Assembly: GCA_001899175.1 (NCBI GenBank)
Contig: MKVH01000024.1
Coordinates: 434,001-498,000, forward strand
From: Candidatus Kapaibacterium thiocyanatum
GTDB taxonomy: Bacteria; Bacteroidota; Ignavibacteria; Kapaibacteriales; Kapaibacteriaceae
DNA length: 64,000 bases
Reading direction: 5' to 3'
Part shown: in pieces, positions 1-64,000 of the stretch
How the letters are laid out: every line of letters starts with the position of its first letter
Numbering within the stretch: the stretch's first letter is position 1
Notes under the pieces: generated by a model
Database searches by the model: none
What the model saw: only the letters and a program-made list of their open reading frames with translations
Told to the model about the DNA's origin: nothing
Position numbers and translations under genes: made by a program

Positions 1-1794
1 ACGGGTCTGACGAATTCGACGACGTTCGAGACGTTCCCCAAGCCTACCATGTGGAACCAGAACCAGCGTCCGTACGACCGTACCTATAACGGCGGTGCGT
101 CCGACGCCGTCATCGTGAAGTTCCGTGCCAATGACGGTGGACTGGAATTCTCGACCTACTTCGGCGGTGCAGGCGACGATGTCGGCAGGGGAGTCTATAC
201 CGACGCCCTGAGCCGTGTCTATGCCGTCGGTGAAACCACGTCCAACGACCTTCCTGCAACGGCCGGATTCCAGCAGACCAGGGCCGGTGGCAAGGATGCC
301 TTCTTCACGATCATTTCCGACGACGGCAAGGAACTCGTGGGCTGTACCTACTATGGTGGTACGGGCGACGAAATCGTGGCCCGGTGCGAGCCGGATGCCG
401 CCAACGGAGCCGTGATCGTCGGAACGACGACATCGGTTGGTCTCAAGGTCGAAGGCGCCGGTTCCAGCAGCGAACGCAAGGGCGGTGTGGATGCCTTCGT
501 GGCCTCGGTCTCGACGGCGGCCCTGAAGTTCGCCACGGTATTCGGCGGCAGTGGCAACGACACGCCGACGGACGTCGTCGTCGACGCCAACGACGACTAT
601 TACGTCGGAGGTTATACGACATCGACCGACGTGCCTTCCGGCCTCACGCCCTTCCAGGGTGGATACGGCGGAGGTGCGACCGACGGCTTCCTCATGAAGT
701 ACGCCAAGGGCACGATGGACCTGCAGGTTCCGCGTGGTGGAGAAGCATGGTGCATCGGTACGAACCAGGCGATTTCGTGGGGCGTCCTCGAAGGAGCCGT
801 GGATACGTACATGCTCGAGCTTTCTCCGGACAACGGTCAGACCTGGAAGGAACTGGCCAAGGACATCACGGCGAAGACCTATCTCTGGAAGCCCGACACG
901 TCGCTGGTTCCCGGAGGTCAGTACAAGATCCGTCTCTGGTCTTCGCGCGGCCATCTCAGCGTCAGTGCTGCGACGTTCACGCTGAACGCACCGCCGGCCA
1001 TCACGACGCAGCCGCAGGCAGTCTCCGGTTGCGAAGGTGCCGAGGCCAGGCTTTCCGTAGATGTGAAGGGCACGAATATCCGCTATCAATGGCGCCGTAA
1101 CGGCGGCAACATCAACGGTGCGATCGCTGCTACCTACGTCATTCCGTCCCTGTCCGCCGCGAGCGCCGGCAAGTACGACGTCGTCGTGACCGGTGCCTGC
1201 AATCCGTCGGTGACGAGCCATCAGGTGGAAGTTTCGGTCTCTGCGGCGACGGCCATCACGAAGCAGCCGGAGAACGTCACCGTCGAGAAGAACTCTCCCT
1301 TCACGCTTTCCGTGGAAGCGTCGGGCGGGGGACTGACCTATCAATGGAAACTCAACGACGAGAACATTCCCGCACCGAAGGGTACGGCCCGTCAGTTGAC
1401 GGTGTCGTCCGCACAGCAGTTCGATGAAGGATCCTACAAGTGCGTCGTGACCGGTACATGCGGAACCGCTACGTCCGACGCGGTGACGGTGAGCGTTACG
1501 ACCGTAGGCGTCGATGAAGAGCCTGCCGTCGCCGCTTCGGCCATCCGTCTGCTCGGTCCCACGCCTGCCTCCGACGTCGTCCGCATCCAATGCACGTTCC
1601 GCACCTCTTCCGCAGCTACGCTGCGCGTCGTGGACGAGCGTGGCCGCGTCGTGTCGGTGGTCGATCTCGGTAACGTCGATGCGGGCCTGCGCACACTCGA
1701 CATTCCGGTCGGCGAGCTGGGCGGGGGCGTCTATCTCTTCGAGATCAACGGCGGTGGTCTCCATGATGCAGTTCGTGGAGTCGTGGCACGATGA
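1..1794 (+). CDS. T9SS surface protein with SBBP repeats and Ig-like domains (5' end cut off)
   Basis: The reading frame is open from base 1, so the N-terminus, including any signal peptide, lies outside the window. Residues about 30-235 are beta-propeller-like SBBP repeats, seen as recurring YFGG/VFGG...GD and VGGxTTS motifs. A segment at about 250-330 resembles the Kre9/Knh1-type Ser/Thr adhesin fold (PRGGEAW...ISW). Two Ig-like domains follow at about 335-510, each with a YQW core. The last 85 residues resemble a T9SS type A sorting domain (LRVVDERGRVV, GGGVYLFEI). It is a tandem paralogue of the next gene, which shows the missing N-terminal architecture. Role inferred: secreted or cell-surface protein. 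The ligand is unknown. Confidence 0.85.
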   Translation, partial: TGLTNSTTFETFPKPTMWNQNQRPYDRTYNGGASDAVIVKFRANDGGLEFSTYFGGAGDDVGRGVYTDALSRVYAVGETTSNDLPATAGFQQTRAGGKDAFFTIISDDGKELVGCTYYGGTGDEIVARCEPDAANGAVIVGTTTSVGLKVEGAGSSSERKGGVDAFVASVSTAALKFATVFGGSGNDTPTDVVVDANDDYYVGGYTTSTDVPSGLTPFQGGYGGGATDGFLMKYAKGTMDLQVPRGGEAWCIGTNQAISWGVLEGAVDTYMLELSPDNGQTWKELAKDITAKTYLWKPDTSLVPGGQYKIRLWSSRGHLSVSAATFTLNAPPAITTQPQAVSGCEGAEARLSVDVKGTNIRYQWRRNGGNINGAIAATYVIPSLSAASAGKYDVVVTGACNPSVTSHQVEVSVSAATAITKQPENVTVEKNSPFTLSVEASGGGLTYQWKLNDENIPAPKGTARQLTVSSAQQFDEGSYKCVVTGTCGTATSDAVTVSVTTVGVDEEPAVAASAIRLLGPTPASDVVRIQCTFRTSSAATLRVVDERGRVVSVVDLGNVDAGLRTLDIPVGELGGGVYLFEINGGGLHDAVRGVVAR

Positions 1795-1872
1795 TCGGTA
1801 CCCAACTCACGGAAGAACCACCAGTGGAAAGGTCGATGTAGTTATTATCAACCTTTTTCGTTTATTGCGAGC

Positions 1873-4434
1873 ATGCTACACCTCTCTACAATCCGGGCAC
1901 GTGTCGGGAGACACGTAATTGTTGTGGTGGCATTCGCCGCCGCTATGTGTGTGACCGCCAGGGCGAATACGGCGGGAAAACCACTCGTTCATGCAAGACT
2001 GTTCGGTGGGGACCAGGAAGAGTCCATCACCGGGATCGCAACGATGCCTAATGGTCGGGTCGCCGTTTGTGGAAGAACGTCGACCCAGACCCTGCAGCCT
2101 CTCGCACAGGGAGGCCTGCAGTCCGAGCATGGCGGATCGGAAGACGCCTTCGTCTGCGTCATGTCGTCCGATCTGAAGACGATCCACGCATGGACGTTCA
2201 TCGGCGGAACGAGGAACGACGGGGCGACCGCTCTGGCGGTCGACTCCGAAGGGGACATCGTCGTCATCGGCGAAACGGAGTCCACCAACTTCCCGATGAT
2301 CAAGGGATCGATCGGCCAGACGTATTCGGCCGGAATCGACGGCTTCATCGTGAAGCTGTCGCCCGGACTCGATACGCTCAGATTCGGATGCTACATCAAC
2401 GGCAGCAAGGACGAACATCCCAAGGCAGTGGCCCTGGACGGTACCAGGAGCATCTTCATCTGCGGCAGCACGTCGTCGCCGTCGGGCTTCCCGTTGAACA
2501 GTGCCTACGACCATACCCATAACGGTGGGCTCGACGGCTTCATCATGAAGGTCCAGGGCATCGGAAGCGGTATCGGCTATGCGTCGTACTTCGGCAGCGA
2601 AGGCGACGAGGAGTTCACGGCACTGTGCGTGCCGAACAATTCCGCCGTCATCGTCACCGGCTATACGACGTCCCAGAACTACGAGACATATCCGAAATAC
2701 GATCCATGGGTCTGGCAACAGAGCCGGCCGTACGACTGGACCTACAACGGCGGTACGACGGACGCGATCGTGACGAAGTTCATGATCGATGGGGGAGGCT
2801 TGATCTTCTCCACGTTCTTCGGTGGTAACGACAACGAAGTCGGACGCGGCGTCGCCGTCGACAGCAGGAATCGCGTGATGGTCGTCGGCGAGACGACGTC
2901 GCCCGATCTCCCGATGGTTTCCGGCCTGCAGACGGCATTCCGTGGAGGCAAGGACATATTCCTGGCCCAGCTCACCGAAGACGGCAAGACCCTCGTAGGT
3001 TCCACCTACTACGGCGGCAGGGGCGACGACGTACCGACGGCGATCGCGATGGCGAATCAGGACGTCTGCCTCATCGCCGGTTCGACGACGTCGAGGGACA
3101 TCGAATCGATGGGCGCAGGATCGACGGGACAGATGAGCGGGGCCACGGATGCCTTCCTGCTTTCGCTCAACACCAGCACGCAGTTCTTCGCGACGTTGAT
3201 GGGATGGCAGGATACCGATCAGGTGCTCGCCATCTGCAAGGACAGTCGCGGTGACGTCTACCTCGGTGGCGTCACGTCATCACCCAGTGTCGTCGCGGCG
3301 GACGGTACCTTCGAGAATGCGGGCGAGGCACCGACGACCGACGGTTTCGTCGTCAAGTATGCCTTCGGCTTCGTGCAACTGACGACGCCGCGCGGCGGAC
3401 AGAGTCTATGTGCGGAGAACGCGATCAGCATTTCCTGGACGACGGAAGGAATGCCCGCCAACCAGGAATATTCCGTCGTGTTGCTTCATGACGGTGTCGA
3501 ACATACGGTCATCACTCCCAGAACGCCAGCGAATTCCGTGATATGGACGCCACCGATGGGACTGGATCCGAACGCGAAATGGGCGGTTGCCGTCAGGTCG
3601 ACCCGTGGCCATCTCTCGTACACGGAGCCCGATCTCACCATCGTGATGCCGTCCCATATCACGCGGCAGCCGTCGTCGGCCAAGGTATGTCCTGGTTCAT
3701 CGGTGACCTTCAGTGTCGAGGCCGACGGGACGAATCCCCGATATCAATGGCGTCGCAACGGCTCGCCCATCAATGGGGCTACGGACAATGTCCTGACCGT
3801 CGTGGCCGAATCGGCCACTCAGGCAGGAACGTACGATGTCCTCGTCAACGGAGTCTGCGGTGTGGGCCAGACGTCCCAGCCGGCTATCCTGTCGATCGGT
3901 GCGGGCATCGCCATCGTCCACGAACCCACGGACGTCACGGTCGATGCTGGCCAGCCCGTCCGGCTTGCAGTGGAAGCCCGTGGCGAACAGCTCACCTACA
4001 GGTGGGAGAAGGACGGAATGGTGCTTCCCGCGTATTCCGGCGGAACCCTCGATATTCCCTCGGCCTCGGTACGGGATGGCGGCGCATATCGTTGCTTCAT
4101 CACGTCCCGTTGCGGTGATACCGCCACACGGACCGTCATCGTGAAGGTCAACGGTGCCGTATCGGTCGCCGACGATACGGAGATTTCCGCCGTCGTGGCC
4201 GTCCATCCCAATCCGGCTTCCGGACGATTCACCGTCTCGATGAATTCGGTGACGGATGGCACCGTCCACCTGCGCCTGCTCGACATGACGGGCCGGACGT
4301 TATGGGAATATGCGGGGGCCGGTGAAGTGGCCGGTATGGACGTAGACGTCCGTCATCTTGCCGCTGGCACCTACTATCTCATGGCCGATTCCGGCATACA
4401 ACGAAGCAGCCTACGGATCGTCATAGTGGACTGA
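1873..4434 (+). CDS. T9SS surface protein with SBBP repeats and Ig-like domains
   Basis: 853 residues. The first ~31 residues form a signal peptide (basic start, then VIVVVAFAAAMCVTARA). SBBP repeats occupy about 35-490, a Kre9/Knh1-like segment about 500-590 (TTPRGGQSLC), two Ig-like domains about 595-760 (YQWRRNG, YRWEKDG), and a T9SS-like C-terminal domain about 770-853 (VHPNPASGRF, LAAGTYYLMAD). The domain order matches the upstream gene throughout, so the two are a tandem duplication. The ATG at 1873 is chosen because it directly precedes the signal peptide; TTTATTGCG at 1861-1869 resembles the promoter motif in front of other genes here. A strong terminator follows. Function beyond surface display is not recognisable. 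Confidence 0.88.
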   Translation: MLHLSTIRARVGRHVIVVVAFAAAMCVTARANTAGKPLVHARLFGGDQEESITGIATMPNGRVAVCGRTSTQTLQPLAQGGLQSEHGGSEDAFVCVMSSDLKTIHAWTFIGGTRNDGATALAVDSEGDIVVIGETESTNFPMIKGSIGQTYSAGIDGFIVKLSPGLDTLRFGCYINGSKDEHPKAVALDGTRSIFICGSTSSPSGFPLNSAYDHTHNGGLDGFIMKVQGIGSGIGYASYFGSEGDEEFTALCVPNNSAVIVTGYTTSQNYETYPKYDPWVWQQSRPYDWTYNGGTTDAIVTKFMIDGGGLIFSTFFGGNDNEVGRGVAVDSRNRVMVVGETTSPDLPMVSGLQTAFRGGKDIFLAQLTEDGKTLVGSTYYGGRGDDVPTAIAMANQDVCLIAGSTTSRDIESMGAGSTGQMSGATDAFLLSLNTSTQFFATLMGWQDTDQVLAICKDSRGDVYLGGVTSSPSVVAADGTFENAGEAPTTDGFVVKYAFGFVQLTTPRGGQSLCAENAISISWTTEGMPANQEYSVVLLHDGVEHTVITPRTPANSVIWTPPMGLDPNAKWAVAVRSTRGHLSYTEPDLTIVMPSHITRQPSSAKVCPGSSVTFSVEADGTNPRYQWRRNGSPINGATDNVLTVVAESATQAGTYDVLVNGVCGVGQTSQPAILSIGAGIAIVHEPTDVTVDAGQPVRLAVEARGEQLTYRWEKDGMVLPAYSGGTLDIPSASVRDGGAYRCFITSRCGDTATRTVIVKVNGAVSVADDTEISAVVAVHPNPASGRFTVSMNSVTDGTVHLRLLDMTGRTLWEYAGAGEVAGMDVDVRHLAAGTYYLMADSGIQRSSLRIVIVD

Positions 4435-4438
4435 CTGG

Positions 4439-4465
4439 AAAAACGGGGTAATACGCCCCGTTTTT
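4439..4465 (+). terminator. Intrinsic terminator after the SBBP protein pair
   Basis: A perfect 10-bp inverted repeat (AAAAACGGGG / CCCCGTTTTT) with a 7-base loop (TAATACG) starts 5 bases after the stop codon. The 3' arm ends in five Ts, so this is a classical intrinsic terminator. It separates the surface-protein pair from the suf operon. Confidence 0.85.
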
Positions 4466-4494
4466 ACCGCGCCAAAAGCGGACTAAAAAAGTCG

Positions 4495-4503
4495 TATATT
4501 GCG
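4495..4503 (+). promoter_or_regulatory. Promoter -7 element of the suf operon (TATATTGCG)
   Basis: TATATTGCG lies 25 bases upstream of the sufB ATG. The same nonamer precedes nuoM at 35215 and a variant (TATATTTGCG) precedes the DUF1573 gene at 42136. It resembles the Bacteroidota -7 element TAnnTTTG. A short inverted repeat, GACT-5-AGTC at 4481-4493, abuts it upstream and could be an operator, possibly for the Rrf2 protein encoded in this operon; that link is speculative. Confidence 0.5.
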
Positions 4504-4528
4504 GCTCTGAATCCGCGTGGACACCACT

Positions 4529-5974
4529 ATGGCTAACGATCAACAGGTGCTGGACGACGTCGTCCAGAGCGAATACAAATACGGGTTTGAATCGAATATC
4601 GAGCAGGACCTCCTCCCGAAAGGGCTGAGCGAGGACGTCGTCCGATTCATTTCCGCCCGCAAGGAAGAACCCGAGTGGATGCTCGAATGGCGTTTGAAGG
4701 CCTATCGCCACTGGCTGACGATGAAGGAGCCTGTCTGGCCGAACGTGCATTATCCCAGGATCGATTTCCAGGACATCATCTACTATGCGGCTCCGAAGAA
4801 GAAGGTCGAGCTGAACAGCCTCGATGAAGTCGATCCCGAATTGCTGGCGACCTTCGCCAAACTGGGCATCCCTCTCGAAGAGCAGAAACTGCTTTCAGGT
4901 GTGGCCGTCGACGCAGTTCTGGACAGTGTCTCCGTGAAAACGACCTTCCAGGAAGCGCTGAAGGAGAAGGGGATCATCTTCTGCTCCATGAGCGAAGCGG
5001 TCAGGGAGCATCCCGATCTTGTCCGCCGTTACATCGGTTCCGTCGTACCCGCGACGGACAACTACTACGCAGCCCTGAACAGTGCCGTCTTCAGTGACGG
5101 TTCGTTCTGCTACATCCCGAAGGGCGTGCGCTGCCCGATGGAACTCAGCACGTATTTCCGCATCAATGCCCGTAACACCGGCCAGTTCGAACGCACGCTG
5201 ATCGTTGCCGACGAGGGCAGCTACGTGAGCTACCTCGAAGGCTGTACGGCGCCGCAACGCGACGAGAACCAGCTCCATGCGGCGGTCGTCGAACTGGTGG
5301 CGCATACGGATGCCGAGATCAAGTACTCCACGGTCCAGAACTGGTATCCCGGAGACAAGCACGGCAACGGGGGCATCTACAACTTCGTCACCAAGCGCGG
5401 GATCTGTGAAGGCCCCCGTTCGAAGATTTCATGGACGCAGGTGGAAACGGGTTCGGCCATCACCTGGAAGTATCCCAGCGTCGTGCTCAAGGGTGACGAT
5501 TCGGTGGGCGAGTTCTACAGCGTCGCCGTCACCAACAACATGCAGCAGGCGGATACCGGTACGAAGATGACGCACATCGGGCGCAACACGCGTTCGCGCA
5601 TCGTCTCCAAGGGTATCTCGGCCGGCAAGAGCCAGAACTCGTACCGCGGCCTCGTCAAGGTGCTCAAGAAGGCCGCCAATGCGCGGAATTTCTCGCAGTG
5701 CGACTCGCTTCTCATCGGCGACCAGTGCGGGGCTCACACCTTCCCGTATCTCGAAGTCGCCAACAGGAATGCCATCGTGGAACACGAAGCCACGACGTCG
5801 AAGATCGGCGAGGACATCCTCTTCTACTGCAATCAGCGTGGCATCGCCACCGAAGAAGCCGTAGCCCTGATCGTGAACGGCTATTGCCGCGACGTGATCA
5901 ATCAACTGCCCATGGAGTTCGCCGTCGAAGCGCAGAAGCTTCTGGCCATTTCCCTGGAAGGCAGCGTAGGTTAA
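4529..5974 (+). CDS. sufB: Fe-S cluster assembly scaffold SufB
   Basis: Central scaffold subunit of the cytosolic SufBCD complex that builds Fe-S clusters from SufS/SufE-derived sulfur. 481 residues from the ATG, the usual SufB length. Diagnostic segments are [19 protein letters not shown], containing the conserved cysteine used in sulfur transfer, and [10 protein letters not shown] plus [12 protein letters not shown] near the C-terminus, which hold the cysteine and glutamate used in cluster formation. An in-frame GTG at 4517 would add four residues, but it lies very close to the TATATTGCG promoter element, so the ATG is preferred. It is the first gene of the suf run; sufC starts 46 bases downstream. 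Confidence 0.97.
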
Positions 5975-6020
5975 GGCCCGTATCAGGATCGAATCACAAT
6001 CACGTATTTCAAGTCCAGTC

Positions 6021-6785
<765 letters not shown>

Positions 6786-6787
6786 TC

Positions 6788-8104
6788 ATGAGTATCGAAC
6801 GATTCAGCAGCGATGTCCAGAGTGCCTTCGTGTCGCGCGAGCGTCACGTGAACGGTCATGCCGACGGTCCGTTGCATACGGCCCGACGCAATGCCCTCGA
6901 AGCCTATACGCGCCAGGGTGTGCCGACGACGAGGCATGAAGAGTGGAAGTATACGAATCTCATGCCCCTCATGGGACTCGACTTCGTTCCCGCCGAAGGG
7001 CCTGCGGACTTCGCACCCGCGTCCGTTCCGCCGCTGCCCGGCGTCGATGCATGGAAGATCGTCATGGTCAACGGCATCTTCGATGCCGCGTCGTCGACAC
7101 TGCCGAACGGTGTCGAAGGGCTCCATGTCCTCCCGCTGACGGATGAACTGGTCGCAGGCGATGCATCGGTGCGGGAGAAGATCAACACGACCTTGCCGAT
7201 GGATACGCATCCCTTCGTGGCCCTGAACACGGCCATAGCCCATGGCGGCATGGTCATCAAGGTCGATGTCAGGACGATCGTCGACCGTCCGGTGCATGTC
7301 GTCATCATCGGCACGTCGCCGTCGAACAACGTGCTGCACACGCCGCGTATCCTCATCATCGCCGAAGCCTTTTCGTCGCTGCACGTCATCGAATCGCATC
7401 ATACCGTCGGGACCCATGCCGCTCTCGGTGTTGCCGTGACGGAGATCTTCGGTGCCGAAGAAAGTCATGTGAATTACACGAAGCTCGTCGACGACGTATC
7501 GCTCGGCCATCATATCGGATATACCGGCGTACATCTCGACAAGGCAGCCAAGGCAGTATGTATGACGTCGTGTACAGGTGGTGCCTTCACGCGGAACGAT
7601 CTGTCCATCAGATTACTCCATCCCACGGCCGAGGGATATCTCTACGGCGTATCCGTGCTGGATGGCAAGGAGTATGCGGACAATCACACCGTCGTGGACC
7701 ATACCGTGCCGTACTGTCATAGTGAAGAGCTCTACAAGGGCATCTACAACGGATCGTCGACGGGCGTGTTCAACGGCAAGATCTACGTGCGTCCGCAGGC
7801 ACAGAAGACGACGGCCTATCAATCGAATCATACGCTGTTGCTCAGCGACGGCGCACAGGTGAATGCGAAGCCGCAGCTCGAGATATGGGCCGACGACGTG
7901 AAGTGCTCCCACGGAGCCACGAGCGGCCAACTCGACGAGGAAGCCATCTTCTACCTCCGCTCCCGTGGACTCGGCGTCGACGACGCGCGCGCGCTGCTCA
8001 CCTTCGCCTTCGCTGCGGACGTGACGTCCCATCTCGAACATGAAGGGCTGCGCACCTTCATCGAAGAACGCATTCAGAACAAACTGGAATCCTGGCGGGA
8101 TTGA
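6788..8104 (+). CDS. sufD: Fe-S cluster assembly protein SufD
   Basis: Partner of SufB in the SufBC2D scaffold. 438 residues from the ATG that follows the sufC stop by two bases; the frame stays open further upstream inside sufC, but a longer start is unlikely. The N-terminus has the SufD hallmark RHEEWKYTNL. The beta-helix region and C-terminal helices contain VKCSHGATSGQLDEEAIFYL, including the conserved histidine of SufD, and SRGLGVDDARALL. The stop overlaps the sufS start region. Confidence 0.95.
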   Translation: MSIERFSSDVQSAFVSRERHVNGHADGPLHTARRNALEAYTRQGVPTTRHEEWKYTNLMPLMGLDFVPAEGPADFAPASVPPLPGVDAWKIVMVNGIFDAASSTLPNGVEGLHVLPLTDELVAGDASVREKINTTLPMDTHPFVALNTAIAHGGMVIKVDVRTIVDRPVHVVIIGTSPSNNVLHTPRILIIAEAFSSLHVIESHHTVGTHAALGVAVTEIFGAEESHVNYTKLVDDVSLGHHIGYTGVHLDKAAKAVCMTSCTGGAFTRNDLSIRLLHPTAEGYLYGVSVLDGKEYADNHTVVDHTVPYCHSEELYKGIYNGSSTGVFNGKIYVRPQAQKTTAYQSNHTLLLSDGAQVNAKPQLEIWADDVKCSHGATSGQLDEEAIFYLRSRGLGVDDARALLTFAFAADVTSHLEHEGLRTFIEERIQNKLESWRD

Positions 8105-8112
8105 CCGTCGTG

Positions 8113-9339
8113 ATGCTACAGCAGGATATCATATCGCATCTCCGGGAGCAATTCCCGATCCTCGAACGATCGGTGCACGATCGCCCACTCGTCTATCTCG
8201 ACACGGCGGCCACGGCACAGAAGCCCAAGGTCGTGATCGATGCCATCGCCTCGTACTACTCGGTGTCGAACAGCAACGTCCATCGCGGCGCTCACGCGCT
8301 CGCGGCGGAGGCGACAGGTCTCTACGAGGATGCACGTCATATGGCGGCCATGCTGCTGCATGCCGCGCGTATGGAAGAGATCGTGTTCACGAAGGGAACG
8401 ACGGAAGGCATCAACCTCGTGGCTTCGGCATGGGGAGCGGCCAACGTGGGAAACGACGACGAGATCCTCGTGACGTACATGGAACATCATGCCAATATCG
8501 TACCGTGGCAGATGCTCTGTGAACGTACGGGAGCGACCTTGCGTGTGGTGCCGATCCACGACGACGGTTCGCTGGACATGGACGCCTGTGCGTCGATGAT
8601 GAACGAACGTACGCGGATGGTCGCCGTAACGCATGTCTCCAATACGCTTGGGACCGTCAATGACGTCGCGGCCATATGCGCCATGGCTCGCAGGTACGGT
8701 GCCGCTACGCTCGTCGATGGCGCGCAGGCAGTGCCCCACGTTGCCGTCGACGTCCAGGCCATCGGCTGCGACTTCTACGTCTTCTCCGCGCACAAGCTCT
8801 ACGGTCCGACGGGCTTCGGAATCCTCTACGGCCGATACGATGTGCTGAACGCCATGCCGCCGTATCAGGGGGGGGGATCGATGATCTCGCGGGTGTCCTT
8901 CGAGAAGACGACCTACAACGACGTCCCGATGCGCTTCGAAGCCGGTACCCCGCACATCGCCGGTGCCGCCGGGCTCGCTGCTGCGATACGATGGTTCATG
9001 GACATCGATCATGCGATGCTGCTCGAGCACGAGCGTGAACTCACGACGGCAGCGACGACCGGACTGACGTCGATCGACGGGCTGCGCATCATCGGCAACG
9101 CCCCCGGAAAACTCGGCATCGTCTCCTTCGTGGTCGACGGTGTCCATGCCCACGACATCGGTACGCTGATCGATGCCATGGGGGTGGCCATCAGGACCGG
9201 ACACCACTGTACGCAGCCGCTGATGGAGCGCTTCGGCGTGACCTCCACGGCTCGTGCTTCCTTCGCCTGCCACACGACGCGTGAAGAGGTCGACATCCTG
9301 GTCGATTCCGTCAACAAGGCCGTGAGAATGCTGCGATGA
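8113..9339 (+). CDS. sufS: Cysteine desulfurase SufS (NifS/Csd group II)
   Basis: PLP-dependent enzyme that removes sulfur from cysteine as an enzyme persulfide for the Suf scaffold. About 409 residues. The PLP lysine is in SAHKLYGPTGFGILYG, and the active-site cysteine is in RTGHHCTQPLM, the short loop typical of group II (SufS) enzymes, which need SufE. Starts at TTG 8101 or GTG 8110 are also possible; ATG 8113 is chosen. The conserved Gly-Gly-Gly motif is encoded by a run of nine G residues (8868-8876), an unusual slippage-prone tract in a core gene. The stop overlaps sufE by four bases. Confidence 0.95.
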   Translation: MLQQDIISHLREQFPILERSVHDRPLVYLDTAATAQKPKVVIDAIASYYSVSNSNVHRGAHALAAEATGLYEDARHMAAMLLHAARMEEIVFTKGTTEGINLVASAWGAANVGNDDEILVTYMEHHANIVPWQMLCERTGATLRVVPIHDDGSLDMDACASMMNERTRMVAVTHVSNTLGTVNDVAAICAMARRYGAATLVDGAQAVPHVAVDVQAIGCDFYVFSAHKLYGPTGFGILYGRYDVLNAMPPYQGGGSMISRVSFEKTTYNDVPMRFEAGTPHIAGAAGLAAAIRWFMDIDHAMLLEHERELTTAATTGLTSIDGLRIIGNAPGKLGIVSFVVDGVHAHDIGTLIDAMGVAIRTGHHCTQPLMERFGVTSTARASFACHTTREEVDILVDSVNKAVRMLR

Positions 9340-9770
9340 CCATCGATGCGACGATCGACGACCTGATCCGGACCTTCGACACGATGCCATCGTGGGAGGA
9401 CCGCTACGCCCAGCTCATCTCCATGGGCAAGGGTCTGGCCGCGTATCCGGAAGAACACCGGAGCGAGCGCTATCAGGTCAAGGGATGTCAGTCCCAGGTA
9501 TGGTTGTTTCCCTCGTTCGACGGCAACCTCGTCCATTTCGAAGCCGACAGCGATGCCCTCATCGTGAAGGGGCTGATCGCACTCCTCATGTCCATCTACA
9601 ATGACCGCACGCCGCAGGAGATCGTGGCCACGCCGACCGATTTCATCCAACGTATCGGCCTGGAACAGCATCTCTCCCAAAACCGTGCGAACGGGCTGGT
9701 TGCCATGCTCAAACAGATAAAGTTGTACGCACTCGCCTTCTCGGCCATGCAGAAAGGACGTCCGGCATGA
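9336..9770 (+). CDS. sufE: Sulfur acceptor protein SufE
   Basis: Accepts persulfide sulfur from SufS and passes it to SufB. 144 residues, normal for SufE. The acceptor cysteine is in VKGCQSQVWL (about residue 50) and the N-terminus has the usual W-x-x-R-Y-x-x-L-I-x-x-G pattern (WEDRYAQLISMGKGL). The ATGA overlap with sufS and the overlap with the next gene imply translational coupling. The group II type of SufS next door fits a SufE rather than a SufU partner. Confidence 0.95.
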   Translation: MTIDATIDDLIRTFDTMPSWEDRYAQLISMGKGLAAYPEEHRSERYQVKGCQSQVWLFPSFDGNLVHFEADSDALIVKGLIALLMSIYNDRTPQEIVATPTDFIQRIGLEQHLSQNRANGLVAMLKQIKLYALAFSAMQKGRPA

Positions 9771-10081
9771 ACACTGACGCGCATCTGCGGGACAAGGTTA
9801 TCGAAGCGTTACAGACGATCTACGATCCCGAGATCCCGATCAATATCTACGAACTCGGACTGATTTACGAAGTTCGCGTCGTCGACGGGGCGGCCGTGCA
9901 TATTCTCATGACGCTGACGACTCCCAATTGTCCGTCCGCCCAGTCGCTACCTGCCGAAGTCGAACAGAAGGCCAGGTCCGTGGAAGGCGTCACGGACGTG
10001 ACCGTACAGATTACCTTCGATCCGCCGTGGGACAAGACCATGATGTCCGAGGCCGCTTTGTTTCAAATCGGGTTGTTCTGA
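9767..10081 (+). CDS. SUF-associated DUF59/MIP18 family protein (SufT/PaaD-like)
   Basis: 104 residues. Matches the DUF59 family: DPEIPINIYELGLIYEV near the N-terminus, the conserved TTPNCPSAQSLP segment with its single cysteine, and ITFDPPWDKTMMSEA near the C-terminus. Family members linked to suf operons help mature Fe-S proteins; PaaD is the relative in phenylacetate degradation. Overlaps sufE by four bases, and its stop overlaps the start of the reductase gene by one base (TGATG). The Fe-S maturation role is well supported by context; the exact step is unknown. Confidence 0.9.
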   Translation: MNTDAHLRDKVIEALQTIYDPEIPINIYELGLIYEVRVVDGAAVHILMTLTTPNCPSAQSLPAEVEQKARSVEGVTDVTVQITFDPPWDKTMMSEAALFQIGLF

Positions 10082-11166
10082 TGTCCGTTCGATTCCATAC
10101 GCTCACCATCGCCGACGTCCGCAGGGAAACCCCTGATGCCATCGCCATCACGTTCGCCGTTCCCGACGATCTGAAGCCGGTCTTCCAGTACAAGCAGGGA
10201 CAATACATTACCGTACGCGTGGATGTGGATGGCGTGAGTCATCGCCGCAACTATTCGCTGTGCAGCAGCCCCGTACTCGACGAACCGCTGACGATCGGCG
10301 TCAAACGCATCAATGACGGCGTCGTCTCGGGCTGGCTGAACGACCGCGTACGTGTCGGCGACAGCATCGAGGTCTATCCTCCGATGGGCAACTTCACCAG
10401 GGAGCTGCAGCCCGACCATGCACGGCACTACGTGCTGTTCGGTGGCGGATCAGGGATCACGCCGCTGCTGTCGATCCTGAAGAGCATCCTGAGGGTGGAG
10501 CCGGGCAGCGTGGTCACGCTGCTCTATGCGAACAGGAACGAGGCGTCCATCATGTTCGACGGCCAGTTGCAGAAGCTCAGGACCGACTACGGCGACCGTC
10601 TGCGTATCGTCCACATACTCGAGGATACGGCATCATCCGCACGCGAGGCCATCGCGGGACGGATGGAGCCGGATACCGTACGTACTCTGATACGGTCCTG
10701 GGTGCCCGATCCGGCCATCTCCGAATTCTTCATCTGCGGTCCGCAGGGCATGATGCAGGGTATTCTCGACGTCCTCCACGAACGTGGGGTGGATGATCGT
10801 CATATACACCGCGAATACTTCACGTTGACGAAGGACGATATGGAACAGAGAGACCAGGTAGCGCCCACGGACGCCGGCGATGAAATCGTGACGCGTACCG
10901 TGACCGTGCGCCTCTACGGCCAGGAGCATACGTTCGAAGTGCATCCCGACGAAACCATCCTGACGGCGGCGATCCGCGAGAACGTCGATCCGCCGTTCGC
11001 CTGCCAGATCGGAGCCTGCTGCACGTGCCGTGCGAAGCTCACGACCGGGCGCGTCGTGATGGACGAGCGCGAAGCATTGAGCGACGATGAAATGGAAGAG
11101 GGCTACATCCTCACCTGTCAATCCCATCCGCTCACGGATGGATGTTTCGCCGACTACGATCAATAA
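10081..11166 (+). CDS. Flavo-ferredoxin NAD(P)H reductase, PaaE-type, in the suf operon
   Basis: 361 residues with three modules in order. An FAD-binding ferredoxin-reductase barrel at about 1-105 carries the HRRNYSLCSSP motif. An NAD(P)-binding domain at about 110-235 carries FGGGSGITPLLSIL. A plant-type [2Fe-2S] domain at about 265-361 has ligands C-x4-C-x2-C (CQIGACCTC) and a distal cysteine in ILTCQSHP. This architecture is that of PaaE/HmpX-like reductases. No phenylacetate oxygenase genes are nearby; the gene overlaps the DUF59 gene by one base and is two bases from the Rrf2 gene. It may therefore supply electrons for Fe-S assembly (inference). The ATG at 10081 is used rather than the longer frame running back into the DUF59 gene. 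Confidence 0.9.
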   Translation: MSVRFHTLTIADVRRETPDAIAITFAVPDDLKPVFQYKQGQYITVRVDVDGVSHRRNYSLCSSPVLDEPLTIGVKRINDGVVSGWLNDRVRVGDSIEVYPPMGNFTRELQPDHARHYVLFGGGSGITPLLSILKSILRVEPGSVVTLLYANRNEASIMFDGQLQKLRTDYGDRLRIVHILEDTASSAREAIAGRMEPDTVRTLIRSWVPDPAISEFFICGPQGMMQGILDVLHERGVDDRHIHREYFTLTKDDMEQRDQVAPTDAGDEIVTRTVTVRLYGQEHTFEVHPDETILTAAIRENVDPPFACQIGACCTCRAKLTTGRVVMDEREALSDDEMEEGYILTCQSHPLTDGCFADYDQ

Positions 11167-11168
11167 CC

Positions 11169-11618
11169 ATGCTCAAGCTCTCCAAACGCGTCGAATACGC
11201 TCTGCTGGCCGTGCAGGAAATGGCGCGCCAGCCCGAGACGGTCGTCTCGGCCAAGGACGTGGCCGCACGTTTCAACATATCGTTCACGCTCGTGGCCAAG
11301 GTGCTGCAGCAGTTGGGACATGCCGGCTACGTACGCTCGTCGAAGGGCGTGCGCGGTGGCTACGTCCTGGCCGTAGCTCCGCAGAAGATCAGCATCGCCG
11401 ACGTGATCGAAGCCGTGGAGGGCCGGCAGGCGATCGTCGACTGCCAGGACGAGACGGAACACGACTGCAGCGTACAGCACTGCTGCACGATCCGCGGTCC
11501 GCTCGCGATCCTGCAGGAGCGCATCACGACGACATTCTCCTCCATGTCCGTAGCCGAACTCGTCGGCAACAGACATATCGTTCAAGTGAAATTGAATCAA
11601 CCTACACTCACAACCTGA
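11169..11618 (+). CDS. Rrf2-family transcriptional regulator, probable Fe-S sensor
   Basis: 149 residues. An N-terminal winged helix-turn-helix typical of Rrf2/IscR proteins is present: KRVEYALLAVQEMA, then KDVAARFNISFTLVAKVLQQL and SSKGVRGGY. Four cysteines in the C-terminal part (C-x7-C-x4-C-C, within VDCQDETEHDCSVQHCC) could bind an Fe-S cluster as in IscR or SufR, though the spacing differs from classical IscR. Located inside the suf operon, so autoregulation of the promoter at 4495 is likely (inference). The start is the ATG two bases after the reductase stop. Confidence 0.92.
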   Translation: MLKLSKRVEYALLAVQEMARQPETVVSAKDVAARFNISFTLVAKVLQQLGHAGYVRSSKGVRGGYVLAVAPQKISIADVIEAVEGRQAIVDCQDETEHDCSVQHCCTIRGPLAILQERITTTFSSMSVAELVGNRHIVQVKLNQPTLTT

Positions 11619-11628
11619 TCGCACTGCC

Positions 11629-12027
11629 ATGTCCGTAGCAATCCTCGGAGCCGACAGCGTCTCCATTCCTACCGGAATCACCGGCACGGATGAGCACGAC
11701 AACATCAATGTCTCGATCAAGGCCCTGGCCGAAATCAAGAAGATCAAGGAACAGAACAGCATTCCCGACGACTACGGCCTCCGGCTGGGCGTCAAGGGCG
11801 GCGGCTGTTCCGGCATGTCCTATACGCTCGGATTCGATGCGTCCTCGCGTGAGAACGACCGCGTTCTCGAAGCCGAAGGCGTGAGGATGTTCATCGATAC
11901 CAAGAGCATGTTCTATCTCATGGGCATCACGCTGGACTTCAGCGACGGCCTCATGGGCAAGGGCTTCACTTTCAACAATCCGAATGCAACCAAGACCTGT
12001 GGTTGCGGTTCATCGTTCGGCGTCTAA
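11629..12027 (+). CDS. A-type Fe-S carrier protein (SufA/ErpA/IscA family)
   Basis: 132 residues. The three conserved cysteines of A-type carriers are present: one in KGGGCSGMSY and two in TKTCGCGSSF. The fold-defining segment LDFSDGLMGKGFTFNNPNA matches the family. An N-terminal extension of about 25 residues precedes the usual start of homology. It likely carries Fe-S clusters from SufBCD to client proteins. Which paralogue name (SufA, ErpA or IscA) applies cannot be decided from sequence alone. Follows the Rrf2 gene by ten bases. Confidence 0.93.
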   Translation: MSVAILGADSVSIPTGITGTDEHDNINVSIKALAEIKKIKEQNSIPDDYGLRLGVKGGGCSGMSYTLGFDASSRENDRVLEAEGVRMFIDTKSMFYLMGITLDFSDGLMGKGFTFNNPNATKTCGCGSSFGV

Positions 12028-12056
12028 CCTATTCTCCAACCATTCAGGATCCAGTG

Positions 12057-12683
12057 ATGTCGTACGAATGGAAGTTCAATCCGCGTCCCTACAGCGACGA
12101 AGAAGCGAAGGAGCTGCTCAAGGATGTCGTGTCACCCGAGACCACGGACTGGCACTACAATACGCACCACAAGGGCTATGTGACGTTCCTCAACAAGATC
12201 GAAGCCGCCCTGCCGAACGCCGACAAGTCCCTCGCCAACGGCAACTGGAGCGACTTCGGTGAACTGAAGCGCCGTCAGACGTGGAATCACGCCGGTACGG
12301 TCCTTCATGACGTCTACTGGGAAGTTCTCGGCGGCGACGGTGATCCGGCGAAGGGCCCTGACGTCGTAGCTGCCATCACGAAGGAATTCGGATCGTTCGA
12401 TGCATGGAAAGCCGACTTCAAGGCCACGGCACTGGCCGCCAAGCTTTCGGGCTGGGGCGTGCTCTGCATCGATCAGCTCTATTCCGGCCGTCTGCTCAAC
12501 GTACTCGTGGACGAACATCACTATGGCGCGATCTGGGGCGGTATCCCGCTGATTTCGTGCGACGTGTTCGAACACGCCTACTATCACAAGAGCGGTCCCG
12601 GCCGCGCCGCATACATCGACAGCTTCCTGAACAACCTCCACTGGGGGCGCATCAACGCACGGTACAAGAAGTTCGCGAAGTAA
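12057..12683 (+). CDS. Fe/Mn superoxide dismutase
   Basis: 208 residues. Destroys superoxide, which damages Fe-S clusters, consistent with its place at the end of the Fe-S genes. Metal ligands can be assigned: a histidine in WHYNTHHKGYV, one in WNHAGTVLHDVYW, and the Asp and His of DVFEHAYYH. The middle segment differs from the common WNHxFYW form and DVFEHAYY replaces the usual DVWEHAYY, so this is a divergent subgroup; metal preference (Fe or Mn) cannot be read reliably. The ATG at 12057 follows the carrier gene by 29 bases; there is no signal peptide, so it is cytosolic. Confidence 0.93.
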   Translation: MSYEWKFNPRPYSDEEAKELLKDVVSPETTDWHYNTHHKGYVTFLNKIEAALPNADKSLANGNWSDFGELKRRQTWNHAGTVLHDVYWEVLGGDGDPAKGPDVVAAITKEFGSFDAWKADFKATALAAKLSGWGVLCIDQLYSGRLLNVLVDEHHYGAIWGGIPLISCDVFEHAYYHKSGPGRAAYIDSFLNNLHWGRINARYKKFAK

Positions 12684-12687
12684 GCTC

Positions 12688-13314
12688 ATGCTACTCGGCC
12701 TCTTCCCGCTCAACCTCGTCCTCTTTCCGCAATCGCAGGTGCCTCTGCACATCTTCGAGCCGCGCTATCGCGCGCTGATAAGCGAATGCATGACGGAAGG
12801 CAAGGTGTTCGGTGTCAATCTGGTCGAGCAAGGACATCTCTATCCGATCGGATGCGCTGCACGCGTCACCTCCCTCACACAGCAGTATGAGGATGGACGC
12901 ATGGACGTCATGGTGGAAGGCGTGCAGCGCTTCCGGCTCCTTGGAGTGAAGGAAGACGACGCCCCATACGTCGTCGGTGAAGTGGAGTTCCTCGACGACG
13001 AAGACGTGCCGGTCGATACGAACCTCATCGCCCGTTGTGCCGATCTCTACAACCAGATCGTCGAACTCGTCTATGGAACGTCGGCCAGGTTGTTCGATAC
13101 GAAGGGAACGTCGACCTCCGCACCTTCGTTCTACATGGCGCCGAAGTCAGGCCTCAACACGGATCAGAAGCAGCATCTGATCGAGATGGATTCCGAGAAT
13201 GCTCGACTGGAATATCTTTACGACCATCTCGCCGAGATCGTTCCCACTGTCCGCCAAGCCGAACTCGTACAACGTGTGATCGCATCAGACGGATATTTTC
13301 CTCCTACCGCATGA
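12688..13314 (+). CDS. Lon N-terminal (substrate-binding) domain protein
   Basis: 208 residues consisting of a stand-alone Lon substrate-binding domain. The typical opening is LFPLNLVLFPQSQVPLHIFE followed by PRYRALISECM; the core VMVEGVQRFRLLGV is also characteristic. There is no AAA+ or protease domain, so this is not Lon itself. Stand-alone members are widespread, but their role is poorly defined. Begins four bases after the superoxide dismutase stop and overlaps the next gene by four bases. Confidence 0.9.
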   Translation: MLLGLFPLNLVLFPQSQVPLHIFEPRYRALISECMTEGKVFGVNLVEQGHLYPIGCAARVTSLTQQYEDGRMDVMVEGVQRFRLLGVKEDDAPYVVGEVEFLDDEDVPVDTNLIARCADLYNQIVELVYGTSARLFDTKGTSTSAPSFYMAPKSGLNTDQKQHLIEMDSENARLEYLYDHLAEIVPTVRQAELVQRVIASDGYFPPTA

Positions 13315-14561
13315 ATCCCGGTTCCAATATCGGTCTGCACCAGCGGGCCACCTACAAGCTCATCGATAAACTGCTGTCCCACGACTACCGCGATCCGGTC
13401 GAACTGCTCGGATCACTGGTGAGGGACATCGTGGACAACGCACAACTGGTGATGACCGGAGGACGCGTATGGGAACTCGATCCGAAGAACGAGACCTACA
13501 TCCTGCGTGTCCAGTACGGCGAAATGGAATTCCTCAACGAAGGAACGCGCCGGACCCTCGAGGACATGCCGGCCATGGCCCAGCTCGCCCAGCGCAAGAC
13601 GCTGGTGGCCTCGGGATCGGATGAGGACGTTCGCGGAAAGAGGGTCTATTCGCTGACGGGCGTGGGCGACGTCGTACGCTGCCCGTCCGGTCCGTTGTTC
13701 CGTTACGCCATGGCTTTCACGGCCCACGATCTCAATGAGGAATTCTACGATACGATCGTCGTGGTCGGCAGTGCGGCCACGACGGCATTGCGGAACATGC
13801 AGTCGGCACAGCGCGAACGCAAGCTCCAGCACGACCTCGACCAGGCCTGGGAGATCCAGCGCGGACTGGTGCCCGACCATGCACTCCGCTTCAAGCAATA
13901 CGATCTCTACGGTATCTCGCTACCCGACAGCGTCGTGGGTGGTGACTATTTCGACTATCTCTATCCTCCCGAAGAAGACAAGGACAGGCTTGGAGTCGTG
14001 ATCAGCGATGCGGCCAGCAAGGGACTGCCCGCTGCCGTGCAGGCACTGTTCGTGAGCGGGGCGCTGCGCATGGGGGTAAGCTTCCACACCAAGATTTCGT
14101 CCCTCATCGCACGACTGAATACCCTCATCTACGACACGTTCCCGTTCGAACGCTTCGTGTCGCTATGCTATTGCGAGCTGACGCATTCGGCGAACGGTCT
14201 GGTACTGTATGCGAATGCCGGACATTGCCCGCCCGTGCACTACAACGCCGCAACGGGAACGACGACACTGCTCCAGCCGACCGGGGGCATCCTCGGTATC
14301 GTCGAGGAACAACCGTTCCGGGTCGAGAATATCAATATGGGCAGTGGCGATATCCTGTTGCTGTATACGGACGGAATCACCGAGGCACAGGACAGGAGCG
14401 GCAGCCTCTATGGTGAGGAACGTCTGCAGCGGTTCGTCGCGGATAATCACGACGTTTCCGCGGAACTGCTCGCACACCGTCTGCTCGAGGAGATCCAGCT
14501 CTACAGTGCGGGCGCAGGCTATCAGGACGACAAGACGCTCGTCGTCATCAAGAGATCGTAG
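13311..14561 (+). CDS. GAF-like sensor with SpoIIE/RsbU-type PP2C phosphatase domain
   Basis: 416 residues. Residues about 1-155 look like a GAF-type sensor domain; a helical linker (QSAQRERKLQHDLDQAWEIQ) leads into a PP2C SpoIIE domain. Metal-binding aspartates are visible in VGGDYFDY, SDAASKGLPA, LYTDGITEA and YQDDKTLVVI. RsbU-type phosphatases dephosphorylate anti-anti-sigma factors in partner-switching stress pathways; no RsbV/RsbW-like partner is encoded nearby. Overlaps the Lon-domain gene by four bases and ends the run. The longer frame reaching back to 13035 lies inside the preceding gene and is not used. Confidence 0.9.
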   Translation: MNPGSNIGLHQRATYKLIDKLLSHDYRDPVELLGSLVRDIVDNAQLVMTGGRVWELDPKNETYILRVQYGEMEFLNEGTRRTLEDMPAMAQLAQRKTLVASGSDEDVRGKRVYSLTGVGDVVRCPSGPLFRYAMAFTAHDLNEEFYDTIVVVGSAATTALRNMQSAQRERKLQHDLDQAWEIQRGLVPDHALRFKQYDLYGISLPDSVVGGDYFDYLYPPEEDKDRLGVVISDAASKGLPAAVQALFVSGALRMGVSFHTKISSLIARLNTLIYDTFPFERFVSLCYCELTHSANGLVLYANAGHCPPVHYNAATGTTTLLQPTGGILGIVEEQPFRVENINMGSGDILLLYTDGITEAQDRSGSLYGEERLQRFVADNHDVSAELLAHRLLEEIQLYSAGAGYQDDKTLVVIKRS

Positions 14562-14588
14562 TACCGTGCATTACCTGTACCCATCGCA

Positions 14589-15194
14589 TCAGGGTGTCGG
14601 CGATTGCTGCTGCGTATTCACACCCTGCATCGCACGTTCCGCACCGATGCGGACGATATCGTCGACCGCCTTCACCGCACTGGTGATCATCGTTCGCAGG
14701 GCTTCCTCTTCATCGGCAGGGAATGCACCGAGGACGTAGTCGACGAGCCCACCTGGACCGAACTTCCTGTCGATACCGCAACGCAACCTCCAGAACGAGG
14801 GAGTGCCCAGTTCCGTGATCATGGACGTCAGTCCGTTGTGTCCGCCATCGCTTCCTGAAGACCGGAGATGGATCCTGCCGGTGGGGAAGTTGTATTCGTC
14901 CACGATGGCCACGACGCGGTCCGGGCCCAGGCGATGCAGGCCGAGAAGGTGCTTCACGGCACGTCCCGAGTCATTCATGTAGGTGAGGGGCTTCACGAGA
15001 AGAACGCTCTGTCCTGCATGACGATACGATGCCTCCTGCCACAACGACGACGGCTCCTTCCACTCGGCGTCGTGCTGCCTGGCCAGTTCGTCGACGACCA
15101 TGAAACCGATGTTATGCCGGGTTGCGGCATACTTCGCTCCGGGGTTGCCGAGGCCGACGATCAGCCAGGAGGGTGCGGTCGTGGATAATTTCAT
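14589..15194 (-). CDS. pth: Peptidyl-tRNA hydrolase
   Basis: 201 residues, normal length. Cleaves peptidyl-tRNA released from stalled ribosomes. Hallmarks: IVGLGNPGAKYAATRHNIGF with the catalytic histidine in RHNIGF, KPLTYMNDSG, VDEYNFPTGRIHLRSSGSDG (the aspartate follows the family pattern; Tyr-Asn stands where Asp-Leu/Met is common) and GGHNGLTSMI. Its 3' end converges on the phosphatase gene with only 27 bases between, and no terminator hairpin is visible there. Confidence 0.96.
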   Translation of the reverse strand: MKLSTTAPSWLIVGLGNPGAKYAATRHNIGFMVVDELARQHDAEWKEPSSLWQEASYRHAGQSVLLVKPLTYMNDSGRAVKHLLGLHRLGPDRVVAIVDEYNFPTGRIHLRSSGSDGGHNGLTSMITELGTPSFWRLRCGIDRKFGPGGLVDYVLGAFPADEEEALRTMITSAVKAVDDIVRIGAERAMQGVNTQQQSPTP

Positions 15195-15280
15195 AACTGG
15201 TTGTCGTTTTGAAGGTTAGTGTTATTTTTGGCGAGCCTGTCTGACCCGCAGGCCTTGACAGAACGCAGATACGATCGCTC

Positions 15281-15304
15281 TTGCTACGTACATCCACGTA
15301 GCAA
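15281..15304. promoter_or_regulatory. Perfect inverted repeat between pth and the surface-protein run
   Basis: TTGCTACGT and ACGTAGCAA form a perfect 9-bp inverted repeat around a 6-base loop. It lies in the 267-base divergent gap between pth (minus) and the first gene of the surface run (plus). A smaller hairpin (GCAGG/CCTGC, 15311-15326) follows. No T-tract accompanies them, so a terminator is unlikely; an operator or a 5'-leader structure is more plausible. The AT-rich stretch ATCTATATAAATC at about 15329-15341 may belong to a promoter. Confidence 0.4.
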
Positions 15305-15461
15305 AAGTACGCAGGTAAAACCCTGCAAATCTATATAAATCAACGGATTAGGCAAATCTACGTATTTGCCGGATGAAGCCCCTGACGCAGTTTTGTACCG
15401 CGACGTGCAACGACCTCTGTACGGATGCAACTACGGGCATAGGGATCAACTGAATCAACTG

Positions 15462-17336
15462 ATGAACTTTGGTACTCAGCATAGCTGGCGTATGAGGATA
15501 GGGATGGTATGCACCATACTCGTCCTCGCCATCGGGATCGCCACCGCACAGGACAATGTCGGGATCGGCACTGCCACTCCTGACCCGTCTGCGTTGCTGG
15601 ATCTGAGCGCTACCAACAAGGGCTTGCTGATTCCCCGCGTGACCGTCGCCCAGCGCGATGCCATTTCCCTCCCGGCGACGGGACTGATGATCTACAATCT
15701 CGACCAGAAGGAATTCCAGTACAACAGCGGTATACCTTCCGCTCCCGTATGGCGGAGATTCATTTCCATTGGAACGGACGGTAACAGCGGTGATTTCTGG
15801 ACGTTGACGGGCAATGCCGGTACGGACCAGACGCGCCACTACCTCGGTACGCGCGACGCGGCGCCGCTCGTGATGAAGACGAACGACACGACGCGCCTCA
15901 CGATCTCTCCCCTCGGTATCATCACGGCCGATGGCCCCGTCAGGATCATGAAGACCATCGACCTCTCCGGTGCCACGGTGCCGTTCTGGCTCAATGGCCA
16001 GGCCGGTACGCAAGGTCAGGTGATGATTTCCAACGGTCCGCTCGCCACGCCTTCCTATACGAGCCGACTTTCCCTTCAGAGCATCACGACCGATACGCTG
16101 AATGCCGGAGTGACGAATATCTCCGGTCCGCTCACCGTCAACGGTCCTACGATCTTCAACGACACCGTCCGCTTCTCGATCTTCCCCAAGTTGCCGTTGC
16201 CGCACAACAACATGTTCGTGGGCAGTACGGCCGGCTATGCGGAATATCTTCCGCCGGGCGCCGACAGCTCGTTCCTTGGATTGTTCAACGGACGTCCGAC
16301 ATGGTTCAACCTGTCCAGCCTCATCCGCAGCCAGTCCTGGACCGTGGGTGGTAATACGACGCCGGGCAGTCCCATTATCGGCAACATGGCGACGTCGGGG
16401 ATCATGGATCTGGACGTACGTGCCGGTGGTCGCTCGCTCATCATGCTCAACGGTAGTTCGGGGCTCATTGACATCAAGGGACCGCTCAACCTGATGGGCA
16501 ATACCACGCCGCTCACGCTCAACGGCAATGCCGGTAACGAGGGAAGCGTCATGGTCAGCAAGGGTGTCGGCCAGACACCGGTATGGAGCGGCGCTCTTCT
16601 CGTTTCCGATACGAACATCATCATCTCGGCACCGAAGTTCACGACGTCGTCCACGACGACGACCACGCACTACGGTCCGACGATCTTTACGCAACTGCCG
16701 CAGATCCCGCTGCTGTCCGGCCACATTCTGGTGGGCAACAGCCAGGATATCGCCGTTCCGCTTCCTCCGGGAATCGACGGTGCTATGCTCCAGATCCAGC
16801 TCGGGCGCCCGATCTGGCAAAGTCCCGAGCGTGCCAACTACTGGTCCCGTGCCGGTAATACCGGCATCGGCCCCACGGATTATATCGGAACGACGGACGA
16901 CAACGATGTCCGCATCAGCACCAACGGTACCACGCGCGTGAATATCGCCCGTTCGACCGGTTCTGTCTCGATGACGTCGCTGTCCGGCGCACCGGTCATC
17001 GCACCTGTCGCATCGGATGACGGCCTGGTCGTCGCCACAGGTAACGGTACGCTCACGAAGCGCGACAAGAGTTCCGTTCTCGCCATGCTCGGCATCTATG
17101 GCGGTCGGTATCAGAACGGTACGGCTTCGCCCGAGTTCACGGTCGTCATCACGCTGCCGGCAGGATCCACGCTGGATCCGCAGGCCGCGATCTCCCTTAC
17201 TCCCGAAGCATCGTCGAGCGTGTCCGCCACTCCCTTCGTCGTGAACGGATCGCGGACGGCCACGACGTTCATCATCAACTTCCCGGGTGGACTCAATCCT
17301 GGTGAAGCCATCAACTGGATGGTGAAGAATCCCTGA
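15462..17336 (+). CDS. Exported surface protein, tail-fibre-like front domain
   Basis: About 624 residues from the ATG at 15462; ATG 15492 is an alternative that starts directly at the signal peptide (MRIGMVCTILVLAIGIATAQ). The start of the mature protein, DNVGIGTATPDPSALLDLSA followed by NKGLLIPR, is a pattern common in Bacteroidota surface and tail-fibre-like proteins. The rest is rich in Thr, Ser, Gly and Asn with recurring short blocks such as LTLNGNAGNEGSVMVS and PLLSGHILVGNSQ, suggesting beta-structure. No enzymatic motif and no T9SS C-terminal domain are visible. First gene of the surface-protein run; the next starts 2-65 bases downstream. Function unknown. Confidence 0.8.
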   Translation: MNFGTQHSWRMRIGMVCTILVLAIGIATAQDNVGIGTATPDPSALLDLSATNKGLLIPRVTVAQRDAISLPATGLMIYNLDQKEFQYNSGIPSAPVWRRFISIGTDGNSGDFWTLTGNAGTDQTRHYLGTRDAAPLVMKTNDTTRLTISPLGIITADGPVRIMKTIDLSGATVPFWLNGQAGTQGQVMISNGPLATPSYTSRLSLQSITTDTLNAGVTNISGPLTVNGPTIFNDTVRFSIFPKLPLPHNNMFVGSTAGYAEYLPPGADSSFLGLFNGRPTWFNLSSLIRSQSWTVGGNTTPGSPIIGNMATSGIMDLDVRAGGRSLIMLNGSSGLIDIKGPLNLMGNTTPLTLNGNAGNEGSVMVSKGVGQTPVWSGALLVSDTNIIISAPKFTTSSTTTTTHYGPTIFTQLPQIPLLSGHILVGNSQDIAVPLPPGIDGAMLQIQLGRPIWQSPERANYWSRAGNTGIGPTDYIGTTDDNDVRISTNGTTRVNIARSTGSVSMTSLSGAPVIAPVASDDGLVVATGNGTLTKRDKSSVLAMLGIYGGRYQNGTASPEFTVVITLPAGSTLDPQAAISLTPEASSSVSATPFVVNGSRTATTFIINFPGGLNPGEAINWMVKNP

Positions 17337-17401
17337 TCATGGACCTCAAGCACGTGTCACTACAATCAACCACATTACCCACTTTTGTCCGGAGTTCTTC
17401 A

Positions 17402-18247
17402 GTGAAGTTCTCTAATCTTCTCAAGGGACTCGCCGTTTCGGCCGTCCTGATCACTTGTGCCTCGGAAGCGTATGCACAGCTTCCCCTGCGTACCCGTTCG
17501 TTGCAGCTCATCGGTTCGACGAGCGGCACGCTGACCCACGAAGCAGCAGCAGCTACGACGTCCTATACACTGACGTGGCCCGCAGCAGGTGTTACGGCCG
17601 GAAACAACGGTTTCCTTCAGTCGGATCCGACCGGTGCCATGAGCTGGTTCCTCATCCCCACGGGTGAGCAACTCGTGACCGTCGACGCCAATGGTGCCGC
17701 TGGTCAAGTAGCCTACTTCACGGACAACAACTCGCTGACGTCCAGCCCCCGCTTCCAGTACGACAACGCCACGGCGAACATGACGCTGGGCGACAATGCA
17801 CAGAACGGTACGATCATCCTTGGTGACGGAGCATCGGCCAACACCGGTACGCTCAATGTGACGGGCCCCCTCACGGGCGCACGGAACTATACGCTGCCCG
17901 ATGCTTCGGGTACCATTCCCGTGACGACGAACATCCCGTCCGCCGGCACGGCGGGCTACATCCTCGTCGCCAACGCCGACGGTACGTCGACGTGGACGGT
18001 CAATCCTCTTGCCAACGTCGAACGTGGCGTGTTCACACCCACGGCCGGTGCCTACACGGCTGCCATTACGGTTACGGGTACGCCCGACCTGACGAACGAT
18101 GTCATTCTTGTGACGTCGTACGACACGGCGGGTGGTGGTCAGGTTCTCCAGGTTACGGGTGTCGCTGCCGGTACGATCACGGTCTCCGCTGCGGGTCCGT
18201 TCATCGGCACGGAGCGCATCTCGTGGATCTGGATTCCGATCCCCTAA
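17402..18247 (+). CDS. Exported beta-rich protein of the surface run
   Basis: 281 residues from GTG 17402, which has a GGAG Shine-Dalgarno-like box seven bases upstream and gives an ordinary signal peptide ending CASEAYAQ. An ATG at 17339 would add 21 residues and cannot be excluded. After cleavage the protein begins LPLRTRSLQLIGST, shared in form with the next gene (LPVRTRDLRLF), then a YTLTWPAAG motif found in all four repeat proteins downstream, and a YTLPDASGTIPV motif. It lacks the 15-residue repeat array, so it looks like a short version of the same front and back domains. Function unknown. Confidence 0.8.
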   Translation: MKFSNLLKGLAVSAVLITCASEAYAQLPLRTRSLQLIGSTSGTLTHEAAAATTSYTLTWPAAGVTAGNNGFLQSDPTGAMSWFLIPTGEQLVTVDANGAAGQVAYFTDNNSLTSSPRFQYDNATANMTLGDNAQNGTIILGDGASANTGTLNVTGPLTGARNYTLPDASGTIPVTTNIPSAGTAGYILVANADGTSTWTVNPLANVERGVFTPTAGAYTAAITVTGTPDLTNDVILVTSYDTAGGGQVLQVTGVAAGTITVSAAGPFIGTERISWIWIPIP

Positions 18248-18265
18248 TAGTAGTCTTCGAGTTGT

Positions 18266-18320
18266 CGGGGGAGTACCCCCGGCAGTCAGGGAAGAGAGGG
18301 CCTCGTTTCTCTTTCCTGAC
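18266..18320 (+). promoter_or_regulatory. Two adjacent hairpins inside the surface-protein run
   Basis: CGGGGG-AGTA-CCCCCG (18266-18281) is followed four bases later by a 13-bp stem, GTCAGGGAAGAGA / TCTCTTTCCTGAC with one G-U pair (18285-18320). They occupy the only sizeable gap (128 bases) inside the run. Neither is followed by a clear T-tract, so partial termination, RNA processing or mRNA stabilisation are possible (inference). Confidence 0.45.
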
Positions 18321-18375
18321 CGCCAGAACAGCATGGTAGGAACGCAAGAACGACTGCATCATCGGTTGACACTCA

Positions 18376-20682
18376 ATGAAACGAATGAACAATCATAGAA
18401 CCATCGTACGTATGATCGCGACAGCGGTCGTGGTGCTGGCATGCGCCGTGGAAGCGCATGCGCAGTTGCCGGTGCGTACCCGTGATCTGCGGTTGTTCAG
18501 CAACAACAACGTCAATTACGTCAGTCATACCGCCCCTAACGGTCTCCTGACGAATACCGTCTATACGTGGCCCACGGCCCTGCCCTCCACCAACGGCCAG
18601 GTCCTGTCCGGAACGACGGCAGGCCAGTTGAGCTGGATCAGCCTCGGAAACTTCTGGGCACTCGGCGGTAATTCGGTGCCGAGCGAACAGACGCTCGGTA
18701 CGACGTCGACCTTCGACCTCCCGATCATCACGAACAATGTCGAACGGATGCGGATCCTGTCGACGGGTGAAGTCGGCATCGGCGCTACGCCTGCCGCCGC
18801 ACGTCTTCTCGACGTGAACGGTACGGCGGGTACGGCGAACGTCCGTCTTCGCAGCACGGGCGGCGCAGCCATCGCAACGGTCTATACGCCGACGGCGAAC
18901 GACGGTATCATCGTCGCGGATGCGAACGGCGATCTCCTGAAGCGGAGCGTCGGTAGTGTGCTCGGCAGCACGGCATGGTTGCTCGGCGGTAACGCAGTTG
19001 CCAGCGTGCAGAACCTCGGTACGACGTCGGCATTCGCCTTGCCCATCATTACGAACAATGCTGAGCGGATGCGAATCCTGTCGACGGGTGAAGTCGGTAT
19101 CGGTACGCCGACGCCGACGACGAATGCCCGGCTGACGATCGCAACCATTCCCGCAACGGGTGGTCGTGGCATCGACGTCGACATGGCGTCCACCACGACG
19201 TCTTCCGGCCTCGTCGTTCGTGGCATCGGTGCTTCCGGAGCCAACGACGCCGGTATCCTCGTGGGAACGACGACAGCGGGTACGGGTATCGGTATGCGTA
19301 TGGGTACGGTTGCCGGCTTCAACGCGCCCGACCTCGGTATCGACATCCAGGCCGCATCGAACGGCGTCATCGTTACGCCGACGACGGCGGGTACGGGCAC
19401 GGCCTTCCGCGCTTCGACGAGTGCGGGTACGCGTGGTCGCAGGGCCTTCGAAGGATACGTCCGCGGTACGGCAGGTAACGTCGCCTATGGTCTGTCTTCG
19501 GACGCCAACGCCATCGCAGGTGGTACGGGCCTCGGTGCCTATCTCAGCACGAGCGGCACGACGGGTACGCTCTATCCTCTCGTCGTAGCGAGCGAGAACA
19601 ATCGCAACATCTATCTCGGTTCGACGACGGCCGACACGCCGGCCGATCTCGCAACGATCCTTACGGGCACGTCGAATCAGAGCACGACGTACATGTTCAA
19701 TGCACGTATGAGCGGCGGTGCAACGCTCGTCGGTTCCACCAGTGGTACCGTGACGTTCGTGGCACCGGCGACGATCGCTACGAGCCATACGTATACGATG
19801 CCGAGTGCGACCGGTACGGCCGGTCAGGTCCTGCGCATCGCAACCAGCCCCGCGCCTACGGCATCGGCCGCGACGCTGGAATGGGGAGCGGCAGCAGGCA
19901 GCGAGATATTCGAGGAAGTGACGGCAGGTCAGGGTAACGTCCGCCGCAAGCTCGCCTATACCAATGGTATAGCCGGAGCTCCCGTCGGACAGTATGCCAT
20001 CGATCTGCAGGCCGCACGTGGTGCTGCTACGCAGACGGCGAGCGGACAGTATTCCGCGCTCGTAGGTGGTAGCTCGAATACCGTGAGCGGTGCCTATGCC
20101 TTCATCGGCGCAGGCCTCTCGAACACGGCCAGCAACTCCTACGCCAGCGTTCTCGGCGGTCAGGCCAACAGCGTGTCCGGAACGCATGCCACCATCCTCG
20201 GTGGTCAGTCCAACACGGTGTCGGGCAATCATTCCATGGCCTTCGGCTATGGTGCAGCGGTAACGCAGAACAACACGATCGTCTTCAACCATCCGACCGT
20301 GGGAGCAGGAGCGACGCGTGTCGGTATCGGCAACAACAACCCCACGGTATCGCTCGATGTCGATGGTGGCGTCGTCATACGTCCGCCGGCTAACCTGGCC
20401 GTGACGGGTAACAACCAGACGGTGACGGTCGGCAATCGTTCCTACATCGTTCTCGATCCAGGTGGTGCCGACAGAACGGGGCTCGTCCTTTCGGCCGGTT
20501 CGAATGCAGGGCAGATCCTCATCCTGCGTATCCTCGAAACTGCAGGGAACTACATCCAGTTGCCGGATGCCGCGGGCAGCAACGTCAACCTGACGGGTAA
20601 CTGGACGGGTCGCGCCGACGACACCATCATGCTCATCTGGACCGGCGCGAACTGGGCGGAAACAAGTCGTTCGAACAACTAA
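18376..20682 (+). CDS. Exported repeat protein, YadA-head-like (5 repeats)
   Basis: 768 residues. The signal peptide ends VEAHAQ. The front domain contains LPVRTRDLRLF and VYTWPT, then duplicated blocks of about 120 residues (LGGNxVxSxQxLGTTS, MRILSTGEVGIG) that look like an internal duplication. Five copies of a 15-residue repeat (consensus TxSGxYAxxLGGxxN) lie at about residues 555-630, followed by an AFGYGAAVTQNNTIVF segment as in beta-roll adhesin heads. The C-terminus ends with DDTIMLIWTGANW...SRSNN, a motif shared with the next two genes. No YadA anchor or T9SS C-terminal domain is seen. Paralogue of the three genes downstream; probably a surface structure. Confidence 0.82.
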   Translation: MKRMNNHRTIVRMIATAVVVLACAVEAHAQLPVRTRDLRLFSNNNVNYVSHTAPNGLLTNTVYTWPTALPSTNGQVLSGTTAGQLSWISLGNFWALGGNSVPSEQTLGTTSTFDLPIITNNVERMRILSTGEVGIGATPAAARLLDVNGTAGTANVRLRSTGGAAIATVYTPTANDGIIVADANGDLLKRSVGSVLGSTAWLLGGNAVASVQNLGTTSAFALPIITNNAERMRILSTGEVGIGTPTPTTNARLTIATIPATGGRGIDVDMASTTTSSGLVVRGIGASGANDAGILVGTTTAGTGIGMRMGTVAGFNAPDLGIDIQAASNGVIVTPTTAGTGTAFRASTSAGTRGRRAFEGYVRGTAGNVAYGLSSDANAIAGGTGLGAYLSTSGTTGTLYPLVVASENNRNIYLGSTTADTPADLATILTGTSNQSTTYMFNARMSGGATLVGSTSGTVTFVAPATIATSHTYTMPSATGTAGQVLRIATSPAPTASAATLEWGAAAGSEIFEEVTAGQGNVRRKLAYTNGIAGAPVGQYAIDLQAARGAATQTASGQYSALVGGSSNTVSGAYAFIGAGLSNTASNSYASVLGGQANSVSGTHATILGGQSNTVSGNHSMAFGYGAAVTQNNTIVFNHPTVGAGATRVGIGNNNPTVSLDVDGGVVIRPPANLAVTGNNQTVTVGNRSYIVLDPGGADRTGLVLSAGSNAGQILILRILETAGNYIQLPDAAGSNVNLTGNWTGRADDTIMLIWTGANWAETSRSNN
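20035..20262 (+). repeat. 15-residue repeat array, 5 copies (protein-coding)
   Basis: About five in-frame units of 45 bases encode TxSGxYAxxxGGxxN within the 18376-20682 gene. This is the shortest of the four arrays in the run. Units are degenerate at the DNA level, so it is protein repetition rather than a DNA satellite. Confidence 0.8.
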
Positions 20683-20701
20683 AGGGAATGGAATCTGACG
20701 C

Positions 20702-22597
20702 ATGACCTCGCGCAGATCATATAGCTCCCTTCCATGGCTGCGGGGATTCTTCCTGGGTATGTGCATACATGCCGGGACCGCTCTGTGCGTCATGGCCCAG
20801 GACACGGACATCCGTACCTTCCAGAGTTTCCGTATCGAACGCGATGGCGGCGCACCCGCGAGCACGATTCTCTTTACGACTCCGACGACGGCGATCACGC
20901 CATACTCGCTGATATGGCCGTACGATCCTCCTACAGCAGGATCCGTTCTCGTCACCAATGGCAGTACGACTCCCTTCATCCTCTCTTGGTCCCTGCCGAC
21001 AGGCAGTCTGCTCGAAATCGAGTCGTCCGGGTCACGGAATCTGCGCCGGTCTTCGAGCACGCTCTCGCCGGGTTCTCCCGCCGGAGTTCCGGGCTATGTC
21101 GCCAACGACTTCCAGGCCGGCCGGACGAGCGCTTCCCAGACGGCCAGTGGCGATCGCTCGACGATTCTTGGCGGCGCCAGCAATACGGCGAGCGGGTCGA
21201 AAGCGGCAGTCGGTGGCGGCCTGGGCAACTCGGCGGGAAGCACGACGGACGTCGCAGTCGGTGGTACCGGCAACAGCGTCAACAGTAGCGAAGGCGGAAT
21301 CCTCGGCGGCACCAACAACACCGTCAGTAGTAACGACGGTACGATCATGGGTGGCAGCGGTAACAGCTCGTCATCCAACCGCGGCTTCATCGGCGGCGGT
21401 ACGGGAAATACGATGACGTCGAACCAGGCCTTCATCGGTGGTGGTTCGGGCAACAACAACACGGGCGATAATGCCGGCATCTTCGGCGGCTATCAGAACA
21501 CGGTCACCGGGACGCATGCCACGGCACTCGGCGGTATGAACAACACGGTGAACTCGACCAACCGTGCCACGCTCGCCGGTGGTGACAACAATAGCGCCAG
21601 CTCGAACTATTCGTTCGTCGGTGGCGGCAGTAGCAATACATCGTCGTCTTCGGGTACCGTCGTCTTCGGCGGCACGAACAACGGCGTGACCAATCAGTAC
21701 GGCACGATCATCGGCGGAGCATCCAACACCGTCTCGAACGGCTATGGTTTCATCGGTGGCGGGCAATCCAATACCGTCAGCGCCTTCGCTCGCGGATCGA
21801 TCTTCGGAGGTCAGTCCAATACGGCCGGCGCGGATAACGTGACGTTGCTCGGTGGACAGAATGGCAGCGTGACCGGTGCCGGAAGCGTCGTGATGGGCGG
21901 CCGGGTGCTGACGCTATCGGCGGCCGACCAGGCAGGCTTCAACGGAGCGAGCGTCACGACGTCCTTCGCTACCGCCAACGAATTCCTTGTCGCCAACGCC
22001 GACATCTGGATCGCGAACAACGACGGCACGCCTCGCGAAGCACGGCTCTTCGAGAACTACGGAACGAATGGAGCCTTTCCGGGTGCCAATACCAATTACG
22101 TAGCCTTCAACGCTCCGTCCGCCACGGCGAACGACTACGACAATACATATACGCTTCCCGATCGTACGGGGGCCGTCAGCGATCTGCTGACCATCGCTGC
22201 CACGCCTGCGCCGACGACGACCAGTGCGGCAACGACATGGGCCGCCGCTCCGATCAACTATCGCAGCTCGGCGACGACGATCATCCTGGATCTGACGACG
22301 ATCCTCGGCGTCGTCATGAACAACGTCGAATTCCTGCGCGTCACGTCCGACAACGTACCTGCCAACAGAAGGACGAGTCTGAGCAACGGGGTGACGAACG
22401 GCATGCTGCTCACGATGCGCGTCGTCTCGAATGCGCCGGGAACGAATCCGGATCGCGGTATCCGTTTGCGCGCGACGGACGCCAATCTGCGTCTGGCCGG
22501 GAATGCGGACTACGACATGCAGCAGGCCGATTCGATCATGCTCGTATGGGATGACGTCGATCAGATCTGGATCGAAGTAGGGAGAACGAATCAATGA
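20702..22597 (+). CDS. Exported repeat protein, YadA-head-like (about 17 repeats)
   Basis: 631 residues. N-terminal signal peptide (GFFLGMCIHAGTALCVMAQ), then a front domain with TFQSFRIERDGG and YSLIWP. A junction IEIESSGSRNLRR-type motif precedes about 17 tandem 15-residue repeats (about residues 145-400; xxSxxxxFIGGGxxN). After the array come a LTLSAADQAGFNG motif, a NEFLVANADIWIANN segment, a YTLPDRTGAV motif and the shared ending DSIMLVWDDVDQIW...RTN. The same architecture occurs in the next two genes. It starts 19 bases after the previous gene and its stop overlaps the next ATG. Likely an extended beta-roll surface fibre; how it is anchored is unknown. Confidence 0.83.
   Translation: MTSRRSYSSLPWLRGFFLGMCIHAGTALCVMAQDTDIRTFQSFRIERDGGAPASTILFTTPTTAITPYSLIWPYDPPTAGSVLVTNGSTTPFILSWSLPTGSLLEIESSGSRNLRRSSSTLSPGSPAGVPGYVANDFQAGRTSASQTASGDRSTILGGASNTASGSKAAVGGGLGNSAGSTTDVAVGGTGNSVNSSEGGILGGTNNTVSSNDGTIMGGSGNSSSSNRGFIGGGTGNTMTSNQAFIGGGSGNNNTGDNAGIFGGYQNTVTGTHATALGGMNNTVNSTNRATLAGGDNNSASSNYSFVGGGSSNTSSSSGTVVFGGTNNGVTNQYGTIIGGASNTVSNGYGFIGGGQSNTVSAFARGSIFGGQSNTAGADNVTLLGGQNGSVTGAGSVVMGGRVLTLSAADQAGFNGASVTTSFATANEFLVANADIWIANNDGTPREARLFENYGTNGAFPGANTNYVAFNAPSATANDYDNTYTLPDRTGAVSDLLTIAATPAPTTTSAATTWAAAPINYRSSATTIILDLTTILGVVMNNVEFLRVTSDNVPANRRTSLSNGVTNGMLLTMRVVSNAPGTNPDRGIRLRATDANLRLAGNADYDMQQADSIMLVWDDVDQIWIEVGRTNQ
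21137..21910 (+). repeat. 15-residue repeat array, about 17 copies (protein-coding)
   Basis: In-frame units of about 45 bases, each encoding a GG or GGG followed two residues later by Asn, e.g. FIGGGTGN then FIGGGSGN. Unit length drifts by one residue in a few copies. Matches the arrays at 23035 and 24881. Confidence 0.85.
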
Positions 22598-24474
22598 TGT
22601 CGATGCGCTCATATCGCCAACTTGGCCAGATGATGTCCGGTACGATCACCATGCTCGTCGCCGTCGGTGTCGTGATGTCGTTCCAGCACGTCGATCTGCA
22701 TGCACAGACGGACGGTATCCAGACCTTCCAGGGATTCCGCATCGAACGCAACGACCAGCCGGGAGCCTTCATCACCTTCCTCCCGCCCAGTTCGGCGATC
22801 ACGGCCTATACACTGCGCTGGCCACCGACACCGCCCACGACGGGACAGGCTCTCGCCGTGACAGGTACCGGACCATATCAGTTAACGTGGAGCAGCAACG
22901 TCGGCGTTACCATCGAACTCGTGTCGAGCTCGAACGGCAACCTGCGTCGTGTAGGCTCCCTGAACGAAGGTGGCATCGCCGGTACTCCGGGTAATTATTC
23001 GAACGACTTCCAGGGAAGCCGTACGAACAGCTCCCAGACGGCCAGCGGCAACTATTCGCTGATCGGTGGTGGACAGAACAATACTGCGAGCGGTAACTAC
23101 TCGCTCGTTCTCGGCGGTCTCGGCAATACGGCGAGCGGACAGTACAGTCTCGTCGCCGGTGGTAACGGCAACACTGCTTCGGGCCAGGGGTCGGCTATCC
23201 TCGGCGGCAACAGCAACACGAATGCAGGAACGAATGCTGCCATCGGCGGTGGTGCGAACAACAGCATCTCCGCAGCCGGTAGCGGTGGCTTCATCGGTGG
23301 CGGTACGAACAACCAGTTGTCGGGTGCCAATGCCTTCGTCGGCGGTGGACAGGACAACAACGCATCGGGCGTCTACTCCGTCATCGGTGGCGGTGCAAGC
23401 AATGTGGCGAGTGATACAGGCGCCGTCGTCGGTGGTGGTAGCGGCAACACTGCTTCCGGACGTCGGAGCGTCGTCGTGGGTGGTGCCAACAACACCGCAT
23501 CAGGCCAACGTTCCTTCATCGGAGCAGGGCAGAACAACATCGCGTCCGGCACGAATTCCGTCATCGGCGGCGGAGCGAGCAACACCGCGTCGGGACTGAA
23601 TGCAACGGCCGCCGGCGGCAATTCGAACAGTGCCGGAGGCGACTACAGCTTCATCGGTGGTGGGCAGTCGAACACGATATCGACCGGTACGCACGCCGCG
23701 ATCGGCGCTGGGCAGTCCAACAGCATCACCGGCAATCACTCCTTCATCGGTGGTGGTAGCTCGAACAGCATCGCATCGAACTTCTCGACGATTCCCGGCG
23801 GACGGAACATGACGCTCGCTGCGGGAGCGGACGGCTCGTTCGGTTTCAACGGCGGTGGCAACGTCATGAGTATCTCGACGGCGAATGCCTTCGTCATCGC
23901 CAACAGCAATCTCTGGCTCGCGAACAACAGCAACAGTGCCCGTGAGCTCAGGTTCTATGAAGCGTACAATACGTCGGGTGCCTATCCAGGAGCCAATACG
24001 AACTACGTTTCCTTCAAGGCGCCTGCGGCCACGAATGCCAACCTGAACAACACGTATACGCTTCCCGATCGTGTTGGAGCGGCAGGCCAGGTACTGCGCC
24101 TGTCCGCGGCGACGACGACGACAGGTACGATGGAATGGGTGGATGGCGTCACGACGATCCGTGCGAACACGGTGAACGTCACGGCGGACAACCAGGCCAT
24201 CACGGCTGCGCAACTCGACAACATGACCTTCGTGCGATTCAATTCCGATGGCGTTCCCGCCAATCGTACGATCACGTTGCCGAACGGCATCACGAACGGC
24301 TACCGGCTCATCATCCGCTGCGTGGCGGCGGCTGCCGGCAACGGTATCGAACTGGTGAACGGCGGCAATCTGAGTCTCAATGGCGGGGCATTGCTGGAGA
24401 ATCTCGATACCATCATGCTCGTATGGGATGGTACAAGCAACCTCTGGGTCGAACTGTCCCGGAGCAACAACTAA
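22594..24474 (+). CDS. Exported repeat protein, YadA-head-like (about 17 repeats)
   Basis: 626 residues; closest in layout to the preceding gene. The start overlaps the preceding stop by four bases (ATGA). A signal peptide ends DLHAQT; the front domain has TFQGFRIERNDQ and YTLRWPP. The junction IELVSSSNGNLRRVG precedes about 17 repeats of consensus TASGxYSxIGGGxxN (about residues 148-405), the most regular array of the four. The back domain has MTLAAGADGSFGFNGGG, FVIANSNLWLANN, YTLPDRVGAAGQVL and the ending DTIMLVWDGTSNLW...SRSNN. No enzymatic residues, T9SS domain or YadA anchor are seen. Confidence 0.83.
   Translation: MMSMRSYRQLGQMMSGTITMLVAVGVVMSFQHVDLHAQTDGIQTFQGFRIERNDQPGAFITFLPPSSAITAYTLRWPPTPPTTGQALAVTGTGPYQLTWSSNVGVTIELVSSSNGNLRRVGSLNEGGIAGTPGNYSNDFQGSRTNSSQTASGNYSLIGGGQNNTASGNYSLVLGGLGNTASGQYSLVAGGNGNTASGQGSAILGGNSNTNAGTNAAIGGGANNSISAAGSGGFIGGGTNNQLSGANAFVGGGQDNNASGVYSVIGGGASNVASDTGAVVGGGSGNTASGRRSVVVGGANNTASGQRSFIGAGQNNIASGTNSVIGGGASNTASGLNATAAGGNSNSAGGDYSFIGGGQSNTISTGTHAAIGAGQSNSITGNHSFIGGGSSNSIASNFSTIPGGRNMTLAAGADGSFGFNGGGNVMSISTANAFVIANSNLWLANNSNSARELRFYEAYNTSGAYPGANTNYVSFKAPAATNANLNNTYTLPDRVGAAGQVLRLSAATTTTGTMEWVDGVTTIRANTVNVTADNQAITAAQLDNMTFVRFNSDGVPANRTITLPNGITNGYRLIIRCVAAAAGNGIELVNGGNLSLNGGALLENLDTIMLVWDGTSNLWVELSRSNN
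23035..23810 (+). repeat. 15-residue repeat array, about 17 copies (protein-coding)
   Basis: The most regular array: successive units such as TASGNYSLVLGGLGN and TASGQYSLVAGGNGN, encoded by 45-base units with locally high DNA identity. One or two units gain a residue. Confidence 0.85.
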
Positions 24475-24494
24475 TGGTTCGAAGGGGCAACATC

Positions 24495-26159
24495 ATGAAG
24501 CGCTCCATACTCGTCTGCGCCACCGTCCTGACGACGGCGGCCGGCATGGCGACGGCACAGGTGTCCGAACAGACCGTGCAGACCCTGCGGGTGGAAGATC
24601 CTTCCAACCCGATGAATTCCATTCGTCTGCAACCTCCAACGGGCATTACGTCGTACGCCCTCACGTGGCCTGCGTCGCTCACAGCCGGTACATGGACGTT
24701 CGTGATCAACGGCTCGACCGGTACGATGAGCTGGGTCGATCCGACGACACTCGGTAACGGTCCCGTGGAAATCGCTTCGAGCGGTAACTATAACCTGCGC
24801 CGCGTTGCGGCCCTGAACAATATCGCCCCCACGGGTATTGGTCAGTATGCCAACGACTTTTCGGGATCGCGCAGTGCGGCCGGTCGGACGGCAACGGGGC
24901 AGTATTCCGCTATCCTCGGTGGAAACGACAATCTCGCGTCCGGTCAGTATTCCCTCGTCGTCGGTGGCAACAGCAACGGAGCGACGGGACAGTATTCTCT
25001 TGCCGTCGGTGGTAATTCCAATCTTGCATCCGCCCAGTATTCCCTCGTCGGTGGCGGGCAGTCGAATCAGGCGACGAATTCCTACGCGCTGGTTCTCGGC
25101 GGACAGTCGAACACTGCATCGGCGAATGCATCCGTCGTCGTCGGAGGCCAGTCCAACGCCAATTCGAGCAGCCTCGGCTTCATCGGTGGTGGCAACAACA
25201 ACACCTCGATCGGGAACAAGGCCATCATCGTCGGCGGTCAGAGCAATACCAATACGGCCAACATCGGCTTCCTCGGTGGTGGTGCCAGCAACAACGTTTC
25301 CGGAAACATCGCTGTCGTCGTCGGCGGCCAGAGCAATGCCGCGGCCGGCGATCGTGCCGCTGCCGTCGGTGGTCAGGGCAATAGTGCATCGGGCGGACTT
25401 TCGTTCGTCGGTGGCGGTGAAACCAATACGGCAGGAGCCAATTACTCGGCGGTACTCGGTGGCCAGAACAACGTCGCCAGCAGCCAGTATTCGTCCGTAT
25501 TGGGCGGACAGAACCTCACGTTGAGCGCGAACAACACCGCGGGCTTCAACAGTGGCTCGGCCATGACCATTTCCACGGCGAACACGGTCGCCTTCGGCAA
25601 CAACAACATCTGGCTCGCGAACAACAACAACACGGCCAGCGAGCTCCGCTTCTACGAACCGACGGCGACGACCGGTGCGTTTCCGCCGTCGGGCGTGAAC
25701 TATGCCGGATTCAAGGCGGCGCCGACGATGGCGGACGACAACACGTATACGCTGCCGGCTTCGGTCGGAAACGTGAACGACGTGCTCGTCATGGATACCA
25801 AGACCGGTAACAATGCGACCATGAAGTGGGCGTCGGTAGCAAACGTGCTCTCCGTGACCGGTTATCCGAGCGTGCAGGCCAACGTACCTGCCGCGACCGA
25901 CAACGTGACGCTCGATGCAGCACAGTACAGCGCCTTCTACATCCAGTCGGACAACGGTGTGGGCGGTGACGACGATATCCTGAGTATCATCAATCCTACG
26001 CCTGGTCAGGTCATCTACGTCTATTGGGCTAACGATACGCAGAACGACGTCACCATCGCGGGCATACCCTTCGTCGTGCCGAATGGTGCGGACGTCGGTG
26101 TGACGCTGATCTACCTCAACGGCGGATGGAGATGCGTGGGCTCGTTCGTGCAACCCTGA
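24495..26159 (+). CDS. Exported repeat protein, YadA-head-like (about 14 repeats)
   Basis: 554 residues from ATG 24495, chosen because GAAGGGG lies seven bases upstream and it opens an ordinary signal peptide (MKRSILVCATVLTTAAGMAT); ATG 24474 would add seven residues. The front domain has VQTLRVEDPSNP and YALTWPASL, the junction VEIASSGNYNLRRV, then about 14 repeats (about residues 130-340; e.g. LASGQYSLVVGGNSN). The back domain shares NIWLANNNNTASELRFYE and YTLPASVGNVNDVL with its paralogues, but the extreme C-terminus diverges (VTLIYLNGGWRCVG). The stop overlaps the next start. Confidence 0.83.
   Translation: MKRSILVCATVLTTAAGMATAQVSEQTVQTLRVEDPSNPMNSIRLQPPTGITSYALTWPASLTAGTWTFVINGSTGTMSWVDPTTLGNGPVEIASSGNYNLRRVAALNNIAPTGIGQYANDFSGSRSAAGRTATGQYSAILGGNDNLASGQYSLVVGGNSNGATGQYSLAVGGNSNLASAQYSLVGGGQSNQATNSYALVLGGQSNTASANASVVVGGQSNANSSSLGFIGGGNNNTSIGNKAIIVGGQSNTNTANIGFLGGGASNNVSGNIAVVVGGQSNAAAGDRAAAVGGQGNSASGGLSFVGGGETNTAGANYSAVLGGQNNVASSQYSSVLGGQNLTLSANNTAGFNSGSAMTISTANTVAFGNNNIWLANNNNTASELRFYEPTATTGAFPPSGVNYAGFKAAPTMADDNTYTLPASVGNVNDVLVMDTKTGNNATMKWASVANVLSVTGYPSVQANVPAATDNVTLDAAQYSAFYIQSDNGVGGDDDILSIINPTPGQVIYVYWANDTQNDVTIAGIPFVVPNGADVGVTLIYLNGGWRCVGSFVQP
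24881..25515 (+). repeat. 15-residue repeat array, about 14 copies (protein-coding)
   Basis: Units such as LASGQYSLVVGGNSN and GATGQYSLAVGGNSN in tandem, about 45 bases each, inside the 24495-26159 gene. Many units end in the identical GGQSN peptide. Confidence 0.85.
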
Positions 26160-26584
26160 TGAAGATGAAGCGCAACCATATCGAACTATCGACAACCCAT
26201 TACGTGGGTCTGGTGATCGCCATGGCGGTCTGTCTCGTCGTATTCGGGACCGGCAGCGTTTCTGCACAGACCCTGGTGACCAATGGCGCCACCATCCACA
26301 TCCGTGAGAATGCGCAGGTCGTGGTCAACGGCAATACGGAAATCCGTACGGGTGATGTCCGCGTCTACAATCAGGCCCGCGTGGAGTTCAGGGGCGACGT
26401 GAACGTGGTCCGCGGCGGACTCTACATGCTCCAGGACAGCTATGCGCGTGTCGTCCGGAATCTGGTCGTCGCCAACGACGGCATCGTGTGGCGTTACGCT
26501 CCGGGCTCGCTCGACGTGGAAGGTTCGATCTTCAATAGAGGCGAGTTGACGAACGACGGCGAAATCAACATCGGCAAACCGTGA
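26159..26584 (+). CDS. Small exported beta-helix-like protein
   Basis: 141 residues. A transmembrane-like signal (VGLVIAMAVCLVVFGTGSVS followed by AQ) is followed by about 95 residues of short alternating hydrophobic/polar strands (IHIRENAQVVVNGNTEIRTG, VEFRGDVNVVRGG), a pattern seen in right-handed beta-helix or bactofilin-like proteins. The ATG overlaps the stop of the repeat protein, and its stop overlaps the GTG of the next gene, so it is firmly part of this run. No family is recognised with certainty; it may be a short subunit or cap of the surface structure (inference). Confidence 0.7.
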   Translation: MKMKRNHIELSTTHYVGLVIAMAVCLVVFGTGSVSAQTLVTNGATIHIRENAQVVVNGNTEIRTGDVRVYNQARVEFRGDVNVVRGGLYMLQDSYARVVRNLVVANDGIVWRYAPGSLDVEGSIFNRGELTNDGEINIGKP

Positions 26585-28662
26585 ACCTGATCCGGCTACC
26601 ATATCGATCGTTCCTTCTCCTGCTTCTCGTGTTCTTCACGGGATTGGGAAGCCGCGTGCTTCAGGCACAACATCTCGAGAACGGTGCGACGGGTCGCGTG
26701 AAGAACAACGGAACCATCCGCTTCAAGTCCGACACGGGCAGGTACAAGAACGATGCGCTCTATTCATCCATCACCAACAACGTGATCGAATTCCAGGGCC
26801 GGACGAATCTCTTCACCGATCTTGGCGGAAGGACGGCGAATACCACCGTTCTTGGCCAGGACCGTAACTGGCGTGTGCCCGGCCTGGTACGGTATGCGAA
26901 GGCTGCGGACAATCAGTCCGTGCAGGCACGCTTCTATACCGATCTCGAAATGAAGGACGGAGCGACGAAGGACATTCCCGACAGCGTCCTCGTCGGCCGT
27001 GCCTACAGCATCGTCCTGAGCGGATCGCGTACCTATCACGGTACGTTCTACTACGACGGCACGCAGCCGCAGTTCATCACCGAAGAGCGTGGTCTCAGCG
27101 GCAACGTCAATCGCTACAACAATCTCTCGCTGCTGTTCAGTCCCAAGACCGTCGCCGATTCGTCGGAGGTACGGGTCGACAATCTCTTCGACAGCGATGT
27201 CCAATCTCCGCTCTTCGTTCTCGGTGACATGTACTGGGGTACGAAGAGCAATGCCCGCGCTCACGTGCGGATCAACGACGCGGGGCAGCTCGTGACGGGT
27301 TCCGATACGAGCCGTTTCCACGACAGCGCGACCGTGATCAACGGTACACTGCTCATGCCCGACAGGGCTGGAGTCGCCGTCGTCATGCCATCGTCCAGCC
27401 TCGCACTCGTCAACGATGGCCGTGCCATGCTGGTGATGGGAACGTCGACGCAGATGGACGTGCTCGGATCCTTCGTAAACAGACATGTACCTCTGACGAA
27501 CGTCCAGTTCGACACGTCGTCGCTCGTGAACTACGACGGCACGCAGCCGCAGATCATCCAGGCCACGGCATCGAGCAAGCCCTACGGATCGCTGCGTACC
27601 GCACGATCCGCCAAGACGGCATCGGGTGACGTCTTCATGGCGACGAACCTGAGCGTCAACGACACGAATGTCGTGATGCTGCCGTATACGCTGTCGATGA
27701 AGATCGGCACGGCTTCCTACACCAACAATGCCGAGGTCGTAGGCGCCCTGCGCCGCGAGCTGGCCGGTGGGGATACGGTGACGTTCTATCGTTACAACAA
27801 CGAAGAGACGGGCCTGCGGTTCAGCGAGATTCCGCGTGAACTCACGCTCGACGTACGCCCTCGTACGCGTCCCAATGCATTCGATCCCACGACCGACATC
27901 TTCCGCAAGATCACGGCACGATACGACGGTACCTGGCGTGCCCTCGTACGTGCCGGATACAAGGCCGACGATCTTCCTGGTACGTGGGCTCCCGAGTCCA
28001 GCGAGCGTCTGCTGAAGATGTACAATGCCTCGCCCTCGCCGAACGAAACGGCGACGAAGCTCACGCCGACGATACCGCCGACCTATCAGCGGCGCCCTCT
28101 CGCCCAGAGCACCGGTCTGGCCTACATCGAATTGTCGAACGTAAGCAGTAACGGTCCGGACAACTCCCGTGTGGACAATGGCAACGACATGCTGCTGCGC
28201 GGCAGCCGGGACGTCCTGCGTGCCATCGCGAGCGGACGCTGGAGCAATCCCTTCACGTGGGACGAAGCGCGTGAGCCCGAGCCCGTGGATCGCGTCGTGA
28301 TCGACGGCTTCACCGTCCATGCAGGCTACGTCCGCGCGAACGACAACTACGCCGTCCGCGAGAAGTATTCCGATTCGCTCGCTACGGAAGTCATGATCGG
28401 CGTCAAACCCAATTCGACGCTGCTCATCGGCAGGGAAGGGGCGTTCAACACGTTCTCGCTCGTGCCGACGTCGACCGTTCTCATGTACGTCAAGCGCCAG
28501 GCTCGGGCACTCGTGCCCATGCTGGCACAGGATACCTCGGCTGCCGATATCGACGGTGGTCTCGTCGTCTACCCTGGCGCCCTCCTTCTCGTACCGAACC
28601 TCACCGTCGAGACCGATGCCACGGTCTTCAACGCGGGCACGCTTCAGGTGGGACAGCCATGA
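26581..28662 (+). CDS. Large exported surface protein of unknown function
   Basis: 693 residues from GTG 26581, which overlaps the previous stop by four bases. Signal peptide: RSFLLLLLVFFTGLGSRVLQ then AQ. The mature N-terminus (LENGATGRVKNNGTIRFKS) resembles the preceding small protein, as if the same beta-helical module were extended. Two YDGTQPQ motifs, at about residues 157 and 319, suggest a repeated module often seen in Bacteroidota surface proteins. The C-terminal part has a second beta-helix-like stretch ending NAGTLQVGQP, again resembling the small protein's end (NDGEINIGKP). No clear T9SS domain. Confidence 0.75.
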   Translation: MNLIRLPYRSFLLLLLVFFTGLGSRVLQAQHLENGATGRVKNNGTIRFKSDTGRYKNDALYSSITNNVIEFQGRTNLFTDLGGRTANTTVLGQDRNWRVPGLVRYAKAADNQSVQARFYTDLEMKDGATKDIPDSVLVGRAYSIVLSGSRTYHGTFYYDGTQPQFITEERGLSGNVNRYNNLSLLFSPKTVADSSEVRVDNLFDSDVQSPLFVLGDMYWGTKSNARAHVRINDAGQLVTGSDTSRFHDSATVINGTLLMPDRAGVAVVMPSSSLALVNDGRAMLVMGTSTQMDVLGSFVNRHVPLTNVQFDTSSLVNYDGTQPQIIQATASSKPYGSLRTARSAKTASGDVFMATNLSVNDTNVVMLPYTLSMKIGTASYTNNAEVVGALRRELAGGDTVTFYRYNNEETGLRFSEIPRELTLDVRPRTRPNAFDPTTDIFRKITARYDGTWRALVRAGYKADDLPGTWAPESSERLLKMYNASPSPNETATKLTPTIPPTYQRRPLAQSTGLAYIELSNVSSNGPDNSRVDNGNDMLLRGSRDVLRAIASGRWSNPFTWDEAREPEPVDRVVIDGFTVHAGYVRANDNYAVREKYSDSLATEVMIGVKPNSTLLIGREGAFNTFSLVPTSTVLMYVKRQARALVPMLAQDTSAADIDGGLVVYPGALLLVPNLTVETDATVFNAGTLQVGQP

Positions 28663-30764
28663 TGCGACAACGATCATACGGTGTGTTGGCCGTGCTCGCC
28701 ATGCTTCTCGCAGGCGGTGTCGCGGCATATGCCCAGCAACCGAGTCTGCTCACCAGTCAAGGCAAGATCCATAACGTCGGTACCATCAAGGTATATGGCG
28801 ATGCTGCCCTGAAGCAGGACAGCATCGGTGGCATGGTGCAGTATCTCCGCAACCATGCCGCGGATACTCAGCTCGTGGCCCATACGACGTACGACAGCGT
28901 CTACTTCGAAGGACAGTCGAGGAAGATCCTGAAGGACGTGACGCGTCCGCTCGTGGCCGCCTCGCTCTTCAGCTCGGCGGATACGCTGACGGTCTTCGAC
29001 ATGGTCGCCGCGACGCACATCGAGGCGCACGGCCGCCTGATGCACGAAGGACTCATCAATCCGGGGCGCCGCGACGGCACCGTCATGGTGAATGGCGCCG
29101 CACGCCAGGAGATATCGGGCGAAGGTCTCGTTCCCGTTCTCGAAGTGGACAACGCGCAGGGCGTCGACGTGACGCGCGGTGGCGGACTCCGTATCGTGGA
29201 ACGCCTCGACCTTCAGGACGGACAAGTCCTCAATACGGCATCGGACAACCTCGCCATGCAGAGGGACGCATGGATCTGGCGCAGCGACAAGGGATCGATC
29301 GCCCAGGCACCGGGCACCGACCAGCGTCTGAACCTGCGATACTACGGTCTCGCTCTCACGCGCGGTGGTGCGGAGATGCTCCGTACGGCTACCGTACTCC
29401 AGAAACTTCATCAGGACAATCCGGGTGGCGTCGAGCTGCCGTGGGACGTCACGATCAACGACTCGCTCGTCCTGCGCGGACACATCTTCACCGAACTGGA
29501 TACTCCGACGGCCGTCAGCAGTGCGCTGCGATATACATCGGCCACGCTCGATCCCGTCTTCGTAGGACTGTGGCCGGAGATCAACGGCCGTATGGTCCGC
29601 ACCTCCCTCGTCCCGGGCCGCAGGATGGTCATGAACAGTACGCACAACTTCATCCGTTTCGAGCGCGATGCCGATATGGGAAGCGTTCGTATGGCGTCCG
29701 TGCGCGTGAAGCCGTCGACGGTTCCGCTGCCGACGAGCCAGGGCGTCGACAAGGTGCGCCGCTTCTATCAGATGGACTTCCAGGATGCAACGGGAATCAC
29801 GGTGCCGGACAGCACCTACGTTCTCGAATTCGGCTATGCGTGGCGTTCGGACAGCCTGCCGTCGGTCGAGAACGCCGGCGTTATCGAAACGATTCCCGCA
29901 CTCGTGATCAAGATCGATTCGCTCGCACTCGAACGCTTCATCGTGGACAAGTATGCGACGGACGGTATCTCGACCCTGCCCACGCAGAGCGACGACATCT
30001 GGCGCTACAGCTCGGCTCACGGCATCCGCAGCAGCGGTGACTTCGCCATCGGCCTGTCGTCCTTCGCGACGGTGTGGGTGATGCGCGCACGTGTCTATCT
30101 CGAAGGCGCCATGCGCTCGTATGCGGACAACCTCGCACCCGTCATGGCCACCGACCTGCGTCAGCGGAACCTCGTTCCCACGACGCCACCGAACGAGTAT
30201 CCTTATACGCTCGATCCACTGCGCTCGGCCATCGTTGTGCCCACGCTGCCCGATTCCATCGTGGACTGGATGATCGTCGAATTCCGTACGTCGATCTCGA
30301 GCTCGTCGGCCGTGCACTATCAGACGGCCCTGCTCACCAGGAACGGCTACGTCGTCGACCCCGTCACGTTCCTGCCCCTGCCCATACGCAGTATTCGTCC
30401 CGGCGACTACTACATCGTCTTCCGTCACAGGAATCACCTTGCCGTCATGACGCAGGACGCGGAAACCGTGGCGCCGAGCAACGTCAATCGTGCACTCGAC
30501 TTCACGACCGGTCTCGATCTCTTCGGTGGCGCGGCTTCGATGAAGCTGCTCGGTGTGGCGGACGGACGCCGCTGGTTCGGTATGGTGGCGGGGAACGTCG
30601 ATCACGACGACGACGTCCGTCGCATCGATCACAACCTGATCTGGGACAATCGCGACATCGAAGGCTTCTCGCTCTTCGATACGGATCTCGACGGCATCAT
30701 CAGTACGAAGGACTGGAACGTTTCCTGGAACAATCGCGGACGGAGCAGTGCGGTACCTCGTTAA
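28659..30764 (+). CDS. Large exported surface protein of unknown function
   Basis: 701 residues; starts ATGATG overlapping the previous stop by four bases. Signal peptide: YGVLAVLAMLLAGGVAAYAQ. The mature start (LLTSQGKIHNVGTIKVYGD) matches the style of the two preceding proteins (xxNxGTIxxxxD), so the three seem to share an N-terminal module. The C-terminal part contains a dockerin-like stretch (NVDHDDDVRRIDHNLIWDN and DTDLDGIISTKDWNVSWNN) with two calcium-loop-like Asp-rich segments. That could mediate calcium-dependent folding or a protein-protein contact. No T9SS C-terminal domain follows. Function unknown. Confidence 0.77.
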   Translation: MMRQRSYGVLAVLAMLLAGGVAAYAQQPSLLTSQGKIHNVGTIKVYGDAALKQDSIGGMVQYLRNHAADTQLVAHTTYDSVYFEGQSRKILKDVTRPLVAASLFSSADTLTVFDMVAATHIEAHGRLMHEGLINPGRRDGTVMVNGAARQEISGEGLVPVLEVDNAQGVDVTRGGGLRIVERLDLQDGQVLNTASDNLAMQRDAWIWRSDKGSIAQAPGTDQRLNLRYYGLALTRGGAEMLRTATVLQKLHQDNPGGVELPWDVTINDSLVLRGHIFTELDTPTAVSSALRYTSATLDPVFVGLWPEINGRMVRTSLVPGRRMVMNSTHNFIRFERDADMGSVRMASVRVKPSTVPLPTSQGVDKVRRFYQMDFQDATGITVPDSTYVLEFGYAWRSDSLPSVENAGVIETIPALVIKIDSLALERFIVDKYATDGISTLPTQSDDIWRYSSAHGIRSSGDFAIGLSSFATVWVMRARVYLEGAMRSYADNLAPVMATDLRQRNLVPTTPPNEYPYTLDPLRSAIVVPTLPDSIVDWMIVEFRTSISSSSAVHYQTALLTRNGYVVDPVTFLPLPIRSIRPGDYYIVFRHRNHLAVMTQDAETVAPSNVNRALDFTTGLDLFGGAASMKLLGVADGRRWFGMVAGNVDHDDDVRRIDHNLIWDNRDIEGFSLFDTDLDGIISTKDWNVSWNNRGRSSAVPR

Positions 30765-32052
30765 CATCGTGCTCATCGTCGTCATGGGACTCTGCGCCTC
30801 GTCCGTGCTGCATGCACAGACGGACGCCGACGTGATGCTGTACGTACAACAGGATCCGCGTCCGGACACGGCCACGTTCGACATCTGGCTGAAGCGTACG
30901 AGCCTGCGCTGGGAACATTGGGCCAACGGTACGTTCCGCATCGACGTTTCGGATCTCATGATGACGGGTGGACTGAATCCTGCCGTACATACCGTGCGCC
31001 TCATGCCTGGTACGACGGGATTGACTCCGCTCGTGCCATATGCACCGGCCGGTATGGACGGCTACGCCATCGTGCCACGGATCATGAACGGCAGGGTGAG
31101 CATCGTCGTACATGGCCCCGATTCGGTCGGCAATGCCTTCCGTATCACCCGTCTCGGCGATTCCATCCGCATCGGCAGATTCGAACTCGCGAGCACGAAC
31201 GGATCCTTCCTGAGCGATAGTCTCATCGCCTTCACGCAGCCCGAACCGTACTTCCAGGCCAATGCCTTCAAGCTCGACCACGACAGTATCACGGGTTCGG
31301 GTGCGCAACGCAACGTATGGTATGCCACGCACGACAACGTGGAGATGAATTCGCGCTGGCACAGCGCACCTCCTCCGCCGGATACGTGTAATACGAGGGC
31401 GGTGCTGGCAGGACAGTACGATGGGGATCTCACGGTAGGGCTCTCGTTCAGGACGGAGGACGAGCATTGCTTCCGTGGCTACTACATCGAACGGGCCTTC
31501 GTCGACAGACGCGATCCTGCGAACCTGGCGTTCGAATCGCGTCCGAGCCTCACGTATCTGAGTGATGGCCGGTTCCTGTCCTGCGTCTGCCTCACTGGCA
31601 GTACGCACGGGAACTTCACGGACGTGGTCGAATACCGTCGTGAGACCTACGCCTATCGACTCGTCGGCGTCTACGTGCGCGATACGGCGATGGTGGCCTA
31701 TCTCGATACGATCTTCGTCCGCGTACCCAACGCCATCATCTCGAATGCCGCACTGCTCGAGAACCCGTTCAAGGACAGGACCATCGTGCAGTTCAATGCT
31801 GACGACCGCCTCCGCCTCACGGCCTCGGCCTACGATCTCGGTGGGAAGCTGATCGGTTATCTCCTCGACGAACAGGGGAATCCGATCGTCGACAAGGAAT
31901 ATCCCAAGGGAGCCTTCTACAAGGCACGGTTCGAGGCGTCCGCCGTAGCCTCGCAAGGACTCTACAACCTCGTCCTCGTGGCCACGCCGTACGACGATAC
32001 GGCGCTCGGTGAGAGCAGCAGGGCGATACTCAAGGCACAACTACTGCGATGA
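30748..32052 (+). CDS. Exported protein with probable T9SS-type C-terminal domain
   Basis: 434 residues from GTG 30748, overlapping the previous gene by 17 bases, with a CGGAGC box just upstream. A signal peptide ends SSVLHAQ. The body is beta-rich without recognised motifs. Near residue 200-240 are isolated cysteines (DTCNTRAV, EDEHCFRGY) that might form disulfides. The last ~100 residues (NAALLENPFKDRTIVQFNAD, AYDLGGKLIGYLLDEQG, SQGLYNLVLV) look like a T9SS type A sorting domain, the only one in this run. It might be secreted separately or tether the other products (inference). Confidence 0.78.
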   Translation: MRYLVNIVLIVVMGLCASSVLHAQTDADVMLYVQQDPRPDTATFDIWLKRTSLRWEHWANGTFRIDVSDLMMTGGLNPAVHTVRLMPGTTGLTPLVPYAPAGMDGYAIVPRIMNGRVSIVVHGPDSVGNAFRITRLGDSIRIGRFELASTNGSFLSDSLIAFTQPEPYFQANAFKLDHDSITGSGAQRNVWYATHDNVEMNSRWHSAPPPPDTCNTRAVLAGQYDGDLTVGLSFRTEDEHCFRGYYIERAFVDRRDPANLAFESRPSLTYLSDGRFLSCVCLTGSTHGNFTDVVEYRRETYAYRLVGVYVRDTAMVAYLDTIFVRVPNAIISNAALLENPFKDRTIVQFNADDRLRLTASAYDLGGKLIGYLLDEQGNPIVDKEYPKGAFYKARFEASAVASQGLYNLVLVATPYDDTALGESSRAILKAQLLR

Positions 32053-32876
32053 TGACGAACCGCGACCATATCGTCCGTGTCCTCCTCGTCGTCATCGTCG
32101 CCATCGCGGCGTCCGTTACTTCCGTGGCACAGCTCGTCAATACGGGCAACATCGACGAAGTGCAGATTCCGCCCGACACCTTCCATGTCGAGCACGAATA
32201 CTGGATCGGCGGCTATGCATCGGCCCTGCTCATGATGAACTTCGGAGACCTCACGGTATCCTATCGTGGCAGCATGGTGCCGGGTGCGTCGCCGGAATCG
32301 GTGAAGACGACGGGTGGCTTCGGCTACGGTGCTGCACTCGGAGCGGTCTTCAGCTACCTGCCGCGCAGGGAGTCGTACGGTCTGTCGTTCATGGCAGGCC
32401 TCGACTATCGCTGGACGAAGAGCGAATCGGCCGTGCCGGAGCACGACGGAGTCAATACGTTCAACGCGACATTCGAGACGAATGCGAAGATTCTCTATCT
32501 GTCGGCTTCGCTGAACGGTCTTTATCGTGTGGGTTCCCGCGGAGCGTATCTCACCATCGGGGCAACGGTGGACATGCCGATGAGCGGCAACGAGATCGTC
32601 CTCTGGCAGCACGAGCAATCGACGGGCACAGCGCCGGGCGAAACGCCCGGTGCACCGAACACGAGTATCAAGTATCGCACGACGACGGACTTCCGTCCGC
32701 GCGTCGGCCTGCAGATCGGGGCGGGACATGACTTCCTGGCCGGTCTGTTCGGTTATCGACGGCAACTGGTGACGCCGTACGTGTCGATACAGGCGGCGAC
32801 ACCGATGGTGTCGACGCCTACTGCATGGAATTCGATCGCCGTACGCCTGGGCTTGATGTGGCGTACGGGATTCTAG
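32049..32876 (+). CDS. Outer-membrane beta-barrel protein
   Basis: 275 residues. Signal peptide: VRVLLVVIVAIAASVTSVAQ. The mature protein has alternating amphipathic strands (GFGYGAALGAVFSYLP, YGLSFMAGLDYRWTK, AYLTIGATVDMPM) and ends in an aromatic-rich strand with terminal phenylalanine (LGLMWRTGF), the usual recognition signal for BAM-dependent barrel insertion. Overlaps the previous gene by four bases and is the last gene before the terminator. Its place suggests it anchors or exports the repeat proteins, which lack an anchor of their own; this is a hypothesis only. Confidence 0.82.
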   Translation: MMTNRDHIVRVLLVVIVAIAASVTSVAQLVNTGNIDEVQIPPDTFHVEHEYWIGGYASALLMMNFGDLTVSYRGSMVPGASPESVKTTGGFGYGAALGAVFSYLPRRESYGLSFMAGLDYRWTKSESAVPEHDGVNTFNATFETNAKILYLSASLNGLYRVGSRGAYLTIGATVDMPMSGNEIVLWQHEQSTGTAPGETPGAPNTSIKYRTTTDFRPRVGLQIGAGHDFLAGLFGYRRQLVTPYVSIQAATPMVSTPTAWNSIAVRLGLMWRTGF

Positions 32877-32994
32877 AAGATCGCATGGTTGTAGTTCCGA
32901 CGGTCATGAACGAGCGGCGCTCGGCATCTCGCCTTGTGCAGTTCAGGCATGGCAGGGGAGACGATCGGAATGTACAGTGCGAATTGAGGTCACG

Positions 32995-33027
32995 GTGGGC
33001 CCCGGTTCGTCCGGGGTTCACTGTTTT
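32995..33027 (+). terminator. Intrinsic terminator at the end of the surface run
   Basis: A stem built on CCCCGG-TTCGT-CCGGGG, extended by GTGGG/TTCAC with G-U pairs, is followed by TGTTTT. It lies 118 bases after the barrel gene and overlaps the stop codon of the convergent histidine kinase gene. The rest of the gap (32877-32994) shows nothing recognisable. Confidence 0.75.
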
Positions 33028-35087
33028 ATGAGGGGCAGTTCGAGAATGAAACATGAACCGGCCGTATAGGCGCGGTCGAACACCAGCCTGCCATTGATAC
33101 GTTCCGCCATACGTTTGGCGAGATACAGCCCCAATCCAAGGGATTCCTCGCCGGCCGTCGGCTGTGCGCTCAGGCGTGTATACTTCGTGAAGAGCAGTGT
33201 TTCATCCGTGGAAGAGATGCCGGGGCCTTCGTCCATCACGCTGAACCGTGCCGTGTGATCGTCGGCGTCGGCGCGAAGGGTGATGCACGATGCAGGGGGG
33301 GAGAACTTCACCGCATTCGAAACGAGATTGTCGAGGACCGCATCGATGATCGACGCGTCGCCTGCGGCCCATACGGGAACGGGAACGTGGACGATGATGG
33401 AGATGCTCTTCGCATCGGCACGCGTACGATGGCGTTCCCTGGCACGTTGCAGCAACAGGCCGAGATCCACGATCTCGTCGTTGAGATCCTTCGAGCGTCG
33501 ATCGTTCCTGCTGATCTCGAGGAACGTGTGTACCGTGGAGATCATGCGCGACGTCGTGAGCAGAAGATCGCGGCACGACGACATGAGATCGGCCTTGTCC
33601 ATACCATCCATATCCGACATGATGGATTGCAGCATCAGCCGCATATCGGACAGGGGATTGCGGAGGTCATGCGCGGCGATGGCCATGAACTCGTCCTTCT
33701 CCGCGGCGAGCTCCTTGAGCTCGATGTTCACGGTGCGGAGTTGTTCCATTGCACTGCTGAGTTCTACGTACTTCAGGCGGTTGATCTCGTCTTCCTTGGC
33801 ACGGCGCTCGCGTTCGAGTCTGCGTTGCACATGGTCCAGCTTGCGTTTGACGGCAGCGTCGTGTTCTTCGCGATATGCCGATGCCCACGATATCATCCAT
33901 TCGCTGGATTCTCTCGTGGCTCCGGTCGCGGCGGCCGTCCGTGCGAGTTCGAGCAGGGCGTCGAGTTCGAGTCCGTGAGCCTTGACGTCATGAAGCAGGC
34001 GCGCGGCTTCGCGCAGGATGGGCTCGGCTTCGTCGTTCGATCCCTGTTGCCGTTTCAGGCGGCCGAGCGTCAGCAGCAGCGTTCCTTCACCGAAGCGATA
34101 GCCTTCTTCGCGGATGATGGAGAGTCCGCGCTGGAGATAGGCTTCCGCCCGGACGAGGTCGCCTTCGGCGAGGAGGAGCTCTCCGAGATTTCCGTAGAGC
34201 GGGCCGATGATCTGCGAGAAGCCGAAGGGCTGGGTATAGGCGATGGCTTCTTCGACCGCACGGCGATGTTCGGCAGGATTGCCCTGGGCGCCGACCACCG
34301 TGGCGTGATTGGCCAGGCAATAGGCGACGAGGGCGGGGATGCCCACGGAACGTGCCGTACCGAGGGCCGTATGGCTCATGGCCAATGCCGCTTCGGGATT
34401 CTCCTGCTTCACCATCAGCATGGCGATCTGACAGGCCGTCTGCGCCATACCGCTCCGGTCGTCGAGCTGCTGCTCAAGTTCCAGGGAGCGCATGAAGTAC
34501 TCCAGGGCCTGTCCGATATCGTCCCGGCGGACGCACAGTTCGGCGTAGTTGTAGTAGGTCACCGCCAGACCGTGGGGATCGCCGAGCTGTTCGCGCAGGA
34601 CGAGTGCCTGGAAGTAGAGCTCTTCCGTGGCTTCGGCATTGCCGAGCTCGTCGTTGACGCCGGCGAGCAGGGTGGCGATCTTGGCCTTCAGGGTGACGTT
34701 GCCCGCATCGTCGGCCTTTCTCAGACCGGACTCCAGTACGGGCAGAGCTTCGACGAGGCGGCGTTCGCGGTTCAGGACGATGCCGTGCACGTAGTCGGCT
34801 TCGGCCACGAGGGCCGGCTTCGAACCGGCGATGTGATAAGCGAGGCGGGCATAGCCATGAGCCTCGGCGAACCGGCCGGCCTGGATGTCGGCCTGGGCGA
34901 GGATCTGGCAACAGGCGATCCGGTCGGAAGGGTTCGGAAGGGACGACGTTCCCCACAGGGCGCGTGCGCGCGCATCATCCAGCGTTGCTGGTGATGGTGA
35001 ATGCAGCAGTTCCTTCTTCAACAATGCGATGAACGCCGCACTGTCGATTGGATCGACGGTGGCGTCCGTATCGCCCAACACGACCAT
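33018..35087 (-). CDS. Cytosolic TPR-containing sensor histidine kinase
   Basis: 689 residues with no signal peptide or membrane segment. Residues about 30-390 are tetratricopeptide-like helical repeats (e.g. AEATEELYFQALVLREQLGD, YGNLGELLLAEGDL), followed by a coiled coil (HVQRRLERERRAKEDEINRL). The HisKA domain has the phospho-accepting histidine in AIAAHDLRNPLSDM (about residue 475). The ATPase domain shows N-box LDNLVSNAVKFS, G1 MDEGPGIS and G2 GLGLYLAKRM. No response regulator gene is adjacent, so the partner is elsewhere. TATCTTTG lies about 38 bases upstream of the ATG. Confidence 0.93.
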   Translation of the reverse strand: MVVLGDTDATVDPIDSAAFIALLKKELLHSPSPATLDDARARALWGTSSLPNPSDRIACCQILAQADIQAGRFAEAHGYARLAYHIAGSKPALVAEADYVHGIVLNRERRLVEALPVLESGLRKADDAGNVTLKAKIATLLAGVNDELGNAEATEELYFQALVLREQLGDPHGLAVTYYNYAELCVRRDDIGQALEYFMRSLELEQQLDDRSGMAQTACQIAMLMVKQENPEAALAMSHTALGTARSVGIPALVAYCLANHATVVGAQGNPAEHRRAVEEAIAYTQPFGFSQIIGPLYGNLGELLLAEGDLVRAEAYLQRGLSIIREEGYRFGEGTLLLTLGRLKRQQGSNDEAEPILREAARLLHDVKAHGLELDALLELARTAAATGATRESSEWMISWASAYREEHDAAVKRKLDHVQRRLERERRAKEDEINRLKYVELSSAMEQLRTVNIELKELAAEKDEFMAIAAHDLRNPLSDMRLMLQSIMSDMDGMDKADLMSSCRDLLLTTSRMISTVHTFLEISRNDRRSKDLNDEIVDLGLLLQRARERHRTRADAKSISIIVHVPVPVWAAGDASIIDAVLDNLVSNAVKFSPPASCITLRADADDHTARFSVMDEGPGISSTDETLLFTKYTRLSAQPTAGEESLGLGLYLAKRMAERINGRLVFDRAYTAGSCFILELPLIKQ

Positions 35088-35124
35088 GTCCTGATCCCCC
35101 TCAACCCATTAGGAAGATAGACTT

Positions 35125-35132
35125 CAAAGATA
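35125..35132 (-). promoter_or_regulatory. Promoter -7 element TATCTTTG of the histidine kinase gene
   Basis: On the minus strand TATCTTTG fits the Bacteroidota -7 consensus TAnnTTTG exactly. It leaves a leader of about 30 bases containing GAGGGGGATCAGGAC directly before the start codon. No clear -33 TTG is seen. Confidence 0.5.
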
Positions 35133-35214
35133 GGAAGGATACATGTGTCACCCTGCATGGTGGTGGCATAAGAAAGCGAACATCCGTCTCTCGGCCCCGT
35201 TCATCATTGTTTGC

Positions 35215-35223
35215 TATATTGCG
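35215..35223 (+). promoter_or_regulatory. Promoter element TATATTGCG before nuoM
   Basis: Identical nonamer to the one before sufB, 36 bases upstream of the nuoM ATG. Its presence indicates that nuoM-nuoN start their own transcript rather than continuing a longer nuo operon. Confidence 0.5.
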
Positions 35224-35259
35224 CCGCTTTTTCAATGATCACGAACGGATCCGTACGCT

Positions 35260-36810
35260 ATGGGCGTATCAGCACTGTTGTGTACCTTGTTCGCGCCGCT
35301 GGCCGGTGCGATGGCATTGTTGCTCGTCAAGCGCGAGCAGGAAAAGGCCATTCGCGTGACGGCGCTGGTGATGTCGCTGTTGACGTTTGGCGCGTCCCTG
35401 TTCCTTCTGCCGGAATTCGACAAGAGCACGTCTGCGATGCAGTTCGTGATCGACGCCAAGTGGATCCCCGCCATCGATGCGGGATTCAGGATCGGCCTCG
35501 ATGGCACGTCCCTGCTTCTGGTATTGCTGACGACGTTCATCATGCCCATCGCCATCCTGGCGTCCTTCAAGTCCGTCGGCAAGCAGACGAAGGAATACTA
35601 CCTGTTGCTGCTGCTGCTCCAGTTCGGCATGACGGGCGTCTTCATGGCCCTCGATACCTTCCTCTTCTATGTGTTCTGGGAACTCATCCTCATTCCGATG
35701 TACTTCATCATCGGGATATGGGGAGGTAAGGATCGTGTCTATGCGGCGATCAAGTTCTTCCTGTATACGCTCGCCGGTTCGCTGCTCATGCTCGTCGCCA
35801 TCATCTGGCTCGGTTCCTACGGCCAGAGTGCAGGCGTCGGCTTCACGACCGACCTCATGAAGCTCCGGGCCATCGGCCCCGACATTCCCTTCGACGTCCA
35901 GATGTGGCTGTTCCTGGCCTTCGCACTGGCCTTCATGATCAAGGTGCCGCTGTTCCCGCTGCACACGTGGCTGCCCGACGCCCACGTTCAGGCCCCGACC
36001 GCCGGTTCCGTCATCCTGGCCGCCGTACTGCTGAAGATGGGAACGTATGGCCTCATCCGCTTCAACCTCGAACTGTTCCCTCAGTCGTCGGCGTACTTCG
36101 CCGGCCCCATCAGCGTCCTGGCCGTCGTAGGCATCATCTACGGTGCACTCGTGGCCATGGTCCAGACGGATATCAAGAAGCTCGTCGCCTATTCTTCGGT
36201 AAGCCACCTCGGCTTCGTCGTGCTGGGGATCTTCTCCCTCACGGTCGAAGGTGTCCAGGGTGCCGTCATCCAGATGGTCAACCACGGTCTGTCGACGGGT
36301 ATGCTCTTCCTCTGCGTCGGTATGCTCTACGAGCGTCGCCATACGCGTGAGATCGAAGACTACGGCGGTATCACCAGCGTGATGCCCCGTTTCGCGGTCT
36401 TCTTCGCCATCGCCATGTTCGCTTCGGTCGGCCTGCCCGGCCTGAACGGCTTCGTCGGTGAATACCTGACGCTGCTCGGTGCCTTCCGCTCGCCCTTCCT
36501 CAACAACTGGGGCTATGCCATCGTGAGTGCCAGCGGCGTGATCTTCGCCGCCGTCTACCTGCTGTGGATGTTCCAGCGCGTGATGTTCGGACAGAACAAG
36601 CATGCGGAAAACCATCATCTGCGCGATATGAGCAGGATGGAGTACTGGCAGCTCGTACCGCTCGTCATCTTCATCGTATGGATCGGTGTCGCACCCCGGA
36701 CGTTCATGGACCTGTCGGAACGCTCCATCAAGGCAGTAGTTGAACACGTAGAACACTTCAAGTTCAGTCGTACACCGGCCTCGGCGTCGGTGGACGGAAA
36801 CGCTCAGTGA
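35260..36810 (+). CDS. nuoM: NADH-quinone oxidoreductase subunit M
   Basis: 516 residues; antiporter-like membrane subunit of respiratory complex I involved in proton pumping. Many hydrophobic segments span the whole length. Family motifs: FYVFWELILIPMYFIIGIWG with the key glutamate, FPLHTWLPDAHVQAPTAGSV, LLKMGTYGLIRF with the conserved lysine, and YSSVSHLGFVVLG. Only nuoN follows (23 bases downstream); the upstream neighbour is on the other strand, so the rest of complex I must be encoded elsewhere. An unrelated Mrp- or hydrogenase-type paralogue is less likely because the NuoM motifs are complete. Confidence 0.95.
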   Translation: MGVSALLCTLFAPLAGAMALLLVKREQEKAIRVTALVMSLLTFGASLFLLPEFDKSTSAMQFVIDAKWIPAIDAGFRIGLDGTSLLLVLLTTFIMPIAILASFKSVGKQTKEYYLLLLLLQFGMTGVFMALDTFLFYVFWELILIPMYFIIGIWGGKDRVYAAIKFFLYTLAGSLLMLVAIIWLGSYGQSAGVGFTTDLMKLRAIGPDIPFDVQMWLFLAFALAFMIKVPLFPLHTWLPDAHVQAPTAGSVILAAVLLKMGTYGLIRFNLELFPQSSAYFAGPISVLAVVGIIYGALVAMVQTDIKKLVAYSSVSHLGFVVLGIFSLTVEGVQGAVIQMVNHGLSTGMLFLCVGMLYERRHTREIEDYGGITSVMPRFAVFFAIAMFASVGLPGLNGFVGEYLTLLGAFRSPFLNNWGYAIVSASGVIFAAVYLLWMFQRVMFGQNKHAENHHLRDMSRMEYWQLVPLVIFIVWIGVAPRTFMDLSERSIKAVVEHVEHFKFSRTPASASVDGNAQ

Positions 36811-36833
36811 TTCGGACCAGCAAGGTATAGCAC

Positions 36834-38270
36834 ATGCAGATCGATCTCTTCGGTTCGCTCCCTCTCGTCGTGATCTGGCTGGCCCTCGGCGCCATCGGGA
36901 TCCTCATCCAGGCCTTCGTGCGCGAGAACACGCGTCTCGTCTACGGCTACTACATGGGTACCCTGGCGTTGACGGCGGTTCTCGCCATCGTGACGTCCGG
37001 ACATAAGGGAACGTCATTCAACGACATGATCACGATGGGCGGCTACGCCGCATACTTCGACGTACTCTTCTGCGGCGCCGGGATCATGACGCTGCTGGCG
37101 GCACGGCCGTATCTGCGGCGCGAAGGTGCGGAATACGACGAATTCTATACGTTGCTCGTTTCGGCCGTGAGCGGCATGATGTTCATGGCCCACGCCAACA
37201 ACCTGCTCGTGCTCTTCATCGGTATCGAACTGATGTCCATCAGCTTCTACGTGTTGGCTGGCTTCCTCCGCACGAACATCCGCAGCATCGAAGCGTCGCT
37301 CAAGTATTTTCTGCTCGGTGCCTTCGCAACGGGCTTCCTCGTCTACGGCATGGGCCTCGTCTACGGCTCCACGACGTCGCTGCAGTATGACGTCATCGCC
37401 GGTGCCATCAGAGCCGGTGCTGTCCAGTTCCCGACGCTCCTCGTCGTCGGCTCCGTCCTCCTCACGATAGGACTGAGCTTCAAGATCGCCGCCTTCCCGT
37501 TCCATCAGTGGACGCCCGATGTTTACGAAGGTGCTCCCACGGTCGTGACGGCCTTCATGAGTACGGCTGGTAAGGCCGCTGCCTTCTCGGCTCTCATCCC
37601 CGTCTTCATGGCTATCCTTCCGATGGGTGCCGCGACGCCGAACGGTGCCAACATCCAGATGATGCTGGCCGTCGTCAGCGCCATCACGATGCTCGTCGGC
37701 AACATCACGGCAGTCGTGCAGACCAACGTCAAGCGCATGCTGGCGTATTCCTCCGTCGCCCACGCCGGATACCTGCTCATGGGTATCGTGGCCGGAACAT
37801 CGGATGGATTCGCCGCCATCATCTACTACGTCACGGCCTATACCTTCATGCAGCTCGGCGCCTTCGTCATCGTAGGGATCATCGAGCGTGAGAACGGTCG
37901 TAACCTCGACCTCGCCGACTATGCCGGCCTGAACCGCCGCCATCCCGTCCTTGCGGCCCTGATGGCCATCTTCATGTTCTCGCTGGCCGGTATCCCGCCC
38001 TTCGGCGGCTTCTTCGGCAAGTACCTGCTCTTCATCACGGCGATCGAAACCGGGTTCACCTGGCTCACGATTATCGCCGTTGTCTCGTCTGTGATTTCCG
38101 TGTTCTTCTACCTCGGACTCGTCGTGAAGATGTACTTCAACGAACCGACGGGTGAGGGAGAGGACTCGGAACCAGGCCTGGCTGGTATCACACTGCTGGT
38201 TTCCACGGTAGGTGTGATCGTCCTGGGGATCTTTCCGTCCCTGCTTCTGAACATCTTCAAAACGTGGTAA
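36834..38270 (+). CDS. nuoN: NADH-quinone oxidoreductase subunit N
   Basis: 478 residues; second antiporter-like subunit of complex I, embedded in the inner membrane. Recognised by LFIGIELMSISFYVLAGF, SLKYFLLGAFATGFLVYG, FPFHQWTPDVYEGAPTVVTA and MLAYSSVAHAGYLLMG. Typical NuoN length. The 3' end overlaps the GTG start of the following T9SS protein by seven bases, an unexpected coupling of a respiratory and a surface-protein gene. Confidence 0.95.
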   Translation: MQIDLFGSLPLVVIWLALGAIGILIQAFVRENTRLVYGYYMGTLALTAVLAIVTSGHKGTSFNDMITMGGYAAYFDVLFCGAGIMTLLAARPYLRREGAEYDEFYTLLVSAVSGMMFMAHANNLLVLFIGIELMSISFYVLAGFLRTNIRSIEASLKYFLLGAFATGFLVYGMGLVYGSTTSLQYDVIAGAIRAGAVQFPTLLVVGSVLLTIGLSFKIAAFPFHQWTPDVYEGAPTVVTAFMSTAGKAAAFSALIPVFMAILPMGAATPNGANIQMMLAVVSAITMLVGNITAVVQTNVKRMLAYSSVAHAGYLLMGIVAGTSDGFAAIIYYVTAYTFMQLGAFVIVGIIERENGRNLDLADYAGLNRRHPVLAALMAIFMFSLAGIPPFGGFFGKYLLFITAIETGFTWLTIIAVVSSVISVFFYLGLVVKMYFNEPTGEGEDSEPGLAGITLLVSTVGVIVLGIFPSLLLNIFKTW

Positions 38271-40552
38271 TAGATCTACGCATCCGTACCCTGATAGCGA
38301 TAGCGTGTCTCCTTGCAGGCGCGGGCATGGTCACGGCGCAACCTGTGGCCGACATCTACTGGGACGATGCGGACAGAGCGGATACGGTGATCAACTTCGG
38401 AGTCACCCTGCAGGGATTCCCGACGTTCCGGACGTTCACGGTACACAACAAGGGGACGCGTGAGCTGACGGTTCCCACGCAGCTCGATCCCTTCTTCTCG
38501 ATCGTCAACGTCCCCGGTGTTCCGGCAGAAGACCCGCGGAAGGAAGAGTACGCTCCCGTCGACCGTTTCCCGTTCACCGTACCGGCAGGCGAAACGCGGT
38601 CGTTCCAGATCACCTTCCGGGCCATCGCCAACAATCCCCAGTATCCGCCCGACATCATCAACGAAGCGCTGCTGAATCTCCGCATCGTCGAAACGGAGAA
38701 CCAGCAGGGCCCCTTCCTGGCCAAGCGGTTCCGCCTGCTCGCGTTGAAGACGACGCGCATCCTGGCGTCGAACAGACCCTTCCTCGCCTTCGATAGCGTC
38801 TACGTCAGTCCACGGCCGCTTCCGCCCGTCGAACAGTACCGCCTGAGTAACGTCATCGACAATCCCGTGCGGATCTCCGCCCAGCGGATACGGATGATCA
38901 CGCCCGTGCTGACGGGTTCGCCGGAGTTCGGCGTCCAGCCATATCCGGACTTCGATTTCCCCGGACATAACAACGTGGATTGGGATATCAGCTATACGCC
39001 GCTCGACAGGGGACGCGACAGTGGCGTCTTCACCGTCGTCTATCGTCCCGATCCGACGTCCGATGTCGACTCCGTCGTCGGCAGCATGTCCGGTGTTGGT
39101 GTCGAACAGAAGATCCGTATCGTGAGCGCTCAGGGGCTTCCCACGCCCGTCCAGATACGGAACGATACCATCGATTTCGGCAACGTTCCTGCCGATGGAT
39201 CCGGCGTCGAAGCCATCATCGTGGTGACGAACGACGGTAATCTCAACATCAGCGTCGACGGTGAGGAGAAGAGAGGCGCGACGGTGCGCGACACCGCTGC
39301 GTTCAAGGTGACGAGGAAGCTGGCCGACGAGGGCCCGCTGTTCCGCACGAATGCCGTCGATACGATCAGGATACGGTTCGTGCCGACGGACGCGGGGACG
39401 CATCGGATGAAGTACGTCGTCATGACCGACCTTCTGCGCCGTTCGATCCGTGGGGTGCCAGATGGGGCGCAGGACATCGTCATCAACTGCACAGGATTCG
39501 GACAACGTCCGCAGCTCCAGCCGTCGCCATCGGAAATCGACTTCGGTACGGTCGTGCTGCTGCAGTCCTGCACGTCCACGTCCGAACGTGCTCTCACGAT
39601 CATCAACGTCGGCAATGCCGACCTGCGCGTGGATTCACTCCGAGTGGAGCCCGCGACGGAAGACGTTCAGATCGATCGCTCCAGCTTCGTCATACCACCG
39701 GGTGGACGTGAAACCGTGCACCTGACATATTCCGCGACGGCACTGGGCAAGCCGCGGACGGGCAGTCTGACCTTCGTATCGAATGCACTCACCGGACAGG
39801 TACGCATCCCCTTCACGGTCGACGTCGTACGGCCCGACACCATCGCCGTCGCAATGTCCGGCGTCGTGCGGTCGAAGCCGGGCACGGCTATTCTCGTTCC
39901 GGTATCCGTGGATGCGGACAGGATCGCGCTGGCGAGTCGCGCCAACCTGCGTATCACCTACGATCCAACCCTGTTGCGGTACAACGGACGAGTGACGACG
40001 TCGACGGCGACCGACGGCGCGCAATTCATCAACGAGGGCGAAGACCCGCGCGGATCGCTGCTCCTCGACATCCGCGGCAACGGCAACTTCACCTCGAAGA
40101 ACACGTTCATCATCCTTCGTTTCGATACGTTCCTCGGTGCGAGTGCCGCGACGGAGATCGCCATGCGCGACGCGACGGTGACGTTCGGTAACGACGGTTG
40201 CCCGTCCGTACTCGACGTCCGCGCGACGTCCGGCAGGTACGAGATCGACTCCGTCTGCGGTCTGGAATTCAAGACGCTGGGTTCGGGGGCGGCGCTGTTC
40301 ACGATGGGTGCGTTCCCGAATCCTGCGAGAGAAGAGACGACGGTGACGCTCATGGTCCGCGATACGCATACGATCGCCATGCGCCTCGTCGATGCCTATG
40401 GCCGTGTTGTCCGCACGTTCGCCGACAGGGTCTTCAACGAAGGCACGCACGTGATCGGATGCGATCTGCGGGGCCTTTCGGCAGGGGCCTATATCATCGA
40501 AGCCGATAACGGACGTCTCGTAGCCGTCACGCCTGTCATGGTGACGCAATGA
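38264..40552 (+). CDS. T9SS surface protein with ASH/choice-of-anchor-D-like and cohesin-like domains
   Basis: 762 residues from GTG 38264. The signal peptide covers TLIAIACLLAGAGMVTAQ. Several Ig-like ASH/choice-of-anchor-D-type modules follow (FGVTLQGFPTFRTFTVHNKG at about 45; IDFGNVPADGSG at about 305; IDFGTVVLLQSCTSTSERAL at about 425). A cohesin-like segment (SGVVRSKPGTAILVPVSVDA) is at about 525-660. The end is a T9SS type A domain (FPNPAREETTVTL, LVDAYGRVVRTF, LSAGAYIIEAD). Likely secreted and surface-attached. It overlaps nuoN and its stop overlaps the next gene by four bases. Confidence 0.87.
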   Translation: MVIDLRIRTLIAIACLLAGAGMVTAQPVADIYWDDADRADTVINFGVTLQGFPTFRTFTVHNKGTRELTVPTQLDPFFSIVNVPGVPAEDPRKEEYAPVDRFPFTVPAGETRSFQITFRAIANNPQYPPDIINEALLNLRIVETENQQGPFLAKRFRLLALKTTRILASNRPFLAFDSVYVSPRPLPPVEQYRLSNVIDNPVRISAQRIRMITPVLTGSPEFGVQPYPDFDFPGHNNVDWDISYTPLDRGRDSGVFTVVYRPDPTSDVDSVVGSMSGVGVEQKIRIVSAQGLPTPVQIRNDTIDFGNVPADGSGVEAIIVVTNDGNLNISVDGEEKRGATVRDTAAFKVTRKLADEGPLFRTNAVDTIRIRFVPTDAGTHRMKYVVMTDLLRRSIRGVPDGAQDIVINCTGFGQRPQLQPSPSEIDFGTVVLLQSCTSTSERALTIINVGNADLRVDSLRVEPATEDVQIDRSSFVIPPGGRETVHLTYSATALGKPRTGSLTFVSNALTGQVRIPFTVDVVRPDTIAVAMSGVVRSKPGTAILVPVSVDADRIALASRANLRITYDPTLLRYNGRVTTSTATDGAQFINEGEDPRGSLLLDIRGNGNFTSKNTFIILRFDTFLGASAATEIAMRDATVTFGNDGCPSVLDVRATSGRYEIDSVCGLEFKTLGSGAALFTMGAFPNPAREETTVTLMVRDTHTIAMRLVDAYGRVVRTFADRVFNEGTHVIGCDLRGLSAGAYIIEADNGRLVAVTPVMVTQ

Positions 40553-41328
40553 AGCCGGTCATAGGTCTGTTGTCGGCGATATGCCTTCTTGTCTGTGCGG
40601 GCATCGGAAGCCTCCGTGCCCAGGGATTCGACTGGCAGTACAGTGCGCGGTTTCCGAGCACGAGCCCGATCCGCTTCATCGGCGCCGAGATCGCCAGCGG
40701 ATACACGATGCATAGTGGAAGTCTGCCGTACCTGGCGAAGGATCTGGGCTTCACGTGCTGTACCTACGAGAACGGTACGGGGCTCCCTCTCGCCCTCGGT
40801 ATCACCGGCGACTACTGGGTAGCGGGTGATTGGGCTCTTGCGGGGACGCTCGGTTATCGTGCGCAGAACGCCTCGTTTAATGCGAAAAGCGACCCGCTTC
40901 CGCTTGCCGACGGACGGATCTTCCAGACGGAATACATCTACGCCAGCACCCTGCACTATGCGGCGGTCTCCGTCGGTGCCAGGTATCGATTGCTCGGTAC
41001 GCACATCACCGTCGGTGGTGGAATACGCGGGATGCTTCTCCTCGGTACGTCCGCCACGCATACGGAGCGCATCCTTTCGCCCGACGACCGGTACTTCAAC
41101 GGCAATCCGCCGAGCAAGGAAATCGTGCACGACACACGTGGTCTGCCGGACGCACAGCGGCTGATGGTGGTTCCCTACGTACAACTCGGATACGACATCA
41201 GCATTTCACGCGGTGTCTATCTGTCACCGACGCTCACGCTCGGGCTTCCCCTTATGAGCGTATCCAGCGATGCCACGTGGCGTATGACCGACGTCGGAAT
41301 CGGCGTCAGACTTCTTCGCGGATTCTGA
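40549..41328 (+). CDS. Outer-membrane beta-barrel protein
   Basis: 259 residues. Signal peptide: GLLSAICLLVCAGIGSLRAQ. The body shows amphipathic beta-strands (WALAGTLGYRAQNASF, AVSVGARYRLL, ITVGGGIRGMLLLG, GVYLSPTLTLGLPL) and a final strand ending in phenylalanine (VGIGVRLLRGF). Overlaps the T9SS protein by four bases and may work with it at the outer membrane (inference). Two adjacent cysteines (FTCCTYENG) are unusual for a barrel loop. It converges on the following minus-strand gene with only eight bases between. Confidence 0.8.
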   Translation: MKPVIGLLSAICLLVCAGIGSLRAQGFDWQYSARFPSTSPIRFIGAEIASGYTMHSGSLPYLAKDLGFTCCTYENGTGLPLALGITGDYWVAGDWALAGTLGYRAQNASFNAKSDPLPLADGRIFQTEYIYASTLHYAAVSVGARYRLLGTHITVGGGIRGMLLLGTSATHTERILSPDDRYFNGNPPSKEIVHDTRGLPDAQRLMVVPYVQLGYDISISRGVYLSPTLTLGLPLMSVSSDATWRMTDVGIGVRLLRGF

Positions 41329-41336
41329 TCGGCGTC

Positions 41337-42080
41337 CTATTTCTTCAATGCGAGATCGGCCCAGTGCAGGATCGCCTGGATGGCCGTCGCGATGTTGTCC
41401 GCATTGCTCCGTGCGTGGGCGGGGTCGTCCTTCGGACCGACGTTCAGACCGTGATTTCCCCCGACGACGACGGCCGCGACGTTGCCCTTCGTCTGTGCGA
41501 GCGCACTATACATTCTGGGCAGGGGAGAAGAGGGATCGTCGTTGCCCACGACGATGACGACCGGTCGCGTCGATGCGGCGAGGCCGGGATAGGCGCCTTC
41601 TTCGCTGAAGATGGGTGTGAGCAGGAACAGGCCCCTCAGTGCGGAGTCCTGGGAGAAGATGGTCCACGCCGCAAGGCTACCCATCGACTTCCCTGCGATG
41701 ACGATGCGGGATGGATCGATGTGCGGATCGTTCTTCGCTACCTCGAGGGCCGCGCGGAAGTCGTCGATCTCGTTCGCGAGCTCGGATGACGGCCTGCCGC
41801 TCTTCGGGTCGGTCGAATAGTAGTTCCAGTTGAAGCGGATGGCCGCAAATCCGTGACGTGCCGCAGCTTCGGCCAGATCCTTGATGATCGGGCGATCCAT
41901 GTCGTATCCCATGCCCGGTGCGATGACGATGGCGGGAACCCTGCCCGGCGTATCCGGACGATGGAGGACGGCGTAGACCTTGGCACCGCGCGATGTCGTC
42001 AGTTGTCTGGGTTCGACCGTTCCGGCCGTGAGCGTCGTCCATCCGGTAATCATGGCAAAGGCAAGGGTTAACGCACGCAT
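41337..42080 (-). CDS. Exported alpha/beta hydrolase (dienelactone hydrolase/TEX30-KANL3-like)
   Basis: 247 residues with an N-terminal signal-like segment (TLAFAMITGWTTLTAG). The fold is recognised from VIAPGMGYDMDRP, the nucleophile elbow GKSMGS (serine at about residue 150), an acidic residue in VVGNDDPSSP and the catalytic histidine in VGGNHGLNVG. The similarity is to the small TEX30/KANL3 or dienelactone hydrolase-like branch. Substrate unknown. Monocistronic; divergent from the DUF1573 gene. Confidence 0.83.
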   Translation of the reverse strand: MRALTLAFAMITGWTTLTAGTVEPRQLTTSRGAKVYAVLHRPDTPGRVPAIVIAPGMGYDMDRPIIKDLAEAAARHGFAAIRFNWNYYSTDPKSGRPSSELANEIDDFRAALEVAKNDPHIDPSRIVIAGKSMGSLAAWTIFSQDSALRGLFLLTPIFSEEGAYPGLAASTRPVVIVVGNDDPSSPLPRMYSALAQTKGNVAAVVVGGNHGLNVGPKDDPAHARSNADNIATAIQAILHWADLALKK

Positions 42081-42135
42081 TTGGGTGTTCCGATGATTCC
42101 CGGAAGCTACTGTCTTTTTTGTACCCGGCCTAAAT

Positions 42136-42145
42136 TATATTTGCG
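42136..42145 (+). promoter_or_regulatory. Promoter element TATATTTGCG before the DUF1573 gene
   Basis: Contains TATATTTG, an exact TAnnTTTG match, 56 bases upstream of the ATG at 42200. Extends to the GCG also seen before sufB and nuoM. A T-rich tract with TTTTTTG lies 14 bases upstream of it. Confidence 0.55.
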
Positions 42146-42199
42146 CTCATACCGTCAAATCAGGCTGAGTCTGACGATCGTCTAACTGGAGTTTCTACA

Positions 42200-42949
42200 A
42201 TGAACAGATTTGCATCGGTCGCCCTTTCCATGTTCGTCGGCGCGTCCATCGCTGCCGTCGCACAACCCAAGCTGGAGATTGTCGGGGGCGATACATATGA
42301 CTGGGGCAAGACCAAGGCTCCGACATCGGGCCACCTCGAAGCCGAGGTGAAAATGAAGAACGTCGGTACCGGTACCCTCAAGCTCGTCGAAATCCGTCCG
42401 GGCTGTGGCTGCACGAAGACCGATCCCGACAAGACGGAACTCGGTCCCGGCGAAGTCAGCACCATGAAGGTGAAGCTGAACATCAGTCCGTCCCAATCGG
42501 GCGCTCTCACCAAGAGCATCACCATCCGCTCGGCACCCCTCGAGCCCGGCAAGCCGGGTGATACGGCAACGGCATACTACTTCCTCAAGGCCGACATCGT
42601 CCGTGCCCTGCAGATCGCGCCGACCGTCTTCTTCTCCTTCAACGATCTGAAGATCGGACAGGAAGCATCGTCCAAGCTGACGATCACGAACAACGACAAC
42701 GCGGACATGGTACTGTCGGACTTCAAGACGGATAACGGCATCGTACTGAACACGACCGGGAAGACCGTCCTGAAGCCGGGCGAGAAGTTCGACCTGATCG
42801 CCAAGATCGTTCCGCAGGCCAAGGGATCCTTCACGGGTACGGTGAGCTTCCATACGAACCACCCCGATCATGCCTCGGTGGAAATCAAGGCATACGGTAT
42901 GGTCGTCGAACAGCAATCGCCGGTCTTCCAGAAGAACGAAAAGAATTGA
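42200..42949 (+). CDS. DUF1573 family exported protein
   Basis: 249 residues. Signal peptide MNRFASVALSMFVGASIAA then VAQ. The DUF1573 hallmark is VRPGCGCT-type: here VEIRPGCGCTKTDPDKTEL at about residue 68, preceded by DWGKTKAPTSGHLEAEVKMK. A second similar Ig-like module is at about 140-240. These proteins are common in Bacteroidota, with no settled function. A terminator hairpin lies 22 bases after the stop, inside the start region of the next gene. Confidence 0.92.
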   Translation: MNRFASVALSMFVGASIAAVAQPKLEIVGGDTYDWGKTKAPTSGHLEAEVKMKNVGTGTLKLVEIRPGCGCTKTDPDKTELGPGEVSTMKVKLNISPSQSGALTKSITIRSAPLEPGKPGDTATAYYFLKADIVRALQIAPTVFFSFNDLKIGQEASSKLTITNNDNADMVLSDFKTDNGIVLNTTGKTVLKPGEKFDLIAKIVPQAKGSFTGTVSFHTNHPDHASVEIKAYGMVVEQQSPVFQKNEKN

Positions 42950-44196
42950 TGTCGCTCGTGACACATATGGGCCGCTCCTCGGAGCGGCTTTTTTATTGGT
43001 GGCTGTCCGTGTGTATGCTGGCCGTCCTCGGAAGTACGGCGCCCCTGCATGCGCAGTGGCAGCGAAGCAGCGGACTCGCCACCGGCGAGGGGAACGACTT
43101 CGTGACGTCGATCACCGGATCGTCCACGCGCCTCGTCTGCGGTACGCATGCAGGAGTCTATACGAGTTCGGATCACGGATTGACGTGGCAGGCAGAGCTG
43201 ACGGGCTTCCCGATCGATTCCACGGGTGGCGGAACGGTGCGCGTGACGGATGTCGCCGTCACATCGACGGGCGACATCTACTGCGGTACCAATCGCTACG
43301 GCGTTCTCGTCTTCCGGAACGGAACATGGACGCCGATCAAGGGACTGCCCGAGGGCTGTACGGCCATGAAGCTGCTGGCAGTGGGGGATACGGTCTATCT
43401 CGGCCTCTTCAGGTTCGGGCTATGGTCGACCGTCACGGGTACGGATACGGCGGATATCACGATCGCACCGGCCTTCGACAGTATCCTGACCGTCACATCG
43501 CTGACGACCCTGGCTGACGGCGGGATCCTCTGCGGAACGCGGCACGAAGGTTTCCTGTACCGTGCGAAGGGTGAGGAGGGCTGGCTTCCGATGAACTACG
43601 GTCTGCCCAGGAAGCCCATCACCGGCGGTGTAGCCAGTGCCAACGATGCCGGCTGGATCGCGGCGACGGCCCTGGCCTTCAACGAGCTCGCAGGGGGAAT
43701 CTATCTTCACGATCCGGCGAAGGCCGACTGGACGCTGGCACAGGAAGGCATTCCCATACCGTTCGCAACGCTCTTCAGCGTCGCCTCGGCACGGTCCACG
43801 TTCTTCATCTCGACGGGCTACTTCTCGGGCCTCGGCATCTACACGCGTACACCGGATGAAGCCGAATGGCACGAATGGAACGAGGGCCTTGCGGATAAGG
43901 AAGTCGAAGCCATCCACGTCGAACCGAGAGGCGGCGACATCTACCGTATCCATGTCGGGACGCGCAGCACGGGCACATGGTGGCGCGATACTGTCGTATC
44001 GCGTACGACGGTGGGCGTGGACGACGATGTCCAGGCAGGGGAGTCACTCGCCGGTCGGAAGGCGATGATCGTCGATCTGCTCGGAAATATCGTCGGCATC
44101 GTCGACGGACAACTGTCCATCGGCGGTCTGCCGAAGGGATGGTACATGCTGGTACCGGTCGGACCGGGGAAGGTTCGACGTCTGATCATCGATTGA
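42949..44196 (+). CDS. T9SS exported protein with BNR/sialidase-like repeats
   Basis: About 415 residues from ATG 42949 (ATG 42967 is equally possible). The signal peptide is LFYWWLSVCMLAVLGSTAPL followed by HAQ. Repeats of the BNR type are visible (VYTSSDHGLTWQ and VLVFRNGTWTPIKGLP), suggesting a beta-propeller of about 350 residues. The last ~65 residues look like a T9SS sorting domain (TVGVDDDVQAG, MIVDLLGNIVGIV, LPKGWYMLVPV). Codons just after the start form an intrinsic-terminator hairpin. The 3' end overlaps the convergent lytic transglycosylase gene by 11 bases. Confidence 0.8.
   Translation: MSLVTHMGRSSERLFYWWLSVCMLAVLGSTAPLHAQWQRSSGLATGEGNDFVTSITGSSTRLVCGTHAGVYTSSDHGLTWQAELTGFPIDSTGGGTVRVTDVAVTSTGDIYCGTNRYGVLVFRNGTWTPIKGLPEGCTAMKLLAVGDTVYLGLFRFGLWSTVTGTDTADITIAPAFDSILTVTSLTTLADGGILCGTRHEGFLYRAKGEEGWLPMNYGLPRKPITGGVASANDAGWIAATALAFNELAGGIYLHDPAKADWTLAQEGIPIPFATLFSVASARSTFFISTGYFSGLGIYTRTPDEAEWHEWNEGLADKEVEAIHVEPRGGDIYRIHVGTRSTGTWWRDTVVSRTTVGVDDDVQAGESLAGRKAMIVDLLGNIVGIVDGQLSIGGLPKGWYMLVPVGPGKVRRLIID
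42971..42994 (+). terminator. Intrinsic terminator inside the start region of the next gene
   Basis: GCCGCTCC-TC-GGAGCGGC, a perfect 8-bp stem followed by TTTTTT. It terminates the DUF1573 transcript but lies two bases downstream of ATG 42967, so read-through is needed to make the full BNR-like protein. It acts as a terminator or an attenuator. Confidence 0.8.
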
Positions 44197-45109
44197 CGGG
44201 CAGGCTGATTTCCCATGCGCCGCTGGCGGGAGCGGGCAGCTTCCGTCCGAGGATCCACGGATTGAGCAGCTTCACGTCCTTGTACGACGAACCGTTGGCA
44301 AGGGCCCACTGGGCGAGGTTGTCGACGGGAGCGGAGACACGGACCGTGCGCGTCGTCTCACGTCCGTAGCGTTCATCCTCCGGCACGATGATGCCGTAGT
44401 CGTGTGCATGCAGCATGATGTGCTTGATGACGGCGATGCGGAGGATGTAGCGGGATGTCTCTTCGTTGAGATAAAGATCGTAGAAGGACTTCTTGTTCTG
44501 ATAGGCGATGTTCTCGCCGAATCCCGTGTGGCCCATGTTGTATCCGGCGGCCGCATTCGTCCACGATCCGTTCGAGTCGAAACCGCTCTTCAGGTACTTC
44601 ATCGCCGCGCGCGTGCTCTTCTCGGGGTGGCGCCGTTCGTCCACCCAGTCGTTCACGACCAGTCCCATCGCCCGCGCCGTGGCAGGCATGAACTGCCATA
44701 GCCCTACGGCATCCTTCGTCGATCGTGCCATGAACAACGCACTCTCCGCCACGGAGAGGAAGCGAAGGTCCGTCGGCATGTTCATCTCCTTCATGACGCG
44801 TTCGTAGAGCGGGAAGTAGCGTCCCGAACGCTTGATGTAGAGGATGATCTGGCCCGGAGTCTGCAGGTTCACGTAGAACTCGCGTTCGACGCGTTCGCGT
44901 ACTTCGGGAACGTCGAGCGGGACGGCCTCACCGCAGAAGTCCAGGGTCTCGGGAATCTTCCACGTGCTGATGGGCAGGGGGGTGGCGGCCGTGCGGGCGC
45001 TGGGATTGTTCGACGTATGGGCGGTATCGGAGCAGGAGACCAGGAAGGCCGTCATGCCCGACATCATCAGGGAGAGACCGGTACGTCGATAGAAACGTGA
45101 TGTGTACAT
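44186..45109 (-). CDS. Membrane-bound lytic murein transglycosylase (SLT/MltD-like lipoprotein)
   Basis: 307 residues. Signal sequence with lipobox at TAFLVSCSD, so probably lipid-anchored in the periplasm. The SLT domain shows the catalytic glutamate in LSVAESALFMARS (about residue 118), then AVGLWQFMPATARAMGL and AAAGYNMGHTGF. Cleaves peptidoglycan glycan strands. A C-terminal segment after about residue 230 resembles the linker to LysM-type modules in MltD, but no full LysM repeat is clear. Its start overlaps the end of the ABC gene by about 43 bases; a start further in is possible. Confidence 0.9.
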   Translation of the reverse strand: MYTSRFYRRTGLSLMMSGMTAFLVSCSDTAHTSNNPSARTAATPLPISTWKIPETLDFCGEAVPLDVPEVRERVEREFYVNLQTPGQIILYIKRSGRYFPLYERVMKEMNMPTDLRFLSVAESALFMARSTKDAVGLWQFMPATARAMGLVVNDWVDERRHPEKSTRAAMKYLKSGFDSNGSWTNAAAGYNMGHTGFGENIAYQNKKSFYDLYLNEETSRYILRIAVIKHIMLHAHDYGIIVPEDERYGRETTRTVRVSAPVDNLAQWALANGSSYKDVKLLNPWILGRKLPAPASGAWEISLPVNR

Positions 45110-45699
45110 AGCTCTTTCTCGCGGTCGTCGTTGGTTGCAAGGATCACGATGCCGCCTCGCTCACGATGACGACGTATTTCATGTTCTACGAGTTCACGCC
45201 CACGGTTGTCCATCGTGATGGACGGTTCGTCGAGGATCAGCAGTGGAGGTTCGAGATGAACGGCCAATGCCATCGCCACGCGCTGCCGCTGACCGCTGGA
45301 GAGCGTCTGGATGCGGTCCGTACATCGCTCGGAGAGTTCCAGACGCTCCAATGTTTCATGCGTACGTGTGGAATCCACGATACGGCCATGCAGACGCGCG
45401 TGGAGGTCGAGTAGTTCGACGGCCGTGAACTCGTCGTAGAGACGAAGATACGGCGCCACGAATCCCGAGTGCATCGGCCGCGATTCGTCGGTGATGGAAC
45501 GTCCGTCGAGTTCGAAGCTCACCGTGCCGGACGTAGGACGCAGGACTCCGGCGACGATGCGGACGAAGGTCGACTTTCCGCTGCCGTTCTGGCCGATGAT
45601 GCCGAGGCAGTCGCCGCCACGTGCGGCTGCCGAGACGTTCCGGAGAATGCGGCGCGGCCCGTACGTCTTCGTGATGTCCGTTGCGGTGATGATCGTCAT
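45067..45699 (-). CDS. Orphan ABC transporter ATP-binding protein (CcmA-like)
   Basis: 210 residues: a single ABC ATPase domain. Walker A GQNGSGKST, Q-loop region SGFVAPYLRLYDEF, signature LSSGQRQRV and Walker B LLILDEPSITMD are intact. The switch (H-loop) position reads ILATNDDREKE, with asparagine where histidine is usual, as in some CcmA-like proteins. Short length and order resemble the heme exporter ATPase CcmA, but no membrane permease gene is adjacent, so the substrate is unknown. Overlaps the metalloprotease stop by four bases and the transglycosylase gene at its 3' end. Confidence 0.87.
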   Translation of the reverse strand: MTIITATDITKTYGPRRILRNVSAAARGGDCLGIIGQNGSGKSTFVRIVAGVLRPTSGTVSFELDGRSITDESRPMHSGFVAPYLRLYDEFTAVELLDLHARLHGRIVDSTRTHETLERLELSERCTDRIQTLSSGQRQRVAMALAVHLEPPLLILDEPSITMDNRGRELVEHEIRRHRERGGIVILATNDDREKELCTHHVSIDVPVSP

Positions 45700-47360
45700 T
45701 CCCGTACCACCAGCTTGTAGAGTTCCGTCCTGTCACTGCAATTCACGCGCAGAAGGTAGATGCCGGAGTGCAGCGTCGAGGCATTGGCCCACGGTACGAC
45801 GATGCGTGTATCGTCCAGGATCACCGTGGCTTCGTCGCTCGCGATGACCCTCATCGTCGGCATGAGGACAGTGATGGTGGCGTGATCGCCGGGCATGGCG
45901 AAGGGAACGGGAATGTTCAACCTGTCGTGCATGGACCTGACGAACGGCATGGGATAGGGACCCTCCACGCGTTCGGTCGTGACGCCGTCCATCTTGTAGC
46001 AGATTCCTGTTGACGTGATCCTGAGGCCCCATGCGGATCCGTTGATGGGCAGGTCCTCTTCCGTCCTGTTCGACGTCAGCGTGATGGCATAGGCCGTACG
46101 TGCGGCCGTCGACGAGGCGATCATGGCATCCGTGTCCGGTGCGGATAAAACGATGGCGACCGAGACGGGGCGGTCCGCATCCGTCAGCGATGGAACGGAG
46201 AAACGATGGCAACGCACTTCGTACGGACGCAGCTCTCCTGTGATCAGGGCGGAAGGCGGACGTACGCGGTCGTCGCTTGCGAGATGGATTTCCGGCAGGA
46301 GTTCGGCCTTCGGGAGCAGCGTATTGGACTGTCCGCGCGATCCCGTCCGGTACAGTTCGGCGATGGTGTTGCAGAACAGCGGCTCGAGCCTGCTGCCCGA
46401 CTCGCCACAGGCCTGATCGAGCGCAGCGAAGGGGCGCATGCCGGTGGCGATCAGTTCCCATGTACGTCGCAGCGGCGCATCGCCGTCGAGTCTGTGCATG
46501 GCCTTGCCGAACCAGCCCCAGTAGTAGCCGTTGGCGGTCTCCGGCAGTGATAGCGGGTAACGTTCGGGATTCCTGAGCAGGGCGCCGGTATAGGCCGTCC
46601 AGTCCCGTATTTCCGGCCATACACGCATTTCCATCCACGTGGAGGACAGTTCGTGGATGCTACGCTGGATCCCCGTGTCGCCGTATCCCCCCAGCTGGAT
46701 CATATGATGGAATTCATGGGCACATGTCACGCGCAGCGCGGCGATGCCGGTCGTTGCATAGATGACGGAGTCGAAGGCATTCCTGTCGTTCGGGGAGAAG
46801 TCGTTGTCGGCTTCCATCCATGACGTATAGCGTGTCAGGCCGGAGCCGTTCAGGGCACGTTCCGGTTCGGTGATGCCGTACAGGCCGAAGCCCTGGCCAG
46901 CCTTGCTGAGATCGTGCAGGTAGAGATCGAATTGGGGCGATCCGCCGGCCGTATCGTCGGATGGAGGAGAGACGTAGCCCATCGTATCCACTTCGGCCAG
47001 GAAGGCCTTGTCGAGGGCGTGTCCTGCTTCGTCGACGTAGTCCGGAATGCCGTTGCCATCCGCGTCGTCGGGCGGGACGGCGTCTGGACCCGTGCGGGTG
47101 AAGTGGATGCGGAATCGTCCGCCGGGTGAGGAGACGGATTCGGGAAGGACTGGACGCTGTGCGGCCAGGATGCCATTGTTCAGGCTTGCGAGACGGGCCT
47201 CGGCTTCCGGAGTCGCGAAGCCGCAACGAACCGGTAACGAGCCATCGCCGGCAATCAGCGGGGCCCATCCGAAGATGACGAGGAGGACGTACAGAAGAAG
47301 GGAAGAGGTACTGCCGTGGGAATGCACGGTCAGCGGAACATCTCTTTGATCATACCCCAT
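45696..47360 (-). CDS. Secreted zinc metalloprotease, MXAN_6640-like, with T9SS domain
   Basis: 554 residues from ATG 47360; GTG 47327, two bases after the preceding stop, would avoid a 31-base overlap and may be the true start. An N-terminal signal (SLLLYVLLVIFGWAPLIAG) is followed by DADGNGIPDYVDEAGHALD and DLYLHDL...YGITEPE, both typical of the MXAN_6640 putative metalloprotease group. The zinc motif is HEFHH in TCAHEFHHMIQLGG (about residue 220), with a downstream glutamate in SIHELSSTWMEM. The last ~85 residues resemble a T9SS sorting domain (LHSGIYLLRVNCS). Confidence 0.87.
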   Translation of the reverse strand: MGYDQRDVPLTVHSHGSTSSLLLYVLLVIFGWAPLIAGDGSLPVRCGFATPEAEARLASLNNGILAAQRPVLPESVSSPGGRFRIHFTRTGPDAVPPDDADGNGIPDYVDEAGHALDKAFLAEVDTMGYVSPPSDDTAGGSPQFDLYLHDLSKAGQGFGLYGITEPERALNGSGLTRYTSWMEADNDFSPNDRNAFDSVIYATTGIAALRVTCAHEFHHMIQLGGYGDTGIQRSIHELSSTWMEMRVWPEIRDWTAYTGALLRNPERYPLSLPETANGYYWGWFGKAMHRLDGDAPLRRTWELIATGMRPFAALDQACGESGSRLEPLFCNTIAELYRTGSRGQSNTLLPKAELLPEIHLASDDRVRPPSALITGELRPYEVRCHRFSVPSLTDADRPVSVAIVLSAPDTDAMIASSTAARTAYAITLTSNRTEEDLPINGSAWGLRITSTGICYKMDGVTTERVEGPYPMPFVRSMHDRLNIPVPFAMPGDHATITVLMPTMRVIASDEATVILDDTRIVVPWANASTLHSGIYLLRVNCSDRTELYKLVVRE

Positions 47361-47755
47361 GTGCGCTTGATGCCGCTCACGTTGTGCGTGACACCCGTAG
47401 AGTTGGAATATGCTACGGAACGATCGCCGTGAACCATCTTGAGGCGATACGTGAAGTAGTTCTTGGCGATGGTGGTGCCGTTGCCGTCACGCTTGCCGAA
47501 GGCTTCGTCGTCCACGTACTGATACGTCTGGTTGCTGCCCTTGGCCGTGACCGTGGAAACGTAGCGGAAGACCTGGTCTTCGCCGGCGCGTTCGACGTCG
47601 TATTGCGTCACGTCGTTTTCCGTAGCCGACTTCCATTCCACGACGATCGAGGAACCGTTGGAGCGGGCCTGGAAGTACTGCAGCGATACCTGGACTGCCC
47701 AGGCCGTGGTGGCGGCGACGAGCAGAACGGCGGCGATGATTGAGAGACGACGCAT
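47330..47755 (-). CDS. Exported fibronectin type III-like protein
   Basis: 141 residues. Signal peptide: LSIIAAVLLVAATTAWA. The mature part is one FN3-like domain of the kind often found before T9SS domains: VEWKSATENDVTQYDVERA, then YQYVDDEA and NYFTYRLKMVHGDRSVAYSN. The C-terminal tail is basic (GIKRTWGMIKEMFR), not a sorting domain. It heads the minus-strand group with the protease, the ABC ATPase and the transglycosylase. TATCTTTG lies seven bases before the ATG, so the mRNA is nearly leaderless. Confidence 0.8.
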   Translation of the reverse strand: MRRLSIIAAVLLVAATTAWAVQVSLQYFQARSNGSSIVVEWKSATENDVTQYDVERAGEDQVFRYVSTVTAKGSNQTYQYVDDEAFGKRDGNGTTIAKNYFTYRLKMVHGDRSVAYSNSTGVTHNVSGIKRTWGMIKEMFR

Positions 47756-47762
47756 ACGGATG

Positions 47763-47770
47763 CAAAGATA
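47763..47770 (-). promoter_or_regulatory. Promoter -7 element TATCTTTG of the FN3-like gene
   Basis: Minus-strand TATCTTTG, an exact TAnnTTTG match, is separated from the start codon by seven bases. Transcription would begin at or very near the ATG, implying a leaderless message. Confidence 0.5.
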
Positions 47771-47797
47771 CGGAACGAACGGCGAAAAAGCGGCAGC

Positions 47798-48262
47798 CTA
47801 TCTGTCCAGGTCGGAATGGACGTGGGACCCGTCGCAGAACGGCTTGGCCCTGGATAGACCGCACCGGCAGAGGGTTGTTACATGCGTCCTTTCGACCACC
47901 GATCCGTCTGACAGACAAACGTCCACACGGCCGACGACCGTATAGGGGCCGCCACGCTGTACGTCGATCCTCAAGGCGGGGTCGGCGGAATGTGCGGCCT
48001 TGCCGTTGACCGGTGGTTCGGCCACTGCTTCCGGTGAGGTTTCGGGTTCTTCCTGTTCGATGCTGAGAGCGCCGGACGGACAGGCCGAAACGACCGCGAT
48101 CAGGCGTTCCGTAGGGGCCGCATCGGGCTTGATCCAGGGCTTGACCCTCGGATTGAACACTTCGGGAAGATTGCGGAAGCAATTGGCGGAGTGGATGCAC
48201 AGATCCGGCTTCCAGACGATGGTGACTTCACCGTTGCTGTAGTGCTTGACGAACTCGCTCAT
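47798..48262 (-). CDS. Fe-S protein: YjdI-type [4Fe-4S] domain fused to CDGSH domain
   Basis: 154 residues, no signal peptide. Residues about 1-70 match the YjdI/Fer4_19 mono-cluster family (YSNGEVTIVWKPDLCIHSAN, CFRNLPEVFNP, VVSACPSGALS). After an acidic Pro-rich linker, residues about 95-150 form a CDGSH domain with the full motif CRCGLSRAKPFCDGSH, which binds a [2Fe-2S] cluster through three cysteines and one histidine. A good Shine-Dalgarno (AGGAGGGAGCG) precedes the ATG. Likely a redox or Fe-S transfer protein; it is not in the suf operon. Confidence 0.92.
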   Translation of the reverse strand: MSEFVKHYSNGEVTIVWKPDLCIHSANCFRNLPEVFNPRVKPWIKPDAAPTERLIAVVSACPSGALSIEQEEPETSPEAVAEPPVNGKAAHSADPALRIDVQRGGPYTVVGRVDVCLSDGSVVERTHVTTLCRCGLSRAKPFCDGSHVHSDLDR

Positions 48263-48346
48263 CGCTCCCTCCTGCGATGGTGGAAAACCAGTTGACCATC
48301 AGCGACACGATGAAAATATCGATTGTTCCCTTCCATACTACCTGCG

Positions 48347-48354
48347 TAGCTTTG
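48347..48354 (+). promoter_or_regulatory. Promoter TAGCTTTG of the HYC_CC_PP-like gene
   Basis: TAGCTTTG (TAnnTTTG) has a TTG 21 bases upstream, as expected for the Bacteroidota -33/-7 promoter pair. It ends only four bases before the ATG at 48359, so the transcript is probably leaderless. Confidence 0.55.
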
Positions 48355-48358
48355 TCCC

Positions 48359-48775
48359 ATGCACATCGTGCGAACCATAGTGCTCCTATTCGTTTCACTG
48401 CTGTACCTGACGGCGGCGACGGGTACCCCCGCCTTGAACCACTTCTGCAGTGGTCTCATGCAGTCGGAACAGCGTGAAGGTTGTGATGTGGATCAGTGCT
48501 GCAGTGACGACGAAGAATCGACCGACGAAGGTGAAGATGCGTGCTGCGAGGAAAATGTTACCGTTTCGACGCTGGATACGGATGCCGTGCCCACGTCCGG
48601 ACACCAGATCCCCGTCGCCAAGGTCTGCGATCTCTTTCTTCCCTATACCGGTAGCGGGTCGCTCGACGTCGTACTGAGCTATGACTTCTTTCAGCATGGC
48701 CAGCAGTACGCCGATGATATATACGCCGGGCCTCCGGCCCCGACTCCCGATCTCCTGGGCGTCTTCCTGATCTAG
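48359..48775 (+). CDS. HYC_CC_PP-like small exported cysteine-rich protein
   Basis: 138 residues. Signal peptide: VRTIVLLFVSLLYLTAATG. The mature protein has HFCSG, two CC pairs (DQCCSDDEE, DACCEEN) in a very acidic stretch and a late PPAPTPD motif, the order that defines the HYC_CC_PP family of Bacteroidota. Such proteins are often found beside TonB-dependent receptors, as here (receptor gene 84 bases downstream). The cysteine and acid pattern suggests metal binding, perhaps copper (inference). Confidence 0.78.
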   Translation: MHIVRTIVLLFVSLLYLTAATGTPALNHFCSGLMQSEQREGCDVDQCCSDDEESTDEGEDACCEENVTVSTLDTDAVPTSGHQIPVAKVCDLFLPYTGSGSLDVVLSYDFFQHGQQYADDIYAGPPAPTPDLLGVFLI

Positions 48776-48797
48776 ACCGATTCCGGTTTCCTTTCGG

Positions 48798-48819
48798 CCA
48801 TGCCGCCGGAGCGGCATGG
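48798..48819 (+). promoter_or_regulatory. Hairpin between HYC_CC_PP-like and TonB receptor genes
   Basis: CCATGCCGC-CGGA-GCGGCATGG is a perfect 9-bp stem with a tetraloop and no T-tract after it. It lies in the presumed leader of the receptor gene and contains the earliest in-frame ATG (48800), which makes that start unlikely. Possible attenuator or mRNA-processing structure. Confidence 0.5.
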
Positions 48820-48859
48820 AATGTCACCCTTATTTCATGACATTCAGGAATCAGGAATC

Positions 48860-51079
48860 GTGCGATCCCTTATCGTTCTATTGATGATGGCCGTGTCGAC
48901 GATGTCGGCGGCCGCACAACAGCATCCCGTGGCGGGCCGCGTACTCGGCACTTCCTCGGACGGTGCGACCCAACCCCTCGCCAGAGCCACCGTACTGTGG
49001 CGCGGCACGTCACACGGTACGTATACCGATGCCGACGGACTCTTCCGTCTGGAACGCCATGACGATGGCCACGGCCATGCCTACGACTCGCTCGAGATCC
49101 GGTACGTGGGATACGAGACCGTCGTGTTGGCTCCGACGTCGGATTCCATCGAGGTCGTCATGAAACCCGTCACGGCCGATGCCGTCACCGTGGAGGCTGA
49201 ACAACCCATGATCACCCGTGCCACGCAGAAGACGGAAATCCTGACGGCAAAGGACCTGACCAAGGCCGCCTGCTGCTCCCTCGCCGAGTCCTTCGAGAAA
49301 AGCGGCAGCGTGGAAGTGTCGTATTCCGACGCCGTCTCCGGCGCCAGACAGATCCAGTTGCTCGGCCTGCGCGGCTCGTATACGCAGTTCCTCACGGAGG
49401 CAGTGCCGTCGATCCGCGGCATGGAGCTGCCCTATGGTCTGGATCATATCCCCGGCCCGTTCATGGAGTCGGTGAGTATCTCGAAAGGGGCCTCGTCCGT
49501 GATCTTCGGCTATGAAGGCATGACGGGCCAGATCAACGTCGAATTCAAGAAGCCGACGACGAGCGAGAAGCTCTTCGTGAACGCCTACGGCAACTCGCTC
49601 GGTCGTGGCGAGATCAACATCACGTCGGCCCTGCCCGTCGGCGACGAATGGTCGACGATGATCATGGCACACGGACGACTGTTCAACGGTACCGTGGACC
49701 AGAATGCGGACGGCTTTCTGGATATGCCGAACTTCCGCCAGCTCAATCTTCTGAACCGGTGGTGGTTCAACAACGATGAAGTGGAGATCCAGATCCTTGG
49801 CCGCATCATCAGGGACGAATATGCATCGGGTCAGACGGGAACGTCCTTCGATCAGGATCGTCCATCCCTCGCGCGCTACGGTATCCGCACCACGATCGAT
49901 CGTTACGAAGGCTTCGCCAAGGTCGGTCTGCTGAACATCATGCCCGATGTCGAAGGAAGCAGTGTGGCTCTCGTCGTCAATGGTTCGTGGCACGACAACG
50001 CGTCGTTCTTCGGTGTGCGGACCTATGACGGTTCGCAACGCTCGCTCGGAGCACGCGCCATTCTCGCCCTGCCGTTCTCGGATGACGTGAAGTTCATCGG
50101 CGGTCTGTCCTATCAGTACGATGACGTTCGCGAGCGCATCATGGTCGACACGTTGAACAGGAAGGAATCCGTTCCCGGCGTGTTCGCGGAAATGACGCTG
50201 TCGCCGTTGAAGAACCTCACCTTCATCGCCGGTGCACGGGTCGATGCCCACAATCTGTACGGTACGTTCTGGACGCCGCGGATGCACCTCAGGTATGCAC
50301 TGTCGGACATGACGACGCTGCGTGCATCTGCAGGACGTGGCTTCCGCGTGGCGACCGTCGTCGCCGAGAACATCTCGGCCTTCATCTCGTCCATGACGCC
50401 CAGAATGGATTCCGTTTTCCGTCCGGAGCAGTCCTGGAACTACGGCGTCTCGCTGACGCATTCGCTCGAACTCTTCGACAGGATATTCACCTTCGATGGC
50501 GAAGTCTATCACACGGAATTCGCGGATCAGATCGTCGTCGACTTCGACCGTACGCCGGGCAACATCTATCTTGGGAATCTCGCGCCGAACGGACGTTCCT
50601 TCGCGACGAGTGCCATGCTGCAGATGATGTTCTCTCCGATACCGCGCCTCGACCTGCATTTCGCCTATCGCTGGGTGGACGTGCAGACGACGTTCGGCGA
50701 TACGCTGCGTCAACGACCGATGATGAGCCGCACGCGGTTCCTCGCGACCGCATCGTACCTGACGGAAGGCAACGACTGGCAGTTCGATGCCACGTTCATC
50801 TACAACGGCGAAGGCCGTCTGCCTTCTACGGCACATCTTCCCGCCGACCTGCGCAGAGGCGATTCCTTCCCCGGCTTCATCCGCATCAATGGTCAGATCA
50901 CCAGGAAGTTCGACATCCTCGATCTCTACGTCGGTGTCGAGAACCTCACCAACTACTTCCAGCAGGATCCCATCATCTCGCCCCAGACGCCGTATGGACC
51001 GCATTTCGATGCGTCGATGGCCTGGGGACCGATGGATCAGCGCATGGTGTACTTCGGCGTGCGATACTCGTTGAACTGA
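48860..51079 (+). CDS. TonB-dependent outer-membrane receptor
   Basis: 739 residues from GTG 48860, which opens directly into the signal peptide (RSLIVLLMMAVSTMSAAA then QQ); earlier ATGs at 48800 and 48821 would add residues without signal character. A carboxypeptidase-regulatory-like domain (VAGRVLGTSSDG, YTDADGLFRLE) covers about 20-105, then a plug (AACCSLAESFEKSGSVEVSY, IQLLGLRGSY, GFEGMTGQINVEFKKP-like IFGYEGMTGQ) and a long barrel ending VYFGVRYSLN. The Cys pair in the plug, with the HYC_CC_PP-like neighbour, hints at metal uptake; the substrate is not determined. Confidence 0.92.
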   Translation: MRSLIVLLMMAVSTMSAAAQQHPVAGRVLGTSSDGATQPLARATVLWRGTSHGTYTDADGLFRLERHDDGHGHAYDSLEIRYVGYETVVLAPTSDSIEVVMKPVTADAVTVEAEQPMITRATQKTEILTAKDLTKAACCSLAESFEKSGSVEVSYSDAVSGARQIQLLGLRGSYTQFLTEAVPSIRGMELPYGLDHIPGPFMESVSISKGASSVIFGYEGMTGQINVEFKKPTTSEKLFVNAYGNSLGRGEINITSALPVGDEWSTMIMAHGRLFNGTVDQNADGFLDMPNFRQLNLLNRWWFNNDEVEIQILGRIIRDEYASGQTGTSFDQDRPSLARYGIRTTIDRYEGFAKVGLLNIMPDVEGSSVALVVNGSWHDNASFFGVRTYDGSQRSLGARAILALPFSDDVKFIGGLSYQYDDVRERIMVDTLNRKESVPGVFAEMTLSPLKNLTFIAGARVDAHNLYGTFWTPRMHLRYALSDMTTLRASAGRGFRVATVVAENISAFISSMTPRMDSVFRPEQSWNYGVSLTHSLELFDRIFTFDGEVYHTEFADQIVVDFDRTPGNIYLGNLAPNGRSFATSAMLQMMFSPIPRLDLHFAYRWVDVQTTFGDTLRQRPMMSRTRFLATASYLTEGNDWQFDATFIYNGEGRLPSTAHLPADLRRGDSFPGFIRINGQITRKFDILDLYVGVENLTNYFQQDPIISPQTPYGPHFDASMAWGPMDQRMVYFGVRYSLN

Positions 51080-51117
51080 CGGCTCGGCGGATCGCACGAG
51101 CGACGCTTCGGCCATTA

Positions 51118-51154
51118 ACGACGACGTCCACCTTCATGGGGTGGACGTCGTCGT
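51118..51154. terminator. Long hairpin between convergent genes
   Basis: ACGACGACGTCCACC pairs perfectly over 15 bp with GGTGGACGTCGTCGT around a 7-base loop. It lies between the TonB receptor and the convergent TldE-like gene, so it probably stops transcription from both sides, although no T-tract follows on either strand. Confidence 0.6.
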
Positions 51155-51171
51155 CGTTCTCAGGTATACCG

Positions 51172-52944
51172 TCAGTTGCCTGCCAACGGATTTGGCAGGA
51201 TGGGCGGTTTGGGGAAGTCGCCTTCGATCGGCTTGATCTCGATGTCCTCGAAGAGAAGATCGGGTGTGGCCATCGTGGCGATGGTGTACGACGAGCCTCC
51301 CGTGAGGAAGGCCGGATTCACGGCCGGTGCCAGGAGATTGTGCACGCGTGTCGTGCGCCCCGTCGCGATGATGTCCTTGAAGATCGACGCCGAGAGGCCT
51401 GCCGCTTCCGTACCGCGGATCAGCTCTTCGCGGCCATCGGGATAGAGGCGATAGGCTTCCACGATGCCCATCTTGCTTTCGCCTTGCGGAATCGGGAAGT
51501 CCGTTCCCATCATCGGGAAGATGCCCGTGAACAGCAGGTTCTGGTTCAGTGCCTTGCGGACGATGATTCCATAGGGAAGGTCACGGTCCTTGACGAGCTT
51601 GAGAAGGCGTGTCTTCAGGCCCTTGTCGTCCAGTGCGCGCTTGTTGTCGTTGTTCATGAACTCGATGACGCTGACCATGGCCGCACCGCCGCGTTGATGT
51701 CCGTTGCTGATGCGGATGCGTTTGGTCGGCACGCGTGACGACAGGAGGGTCTTGAGATAGCCCTTGTCGACGAGTGCGACATCCATCGCCCTCATGCCTT
51801 CGTCGTCGATCAGGTAGTGTCCGGCCACGGGCTGTCCACCGATGGTTTTCTGCGACGGTACGGCGCGTGCGGACATGAATTCGGGCAGTACACGACCACC
51901 GATCTTGTTCTGGAAGGCCTGATACCGGTCGTTCGTCGAGAAGCCTCCGTCGGATAACGGAGAGCGTTGGGCGACGAGATTCGGAGCGAAGACCTGCGCC
52001 ACGATCTCGCCTGCGGCCTGGCCTTCGAAGAGGACGGGGCCGGAATACGCTTCGATGGTCGGGGCCTTCACGATGGACGTGAGCGTCCTGGCCATCGCTT
52101 CGGCGGCACGCAGCAGGGAGTCCTTCGTAGGAAGGTCGCCCGGCCGTATGGAATAGGCGGCATAGGTCTCGGCGACGGGCATGCCGTCCGATGCTTGCGA
52201 AGCTGCGATCATCTCCACGCCGCAGAACACGTCGAACTTGTGTGCGCGGCGTCCTTCGGAGTTGACGTAGTAGACTTCTTCGGGAACGAATTCGAATCCT
52301 ACGCGCGAGCTCTGGATGTCGGGATAGTTCTTGAAGATGCCGGATGCTTCGACGCAGAGACGTCGTGCATCGCCGACGGATGCGGTCAGTTGTCCGTTAT
52401 CGAGGTCCGTCAGTTCCTCGGGAGCCATGTAGAAGAAGTCCCACGTCGTATCGGTACGCGTGCGGTTCTTGATGGCGGCCTGTTTCTTGGCATAGAGTTC
52501 GACGGACTGCTTGTAGCAGGCATCGGTCGCGAGCCAGAGTTCACGGCGCAGGTTCTCGTAGTTCATCTCGAACGGAATGCTGCGGTTGCGGAACGATTCC
52601 TCGTCGTCGCTGCTGCCGAAGAAGCCGAGGCCGACGTCGAAGAAATTCGTGTTGTCGAAGCGCGGACCACCGACCCTGATCTTGACGTTGACGGTGGCGG
52701 TGGTGCCGGAGTCGATGTCCTCGACGTTGCCGAGGATGGCGTGGCAGCCCACGCGGCGGCGCAGGGTGAGCGTGTATTCCATGTGATAGGGACGTTCCAG
52801 ATCACCGAGCTTCAGTTCCATCATGTTCCGCCGCATCTCGTCGTCGAGAGCACGGATGATGAGCTTGGGATCGGGCTGTGCTGCCTGGGCCGAAGCCCAG
52901 AGTCCTGCCATCGCGAGTACGGACGCGGCGAATGAACGCATCAT
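51172..52944 (-). CDS. Exported TldE/PmbA-like protein (non-catalytic partner)
   Basis: 590 residues from ATG 52944, which has a perfect AAGGAGGG six bases upstream; the frame upstream of it lies in the preceding gene. Signal peptide: MRSFAASVLAMAGLWASAQA. The body follows the TldD/PmbA fold, with PVLFEGQAAGEIVAQVFAPN aligning to the TldD metal-site region. It lacks the HExxxH zinc motif, as expected of the TldE/PmbA partner. The C-terminal region has IVRKALNQNLLF and LRLYPDGREELIRG-like motifs (here YRLYPDGREELIRG). It overlaps the tldD-like gene by four bases, so the pair likely forms a complex in the periplasm. Confidence 0.9.
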   Translation of the reverse strand: MMRSFAASVLAMAGLWASAQAAQPDPKLIIRALDDEMRRNMMELKLGDLERPYHMEYTLTLRRRVGCHAILGNVEDIDSGTTATVNVKIRVGGPRFDNTNFFDVGLGFFGSSDDEESFRNRSIPFEMNYENLRRELWLATDACYKQSVELYAKKQAAIKNRTRTDTTWDFFYMAPEELTDLDNGQLTASVGDARRLCVEASGIFKNYPDIQSSRVGFEFVPEEVYYVNSEGRRAHKFDVFCGVEMIAASQASDGMPVAETYAAYSIRPGDLPTKDSLLRAAEAMARTLTSIVKAPTIEAYSGPVLFEGQAAGEIVAQVFAPNLVAQRSPLSDGGFSTNDRYQAFQNKIGGRVLPEFMSARAVPSQKTIGGQPVAGHYLIDDEGMRAMDVALVDKGYLKTLLSSRVPTKRIRISNGHQRGGAAMVSVIEFMNNDNKRALDDKGLKTRLLKLVKDRDLPYGIIVRKALNQNLLFTGIFPMMGTDFPIPQGESKMGIVEAYRLYPDGREELIRGTEAAGLSASIFKDIIATGRTTRVHNLLAPAVNPAFLTGGSSYTIATMATPDLLFEDIEIKPIEGDFPKPPILPNPLAGN

Positions 52945-54641
52945 GGATGGCCCTCCTTGTGTGTCGTCGACGGGTCGGCGAGAATCGGAGGCTTGGCCTG
53001 CGACTTCTGTTTCTTCTGTACTTCGATGGTGCTGACGAGCAGGCTGGGCGCGCTGGCGCTCACCGGTACGCCACCGGATTCGGCACCGCACACGCCGTTG
53101 AAGATGCCCGTGTCGTCCGCCGCGGCCACGATGTTATTGAACGTCGTCAGCGGCGTGCCGATGAGGTCGACACCGCGTACGAGTTCGTCCGGACGTCCGT
53201 CGGCGAAGATCTTGTAGACGACGAGGGGCTGGACGTTGAAGGCATTGGGAACCGTACGTCCGGTAAAGGTGAAGCCGCCCTGGATGTCGTCGAACAGCAG
53301 GCCGAATTCCTTGCCCTGCTTCCTGCATTCGGCGCGCAGCATGGCGCGCAGGGAGTCCAGCGGTACCTTCTTCTGCGCTTCGACGATGAGATTGGACTGA
53401 CGCGAGACGCAACGATAGCCTGCCTGACGGCGGCCGTGGCCATTGCTGTTCGTGAAGTTCTCGATGGGTGAGCGGGACATCAGGAAGTTGCGGAAGACTC
53501 CGTTCTCGACGGCCACGACGCGTTGCCCGGGGATGCCTTCGTCGTCGTACTGATAATAACCGACGATATCATGATCCGCGAGTTGCTTCCTGGTCGGGTC
53601 GAAGACGACGTTGATGAAGTCGGGCAGGATCTTCTTGCCCAGGAAGGGCTTGAAGGTCTGGCTCGAATTGGCGTCCTTCTGGCGGTGCCCCTCCACACGA
53701 TGACCGAAGATCTCGTGGAAGAAGACGCCCGCGCTGCGGCCGGACAGGATGGCGGGTCCCGAATAGGTCTCCATGAGCGGCGCATTGCGCAACCGGAGAC
53801 AGAGGTCGATCATGGAGCGCACGTCCTTCTTCATGTCTTCCAGCGAGGGCAGGCCCTCGGGAGTGAAGGCCGAATAGCTCTTGTACAGGGGAAGCGACAT
53901 CCCGTCGTCGGCCTTGGCCTTGACGATGACGAACATCTTCACGATCGGTTCGATCGTACGGATGACAGAGCCTTCGCTATTGACGAAGTACTTCGTCAGG
54001 TAGTCGGCCTGGAAGGTGACGCGTCCGGTGTAGAGATCGGGATTGCCGAGGCACATCGCCGAAAGGTTGCGGACGATGCCCTTCCATCCGAGCGTGTCGA
54101 AGGCGAAGTCGACAGGATTGTCGAGATGATGGTAGGCCTTTTCGTGCGACATGTCTGCCGACGTATCCTCTTCCTTCACCTTGACCTGCCTGTTGGTGAG
54201 GACCTTGCCAAGGCGCTCTTCGGCGGCCTTGTATGCTCGGTCCGTCGTGGACCATATCAACGAACGGATGGCCGCTTCGTCGTCTTCCAGCGGCAGGGTC
54301 ACACCGCGGGTACCCCGGCCGAACTCGTAGGCCACACCGCGGATGGGGCGGGTGTTGTCGAGATCGTACGAACCAACGCGCAGGTCCACATCCAGGACGC
54401 GCCGTACGGTATGGTTGTCGTATTCGAGCGACCCGAACGACGCGGCGAACTGCGTGGTCCGGGTTTCGGTAACGGCATAGGAGAGGAAGTAGGGTGGATT
54501 GGGCTGCGAGGCGAGCTGGCGCATCGAGCGGTCGAGCTCGGTCTTCATCGCACGGAGGATCACGGATTCGTTCTGGGCACGCGTGATACCGGTTGCGAGG
54601 AGAAGCCCGAGAACGACTGGCAGGGCTAGTGATTTATGCAT
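52941..54641 (-). CDS. Exported TldD-like metalloprotease
   Basis: 566 residues from ATG 54641. Signal peptide: SLALPVVLGLLLATGITRAQ. The catalytic motif HEIFGHRVEGHR (HExxxH) is at about residue 325, within AGVFFHEIFGH. Other TldD features: LLFDDIQGGFTFTGRT and VYKIFADGRPDELVRG. Family members in E. coli (TldD/TldE) are cytosolic and process peptides such as microcin B17; here both partners carry signal peptides, so they probably act outside the cytoplasm. The start overlaps gpmA by eight bases. Confidence 0.92.
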   Translation of the reverse strand: MHKSLALPVVLGLLLATGITRAQNESVILRAMKTELDRSMRQLASQPNPPYFLSYAVTETRTTQFAASFGSLEYDNHTVRRVLDVDLRVGSYDLDNTRPIRGVAYEFGRGTRGVTLPLEDDEAAIRSLIWSTTDRAYKAAEERLGKVLTNRQVKVKEEDTSADMSHEKAYHHLDNPVDFAFDTLGWKGIVRNLSAMCLGNPDLYTGRVTFQADYLTKYFVNSEGSVIRTIEPIVKMFVIVKAKADDGMSLPLYKSYSAFTPEGLPSLEDMKKDVRSMIDLCLRLRNAPLMETYSGPAILSGRSAGVFFHEIFGHRVEGHRQKDANSSQTFKPFLGKKILPDFINVVFDPTRKQLADHDIVGYYQYDDEGIPGQRVVAVENGVFRNFLMSRSPIENFTNSNGHGRRQAGYRCVSRQSNLIVEAQKKVPLDSLRAMLRAECRKQGKEFGLLFDDIQGGFTFTGRTVPNAFNVQPLVVYKIFADGRPDELVRGVDLIGTPLTTFNNIVAAADDTGIFNGVCGAESGGVPVSASAPSLLVSTIEVQKKQKSQAKPPILADPSTTHKEGHP

Positions 54642-55254
54642 GCGCTGGATTGAGCATGGTCCTCGAAAGGACATGGAGAGATGAATCCAGTTCGTACCTG
54701 ATAGGTATACCGGTGGGGATTTCGACCTTCAGAATTTCTTCGGGCGACAGACCTTCGATCTTCATGATGAGGGCGCGGAGCGAGTTCCCGTGCGCCACGA
54801 CGAGGATGTTGGAGCCGCTTCGCAGCAGGGGCGCGATGGTTCCGTCGAAGTAGGGGATGACGCGTGCCTGCGTGTCCTTCAGCGATTCGCCGTTCGGGGG
54901 AGCGATGTCGTAACTGCGACGCCAGATATGTACCTGGTCGTCACCGTACTTGTCCGCCGTTTCCTTCTTGTTGAGGCCCTGCAGGTCGCCGTAGTGACGT
55001 TCGTTCAGGGCCTGGTCGCGCATGATGGGCAGGCCGTGTTTTCCGGCGGCTTCCAGGGCGATGTCGGCCGTGCGGATGGCGCGCAGCAGCACCGACGTGA
55101 AGACGTTGTCGACGGGAACGTCCGCGAGCGAGGCTCCGGCGCGGGCAGCTTCCTGCTCACCCTTGGGAGAGAGATTGACGTCGACCCAGCCCGTAAATCG
55201 ATTTTCGAGATTCCACTGTGATTCGCCGTGGCGAAGAAGGGTCAGAGTCGGCAT
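54634..55254 (-). CDS. gpmA: 2,3-bisphosphoglycerate-dependent phosphoglycerate mutase
   Basis: 206 residues, a short version of the usual 228-250. Interconverts 3- and 2-phosphoglycerate in glycolysis. The phosphohistidine motif LLRHGESQWN is at residues 6-15, RFTGWVDVNLSPKGEQEA follows, and LNERHYGDLQGLNKKE and VVAHGNSLRALI hold the other catalytic residues. The C-terminus is shorter than in E. coli GpmA. Sixteen bases after mce and overlapping the tldD-like start, so it is co-transcribed. Confidence 0.94.
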   Translation of the reverse strand: MPTLTLLRHGESQWNLENRFTGWVDVNLSPKGEQEAARAGASLADVPVDNVFTSVLLRAIRTADIALEAAGKHGLPIMRDQALNERHYGDLQGLNKKETADKYGDDQVHIWRRSYDIAPPNGESLKDTQARVIPYFDGTIAPLLRSGSNILVVAHGNSLRALIMKIEGLSPEEILKVEIPTGIPIRYELDSSLHVLSRTMLNPAHA

Positions 55255-55270
55255 GGGCGTACGGGGAGAA

Positions 55271-55675
55271 CTAGTGATTGGGAGAGCAGAGCTCCATCAG
55301 CACACCACCTGTCGACTTCGGATGAAGGAAGGCGATGAGCATGTCGTGGGCACCTGCCTGTGGAGTCGTATTGATCAGGCGGATACCATCGGCGTTCAAA
55401 CGCGTCAGATCATCGTCGATTGTATCCGTCCGGAAGGCGATATGATGGATGCCCTCGCCGCGTTTGTCGAGAAAGATGGCGATGGGGGATTGGTCGTGCA
55501 GGGGAGCCGTGAGCTCGATACGGACGTCGCCGACGAGGAAGGAAGCGATGTCCACTCCCTGATCCTGTACCTGCTCCCTGTGGAAGTCCGTAACGGCGAA
55601 GATCCTGCGATAGAGCTCCATGCTCGCTTCGAGATCACGCACGGCGATACCGATATGGTCGACGGCCGATATCAT
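55271..55675 (-). CDS. mce: Methylmalonyl-CoA epimerase
   Basis: 134 residues of vicinal-oxygen-chelate fold, normal length. Metal-ligand positions are seen in VDHIGIAV, GIHHIAFRTD and LMELCSP. Converts (S)- to (R)-methylmalonyl-CoA in propionate metabolism; the mutase genes are not in the window. The start overlaps the stop of the glmU-like gene by four bases. Confidence 0.92.
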   Translation of the reverse strand: MISAVDHIGIAVRDLEASMELYRRIFAVTDFHREQVQDQGVDIASFLVGDVRIELTAPLHDQSPIAIFLDKRGEGIHHIAFRTDTIDDDLTRLNADGIRLINTTPQAGAHDMLIAFLHPKSTGGVLMELCSPNH

Positions 55676-56442
55676 GCCGTCGTATCGCGGAGTGTCAGCA
55701 TGTCGGCGGCGCGCTGAAGGTCATCCATGGTGTTGATGCCGTGGAGTTCCTCCCAGTTCGATGTATGGAAAGCGTGAACGCGCTTCCCGTCCGCCTGCAG
55801 GATGCCGATGATGTCCGTCAGGTAGTATTCGCCCTGGACGTTACCGTTTCGTACGAGGTCGAGCGCGGGGAACAGGTCGGCCGAGCGGACGATGTAGATG
55901 CCGGAGTTGATTTCTCCGATGGCACGCTGGGCTTCCGATGCGTCCTTGTGTTCGACGATGCTCCGGAGATTGCCATCGGCGTCGCGGACGATCCGCCCGT
56001 ATCCCGTCGGATCCGATACCGTGGTCGTCAGAACCGAGATGTCGGCTTCGGCTGTACGGTGATCCTGAAGGAAGGCTTCGAGCGTCTCCGCGGTCAGAAG
56101 GGGAACGTCGCCCGAAAGGATCAGGACGTCGACGTCCTTGTCTCCCAGTTCCGTCCGCGTCTGCTGTACGGCATGTCCCGTGCCGAGCTGTTCGCTCTGG
56201 ACGACGCAGACGGCCGATGGATCGTGACCTGCGACGAAGTTCCGGACGGCGTCGCGCTGGTGGCCGACGATGACGACGACATGGGAAGGATCCAGCACAC
56301 GGGCCTGATCGAGGACGTAGGCGAGGAGCGGACGATCGTGCAACGGGGCCAGGACCTTTGCCTTGTCGGGATTCCCCATGCGTTTGCCCTTGCCCGCTGC
56401 GAGGATCGCTACGGCGAGGGGGCGGCGTTCATGGTCGACCAT
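55672..56442 (-). CDS. GlmU-type UDP-GlcNAc pyrophosphorylase domain without acetyltransferase domain
   Basis: 256 residues: only the N-terminal nucleotidyltransferase half of bifunctional GlmU (about 456 residues). GlmU-specific motifs are strong: LAAGKGKRM (Lys where Thr is usual), EQLGTGHAVQQ, LSGDVPLL, TGYGRIVRDADG, VEHKDASEAQ, EINSGIY and GEYYLTDII. It should make UDP-GlcNAc from GlcNAc-1-P, so a separate acetyltransferase must exist. Its start overlaps the panD stop by one base. Confidence 0.9.
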   Translation of the reverse strand: MVDHERRPLAVAILAAGKGKRMGNPDKAKVLAPLHDRPLLAYVLDQARVLDPSHVVVIVGHQRDAVRNFVAGHDPSAVCVVQSEQLGTGHAVQQTRTELGDKDVDVLILSGDVPLLTAETLEAFLQDHRTAEADISVLTTTVSDPTGYGRIVRDADGNLRSIVEHKDASEAQRAIGEINSGIYIVRSADLFPALDLVRNGNVQGEYYLTDIIGILQADGKRVHAFHTSNWEELHGINTMDDLQRAADMLTLRDTTA

Positions 56443-56834
56443 CAGTGATGCCCCATGGACGTATAGGCCTCGACGCTCTGCGATGTGGAGACGATGTCGT
56501 TGTTCTTGTCGACGAGGACGACGGTCGGATGGTAGGCACGTGCCTCGGCATCGGGCATCGTCGTATAGGAGATGATGATGACTTCGTCACCGATATGACC
56601 CTTGCGCGCGGCCGCACCGTTGAGACAGATGTCGCGGTTGCCGCGGATTCCGGGGATGACGTAGGTTTCGAACCGTTCACCGTTGTTGATGTTGACGACC
56701 GACACCTTCTCGTAGGCGATCAGATCAGCGGCTTCCATCAGATCTTCATCGATCGTCAGGCTGCCTTCATAATACAGATCCGCCTGCGTGATGCGGGCAC
56801 GATGAAGCTTCGACTTGAACATGACGCGGTTCAT
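56442..56834 (-). CDS. panD: Aspartate 1-decarboxylase
   Basis: 130 residues from ATG 56834, preceded by GAGGA five bases upstream; an ATG ten codons earlier is less likely. Makes beta-alanine for pantothenate. The self-cleavage site that yields the pyruvoyl group is the Gly-Ser in YYEGSLTID (about residue 24), and the [20 protein letters not shown] opening is typical. First gene of the minus-strand operon that continues through glmU-like, mce, gpmA and the tld pair. Confidence 0.95.
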
Positions 56835-56911
56835 GGATTCCTCGCGACGAGTATGGCGAACCACAAAACTATGGATTTTCCCGTGTTAGGACGAACGACG
56901 GGGGCCCTTCG

Positions 56912-56919
56912 TATCTTTG
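56912..56919 (+). promoter_or_regulatory. Promoter -7 element TATCTTTG before the AtuA-like gene
   Basis: An exact TAnnTTTG match ending three bases before the ATG at 56923. Another leaderless arrangement. Confidence 0.5.
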
Positions 56920-56922
56920 GGG

Positions 56923-57255
56923 ATGATTATTCCGCTGTCGAAACTTGCCCATGCCCGCAGTGGCGATAAAGGTGATGCCGCGAACTGCGGCGTGATCGCA
57001 TTCAAGGAAGAATGGTATCCCCTGCTACGCGACATCCTTACCGTGGAACGCGTCAAGGCTCACTTCGAGGGTCTCGCCCTCGGGCCCGTGGAGCGGTATG
57101 AACTACCCAACCTGTGGGCCATCAATTTCGTGCTGCACAATACGCTCGGCGGCGGTGGGACCGTTTCGCTCAAGCTCGATGCCCAGGGCAAGACGATCGC
57201 TTCGGCCATGCTGCTGATGAACGTCGAGGTGCCGGACGATCTCGTCGTGGACTGA
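56923..57255 (+). CDS. AtuA-like ferredoxin-fold small protein
   Basis: 110 residues, no signal. LSKLAHARSGDKGDAANCGV and VIAF near the N-terminus are the hallmark of the C-terminal (ferredoxin-fold) domain of AtuA, the acyclic-terpene utilisation protein; here it stands alone. NFVLHNTLGGGGTVSLKLDA also fits. The stand-alone form often sits beside a separate AtuA N-domain gene, but none is present here. Biochemical role unknown. An upstream TTG would add two residues inside the promoter element. Confidence 0.85.
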   Translation: MIIPLSKLAHARSGDKGDAANCGVIAFKEEWYPLLRDILTVERVKAHFEGLALGPVERYELPNLWAINFVLHNTLGGGGTVSLKLDAQGKTIASAMLLMNVEVPDDLVVD

Positions 57256-57289
57256 TGCCGGATGGCCGGTGACGGCAAGGCGGACCTCG

Positions 57290-57745
57290 TTATCTGGGCC
57301 GCAGCGGGCTGCCGAGACCACAGACGGATTCCAGCGAATTCATGATCGGGCGCATCCATTCCTTGACTTCGTCGCCGGACCATTTCTTGTCCCAGGTCTG
57401 GGTCACGTCGCTCCCGTCCAGACGCTCGGAAACGCTCGATACGTGGATCACGACCGTATCTCCGGTATGCTTGACCTTCCACGTGCGGATAAGCGACACG
57501 TACCGGTACAGCACCTGGTATGTGGTGTCCTGCGCTTCCAGATAGCCATCCTCGTCCCTGCGCTCGGTGATGGTATAGCCGTTCCTGTCGAAGACCCCAG
57601 CCGCCTGTTCGATGAAATTCTTCGGACCTGCCTCGCAATACATCTTCATAGGACGTGGTTTGTCGAGATAGCCGCAGGCGCCGACGGTAATGGCGACGAC
57701 GAGAGGAAGTAGGATGGACAAAGAGCGTTGGATTCGTAGGCGCAT
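57290..57745 (-). CDS. Lipoprotein of unknown function
   Basis: 151 residues. Signal ends ITVGACGYLD with a lipobox cysteine (VGAC), so it is probably lipid-anchored. The mature part has YCEAGPKNFIEQAAGVFDRN, GYTITERRDEDGYLEAQ and DKKWSGDEVKEWMRPI; the second half looks like a mixed alpha/beta domain. No family recognised. The frame stays open far upstream, but the ATG at 57745 directly precedes the signal peptide. A TATTTTCG element at 57773-57780 on the minus strand may be its promoter. Confidence 0.78.
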   Translation of the reverse strand: MRLRIQRSLSILLPLVVAITVGACGYLDKPRPMKMYCEAGPKNFIEQAAGVFDRNGYTITERRDEDGYLEAQDTTYQVLYRYVSLIRTWKVKHTGDTVVIHVSSVSERLDGSDVTQTWDKKWSGDEVKEWMRPIMNSLESVCGLGSPLRPR

Positions 57746-57835
57746 GTGTTGTTGTTCCGTGCAATCTTGCGTCGAAAATAGCCTGTACGACGGAAACGAC
57801 CGACTTTTGACCTTTTTGTTTCTTCTGATCTTCAC

Positions 57836-59134
57836 ATGCCTGTCATGACCCCACCAGAACACGCATCCGGTCTGCCCGAATACGCCCGCAGTATGGATGC
57901 TGCCGACGAGCTCGCTTCGTTCCGGCAGCGATTCCACTTCCCGCTGCACGACGGCCGCCCCGTCCTGTATTTTTGCGGCAATTCCCTCGGTCTGCAGCCG
58001 GTATCCACGAAGGATGCCGTCCTGGCCGAGCTGGACGACTGGAAAACCTATGGTGTGGAAGGACACTTCCATGCCCGTCATCCATGGTTCTCCTACCACC
58101 GGATGTTCCGCGAGCCGCTTGCCACCATCGTCGGTGCGAAGCACCACGAAGTGGTGGCCATGAATACGTTGACGGTGAACCTCCATCTCATGATGGTTTC
58201 CTTCTACCGTCCTACGGCATCACGATACAAGATCATCATGTCGGGTTCGGAGTTCCCGTCCGACCGCTATGCCGTGGAAAGCCAGATCAGACTGCACGGA
58301 TTCGATCCGGAACAGGCCATGATCGAGATCCAGCCCGAGCCCGGTGCATCGTGGCTGAAGACGGAACAGATCGTCGCTGCCATCCGTGAACACGGAGATG
58401 CGACGGCCCTCGTACTGTTCAGTGGGGTGCATTTCTACAGTGGACAGTTCTTCGACCTGGCGGCCATCGCTGCCGCTGCACACGAAGCAGGAGCCAAGGT
58501 AGGGTTCGATCTCGCCCACGCGGTGGGCAACGTCGAGCTCTCGCTGCACGACTGGAATGCCGACTTCGCCGTCTGGTGCTCCTACAAGTACCTGAATTCG
58601 GGTCCGGGTGGTGTTGGCGGCGTCTTCGTTCATGAACGCCATGCCGACGATCGCGAGCTTCAGCGTCTCGCGGGATGGTGGGGTAACGAGGAGTCCACGC
58701 GGTTCGCCATGGAGCATGGCTTCGTGCCGACATACGGTGCCGACGGCTGGCAGTTGAGCAATGCCCAGATCCTTGCCATGGCGGCACATAAGGCCTCGCT
58801 CGACATCTTCATGGAAGCAGGTATGCAGCGCCTGGCAGCCAAACGTACGGCGCTTACGAACCTCCTCGAACGTGTCGTCGACGATATCGCGTCGACGTTC
58901 AGCGGTATGCGTATCATCACACCCCGCGACGCATCGCAGCGTGGAGCTCAGCTCAGCATTCTCTTCGACAATCATGGACGTGCCATCTTCGAAGCACTCG
59001 TGGCACGTGGCGTCGTCGTCGACTGGCGTACGCCGAACGTCATCCGTGTCGCTCCCGTTCCCTTGTACAATTCCTATTCGGATGTCGTGGCCTTCGGCGA
59101 CATCCTCCGCGACGTGGTGGCGTCGATATCGTGA
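57836..59134 (+). CDS. kynU: Kynureninase
   Basis: 432 residues, PLP-dependent. Hydrolyses kynurenine or 3-hydroxykynurenine to anthranilate or 3-hydroxyanthranilate plus alanine. The N-terminus has LYFCGNSLGLQP, the PLP lysine is in WCSYKYLNSGPGGVGG (about residue 250), and GWWGNEESTRFAM is typical of the family. No other kynurenine-pathway gene is in the window. The stop overlaps the rlmB GTG start by four bases. An ATG three codons in is a possible alternative start. Confidence 0.95.
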   Translation: MPVMTPPEHASGLPEYARSMDAADELASFRQRFHFPLHDGRPVLYFCGNSLGLQPVSTKDAVLAELDDWKTYGVEGHFHARHPWFSYHRMFREPLATIVGAKHHEVVAMNTLTVNLHLMMVSFYRPTASRYKIIMSGSEFPSDRYAVESQIRLHGFDPEQAMIEIQPEPGASWLKTEQIVAAIREHGDATALVLFSGVHFYSGQFFDLAAIAAAAHEAGAKVGFDLAHAVGNVELSLHDWNADFAVWCSYKYLNSGPGGVGGVFVHERHADDRELQRLAGWWGNEESTRFAMEHGFVPTYGADGWQLSNAQILAMAAHKASLDIFMEAGMQRLAAKRTALTNLLERVVDDIASTFSGMRIITPRDASQRGAQLSILFDNHGRAIFEALVARGVVVDWRTPNVIRVAPVPLYNSYSDVVAFGDILRDVVASIS

Positions 59135-59919
59135 GTGAACTCCCTACAGAACTTGATCCCGCGCGGTACGTCGTCGGACGTCGTGCCGTTGCCGAAGCAC
59201 TTGCCGCACGTACTCCGCTGGAGAAGATATTCCTGAGCTATGGTGGCGAGGACGGACCGATGGCGGAGCTGCGCATCGCCGCGAAGCGTGCCGGTATCAC
59301 ATGCAGCGTGATGGACCGCCGGAAATTCGGCGCACTGGAAGCCGCACTTGGTCTGGGCCGCAACGATGCCCAGGGTGTGATCGCTCTTCGTCCTCTGCGT
59401 ACTGCGCTTACGCTCGAGCGGCTGGTCGAGGATGCGCTGGCTTCCAATCCTGCACCGCTGCTCGTGGCGCTCGACGGCATCACCGATCCGCACAACCTCG
59501 GAGCGATCGCACGATCCGCCGAATGTGTGGGTGCTGCAGGACTCATCCTTCCCGTAAAATTCACGGCGCCGATCACACCCGCTGCCGTCAAGGCTTCTGC
59601 CGGTGCGCTGGAGTTGCTTCCCGTGGCGCGTGTGCAGCGGATGTCCGAAACGCTGGCGCACCTGCGTGCTTCCGGATGGCGCATCATCGGCACCGCCATT
59701 CCGGCCGATGCATCGTACGACGCCGCGCATACGTACGATGGTCCCGTCATCATCGTGATCGGCAGTGAAGGCGAGGGACTTCACCCTCGCGTGCAGGCGG
59801 AATGCGACGTCGTGGTGACGATTCCCATGCTCGGACGCGTCGCGTCGCTGAACGCTTCCGTCGCTGCTGGCGTCGTGCTGTTCGAAGCACAACGTCAACG
59901 CAGATCGACCACGCATTGA
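59131..59919 (+). CDS. rlmB: 23S rRNA (guanosine-2'-O)-methyltransferase RlmB (SpoU family)
   Basis: 262 residues from GTG 59131. SpoU-type trefoil-knot methyltransferase acting on 23S rRNA. Motif 1 NLGAIARSAECVGAAG, motif 2 VIGSEGEGLHP and motif 3 IPMLGRVASLNASVAAGVVL are complete; an N-terminal substrate-binding domain (YVVGRRAVAEALA) is at residues 12-85. The length suits RlmB. Translationally coupled to kynU. Confidence 0.93.
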   Translation: MSELPTELDPARYVVGRRAVAEALAARTPLEKIFLSYGGEDGPMAELRIAAKRAGITCSVMDRRKFGALEAALGLGRNDAQGVIALRPLRTALTLERLVEDALASNPAPLLVALDGITDPHNLGAIARSAECVGAAGLILPVKFTAPITPAAVKASAGALELLPVARVQRMSETLAHLRASGWRIIGTAIPADASYDAAHTYDGPVIIVIGSEGEGLHPRVQAECDVVVTIPMLGRVASLNASVAAGVVLFEAQRQRRSTTH

Positions 59920-59930
59920 AGCACTGCACA

Positions 59931-59965
59931 AACAAAAAACCCTACGCTTGGTGAGGGGCGTAGGG
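59931..59965 (-). terminator. Intrinsic terminator oriented on the minus strand
   Basis: CCCTACGC (59940-59947) and GCGTAGGG (59958-59965) pair over 8 bp with a 10-base loop. On the minus strand the stem is followed by TTTTTT (59934-59939); on the plus strand there is no T-tract. So it terminates a transcript arriving from the right, although the nearest minus-strand gene ends about 590 bases away. Confidence 0.7.
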
Positions 59966-60558
59966 CTATGAGGGGGTTATATTCGGTTGCTACAGCAGCG
60001 TAGTGCAACTGCTGCAGGGTTCCGATGTCACGTTATTGCGTAAAACGATAATCGAGAGGATTTCGTGTATACTATTATGCCCAGATACCGGAAATCCGTT
60101 TCGAGTTTCCTAGGTCAATATACCATTTTTCCTCTATGCCGGACAGTAGTATTTATTAGGATGTTATTAGTCGGAGCCCGGCCGTCCCGCATTGAAAACA
60201 CAGGCCATTACTGACATTCCGGGCCGTTGCGGGTATCTCGGACGTAGTTGTACGTAGGCACTCCTGTTCCGTCGTCTGTCGAAGGTATGCCATCCTCGTC
60301 ACGCCGATATCTCGACATCCGGTCGTCCATATCCGAATTCCATGTTCAGGATTCATTCACGATACGGCGCTTCCTTCCGGCGTTGTCGTGAAATACCACG
60401 ACAAGTCGTTATCTGCGATCCGCACGAAGTGTCGATCGTAAACGCGGTTATTATTTCGTGTGGCGTAACTACATAGGGATACCTGCCGCCGAAAGGCATT
60501 CCCAAAAGGAAAGGAATCCGATCCATCGGCAGACGAAACGGGATCGCTTCTCCGGATA
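59966..60558. other. Gap without a convincing gene; more AT-rich
   Basis: About 590 bases between the minus-strand terminator and the stop of the large ThuA-domain gene. Bases 60040-60170 are clearly more AT-rich than the rest of the window. Short minus-strand frames (60156-60356, 60353-60562) lack start signals and family resemblance. It may be a long 3' untranslated region of the ThuA gene, a small RNA, or decayed coding sequence. Confidence 0.5.
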
Positions 60559-63500
60559 TCAATGCATGACAGTGACGGACGTGGACACGGTACCCCCGAA
60601 CGTACGGATGTGGACTCTATAGATGCCGTCCGGAAAGCGGGAAACGTCGATCGGCGACGAAAACGATCCTTCTCCGACGACCCGACCCAACACGTCGACC
60701 AACATATATGTGCCGGGTTCACCTGCAGGCAACGATATATGCAGTGCGCTCGATACCGGATTCGGATAGATATCGAACGATGTATGCGGGTCTCGGGGCT
60801 CCGGATTGCTGGCCGCATCTCCATCCTTGACGAATCGTAACCAGTTGATGTTGAACAGCCCCTGATCACCACGATCGGAGCTTGCGACGAAGAAGTAGCT
60901 GTGCGTGGTCGACGTTCTGGGGATGGCTGTGCGGACCGTATGCCAGTTCTGATATCCTCCCGTCACGCCGGTGAGATCGATCCGCGCCAGGCGTTCGCCA
61001 CCGAGATTGTCGGCATGGATGTCGAGGTATCCGCCGGTGACGGTCGCATAGCGTAGGTCGATGGCCGTGACGCCATGCAGGTTCAATGGCGATATCACGA
61101 AGTAGTCGTGCTGATCGATGAAGCCGGCGTTCAAACCGCCTCCGGTGTCCATGCATTCTTCCAGGACGATGCCGTTCAGGACGTCGGCATGCTCGACCTG
61201 CACCATGGGCGGACGCAGCACGACACCCGTTCTTGCCGAGAGGGAGGGAGCTTCACCGATGGAGGAATCGGATACCCTGGCCGTTACGACACCATAGATG
61301 TTCGCATTCTCGCCATGGCCTTCGATGTCGGGTGGGTGTAACGTTCCTGCGGGACCATAGGTCAGGTCAAGGGGATGGGCATGGTCGTCATGGCCCAACG
61401 AGAACTGGACGACGATGTCTTCGTCGCGTATCGGCAGGGCATCGGGATCGATGGCTTCCACCCGATAGTCGATGCGATCGCTCAATCCGACAACTTCGCC
61501 TTCCATCGGGCTGACGAACCATATGGTCGGCGCTGTATTGCCAGCGACGATTTCCATGGTGGCAGTAGCGACGTTACCACTGTCATCGACGACGCGCAGG
61601 ACGGGGCTGTACAGGCCGGCTTTCGTGAAGGTATGGGTCGGATCGGGCCGCGTATCGTCCGTCGATCCGTCACCATCGAAGTCCCATTCATAGCGTGCGA
61701 TACTGCCCGTCGATCGTGTTCCGATGAAGGTCACGTCGAGTGGAAGCTTGCCATCGGTGACGGATGCGGTGATTCTGGCCTGCAGAGGGCCGACCGTATT
61801 ATGCAGAGAGGTCAATCTGAATAGCGAACCGCTGGCCGTACGTCCGGTCTTATCCCTCCATCCCAGTGCATACAGTTCTCCGTTGGGAGTCGTCGTGATG
61901 TCGATGATGCCCACGGAATCCTTGTCGTCATAGATTGGGATGACCTTCAGGATGTTGCGATCGTCATCGAGGATCACGGCCCGGAGATTGCACCGCACGA
62001 AGTCGTAGGCCAGCAGTGTGGTGTGGAAGAACGGCTGCAATGCGTATCGGGACGTAGTGCCTTCGGAAGCATGCGGAATGATGCCGACGGCGACGCACCT
62101 GCCTCCCGTTCCGAAATCATCGGAGACGTATGCAGGTGAGTAGGCATACCAGACGGCGGCCGCGACAGCCGGCGGCAATGTGGTCAGACCGGTATTGTTC
62201 GGTGACGTGTTCACCGGCGATGCTGTGTCCTTCCTGCCTCCGGAAAACAGATAGCCACGATTGGCGCCGACGAAGTAGGGCCAACCGAAGTTGGCCGCAT
62301 GCGCTGTATGGTTGATCTCGTCATAGCCCATCGGACCGTGCTTCGGATCGTCCTTCGCCGCATCGGGGCCGACGTCGGCTACCCACAACGAGCCGTTCGT
62401 CGGATCGAGGGTCATGCGGAACGGGTTGCGCAAGCCCATGGCGTAGATCTCGGGTCTGGTACCGGCCGTCCCGGGAGGGAAGAGATTACCTTCGGGAATC
62501 TCGTATCCCGTATCGGTAGGGCGGATGCGAAGCACCTTGCCGCTCAGGGAGTTCGTATTCGCCGATGTGCGCTGGGCATCGTACTGTGCACGTCCTGCCG
62601 CCGAGTCGACGGGCGCGAAGCCGCCGGAAGAGAAGGGAACGGTATTGTCGCCGAGTGAAATGAAGAGCGTACCGTCCGGGGCCATGGCCATATCACCACC
62701 CGAATGACAGCAGACACCACCATCGAACGGTATCCGCAGGATGGTATCGGCGGACCTCAGCTTTCGGATTCCCGCATCGTACACCGATCGGATGATGGAA
62801 TACTGTCCGACGACCGGATCGGCATGCAGGAGAAAGAGCGTTCCATTCGTGCGATAGTCGTGGCCGAGTACCATACCCAGGGCGCCATTCTCGCCTGCGA
62901 TCGGGATTCCGGCATTCGCGACCGTCGTCATCGTACCGGTTCTGGAATCCATGTGGACGAGTTTGCCGTTGCGGTGCAGGATGAGGAATTCGGTGTCGGA
63001 CAGGGCCTCTATCTGCACGGGCTGATCGAGATTGTCGGCCAGTACGGTCTTGGCGTAGGTCGCATGTACCGTGGCCGTCGCATCCGAGCGATCGTTGCCA
63101 GCTGCCCATACGAGACCGTTGTAGACGTGTTCGACGAAGTCCGCTTCCCTGTAGCTCTCGGATGTATGTCCCATGGCCGTATACCATGAACGACCACCGT
63201 CCACATGATGACACCAGGAAAGGGGATGATCGTATCCCATCGACCCGCCTTGATACGATCTCTCGTTCAGTGAAGCCAGTACGTGAACCTGTCCGCGCGG
63301 ATTGGACCTGAAATTGTACCATTCGTCGTTGCGTTTCCAGCGTCGTGGCAGATGCGAGGTGCTGCTGTGGAGATTGTCCTCCACGAGGACTTCCGCCTGT
63401 TGTATCTCGGGATGATGGGAGAAGTAGGTGCCGACGAGTCGTCCGTACCATGGCCAGTCGTATTCGGTATCGCTCGCCGCATGGATGCCCAGATACCCGC

Positions 63501-63828
63501 CACCGTCGCGGATGTAGTTCTCGAAGGCATGCTGCTGGGCGGCGTCGAGGACGTTGCCCGTCGTGCTCAGGAATACGACGACGTCATATCGCGAGAGTGT
63601 ATCCGCCGCGAACATGCGGGCGTCTTCCGTGAACCGGACCGTGAACCCGCGTTCCGCTGCCAGACGATCGAACATGTCGATGCCGTCGGCGATGGAGGGA
63701 TGCCGGTAGCCCGTCGTTCTACTGAAGACGAGGATATGGAGATCGGTCTCGTGACCATAGGATGGGTAGGCCCACAGGACCGCCGACAACAGGGCCAATA
63801 CCCGGATGAGCGGGGAGGGAGTGCACAT
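60559..63828 (-). CDS. Large secreted ThuA / sugar-dehydrogenase / PKD protein with T9SS domain
   Basis: 1089 residues from ATG 63828, chosen because it opens into a signal peptide (LIRVLALLSAVLWAYPSYG). Domains in order: ThuA-like (about 25-235; LVFSRTTGYRHPSIADGID, GGGYLGIHAASDTEYDWPWY), a PQQ-dependent soluble glucose dehydrogenase-like propeller (about 265-650; PDGTLFISLGDN, GLRNPFRMTLDP), a PKD domain (about 660-745; YEWDFDGDGSTDDTRPDPTH), a CBM6-like sandwich (about 850-985) and a T9SS type A domain (about 1005-1089; YPNPVSSALHISL, FPDGIYRVHI). Probably acts on carbohydrates outside the cell. Upstream 63829-64000 shows nothing recognisable. Confidence 0.9.
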   Translation of the reverse strand: MCTPSPLIRVLALLSAVLWAYPSYGHETDLHILVFSRTTGYRHPSIADGIDMFDRLAAERGFTVRFTEDARMFAADTLSRYDVVVFLSTTGNVLDAAQQHAFENYIRDGGGYLGIHAASDTEYDWPWYGRLVGTYFSHHPEIQQAEVLVEDNLHSSTSHLPRRWKRNDEWYNFRSNPRGQVHVLASLNERSYQGGSMGYDHPLSWCHHVDGGRSWYTAMGHTSESYREADFVEHVYNGLVWAAGNDRSDATATVHATYAKTVLADNLDQPVQIEALSDTEFLILHRNGKLVHMDSRTGTMTTVANAGIPIAGENGALGMVLGHDYRTNGTLFLLHADPVVGQYSIIRSVYDAGIRKLRSADTILRIPFDGGVCCHSGGDMAMAPDGTLFISLGDNTVPFSSGGFAPVDSAAGRAQYDAQRTSANTNSLSGKVLRIRPTDTGYEIPEGNLFPPGTAGTRPEIYAMGLRNPFRMTLDPTNGSLWVADVGPDAAKDDPKHGPMGYDEINHTAHAANFGWPYFVGANRGYLFSGGRKDTASPVNTSPNNTGLTTLPPAVAAAVWYAYSPAYVSDDFGTGGRCVAVGIIPHASEGTTSRYALQPFFHTTLLAYDFVRCNLRAVILDDDRNILKVIPIYDDKDSVGIIDITTTPNGELYALGWRDKTGRTASGSLFRLTSLHNTVGPLQARITASVTDGKLPLDVTFIGTRSTGSIARYEWDFDGDGSTDDTRPDPTHTFTKAGLYSPVLRVVDDSGNVATATMEIVAGNTAPTIWFVSPMEGEVVGLSDRIDYRVEAIDPDALPIRDEDIVVQFSLGHDDHAHPLDLTYGPAGTLHPPDIEGHGENANIYGVVTARVSDSSIGEAPSLSARTGVVLRPPMVQVEHADVLNGIVLEECMDTGGGLNAGFIDQHDYFVISPLNLHGVTAIDLRYATVTGGYLDIHADNLGGERLARIDLTGVTGGYQNWHTVRTAIPRTSTTHSYFFVASSDRGDQGLFNINWLRFVKDGDAASNPEPRDPHTSFDIYPNPVSSALHISLPAGEPGTYMLVDVLGRVVGEGSFSSPIDVSRFPDGIYRVHIRTFGGTVSTSVTVMH

Positions 63829-64000
63829 GATGGAACGCGTCGTAATGGATAGCAGTTGTATCGATCGGAGTGTCGATGTGAAGGAATGTCTGACAGTCGT
63901 ATGTGTATCGTACCGGACGGCGGTCGAACGTGACATCGGTGCGGATCGGATGCACGCTCGTCATATCCTACGGGTGTCCGGCCGTACGACGGTCGTTCGT

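Follow-up and report, generated by a model that had tools for sequence, protein, structure and literature searches.

In Ca. Stygibacter, as far as the accessible text of the report goes, a CTD-bearing cohesin protein was inferred to hold signal-peptide-bearing dockerin proteins at the cell surface (PMC8542988). For type B CTD adhesins that act with a PorP/SprF barrel and PorE, static anchoring was proposed in the available portions of two further reports (PMC9143113, PMC12618676). Beta-roll head repeats are a property of the trimeric autotransporters YadA, UspA1, and BpaC, and paired cohesins and dockerins are found in cellulosomes. T9SS export is understood to require a CTD on the substrate. 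The eleven-gene cluster described here has points in common with each of these systems, and we would give about an even chance to the reading that it encodes one cell-surface appendage, in which the protein g9 is docked on the CTD-bearing protein g10.

The window, the whole stretch of 64,000 nt from an uncultured bacterium that was analysed and to which all coordinates refer, contains eleven ORFs on the + strand between positions 15462 and 32876 (g1-g11). A hydrophobic stretch followed by an x-A-Q type site, recognized as a pattern rather than with a signal-peptide predictor, is present at the N-terminus of all eleven, in agreement with the original prediction of eleven same-strand exported genes. 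The same prediction described the junctions as mostly 4-base overlaps, which is correct for four of the ten (g4/g5, g7/g8, g8/g9, and g10/g11) and incorrect for the other six; with the starts of g6 and g7 placed at 24474 and 26159, these comprise two 1-base overlaps, the 17-base overlap of g9 and g10, and single gaps of 2, 19, and 128 bases.

The protein encoded by g10 (30748..32052, + strand) was divided into a cohesin-like fold (residues 25-207), an FN3-like domain (214-328), and a T9SS CTD (328-434). The predicted model of residues 25-207 matched the cohesin-complex structures 6kgc_A, 6kgd_A, 4fl4_L, and 3kcp_A with Z scores of 9.4-10.3 and an rmsd of 3.1-3.3 over 132-135 residues. The cohesin sequence profile (PF00963) gave no match to this domain, which is for that reason classed as cohesin-like only, a call made purely from the modelled fold; other profile comparisons revealed no sequence link between the domain and cohesins. 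The model of residues 328-434 matched the PorU CTD (Z 9.5, 18% identity), hhalign gave the CTD a probability of 96%, and PF18962 was found in 3 of 19 orthologues, while the CTD of the window's g10 by itself falls below threshold, being missed by PF18962 and by a purpose-made CTD HMM. The domain resembles type A CTDs (PF18962, PorU). SprA is encoded in the genome, in which 102 CTD matches were counted at E<=0.01, and g10 is a predicted T9SS substrate with a type A-like CTD. It is the only member of the run for which a CTD is supported, as the original prediction of a single T9SS-domain protein had it.

Upstream of g10 lies g9 (28659..30764, + strand), which encodes an exported protein with a beta-helix-like front and a dockerin-like tail at about residues 586-701. 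The two loops of this tail, compared with the calcium-binding loops of dockerins, differ in conservation: the last was canonical in all 25 g9 tails compared, the first in 10, being degenerate in the remaining 15. Dockerins were among the best PDB profile matches of the tail (E 0.07-0.64). Pfam Dockerin_1 (PF00404) had no match across the genome at E<=1, matched weakly in 6 of the 25 g9 tails (best E 0.014), and scored 20.2 bits (cut-off 22.9) in L180, a locus outside the order. Loop patterns and weak profiles together make the tail dockerin-like. This putative base, a dockerin-like tail encoded beside a modelled cohesin fold, had been missed in the original prediction. Cellulosomal cohesin-dockerin pairs share with g10 and g9 the N-domain fold (in the model) and the two-loop tail pattern, whereas the g9 and g10 sequences lie below the family cut-offs and the cluster contains no enzymes. 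The scaffoldin of Ca. Stygibacter, to judge from the accessible text, is likewise a CTD protein inferred to hold dockerin partners, but it carries tandem cohesins in a 3755-aa scaffold with enzymes as cargo (PMC8542988); the cluster has instead one private pair of neighbouring genes, whose cargo would be fibre and beta-helix proteins and whose domains were recognized by fold or loops only.

The cluster is kept within the family, and its base, g8-g9-g10, mostly together with g11, is kept across the order, a Kapaibacteria lineage. Conserved gene order in relatives, named as a check in the original prediction, was found, and because of it that prediction was not overturned; its central idea, that the jointly conserved genes encode a single exported assembly whose YadA-head-like fibres lack a YadA anchor, is supported. 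The g9-g10 pair is the most conserved part: the gene immediately before g10 is g9 in 25 of 26 order loci, and each of the 33 order genomes has either both genes or neither. Fibre genes adjoin the base in families f1, f3, and f9 and in one f2 genome, and none was seen beside it in the other f2, f4, f6, and f7 loci. The gene g8 (26581..28662, + strand) encodes an exported protein that appears beta-helix-like by eye and is a stalk candidate, and g7 (26159..26584, + strand, or starting at 26165) a small exported protein with NxGxIxxG ends, with orthologous ORFs in nine family loci and none seen in L046 and L053. The N-terminal module (xNxGxI) ascribed earlier to three proteins is visible by eye in g7-g9. 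In five genomes of two families, one ORF holds parts of both g8 and g9, and in one of these g7 as well; the shared ORF of f9 includes no more than a portion of g8 and the final third of g9, and may therefore reflect domain swapping instead of a gene fusion.

Neither a YadA anchor nor a T9SS domain was found in g1-g9 (Pfam, E<=1), as had been claimed for the repeat proteins. This lack of a sorting domain is what a free or periplasmic matrix would lead one to expect, in which the CTD-less proteins never dock and remain periplasmic or are released, only g10 reaching the surface. We regard such a matrix as unlikely, given the strict pairing with the gene of a CTD protein and the shared ORFs; moreover, YadA-type heads and phage-fibre-like modules, both encoded here, are familiar from extracellular proteins.

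Similar gene pairs occur outside the order, in distant relatives. None of the 46 tail genes examined there has a CTD of its own, and a CTD gene follows directly in 25 of the 46 loci, a proportion whose binomial evaluation assumed base rates of 3.5-10% for loci that are not independent. No CTD neighbour was detected in the other 21. Seven of these (L184, L192, L196, L198, L199, L201, and L213) have no nearby-starting ORF of at least 120 aa; the neighbour has a similar start by eye in L181 and L182, both truncated where the locus sequence ends, and in L187 and L220, and is of another kind in L189, L194, L202, L203, L207, L210, L211, L216, L217, and L222. Comparison of the g10 N-domain with those of the outside-order partners gave an hhalign E of 0.0017 with a probability of only 15%. 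The best PDB match of the partner N-domain profile was 2vo8_A (E 0.13), recorded as an exo-alpha-sialidase, which we take to be a cohesin module; Pfam detected no cohesin in the partner N-domains. These pairs suggest that docking modules of two genes, serving proteins without a CTD, are widespread. A broader proposal, which we advance tentatively and consider rather doubtful, is that g9-g10 exemplifies a phylum-wide two-partner T9SS module, in which a CTD-less dockerin-tail protein and an adjoining small cohesin-like/FN3/CTD receptor would assemble in the periplasm, pass folded through the T9SS pore, and be displayed, the tail protein thus needing no sorting signal to reach the surface; in Kapaibacteria the module would have become the base of a trimeric-fibre appendage.

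The products of g1-g6, all encoded on the + strand, are predicted to be exported, and those of g3-g6 are read as fibre proteins. The product of g1 (15462..17336) begins with a phage-fibre-like VGIGT...KGLLIPR start, seen by eye, and has a C-terminal domain of its own; no Pfam family was matched. Its gene is retained in the family loci, and its N-terminal part matches the long fibre gene of family f3. The short g2 (17339..18247) carries the front domain (YTLxWP). Beta-roll arrays are present in g3 (18376..20682), g4 (20702..22597), g5 (22594..24474), and g6 (24474..26159, or starting at 24495). The number of [GA]GxxN motifs that are followed by a further one after 14-16 residues was 3, 15, 17, and 13 in g3-g6, against maxima of 1, 1, 2, and 1 in 1000 shuffles per gene, and none in g1, g2, and g7-g11; the g3 array is called short because it has only three spaced motifs. 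The YadA-head-like repeats predicted in four genes are borne out, g3-g6 carrying YadA/UspA-type left-handed beta-roll repeats of the kind seen in type Vc heads. The g5 profile matched UspA1 (E 4.8e-27), and its AF2 model, made as a single chain, is a beta-roll that matched the BpaC head (Z 19.8). The common back domain proposed for the four holds for g3-g5, while alignment, in which g4 and g5 were paired, showed a different tail in g6. In Pfam, g3 fell below the cut-offs for both Phage_depo_C, to which its back domain is near (E 1.5e-4, 22.6 bits, cut-off 25), and LbR_Ice_bind (E 6.8e-5, 23.3 bits, cut-off 30). For the modelled g5 back domain, the structural matches were 6o38_C (Z 7.2) and, weakly, a tailspike.

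The run ends with g11 (32049..32876, + strand), an outer-membrane barrel, OmpA-type in relatives, through which the predicted terminal beta-barrel was placed in its family. Of the 21 members of alignment A4, the eight orthologues that come from other families continue past the barrel into an OmpA peptidoglycan-binding domain; the window's g11 and the f1 copies lack this domain. Because the barrel of relatives is fused in this way, g11 is read as an anchor rather than an exporter; of the two roles first suggested, a part in anchoring is plausible and export is not supported. The similarity of g3-g6 to trimeric-autotransporter heads and the position of g11 at the close of the run in the family would suit a fibre for which the g11 barrel itself provides export or anchorage. 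We judge this distinctly unlikely, as OmpA-fused barrels have the layout of anchors and g11 persists next to g8-g10 at loci with no visible fibre gene, for example L141. The cluster also differs from trimeric autotransporters in its multi-gene base, its different back domain, and the lack of a membrane anchor domain (no Pfam match to the YadA anchor in g1-g10 at E<=1, nor in g11 at E<=5). Anchoring of the PorP/SprF kind via g11 was rejected, PF11751 giving no match in the genome at E<=10. According to the available portions of the reports, type B adhesin systems likewise co-encode a T9SS substrate, a partner barrel, and a peptidoglycan-binding OmpA-like part (PMC9143113, PMC12618676); here, by contrast, g11 is not PorP/SprF by profile, the g10 CTD is type A-like, barrel and OmpA domain form one protein in g11 relatives, and a distinct protein without a CTD makes up the fibre.

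In the docked appendage that we favour, the T9SS would export g10, and the CTD would keep it at the outer membrane, probably with help from the OmpA-type barrel g11, to which relatives add a peptidoglycan-binding domain. Through its cohesin-like domain, g10 would capture the dockerin-like tail of g9; g8 and g7, whose beta-helical ends would be open, would stack on g9. The YadA-head- and phage-fibre-like g1-g6, presumably trimeric, would make up the outermost section, as fibre or adhesive tips, giving the order outer membrane/g10, g9, g8, g7, and variable fibres; with g1-g6 distal, gene order would run from tip to base. The CTD-less proteins might leave the periplasm most simply as folded cargo of g10. 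Exported proteins that lack a CTD are encoded in these genomes, and a pair that tethers, and perhaps co-exports, such a protein by docking would partly explain this gap. Searches of the accessible literature showed no work on Kapaibacteria surfaces; the docked appendage would give the group a defined surface structure and show YadA-type heads in use outside type V secretion.

Kinase genes are found after g11: a TPR histidine kinase in the window, a response regulator with a CHASE-PAS-HisKA kinase in f2, f6, and f9 loci, and a CHASE-PAS kinase in f3. One possibility, which we consider very improbable, is a surface-sensing regulatory unit in which g10 signals to the neighbouring kinase. A loose parallel, in the accessible part of its report, is the P. 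gingivalis CTD protein PorA, which acts upstream of PorXY (PMC7712824). The window kinase, however, is on the opposite strand and of another build, and a sensor would leave the docking pair and the fibre genes unexplained.

The phage-fibre-like modules prompted the idea of a prophage. Phage origin was rejected because all eleven genes have signal-peptide-like starts, because the run is bordered by conserved housekeeping genes at most loci of the family, and because searches of PHROGs (g1-g10, E<=0.1) and, by tblastn with g5, of 50,697 phage records (1e-5, with a low-complexity filter that may have masked repeats) were empty. What varies in the cluster is the set of repeat proteins: complete g2-g7 runs contain four repeat genes in the window and in L043, three in L042, two in L041 and L047, and one in L052, and the truncated loci L040 and L046 have at least seven and at least six.

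The interval 15462-32876 was found to be filled by eleven open reading frames on the plus strand (g1 to g11), and all eleven products begin with a hydrophobic segment that has an x-A-Q site at its end. No Pfam family was matched above its cut-off by any of them. The original prediction of a same-strand run with mostly 4-base overlaps was correct as to the strand, and incorrect as to the overlaps, which occur at only 4 of the 10 junctions. The genome (3.27 Mb, 28 contigs, 99.4% complete) belongs to Kapaibacterium, placed by the NCBI taxonomy in the Bacteroidota, order Eximiradiales. Gene order had been expected to be conserved in relatives, and the run indeed recurs at L040-L053, the loci of its own family (f1), as far as the contigs reach; g8-g11 are colinear single copies there, and no g7 was seen in either L046 or L053. 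The eleven-gene feature is real and conserved. Upstream of it, L041, L047, L051, and L052 retain the SOD, LON-domain, and SpoIIE genes, and three of these loci also have pth; downstream lie a kinase gene (L040-L042, L044, L045, L048, L049, and L053) and nuoM (L047, L049, L050, and L053). Other genes flank the run in L043 and L046. No g11 match at E<=0.001 was found in seven genomes of the first sample from one f1 genus (labelled g3, like the gene), or in G013 and G015 of another (labelled g5), and the cluster is therefore not universal in the family.

The AF2 model of g10 (19 sequences, mean pLDDT 87) revealed a cohesin-like N-domain. Among the matches listed, the only PDB entries confined to residues 25-207 were 6kgc, 6kgd, 4fl4, and 3kcp (Z 9.4-10.3, rmsd 3.1-3.3, 132-135 residues), whose titles name cohesin-dockerin or scaffoldin complexes; we read the matched chains as the cohesins of those complexes. 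Residues 214-328 are FN3-like, and residues 328-434 match the T9SS C-terminal sorting domain (CTD) of PorU, which ranked first in Foldseek (E 3.2e-8; Z 9.5, 18% identity). PF18962 was matched by 3/19 g10 orthologues, hhalign of this domain against 12 CTDs from the window's genome gave a probability of 96%, and a custom CTD HMM was positive for 8/12 g10 ORFs of f1 and for 0/94 other cluster ORFs. PF18962 and the custom HMM both missed the window's own g10. The upstream gene, g9, ends in a conserved module of 220 residues with two loops at its end, and the dockerin calcium loop pattern was present in the last loop of 25/25 orthologous tails and in the first loop of 10/25. The top PDB match of the tail profile was 5lxv_B (E 0.071), which we take to be a dockerin, and the named dockerins 8ajy_B (E 0.29) and 5k39_B (E 0.64) came next among nine matches. 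Dockerin_1 matched 6/25 tails (best E 0.014), and reached E 6.7e-4, still below the family cut-off, in L180, a locus outside the order. The g9 tail and the g10 N-domain occur in one copy each in this genome.

Full-length g10 was present in 26 of the 33 order genomes sampled (cut by a contig end in one, G013); the g9 tail was found in the same 26, and both are missing from the same seven. At 25 of the 26 loci g9 lies directly upstream of g10, the exception being L127. A g11-type gene directly follows g10 at 15 of these loci and lies one gene further on at five; none was seen after g10 in G032 and three f7 loci, and the sequence ends at L113 and L124. By family, g8, g9, and g10 recur in f2, f3, f4, f6, f9, and f10, mostly with g11, and f7 retains g10 with no adjoining g11.

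The g9-type tail was detected in 52 of 395 genomes of the phylum, 26 of them outside the order, where the strongest 46 of the 67 tail places listed, from 22 of those 26 genomes, were examined. None of these 46 tail ORFs carries a CTD by the custom HMM, and 0-62 residues follow the tail. The next gene encodes a CTD at 25/46 loci (16/22 genomes), within 125 bases of the tail gene in 23 of the 25, a frequency far above chance at assumed base rates of 3.5-10%, the loci being non-independent. The g10 matches listed outside the order start no earlier than about residue 188 of 444, and thus cover FN3 and CTD. The product of the neighbouring gene in L176 and L178-L180 combines a signal-peptide-like start with an N-domain without a family and a CTD above the PF18962 cut-off. 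The top PDB match of the N-domain profile was 2vo8_A (E 0.13), presumably a cohesin, and such cohesin hints in the partner N-domains, each weak, agree with the g10 fold. Genome G112 has two dockerin-tail genes in tandem (L194, L205), one of which, by eye, begins like a partner gene; chains of docked proteins are thus possible.

Joined ORFs, which always keep the operon order of their parts, provide the main evidence for an end-to-end action of g7, g8, and g9. One ORF contains nearly whole g8 and nearly whole g9 in G036 and G043 (f7), and about 540 g8-like residues are joined to the last third of g9 in G030, G038, and G045 (f9), with a g7-like part ahead of the g8-like part in G045. In f9, related beta-helix proteins may alternatively have swapped domains. 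Both g7 and g8 have NxGxIxxG ends, which, by eye, would fit stacked open beta-helices.

The repeats of g3-g6 had been likened to trimeric autotransporter heads, a resemblance that was upheld. Motifs with 14-16-residue spacing are far above shuffled sequences in g3-g6, and absent from the other seven genes. Among PDB entries, a profile of g5-like proteins matched UspA1 (E 4.8e-27) and also an ice-recrystallisation protein (E 8.9e-10). In the AF2 model of g5, about residues 161-390 form a beta-roll (block pLDDT 82-96). VIA-align of the model gave the head of the trimeric autotransporter BpaC as its top match (Z 19.8 over 308 residues, rmsd 10.9, 26% identity); Foldseek alone gave no match to the model at E<=0.001. 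Mean pLDDT is 69 over the whole model, the ends of which are poor, and its front and back domains are thus no more than suggestive. Fibre genes between g2 and g7 vary in number in the six complete runs (four in the window and L043, three in L042, two in L041 and L047, one in L052); the cut runs of L040 and L046 have at least seven and at least six. A fibre gene lies upstream of g8-g10 in f3, in f9, and in a single f2 genome. Its place is taken in f6 and in other loci of f2 by giant ORFs of 2946-3194 aa (L138:10160-19000, L142:9415-18999, and L145:9941-19000) ending in an NxGxIxIG motif, as do g7 and g8. At L061:3063-3743 (f9), directly 3′ of a CTD-less fibre gene, a 226-aa protein with no Pfam match shows, by eye, a part resembling the front domain, a coiled coil, and an end resembling a CTD.

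In f1, g11 encodes a barrel of about 270 aa, and PF13568 was matched by 6/21 members of the g11 alignment. In eight of the 21, all from families other than f1, the barrel is extended by an OmpA domain (PF00691, best E 9.7e-20), as it is in g11 of L142. Of the two roles proposed for the barrel, anchor or exporter, the OmpA domain makes anchoring the likelier, and export was judged less likely. At L056:8081-9988 (f2), g10 and g11 are separated by an inserted gene for a WD40-repeat protein that has a T9SS CTD. In several f2, f6, and f9 loci (L056, L138, L139, L142-L145, and L147), g11 is followed by genes for a response regulator and a kinase of the CHASE-PAS type, a pair that Pfam confirmed in L056.

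In the proposed assembly, g10 would be a receptor anchored via T9SS, g9 a base docked onto it, g8 and g7 a beta-helix stalk, and g1-g6 trimeric fibres; g11 would brace the base. A surface fibre is likely, and a docking base is moderately supported. T9SS cargo crosses folded (PMC9251779), so a g9-g10 complex could, speculatively, pass as a single cargo; alternatively, g9 may exit by another route and be captured outside. CTD-anchored cohesin-dockerin display has a precedent in Ca. Stygibacter, for which a cohesin scaffoldin anchored by a CTD was inferred together with enzymes that bear dockerins (PMC8542988); type B adhesins are described as forming complexes with PorP-like barrels and PorE (PMC9143113, PMC12618676). 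Compared with the Stygibacter display, a compact neighbour-gene module carrying a fibre would be the new part. Neither pair nor cluster appears in the titles or abstracts listed for Kapabacteria with T9SS or adhesins, trimeric autotransporters with T9SS, dockerin and cohesin with T9SS or Bacteroidetes, or piggyback T9SS export, a scope with few subscription papers.

Six kb past g11, at 38264-41328 (+), a 762-aa protein combines Hydin/ASH-type Ig domains with a T9SS CTD match; its cohesin match reached 24.5 bits in the genome search and 21.3 bits when the protein was scanned, against a cut-off of 24.1. The gene that follows has a weak OMP barrel match, and the two may constitute a second pair of cohesin/CTD protein and barrel.
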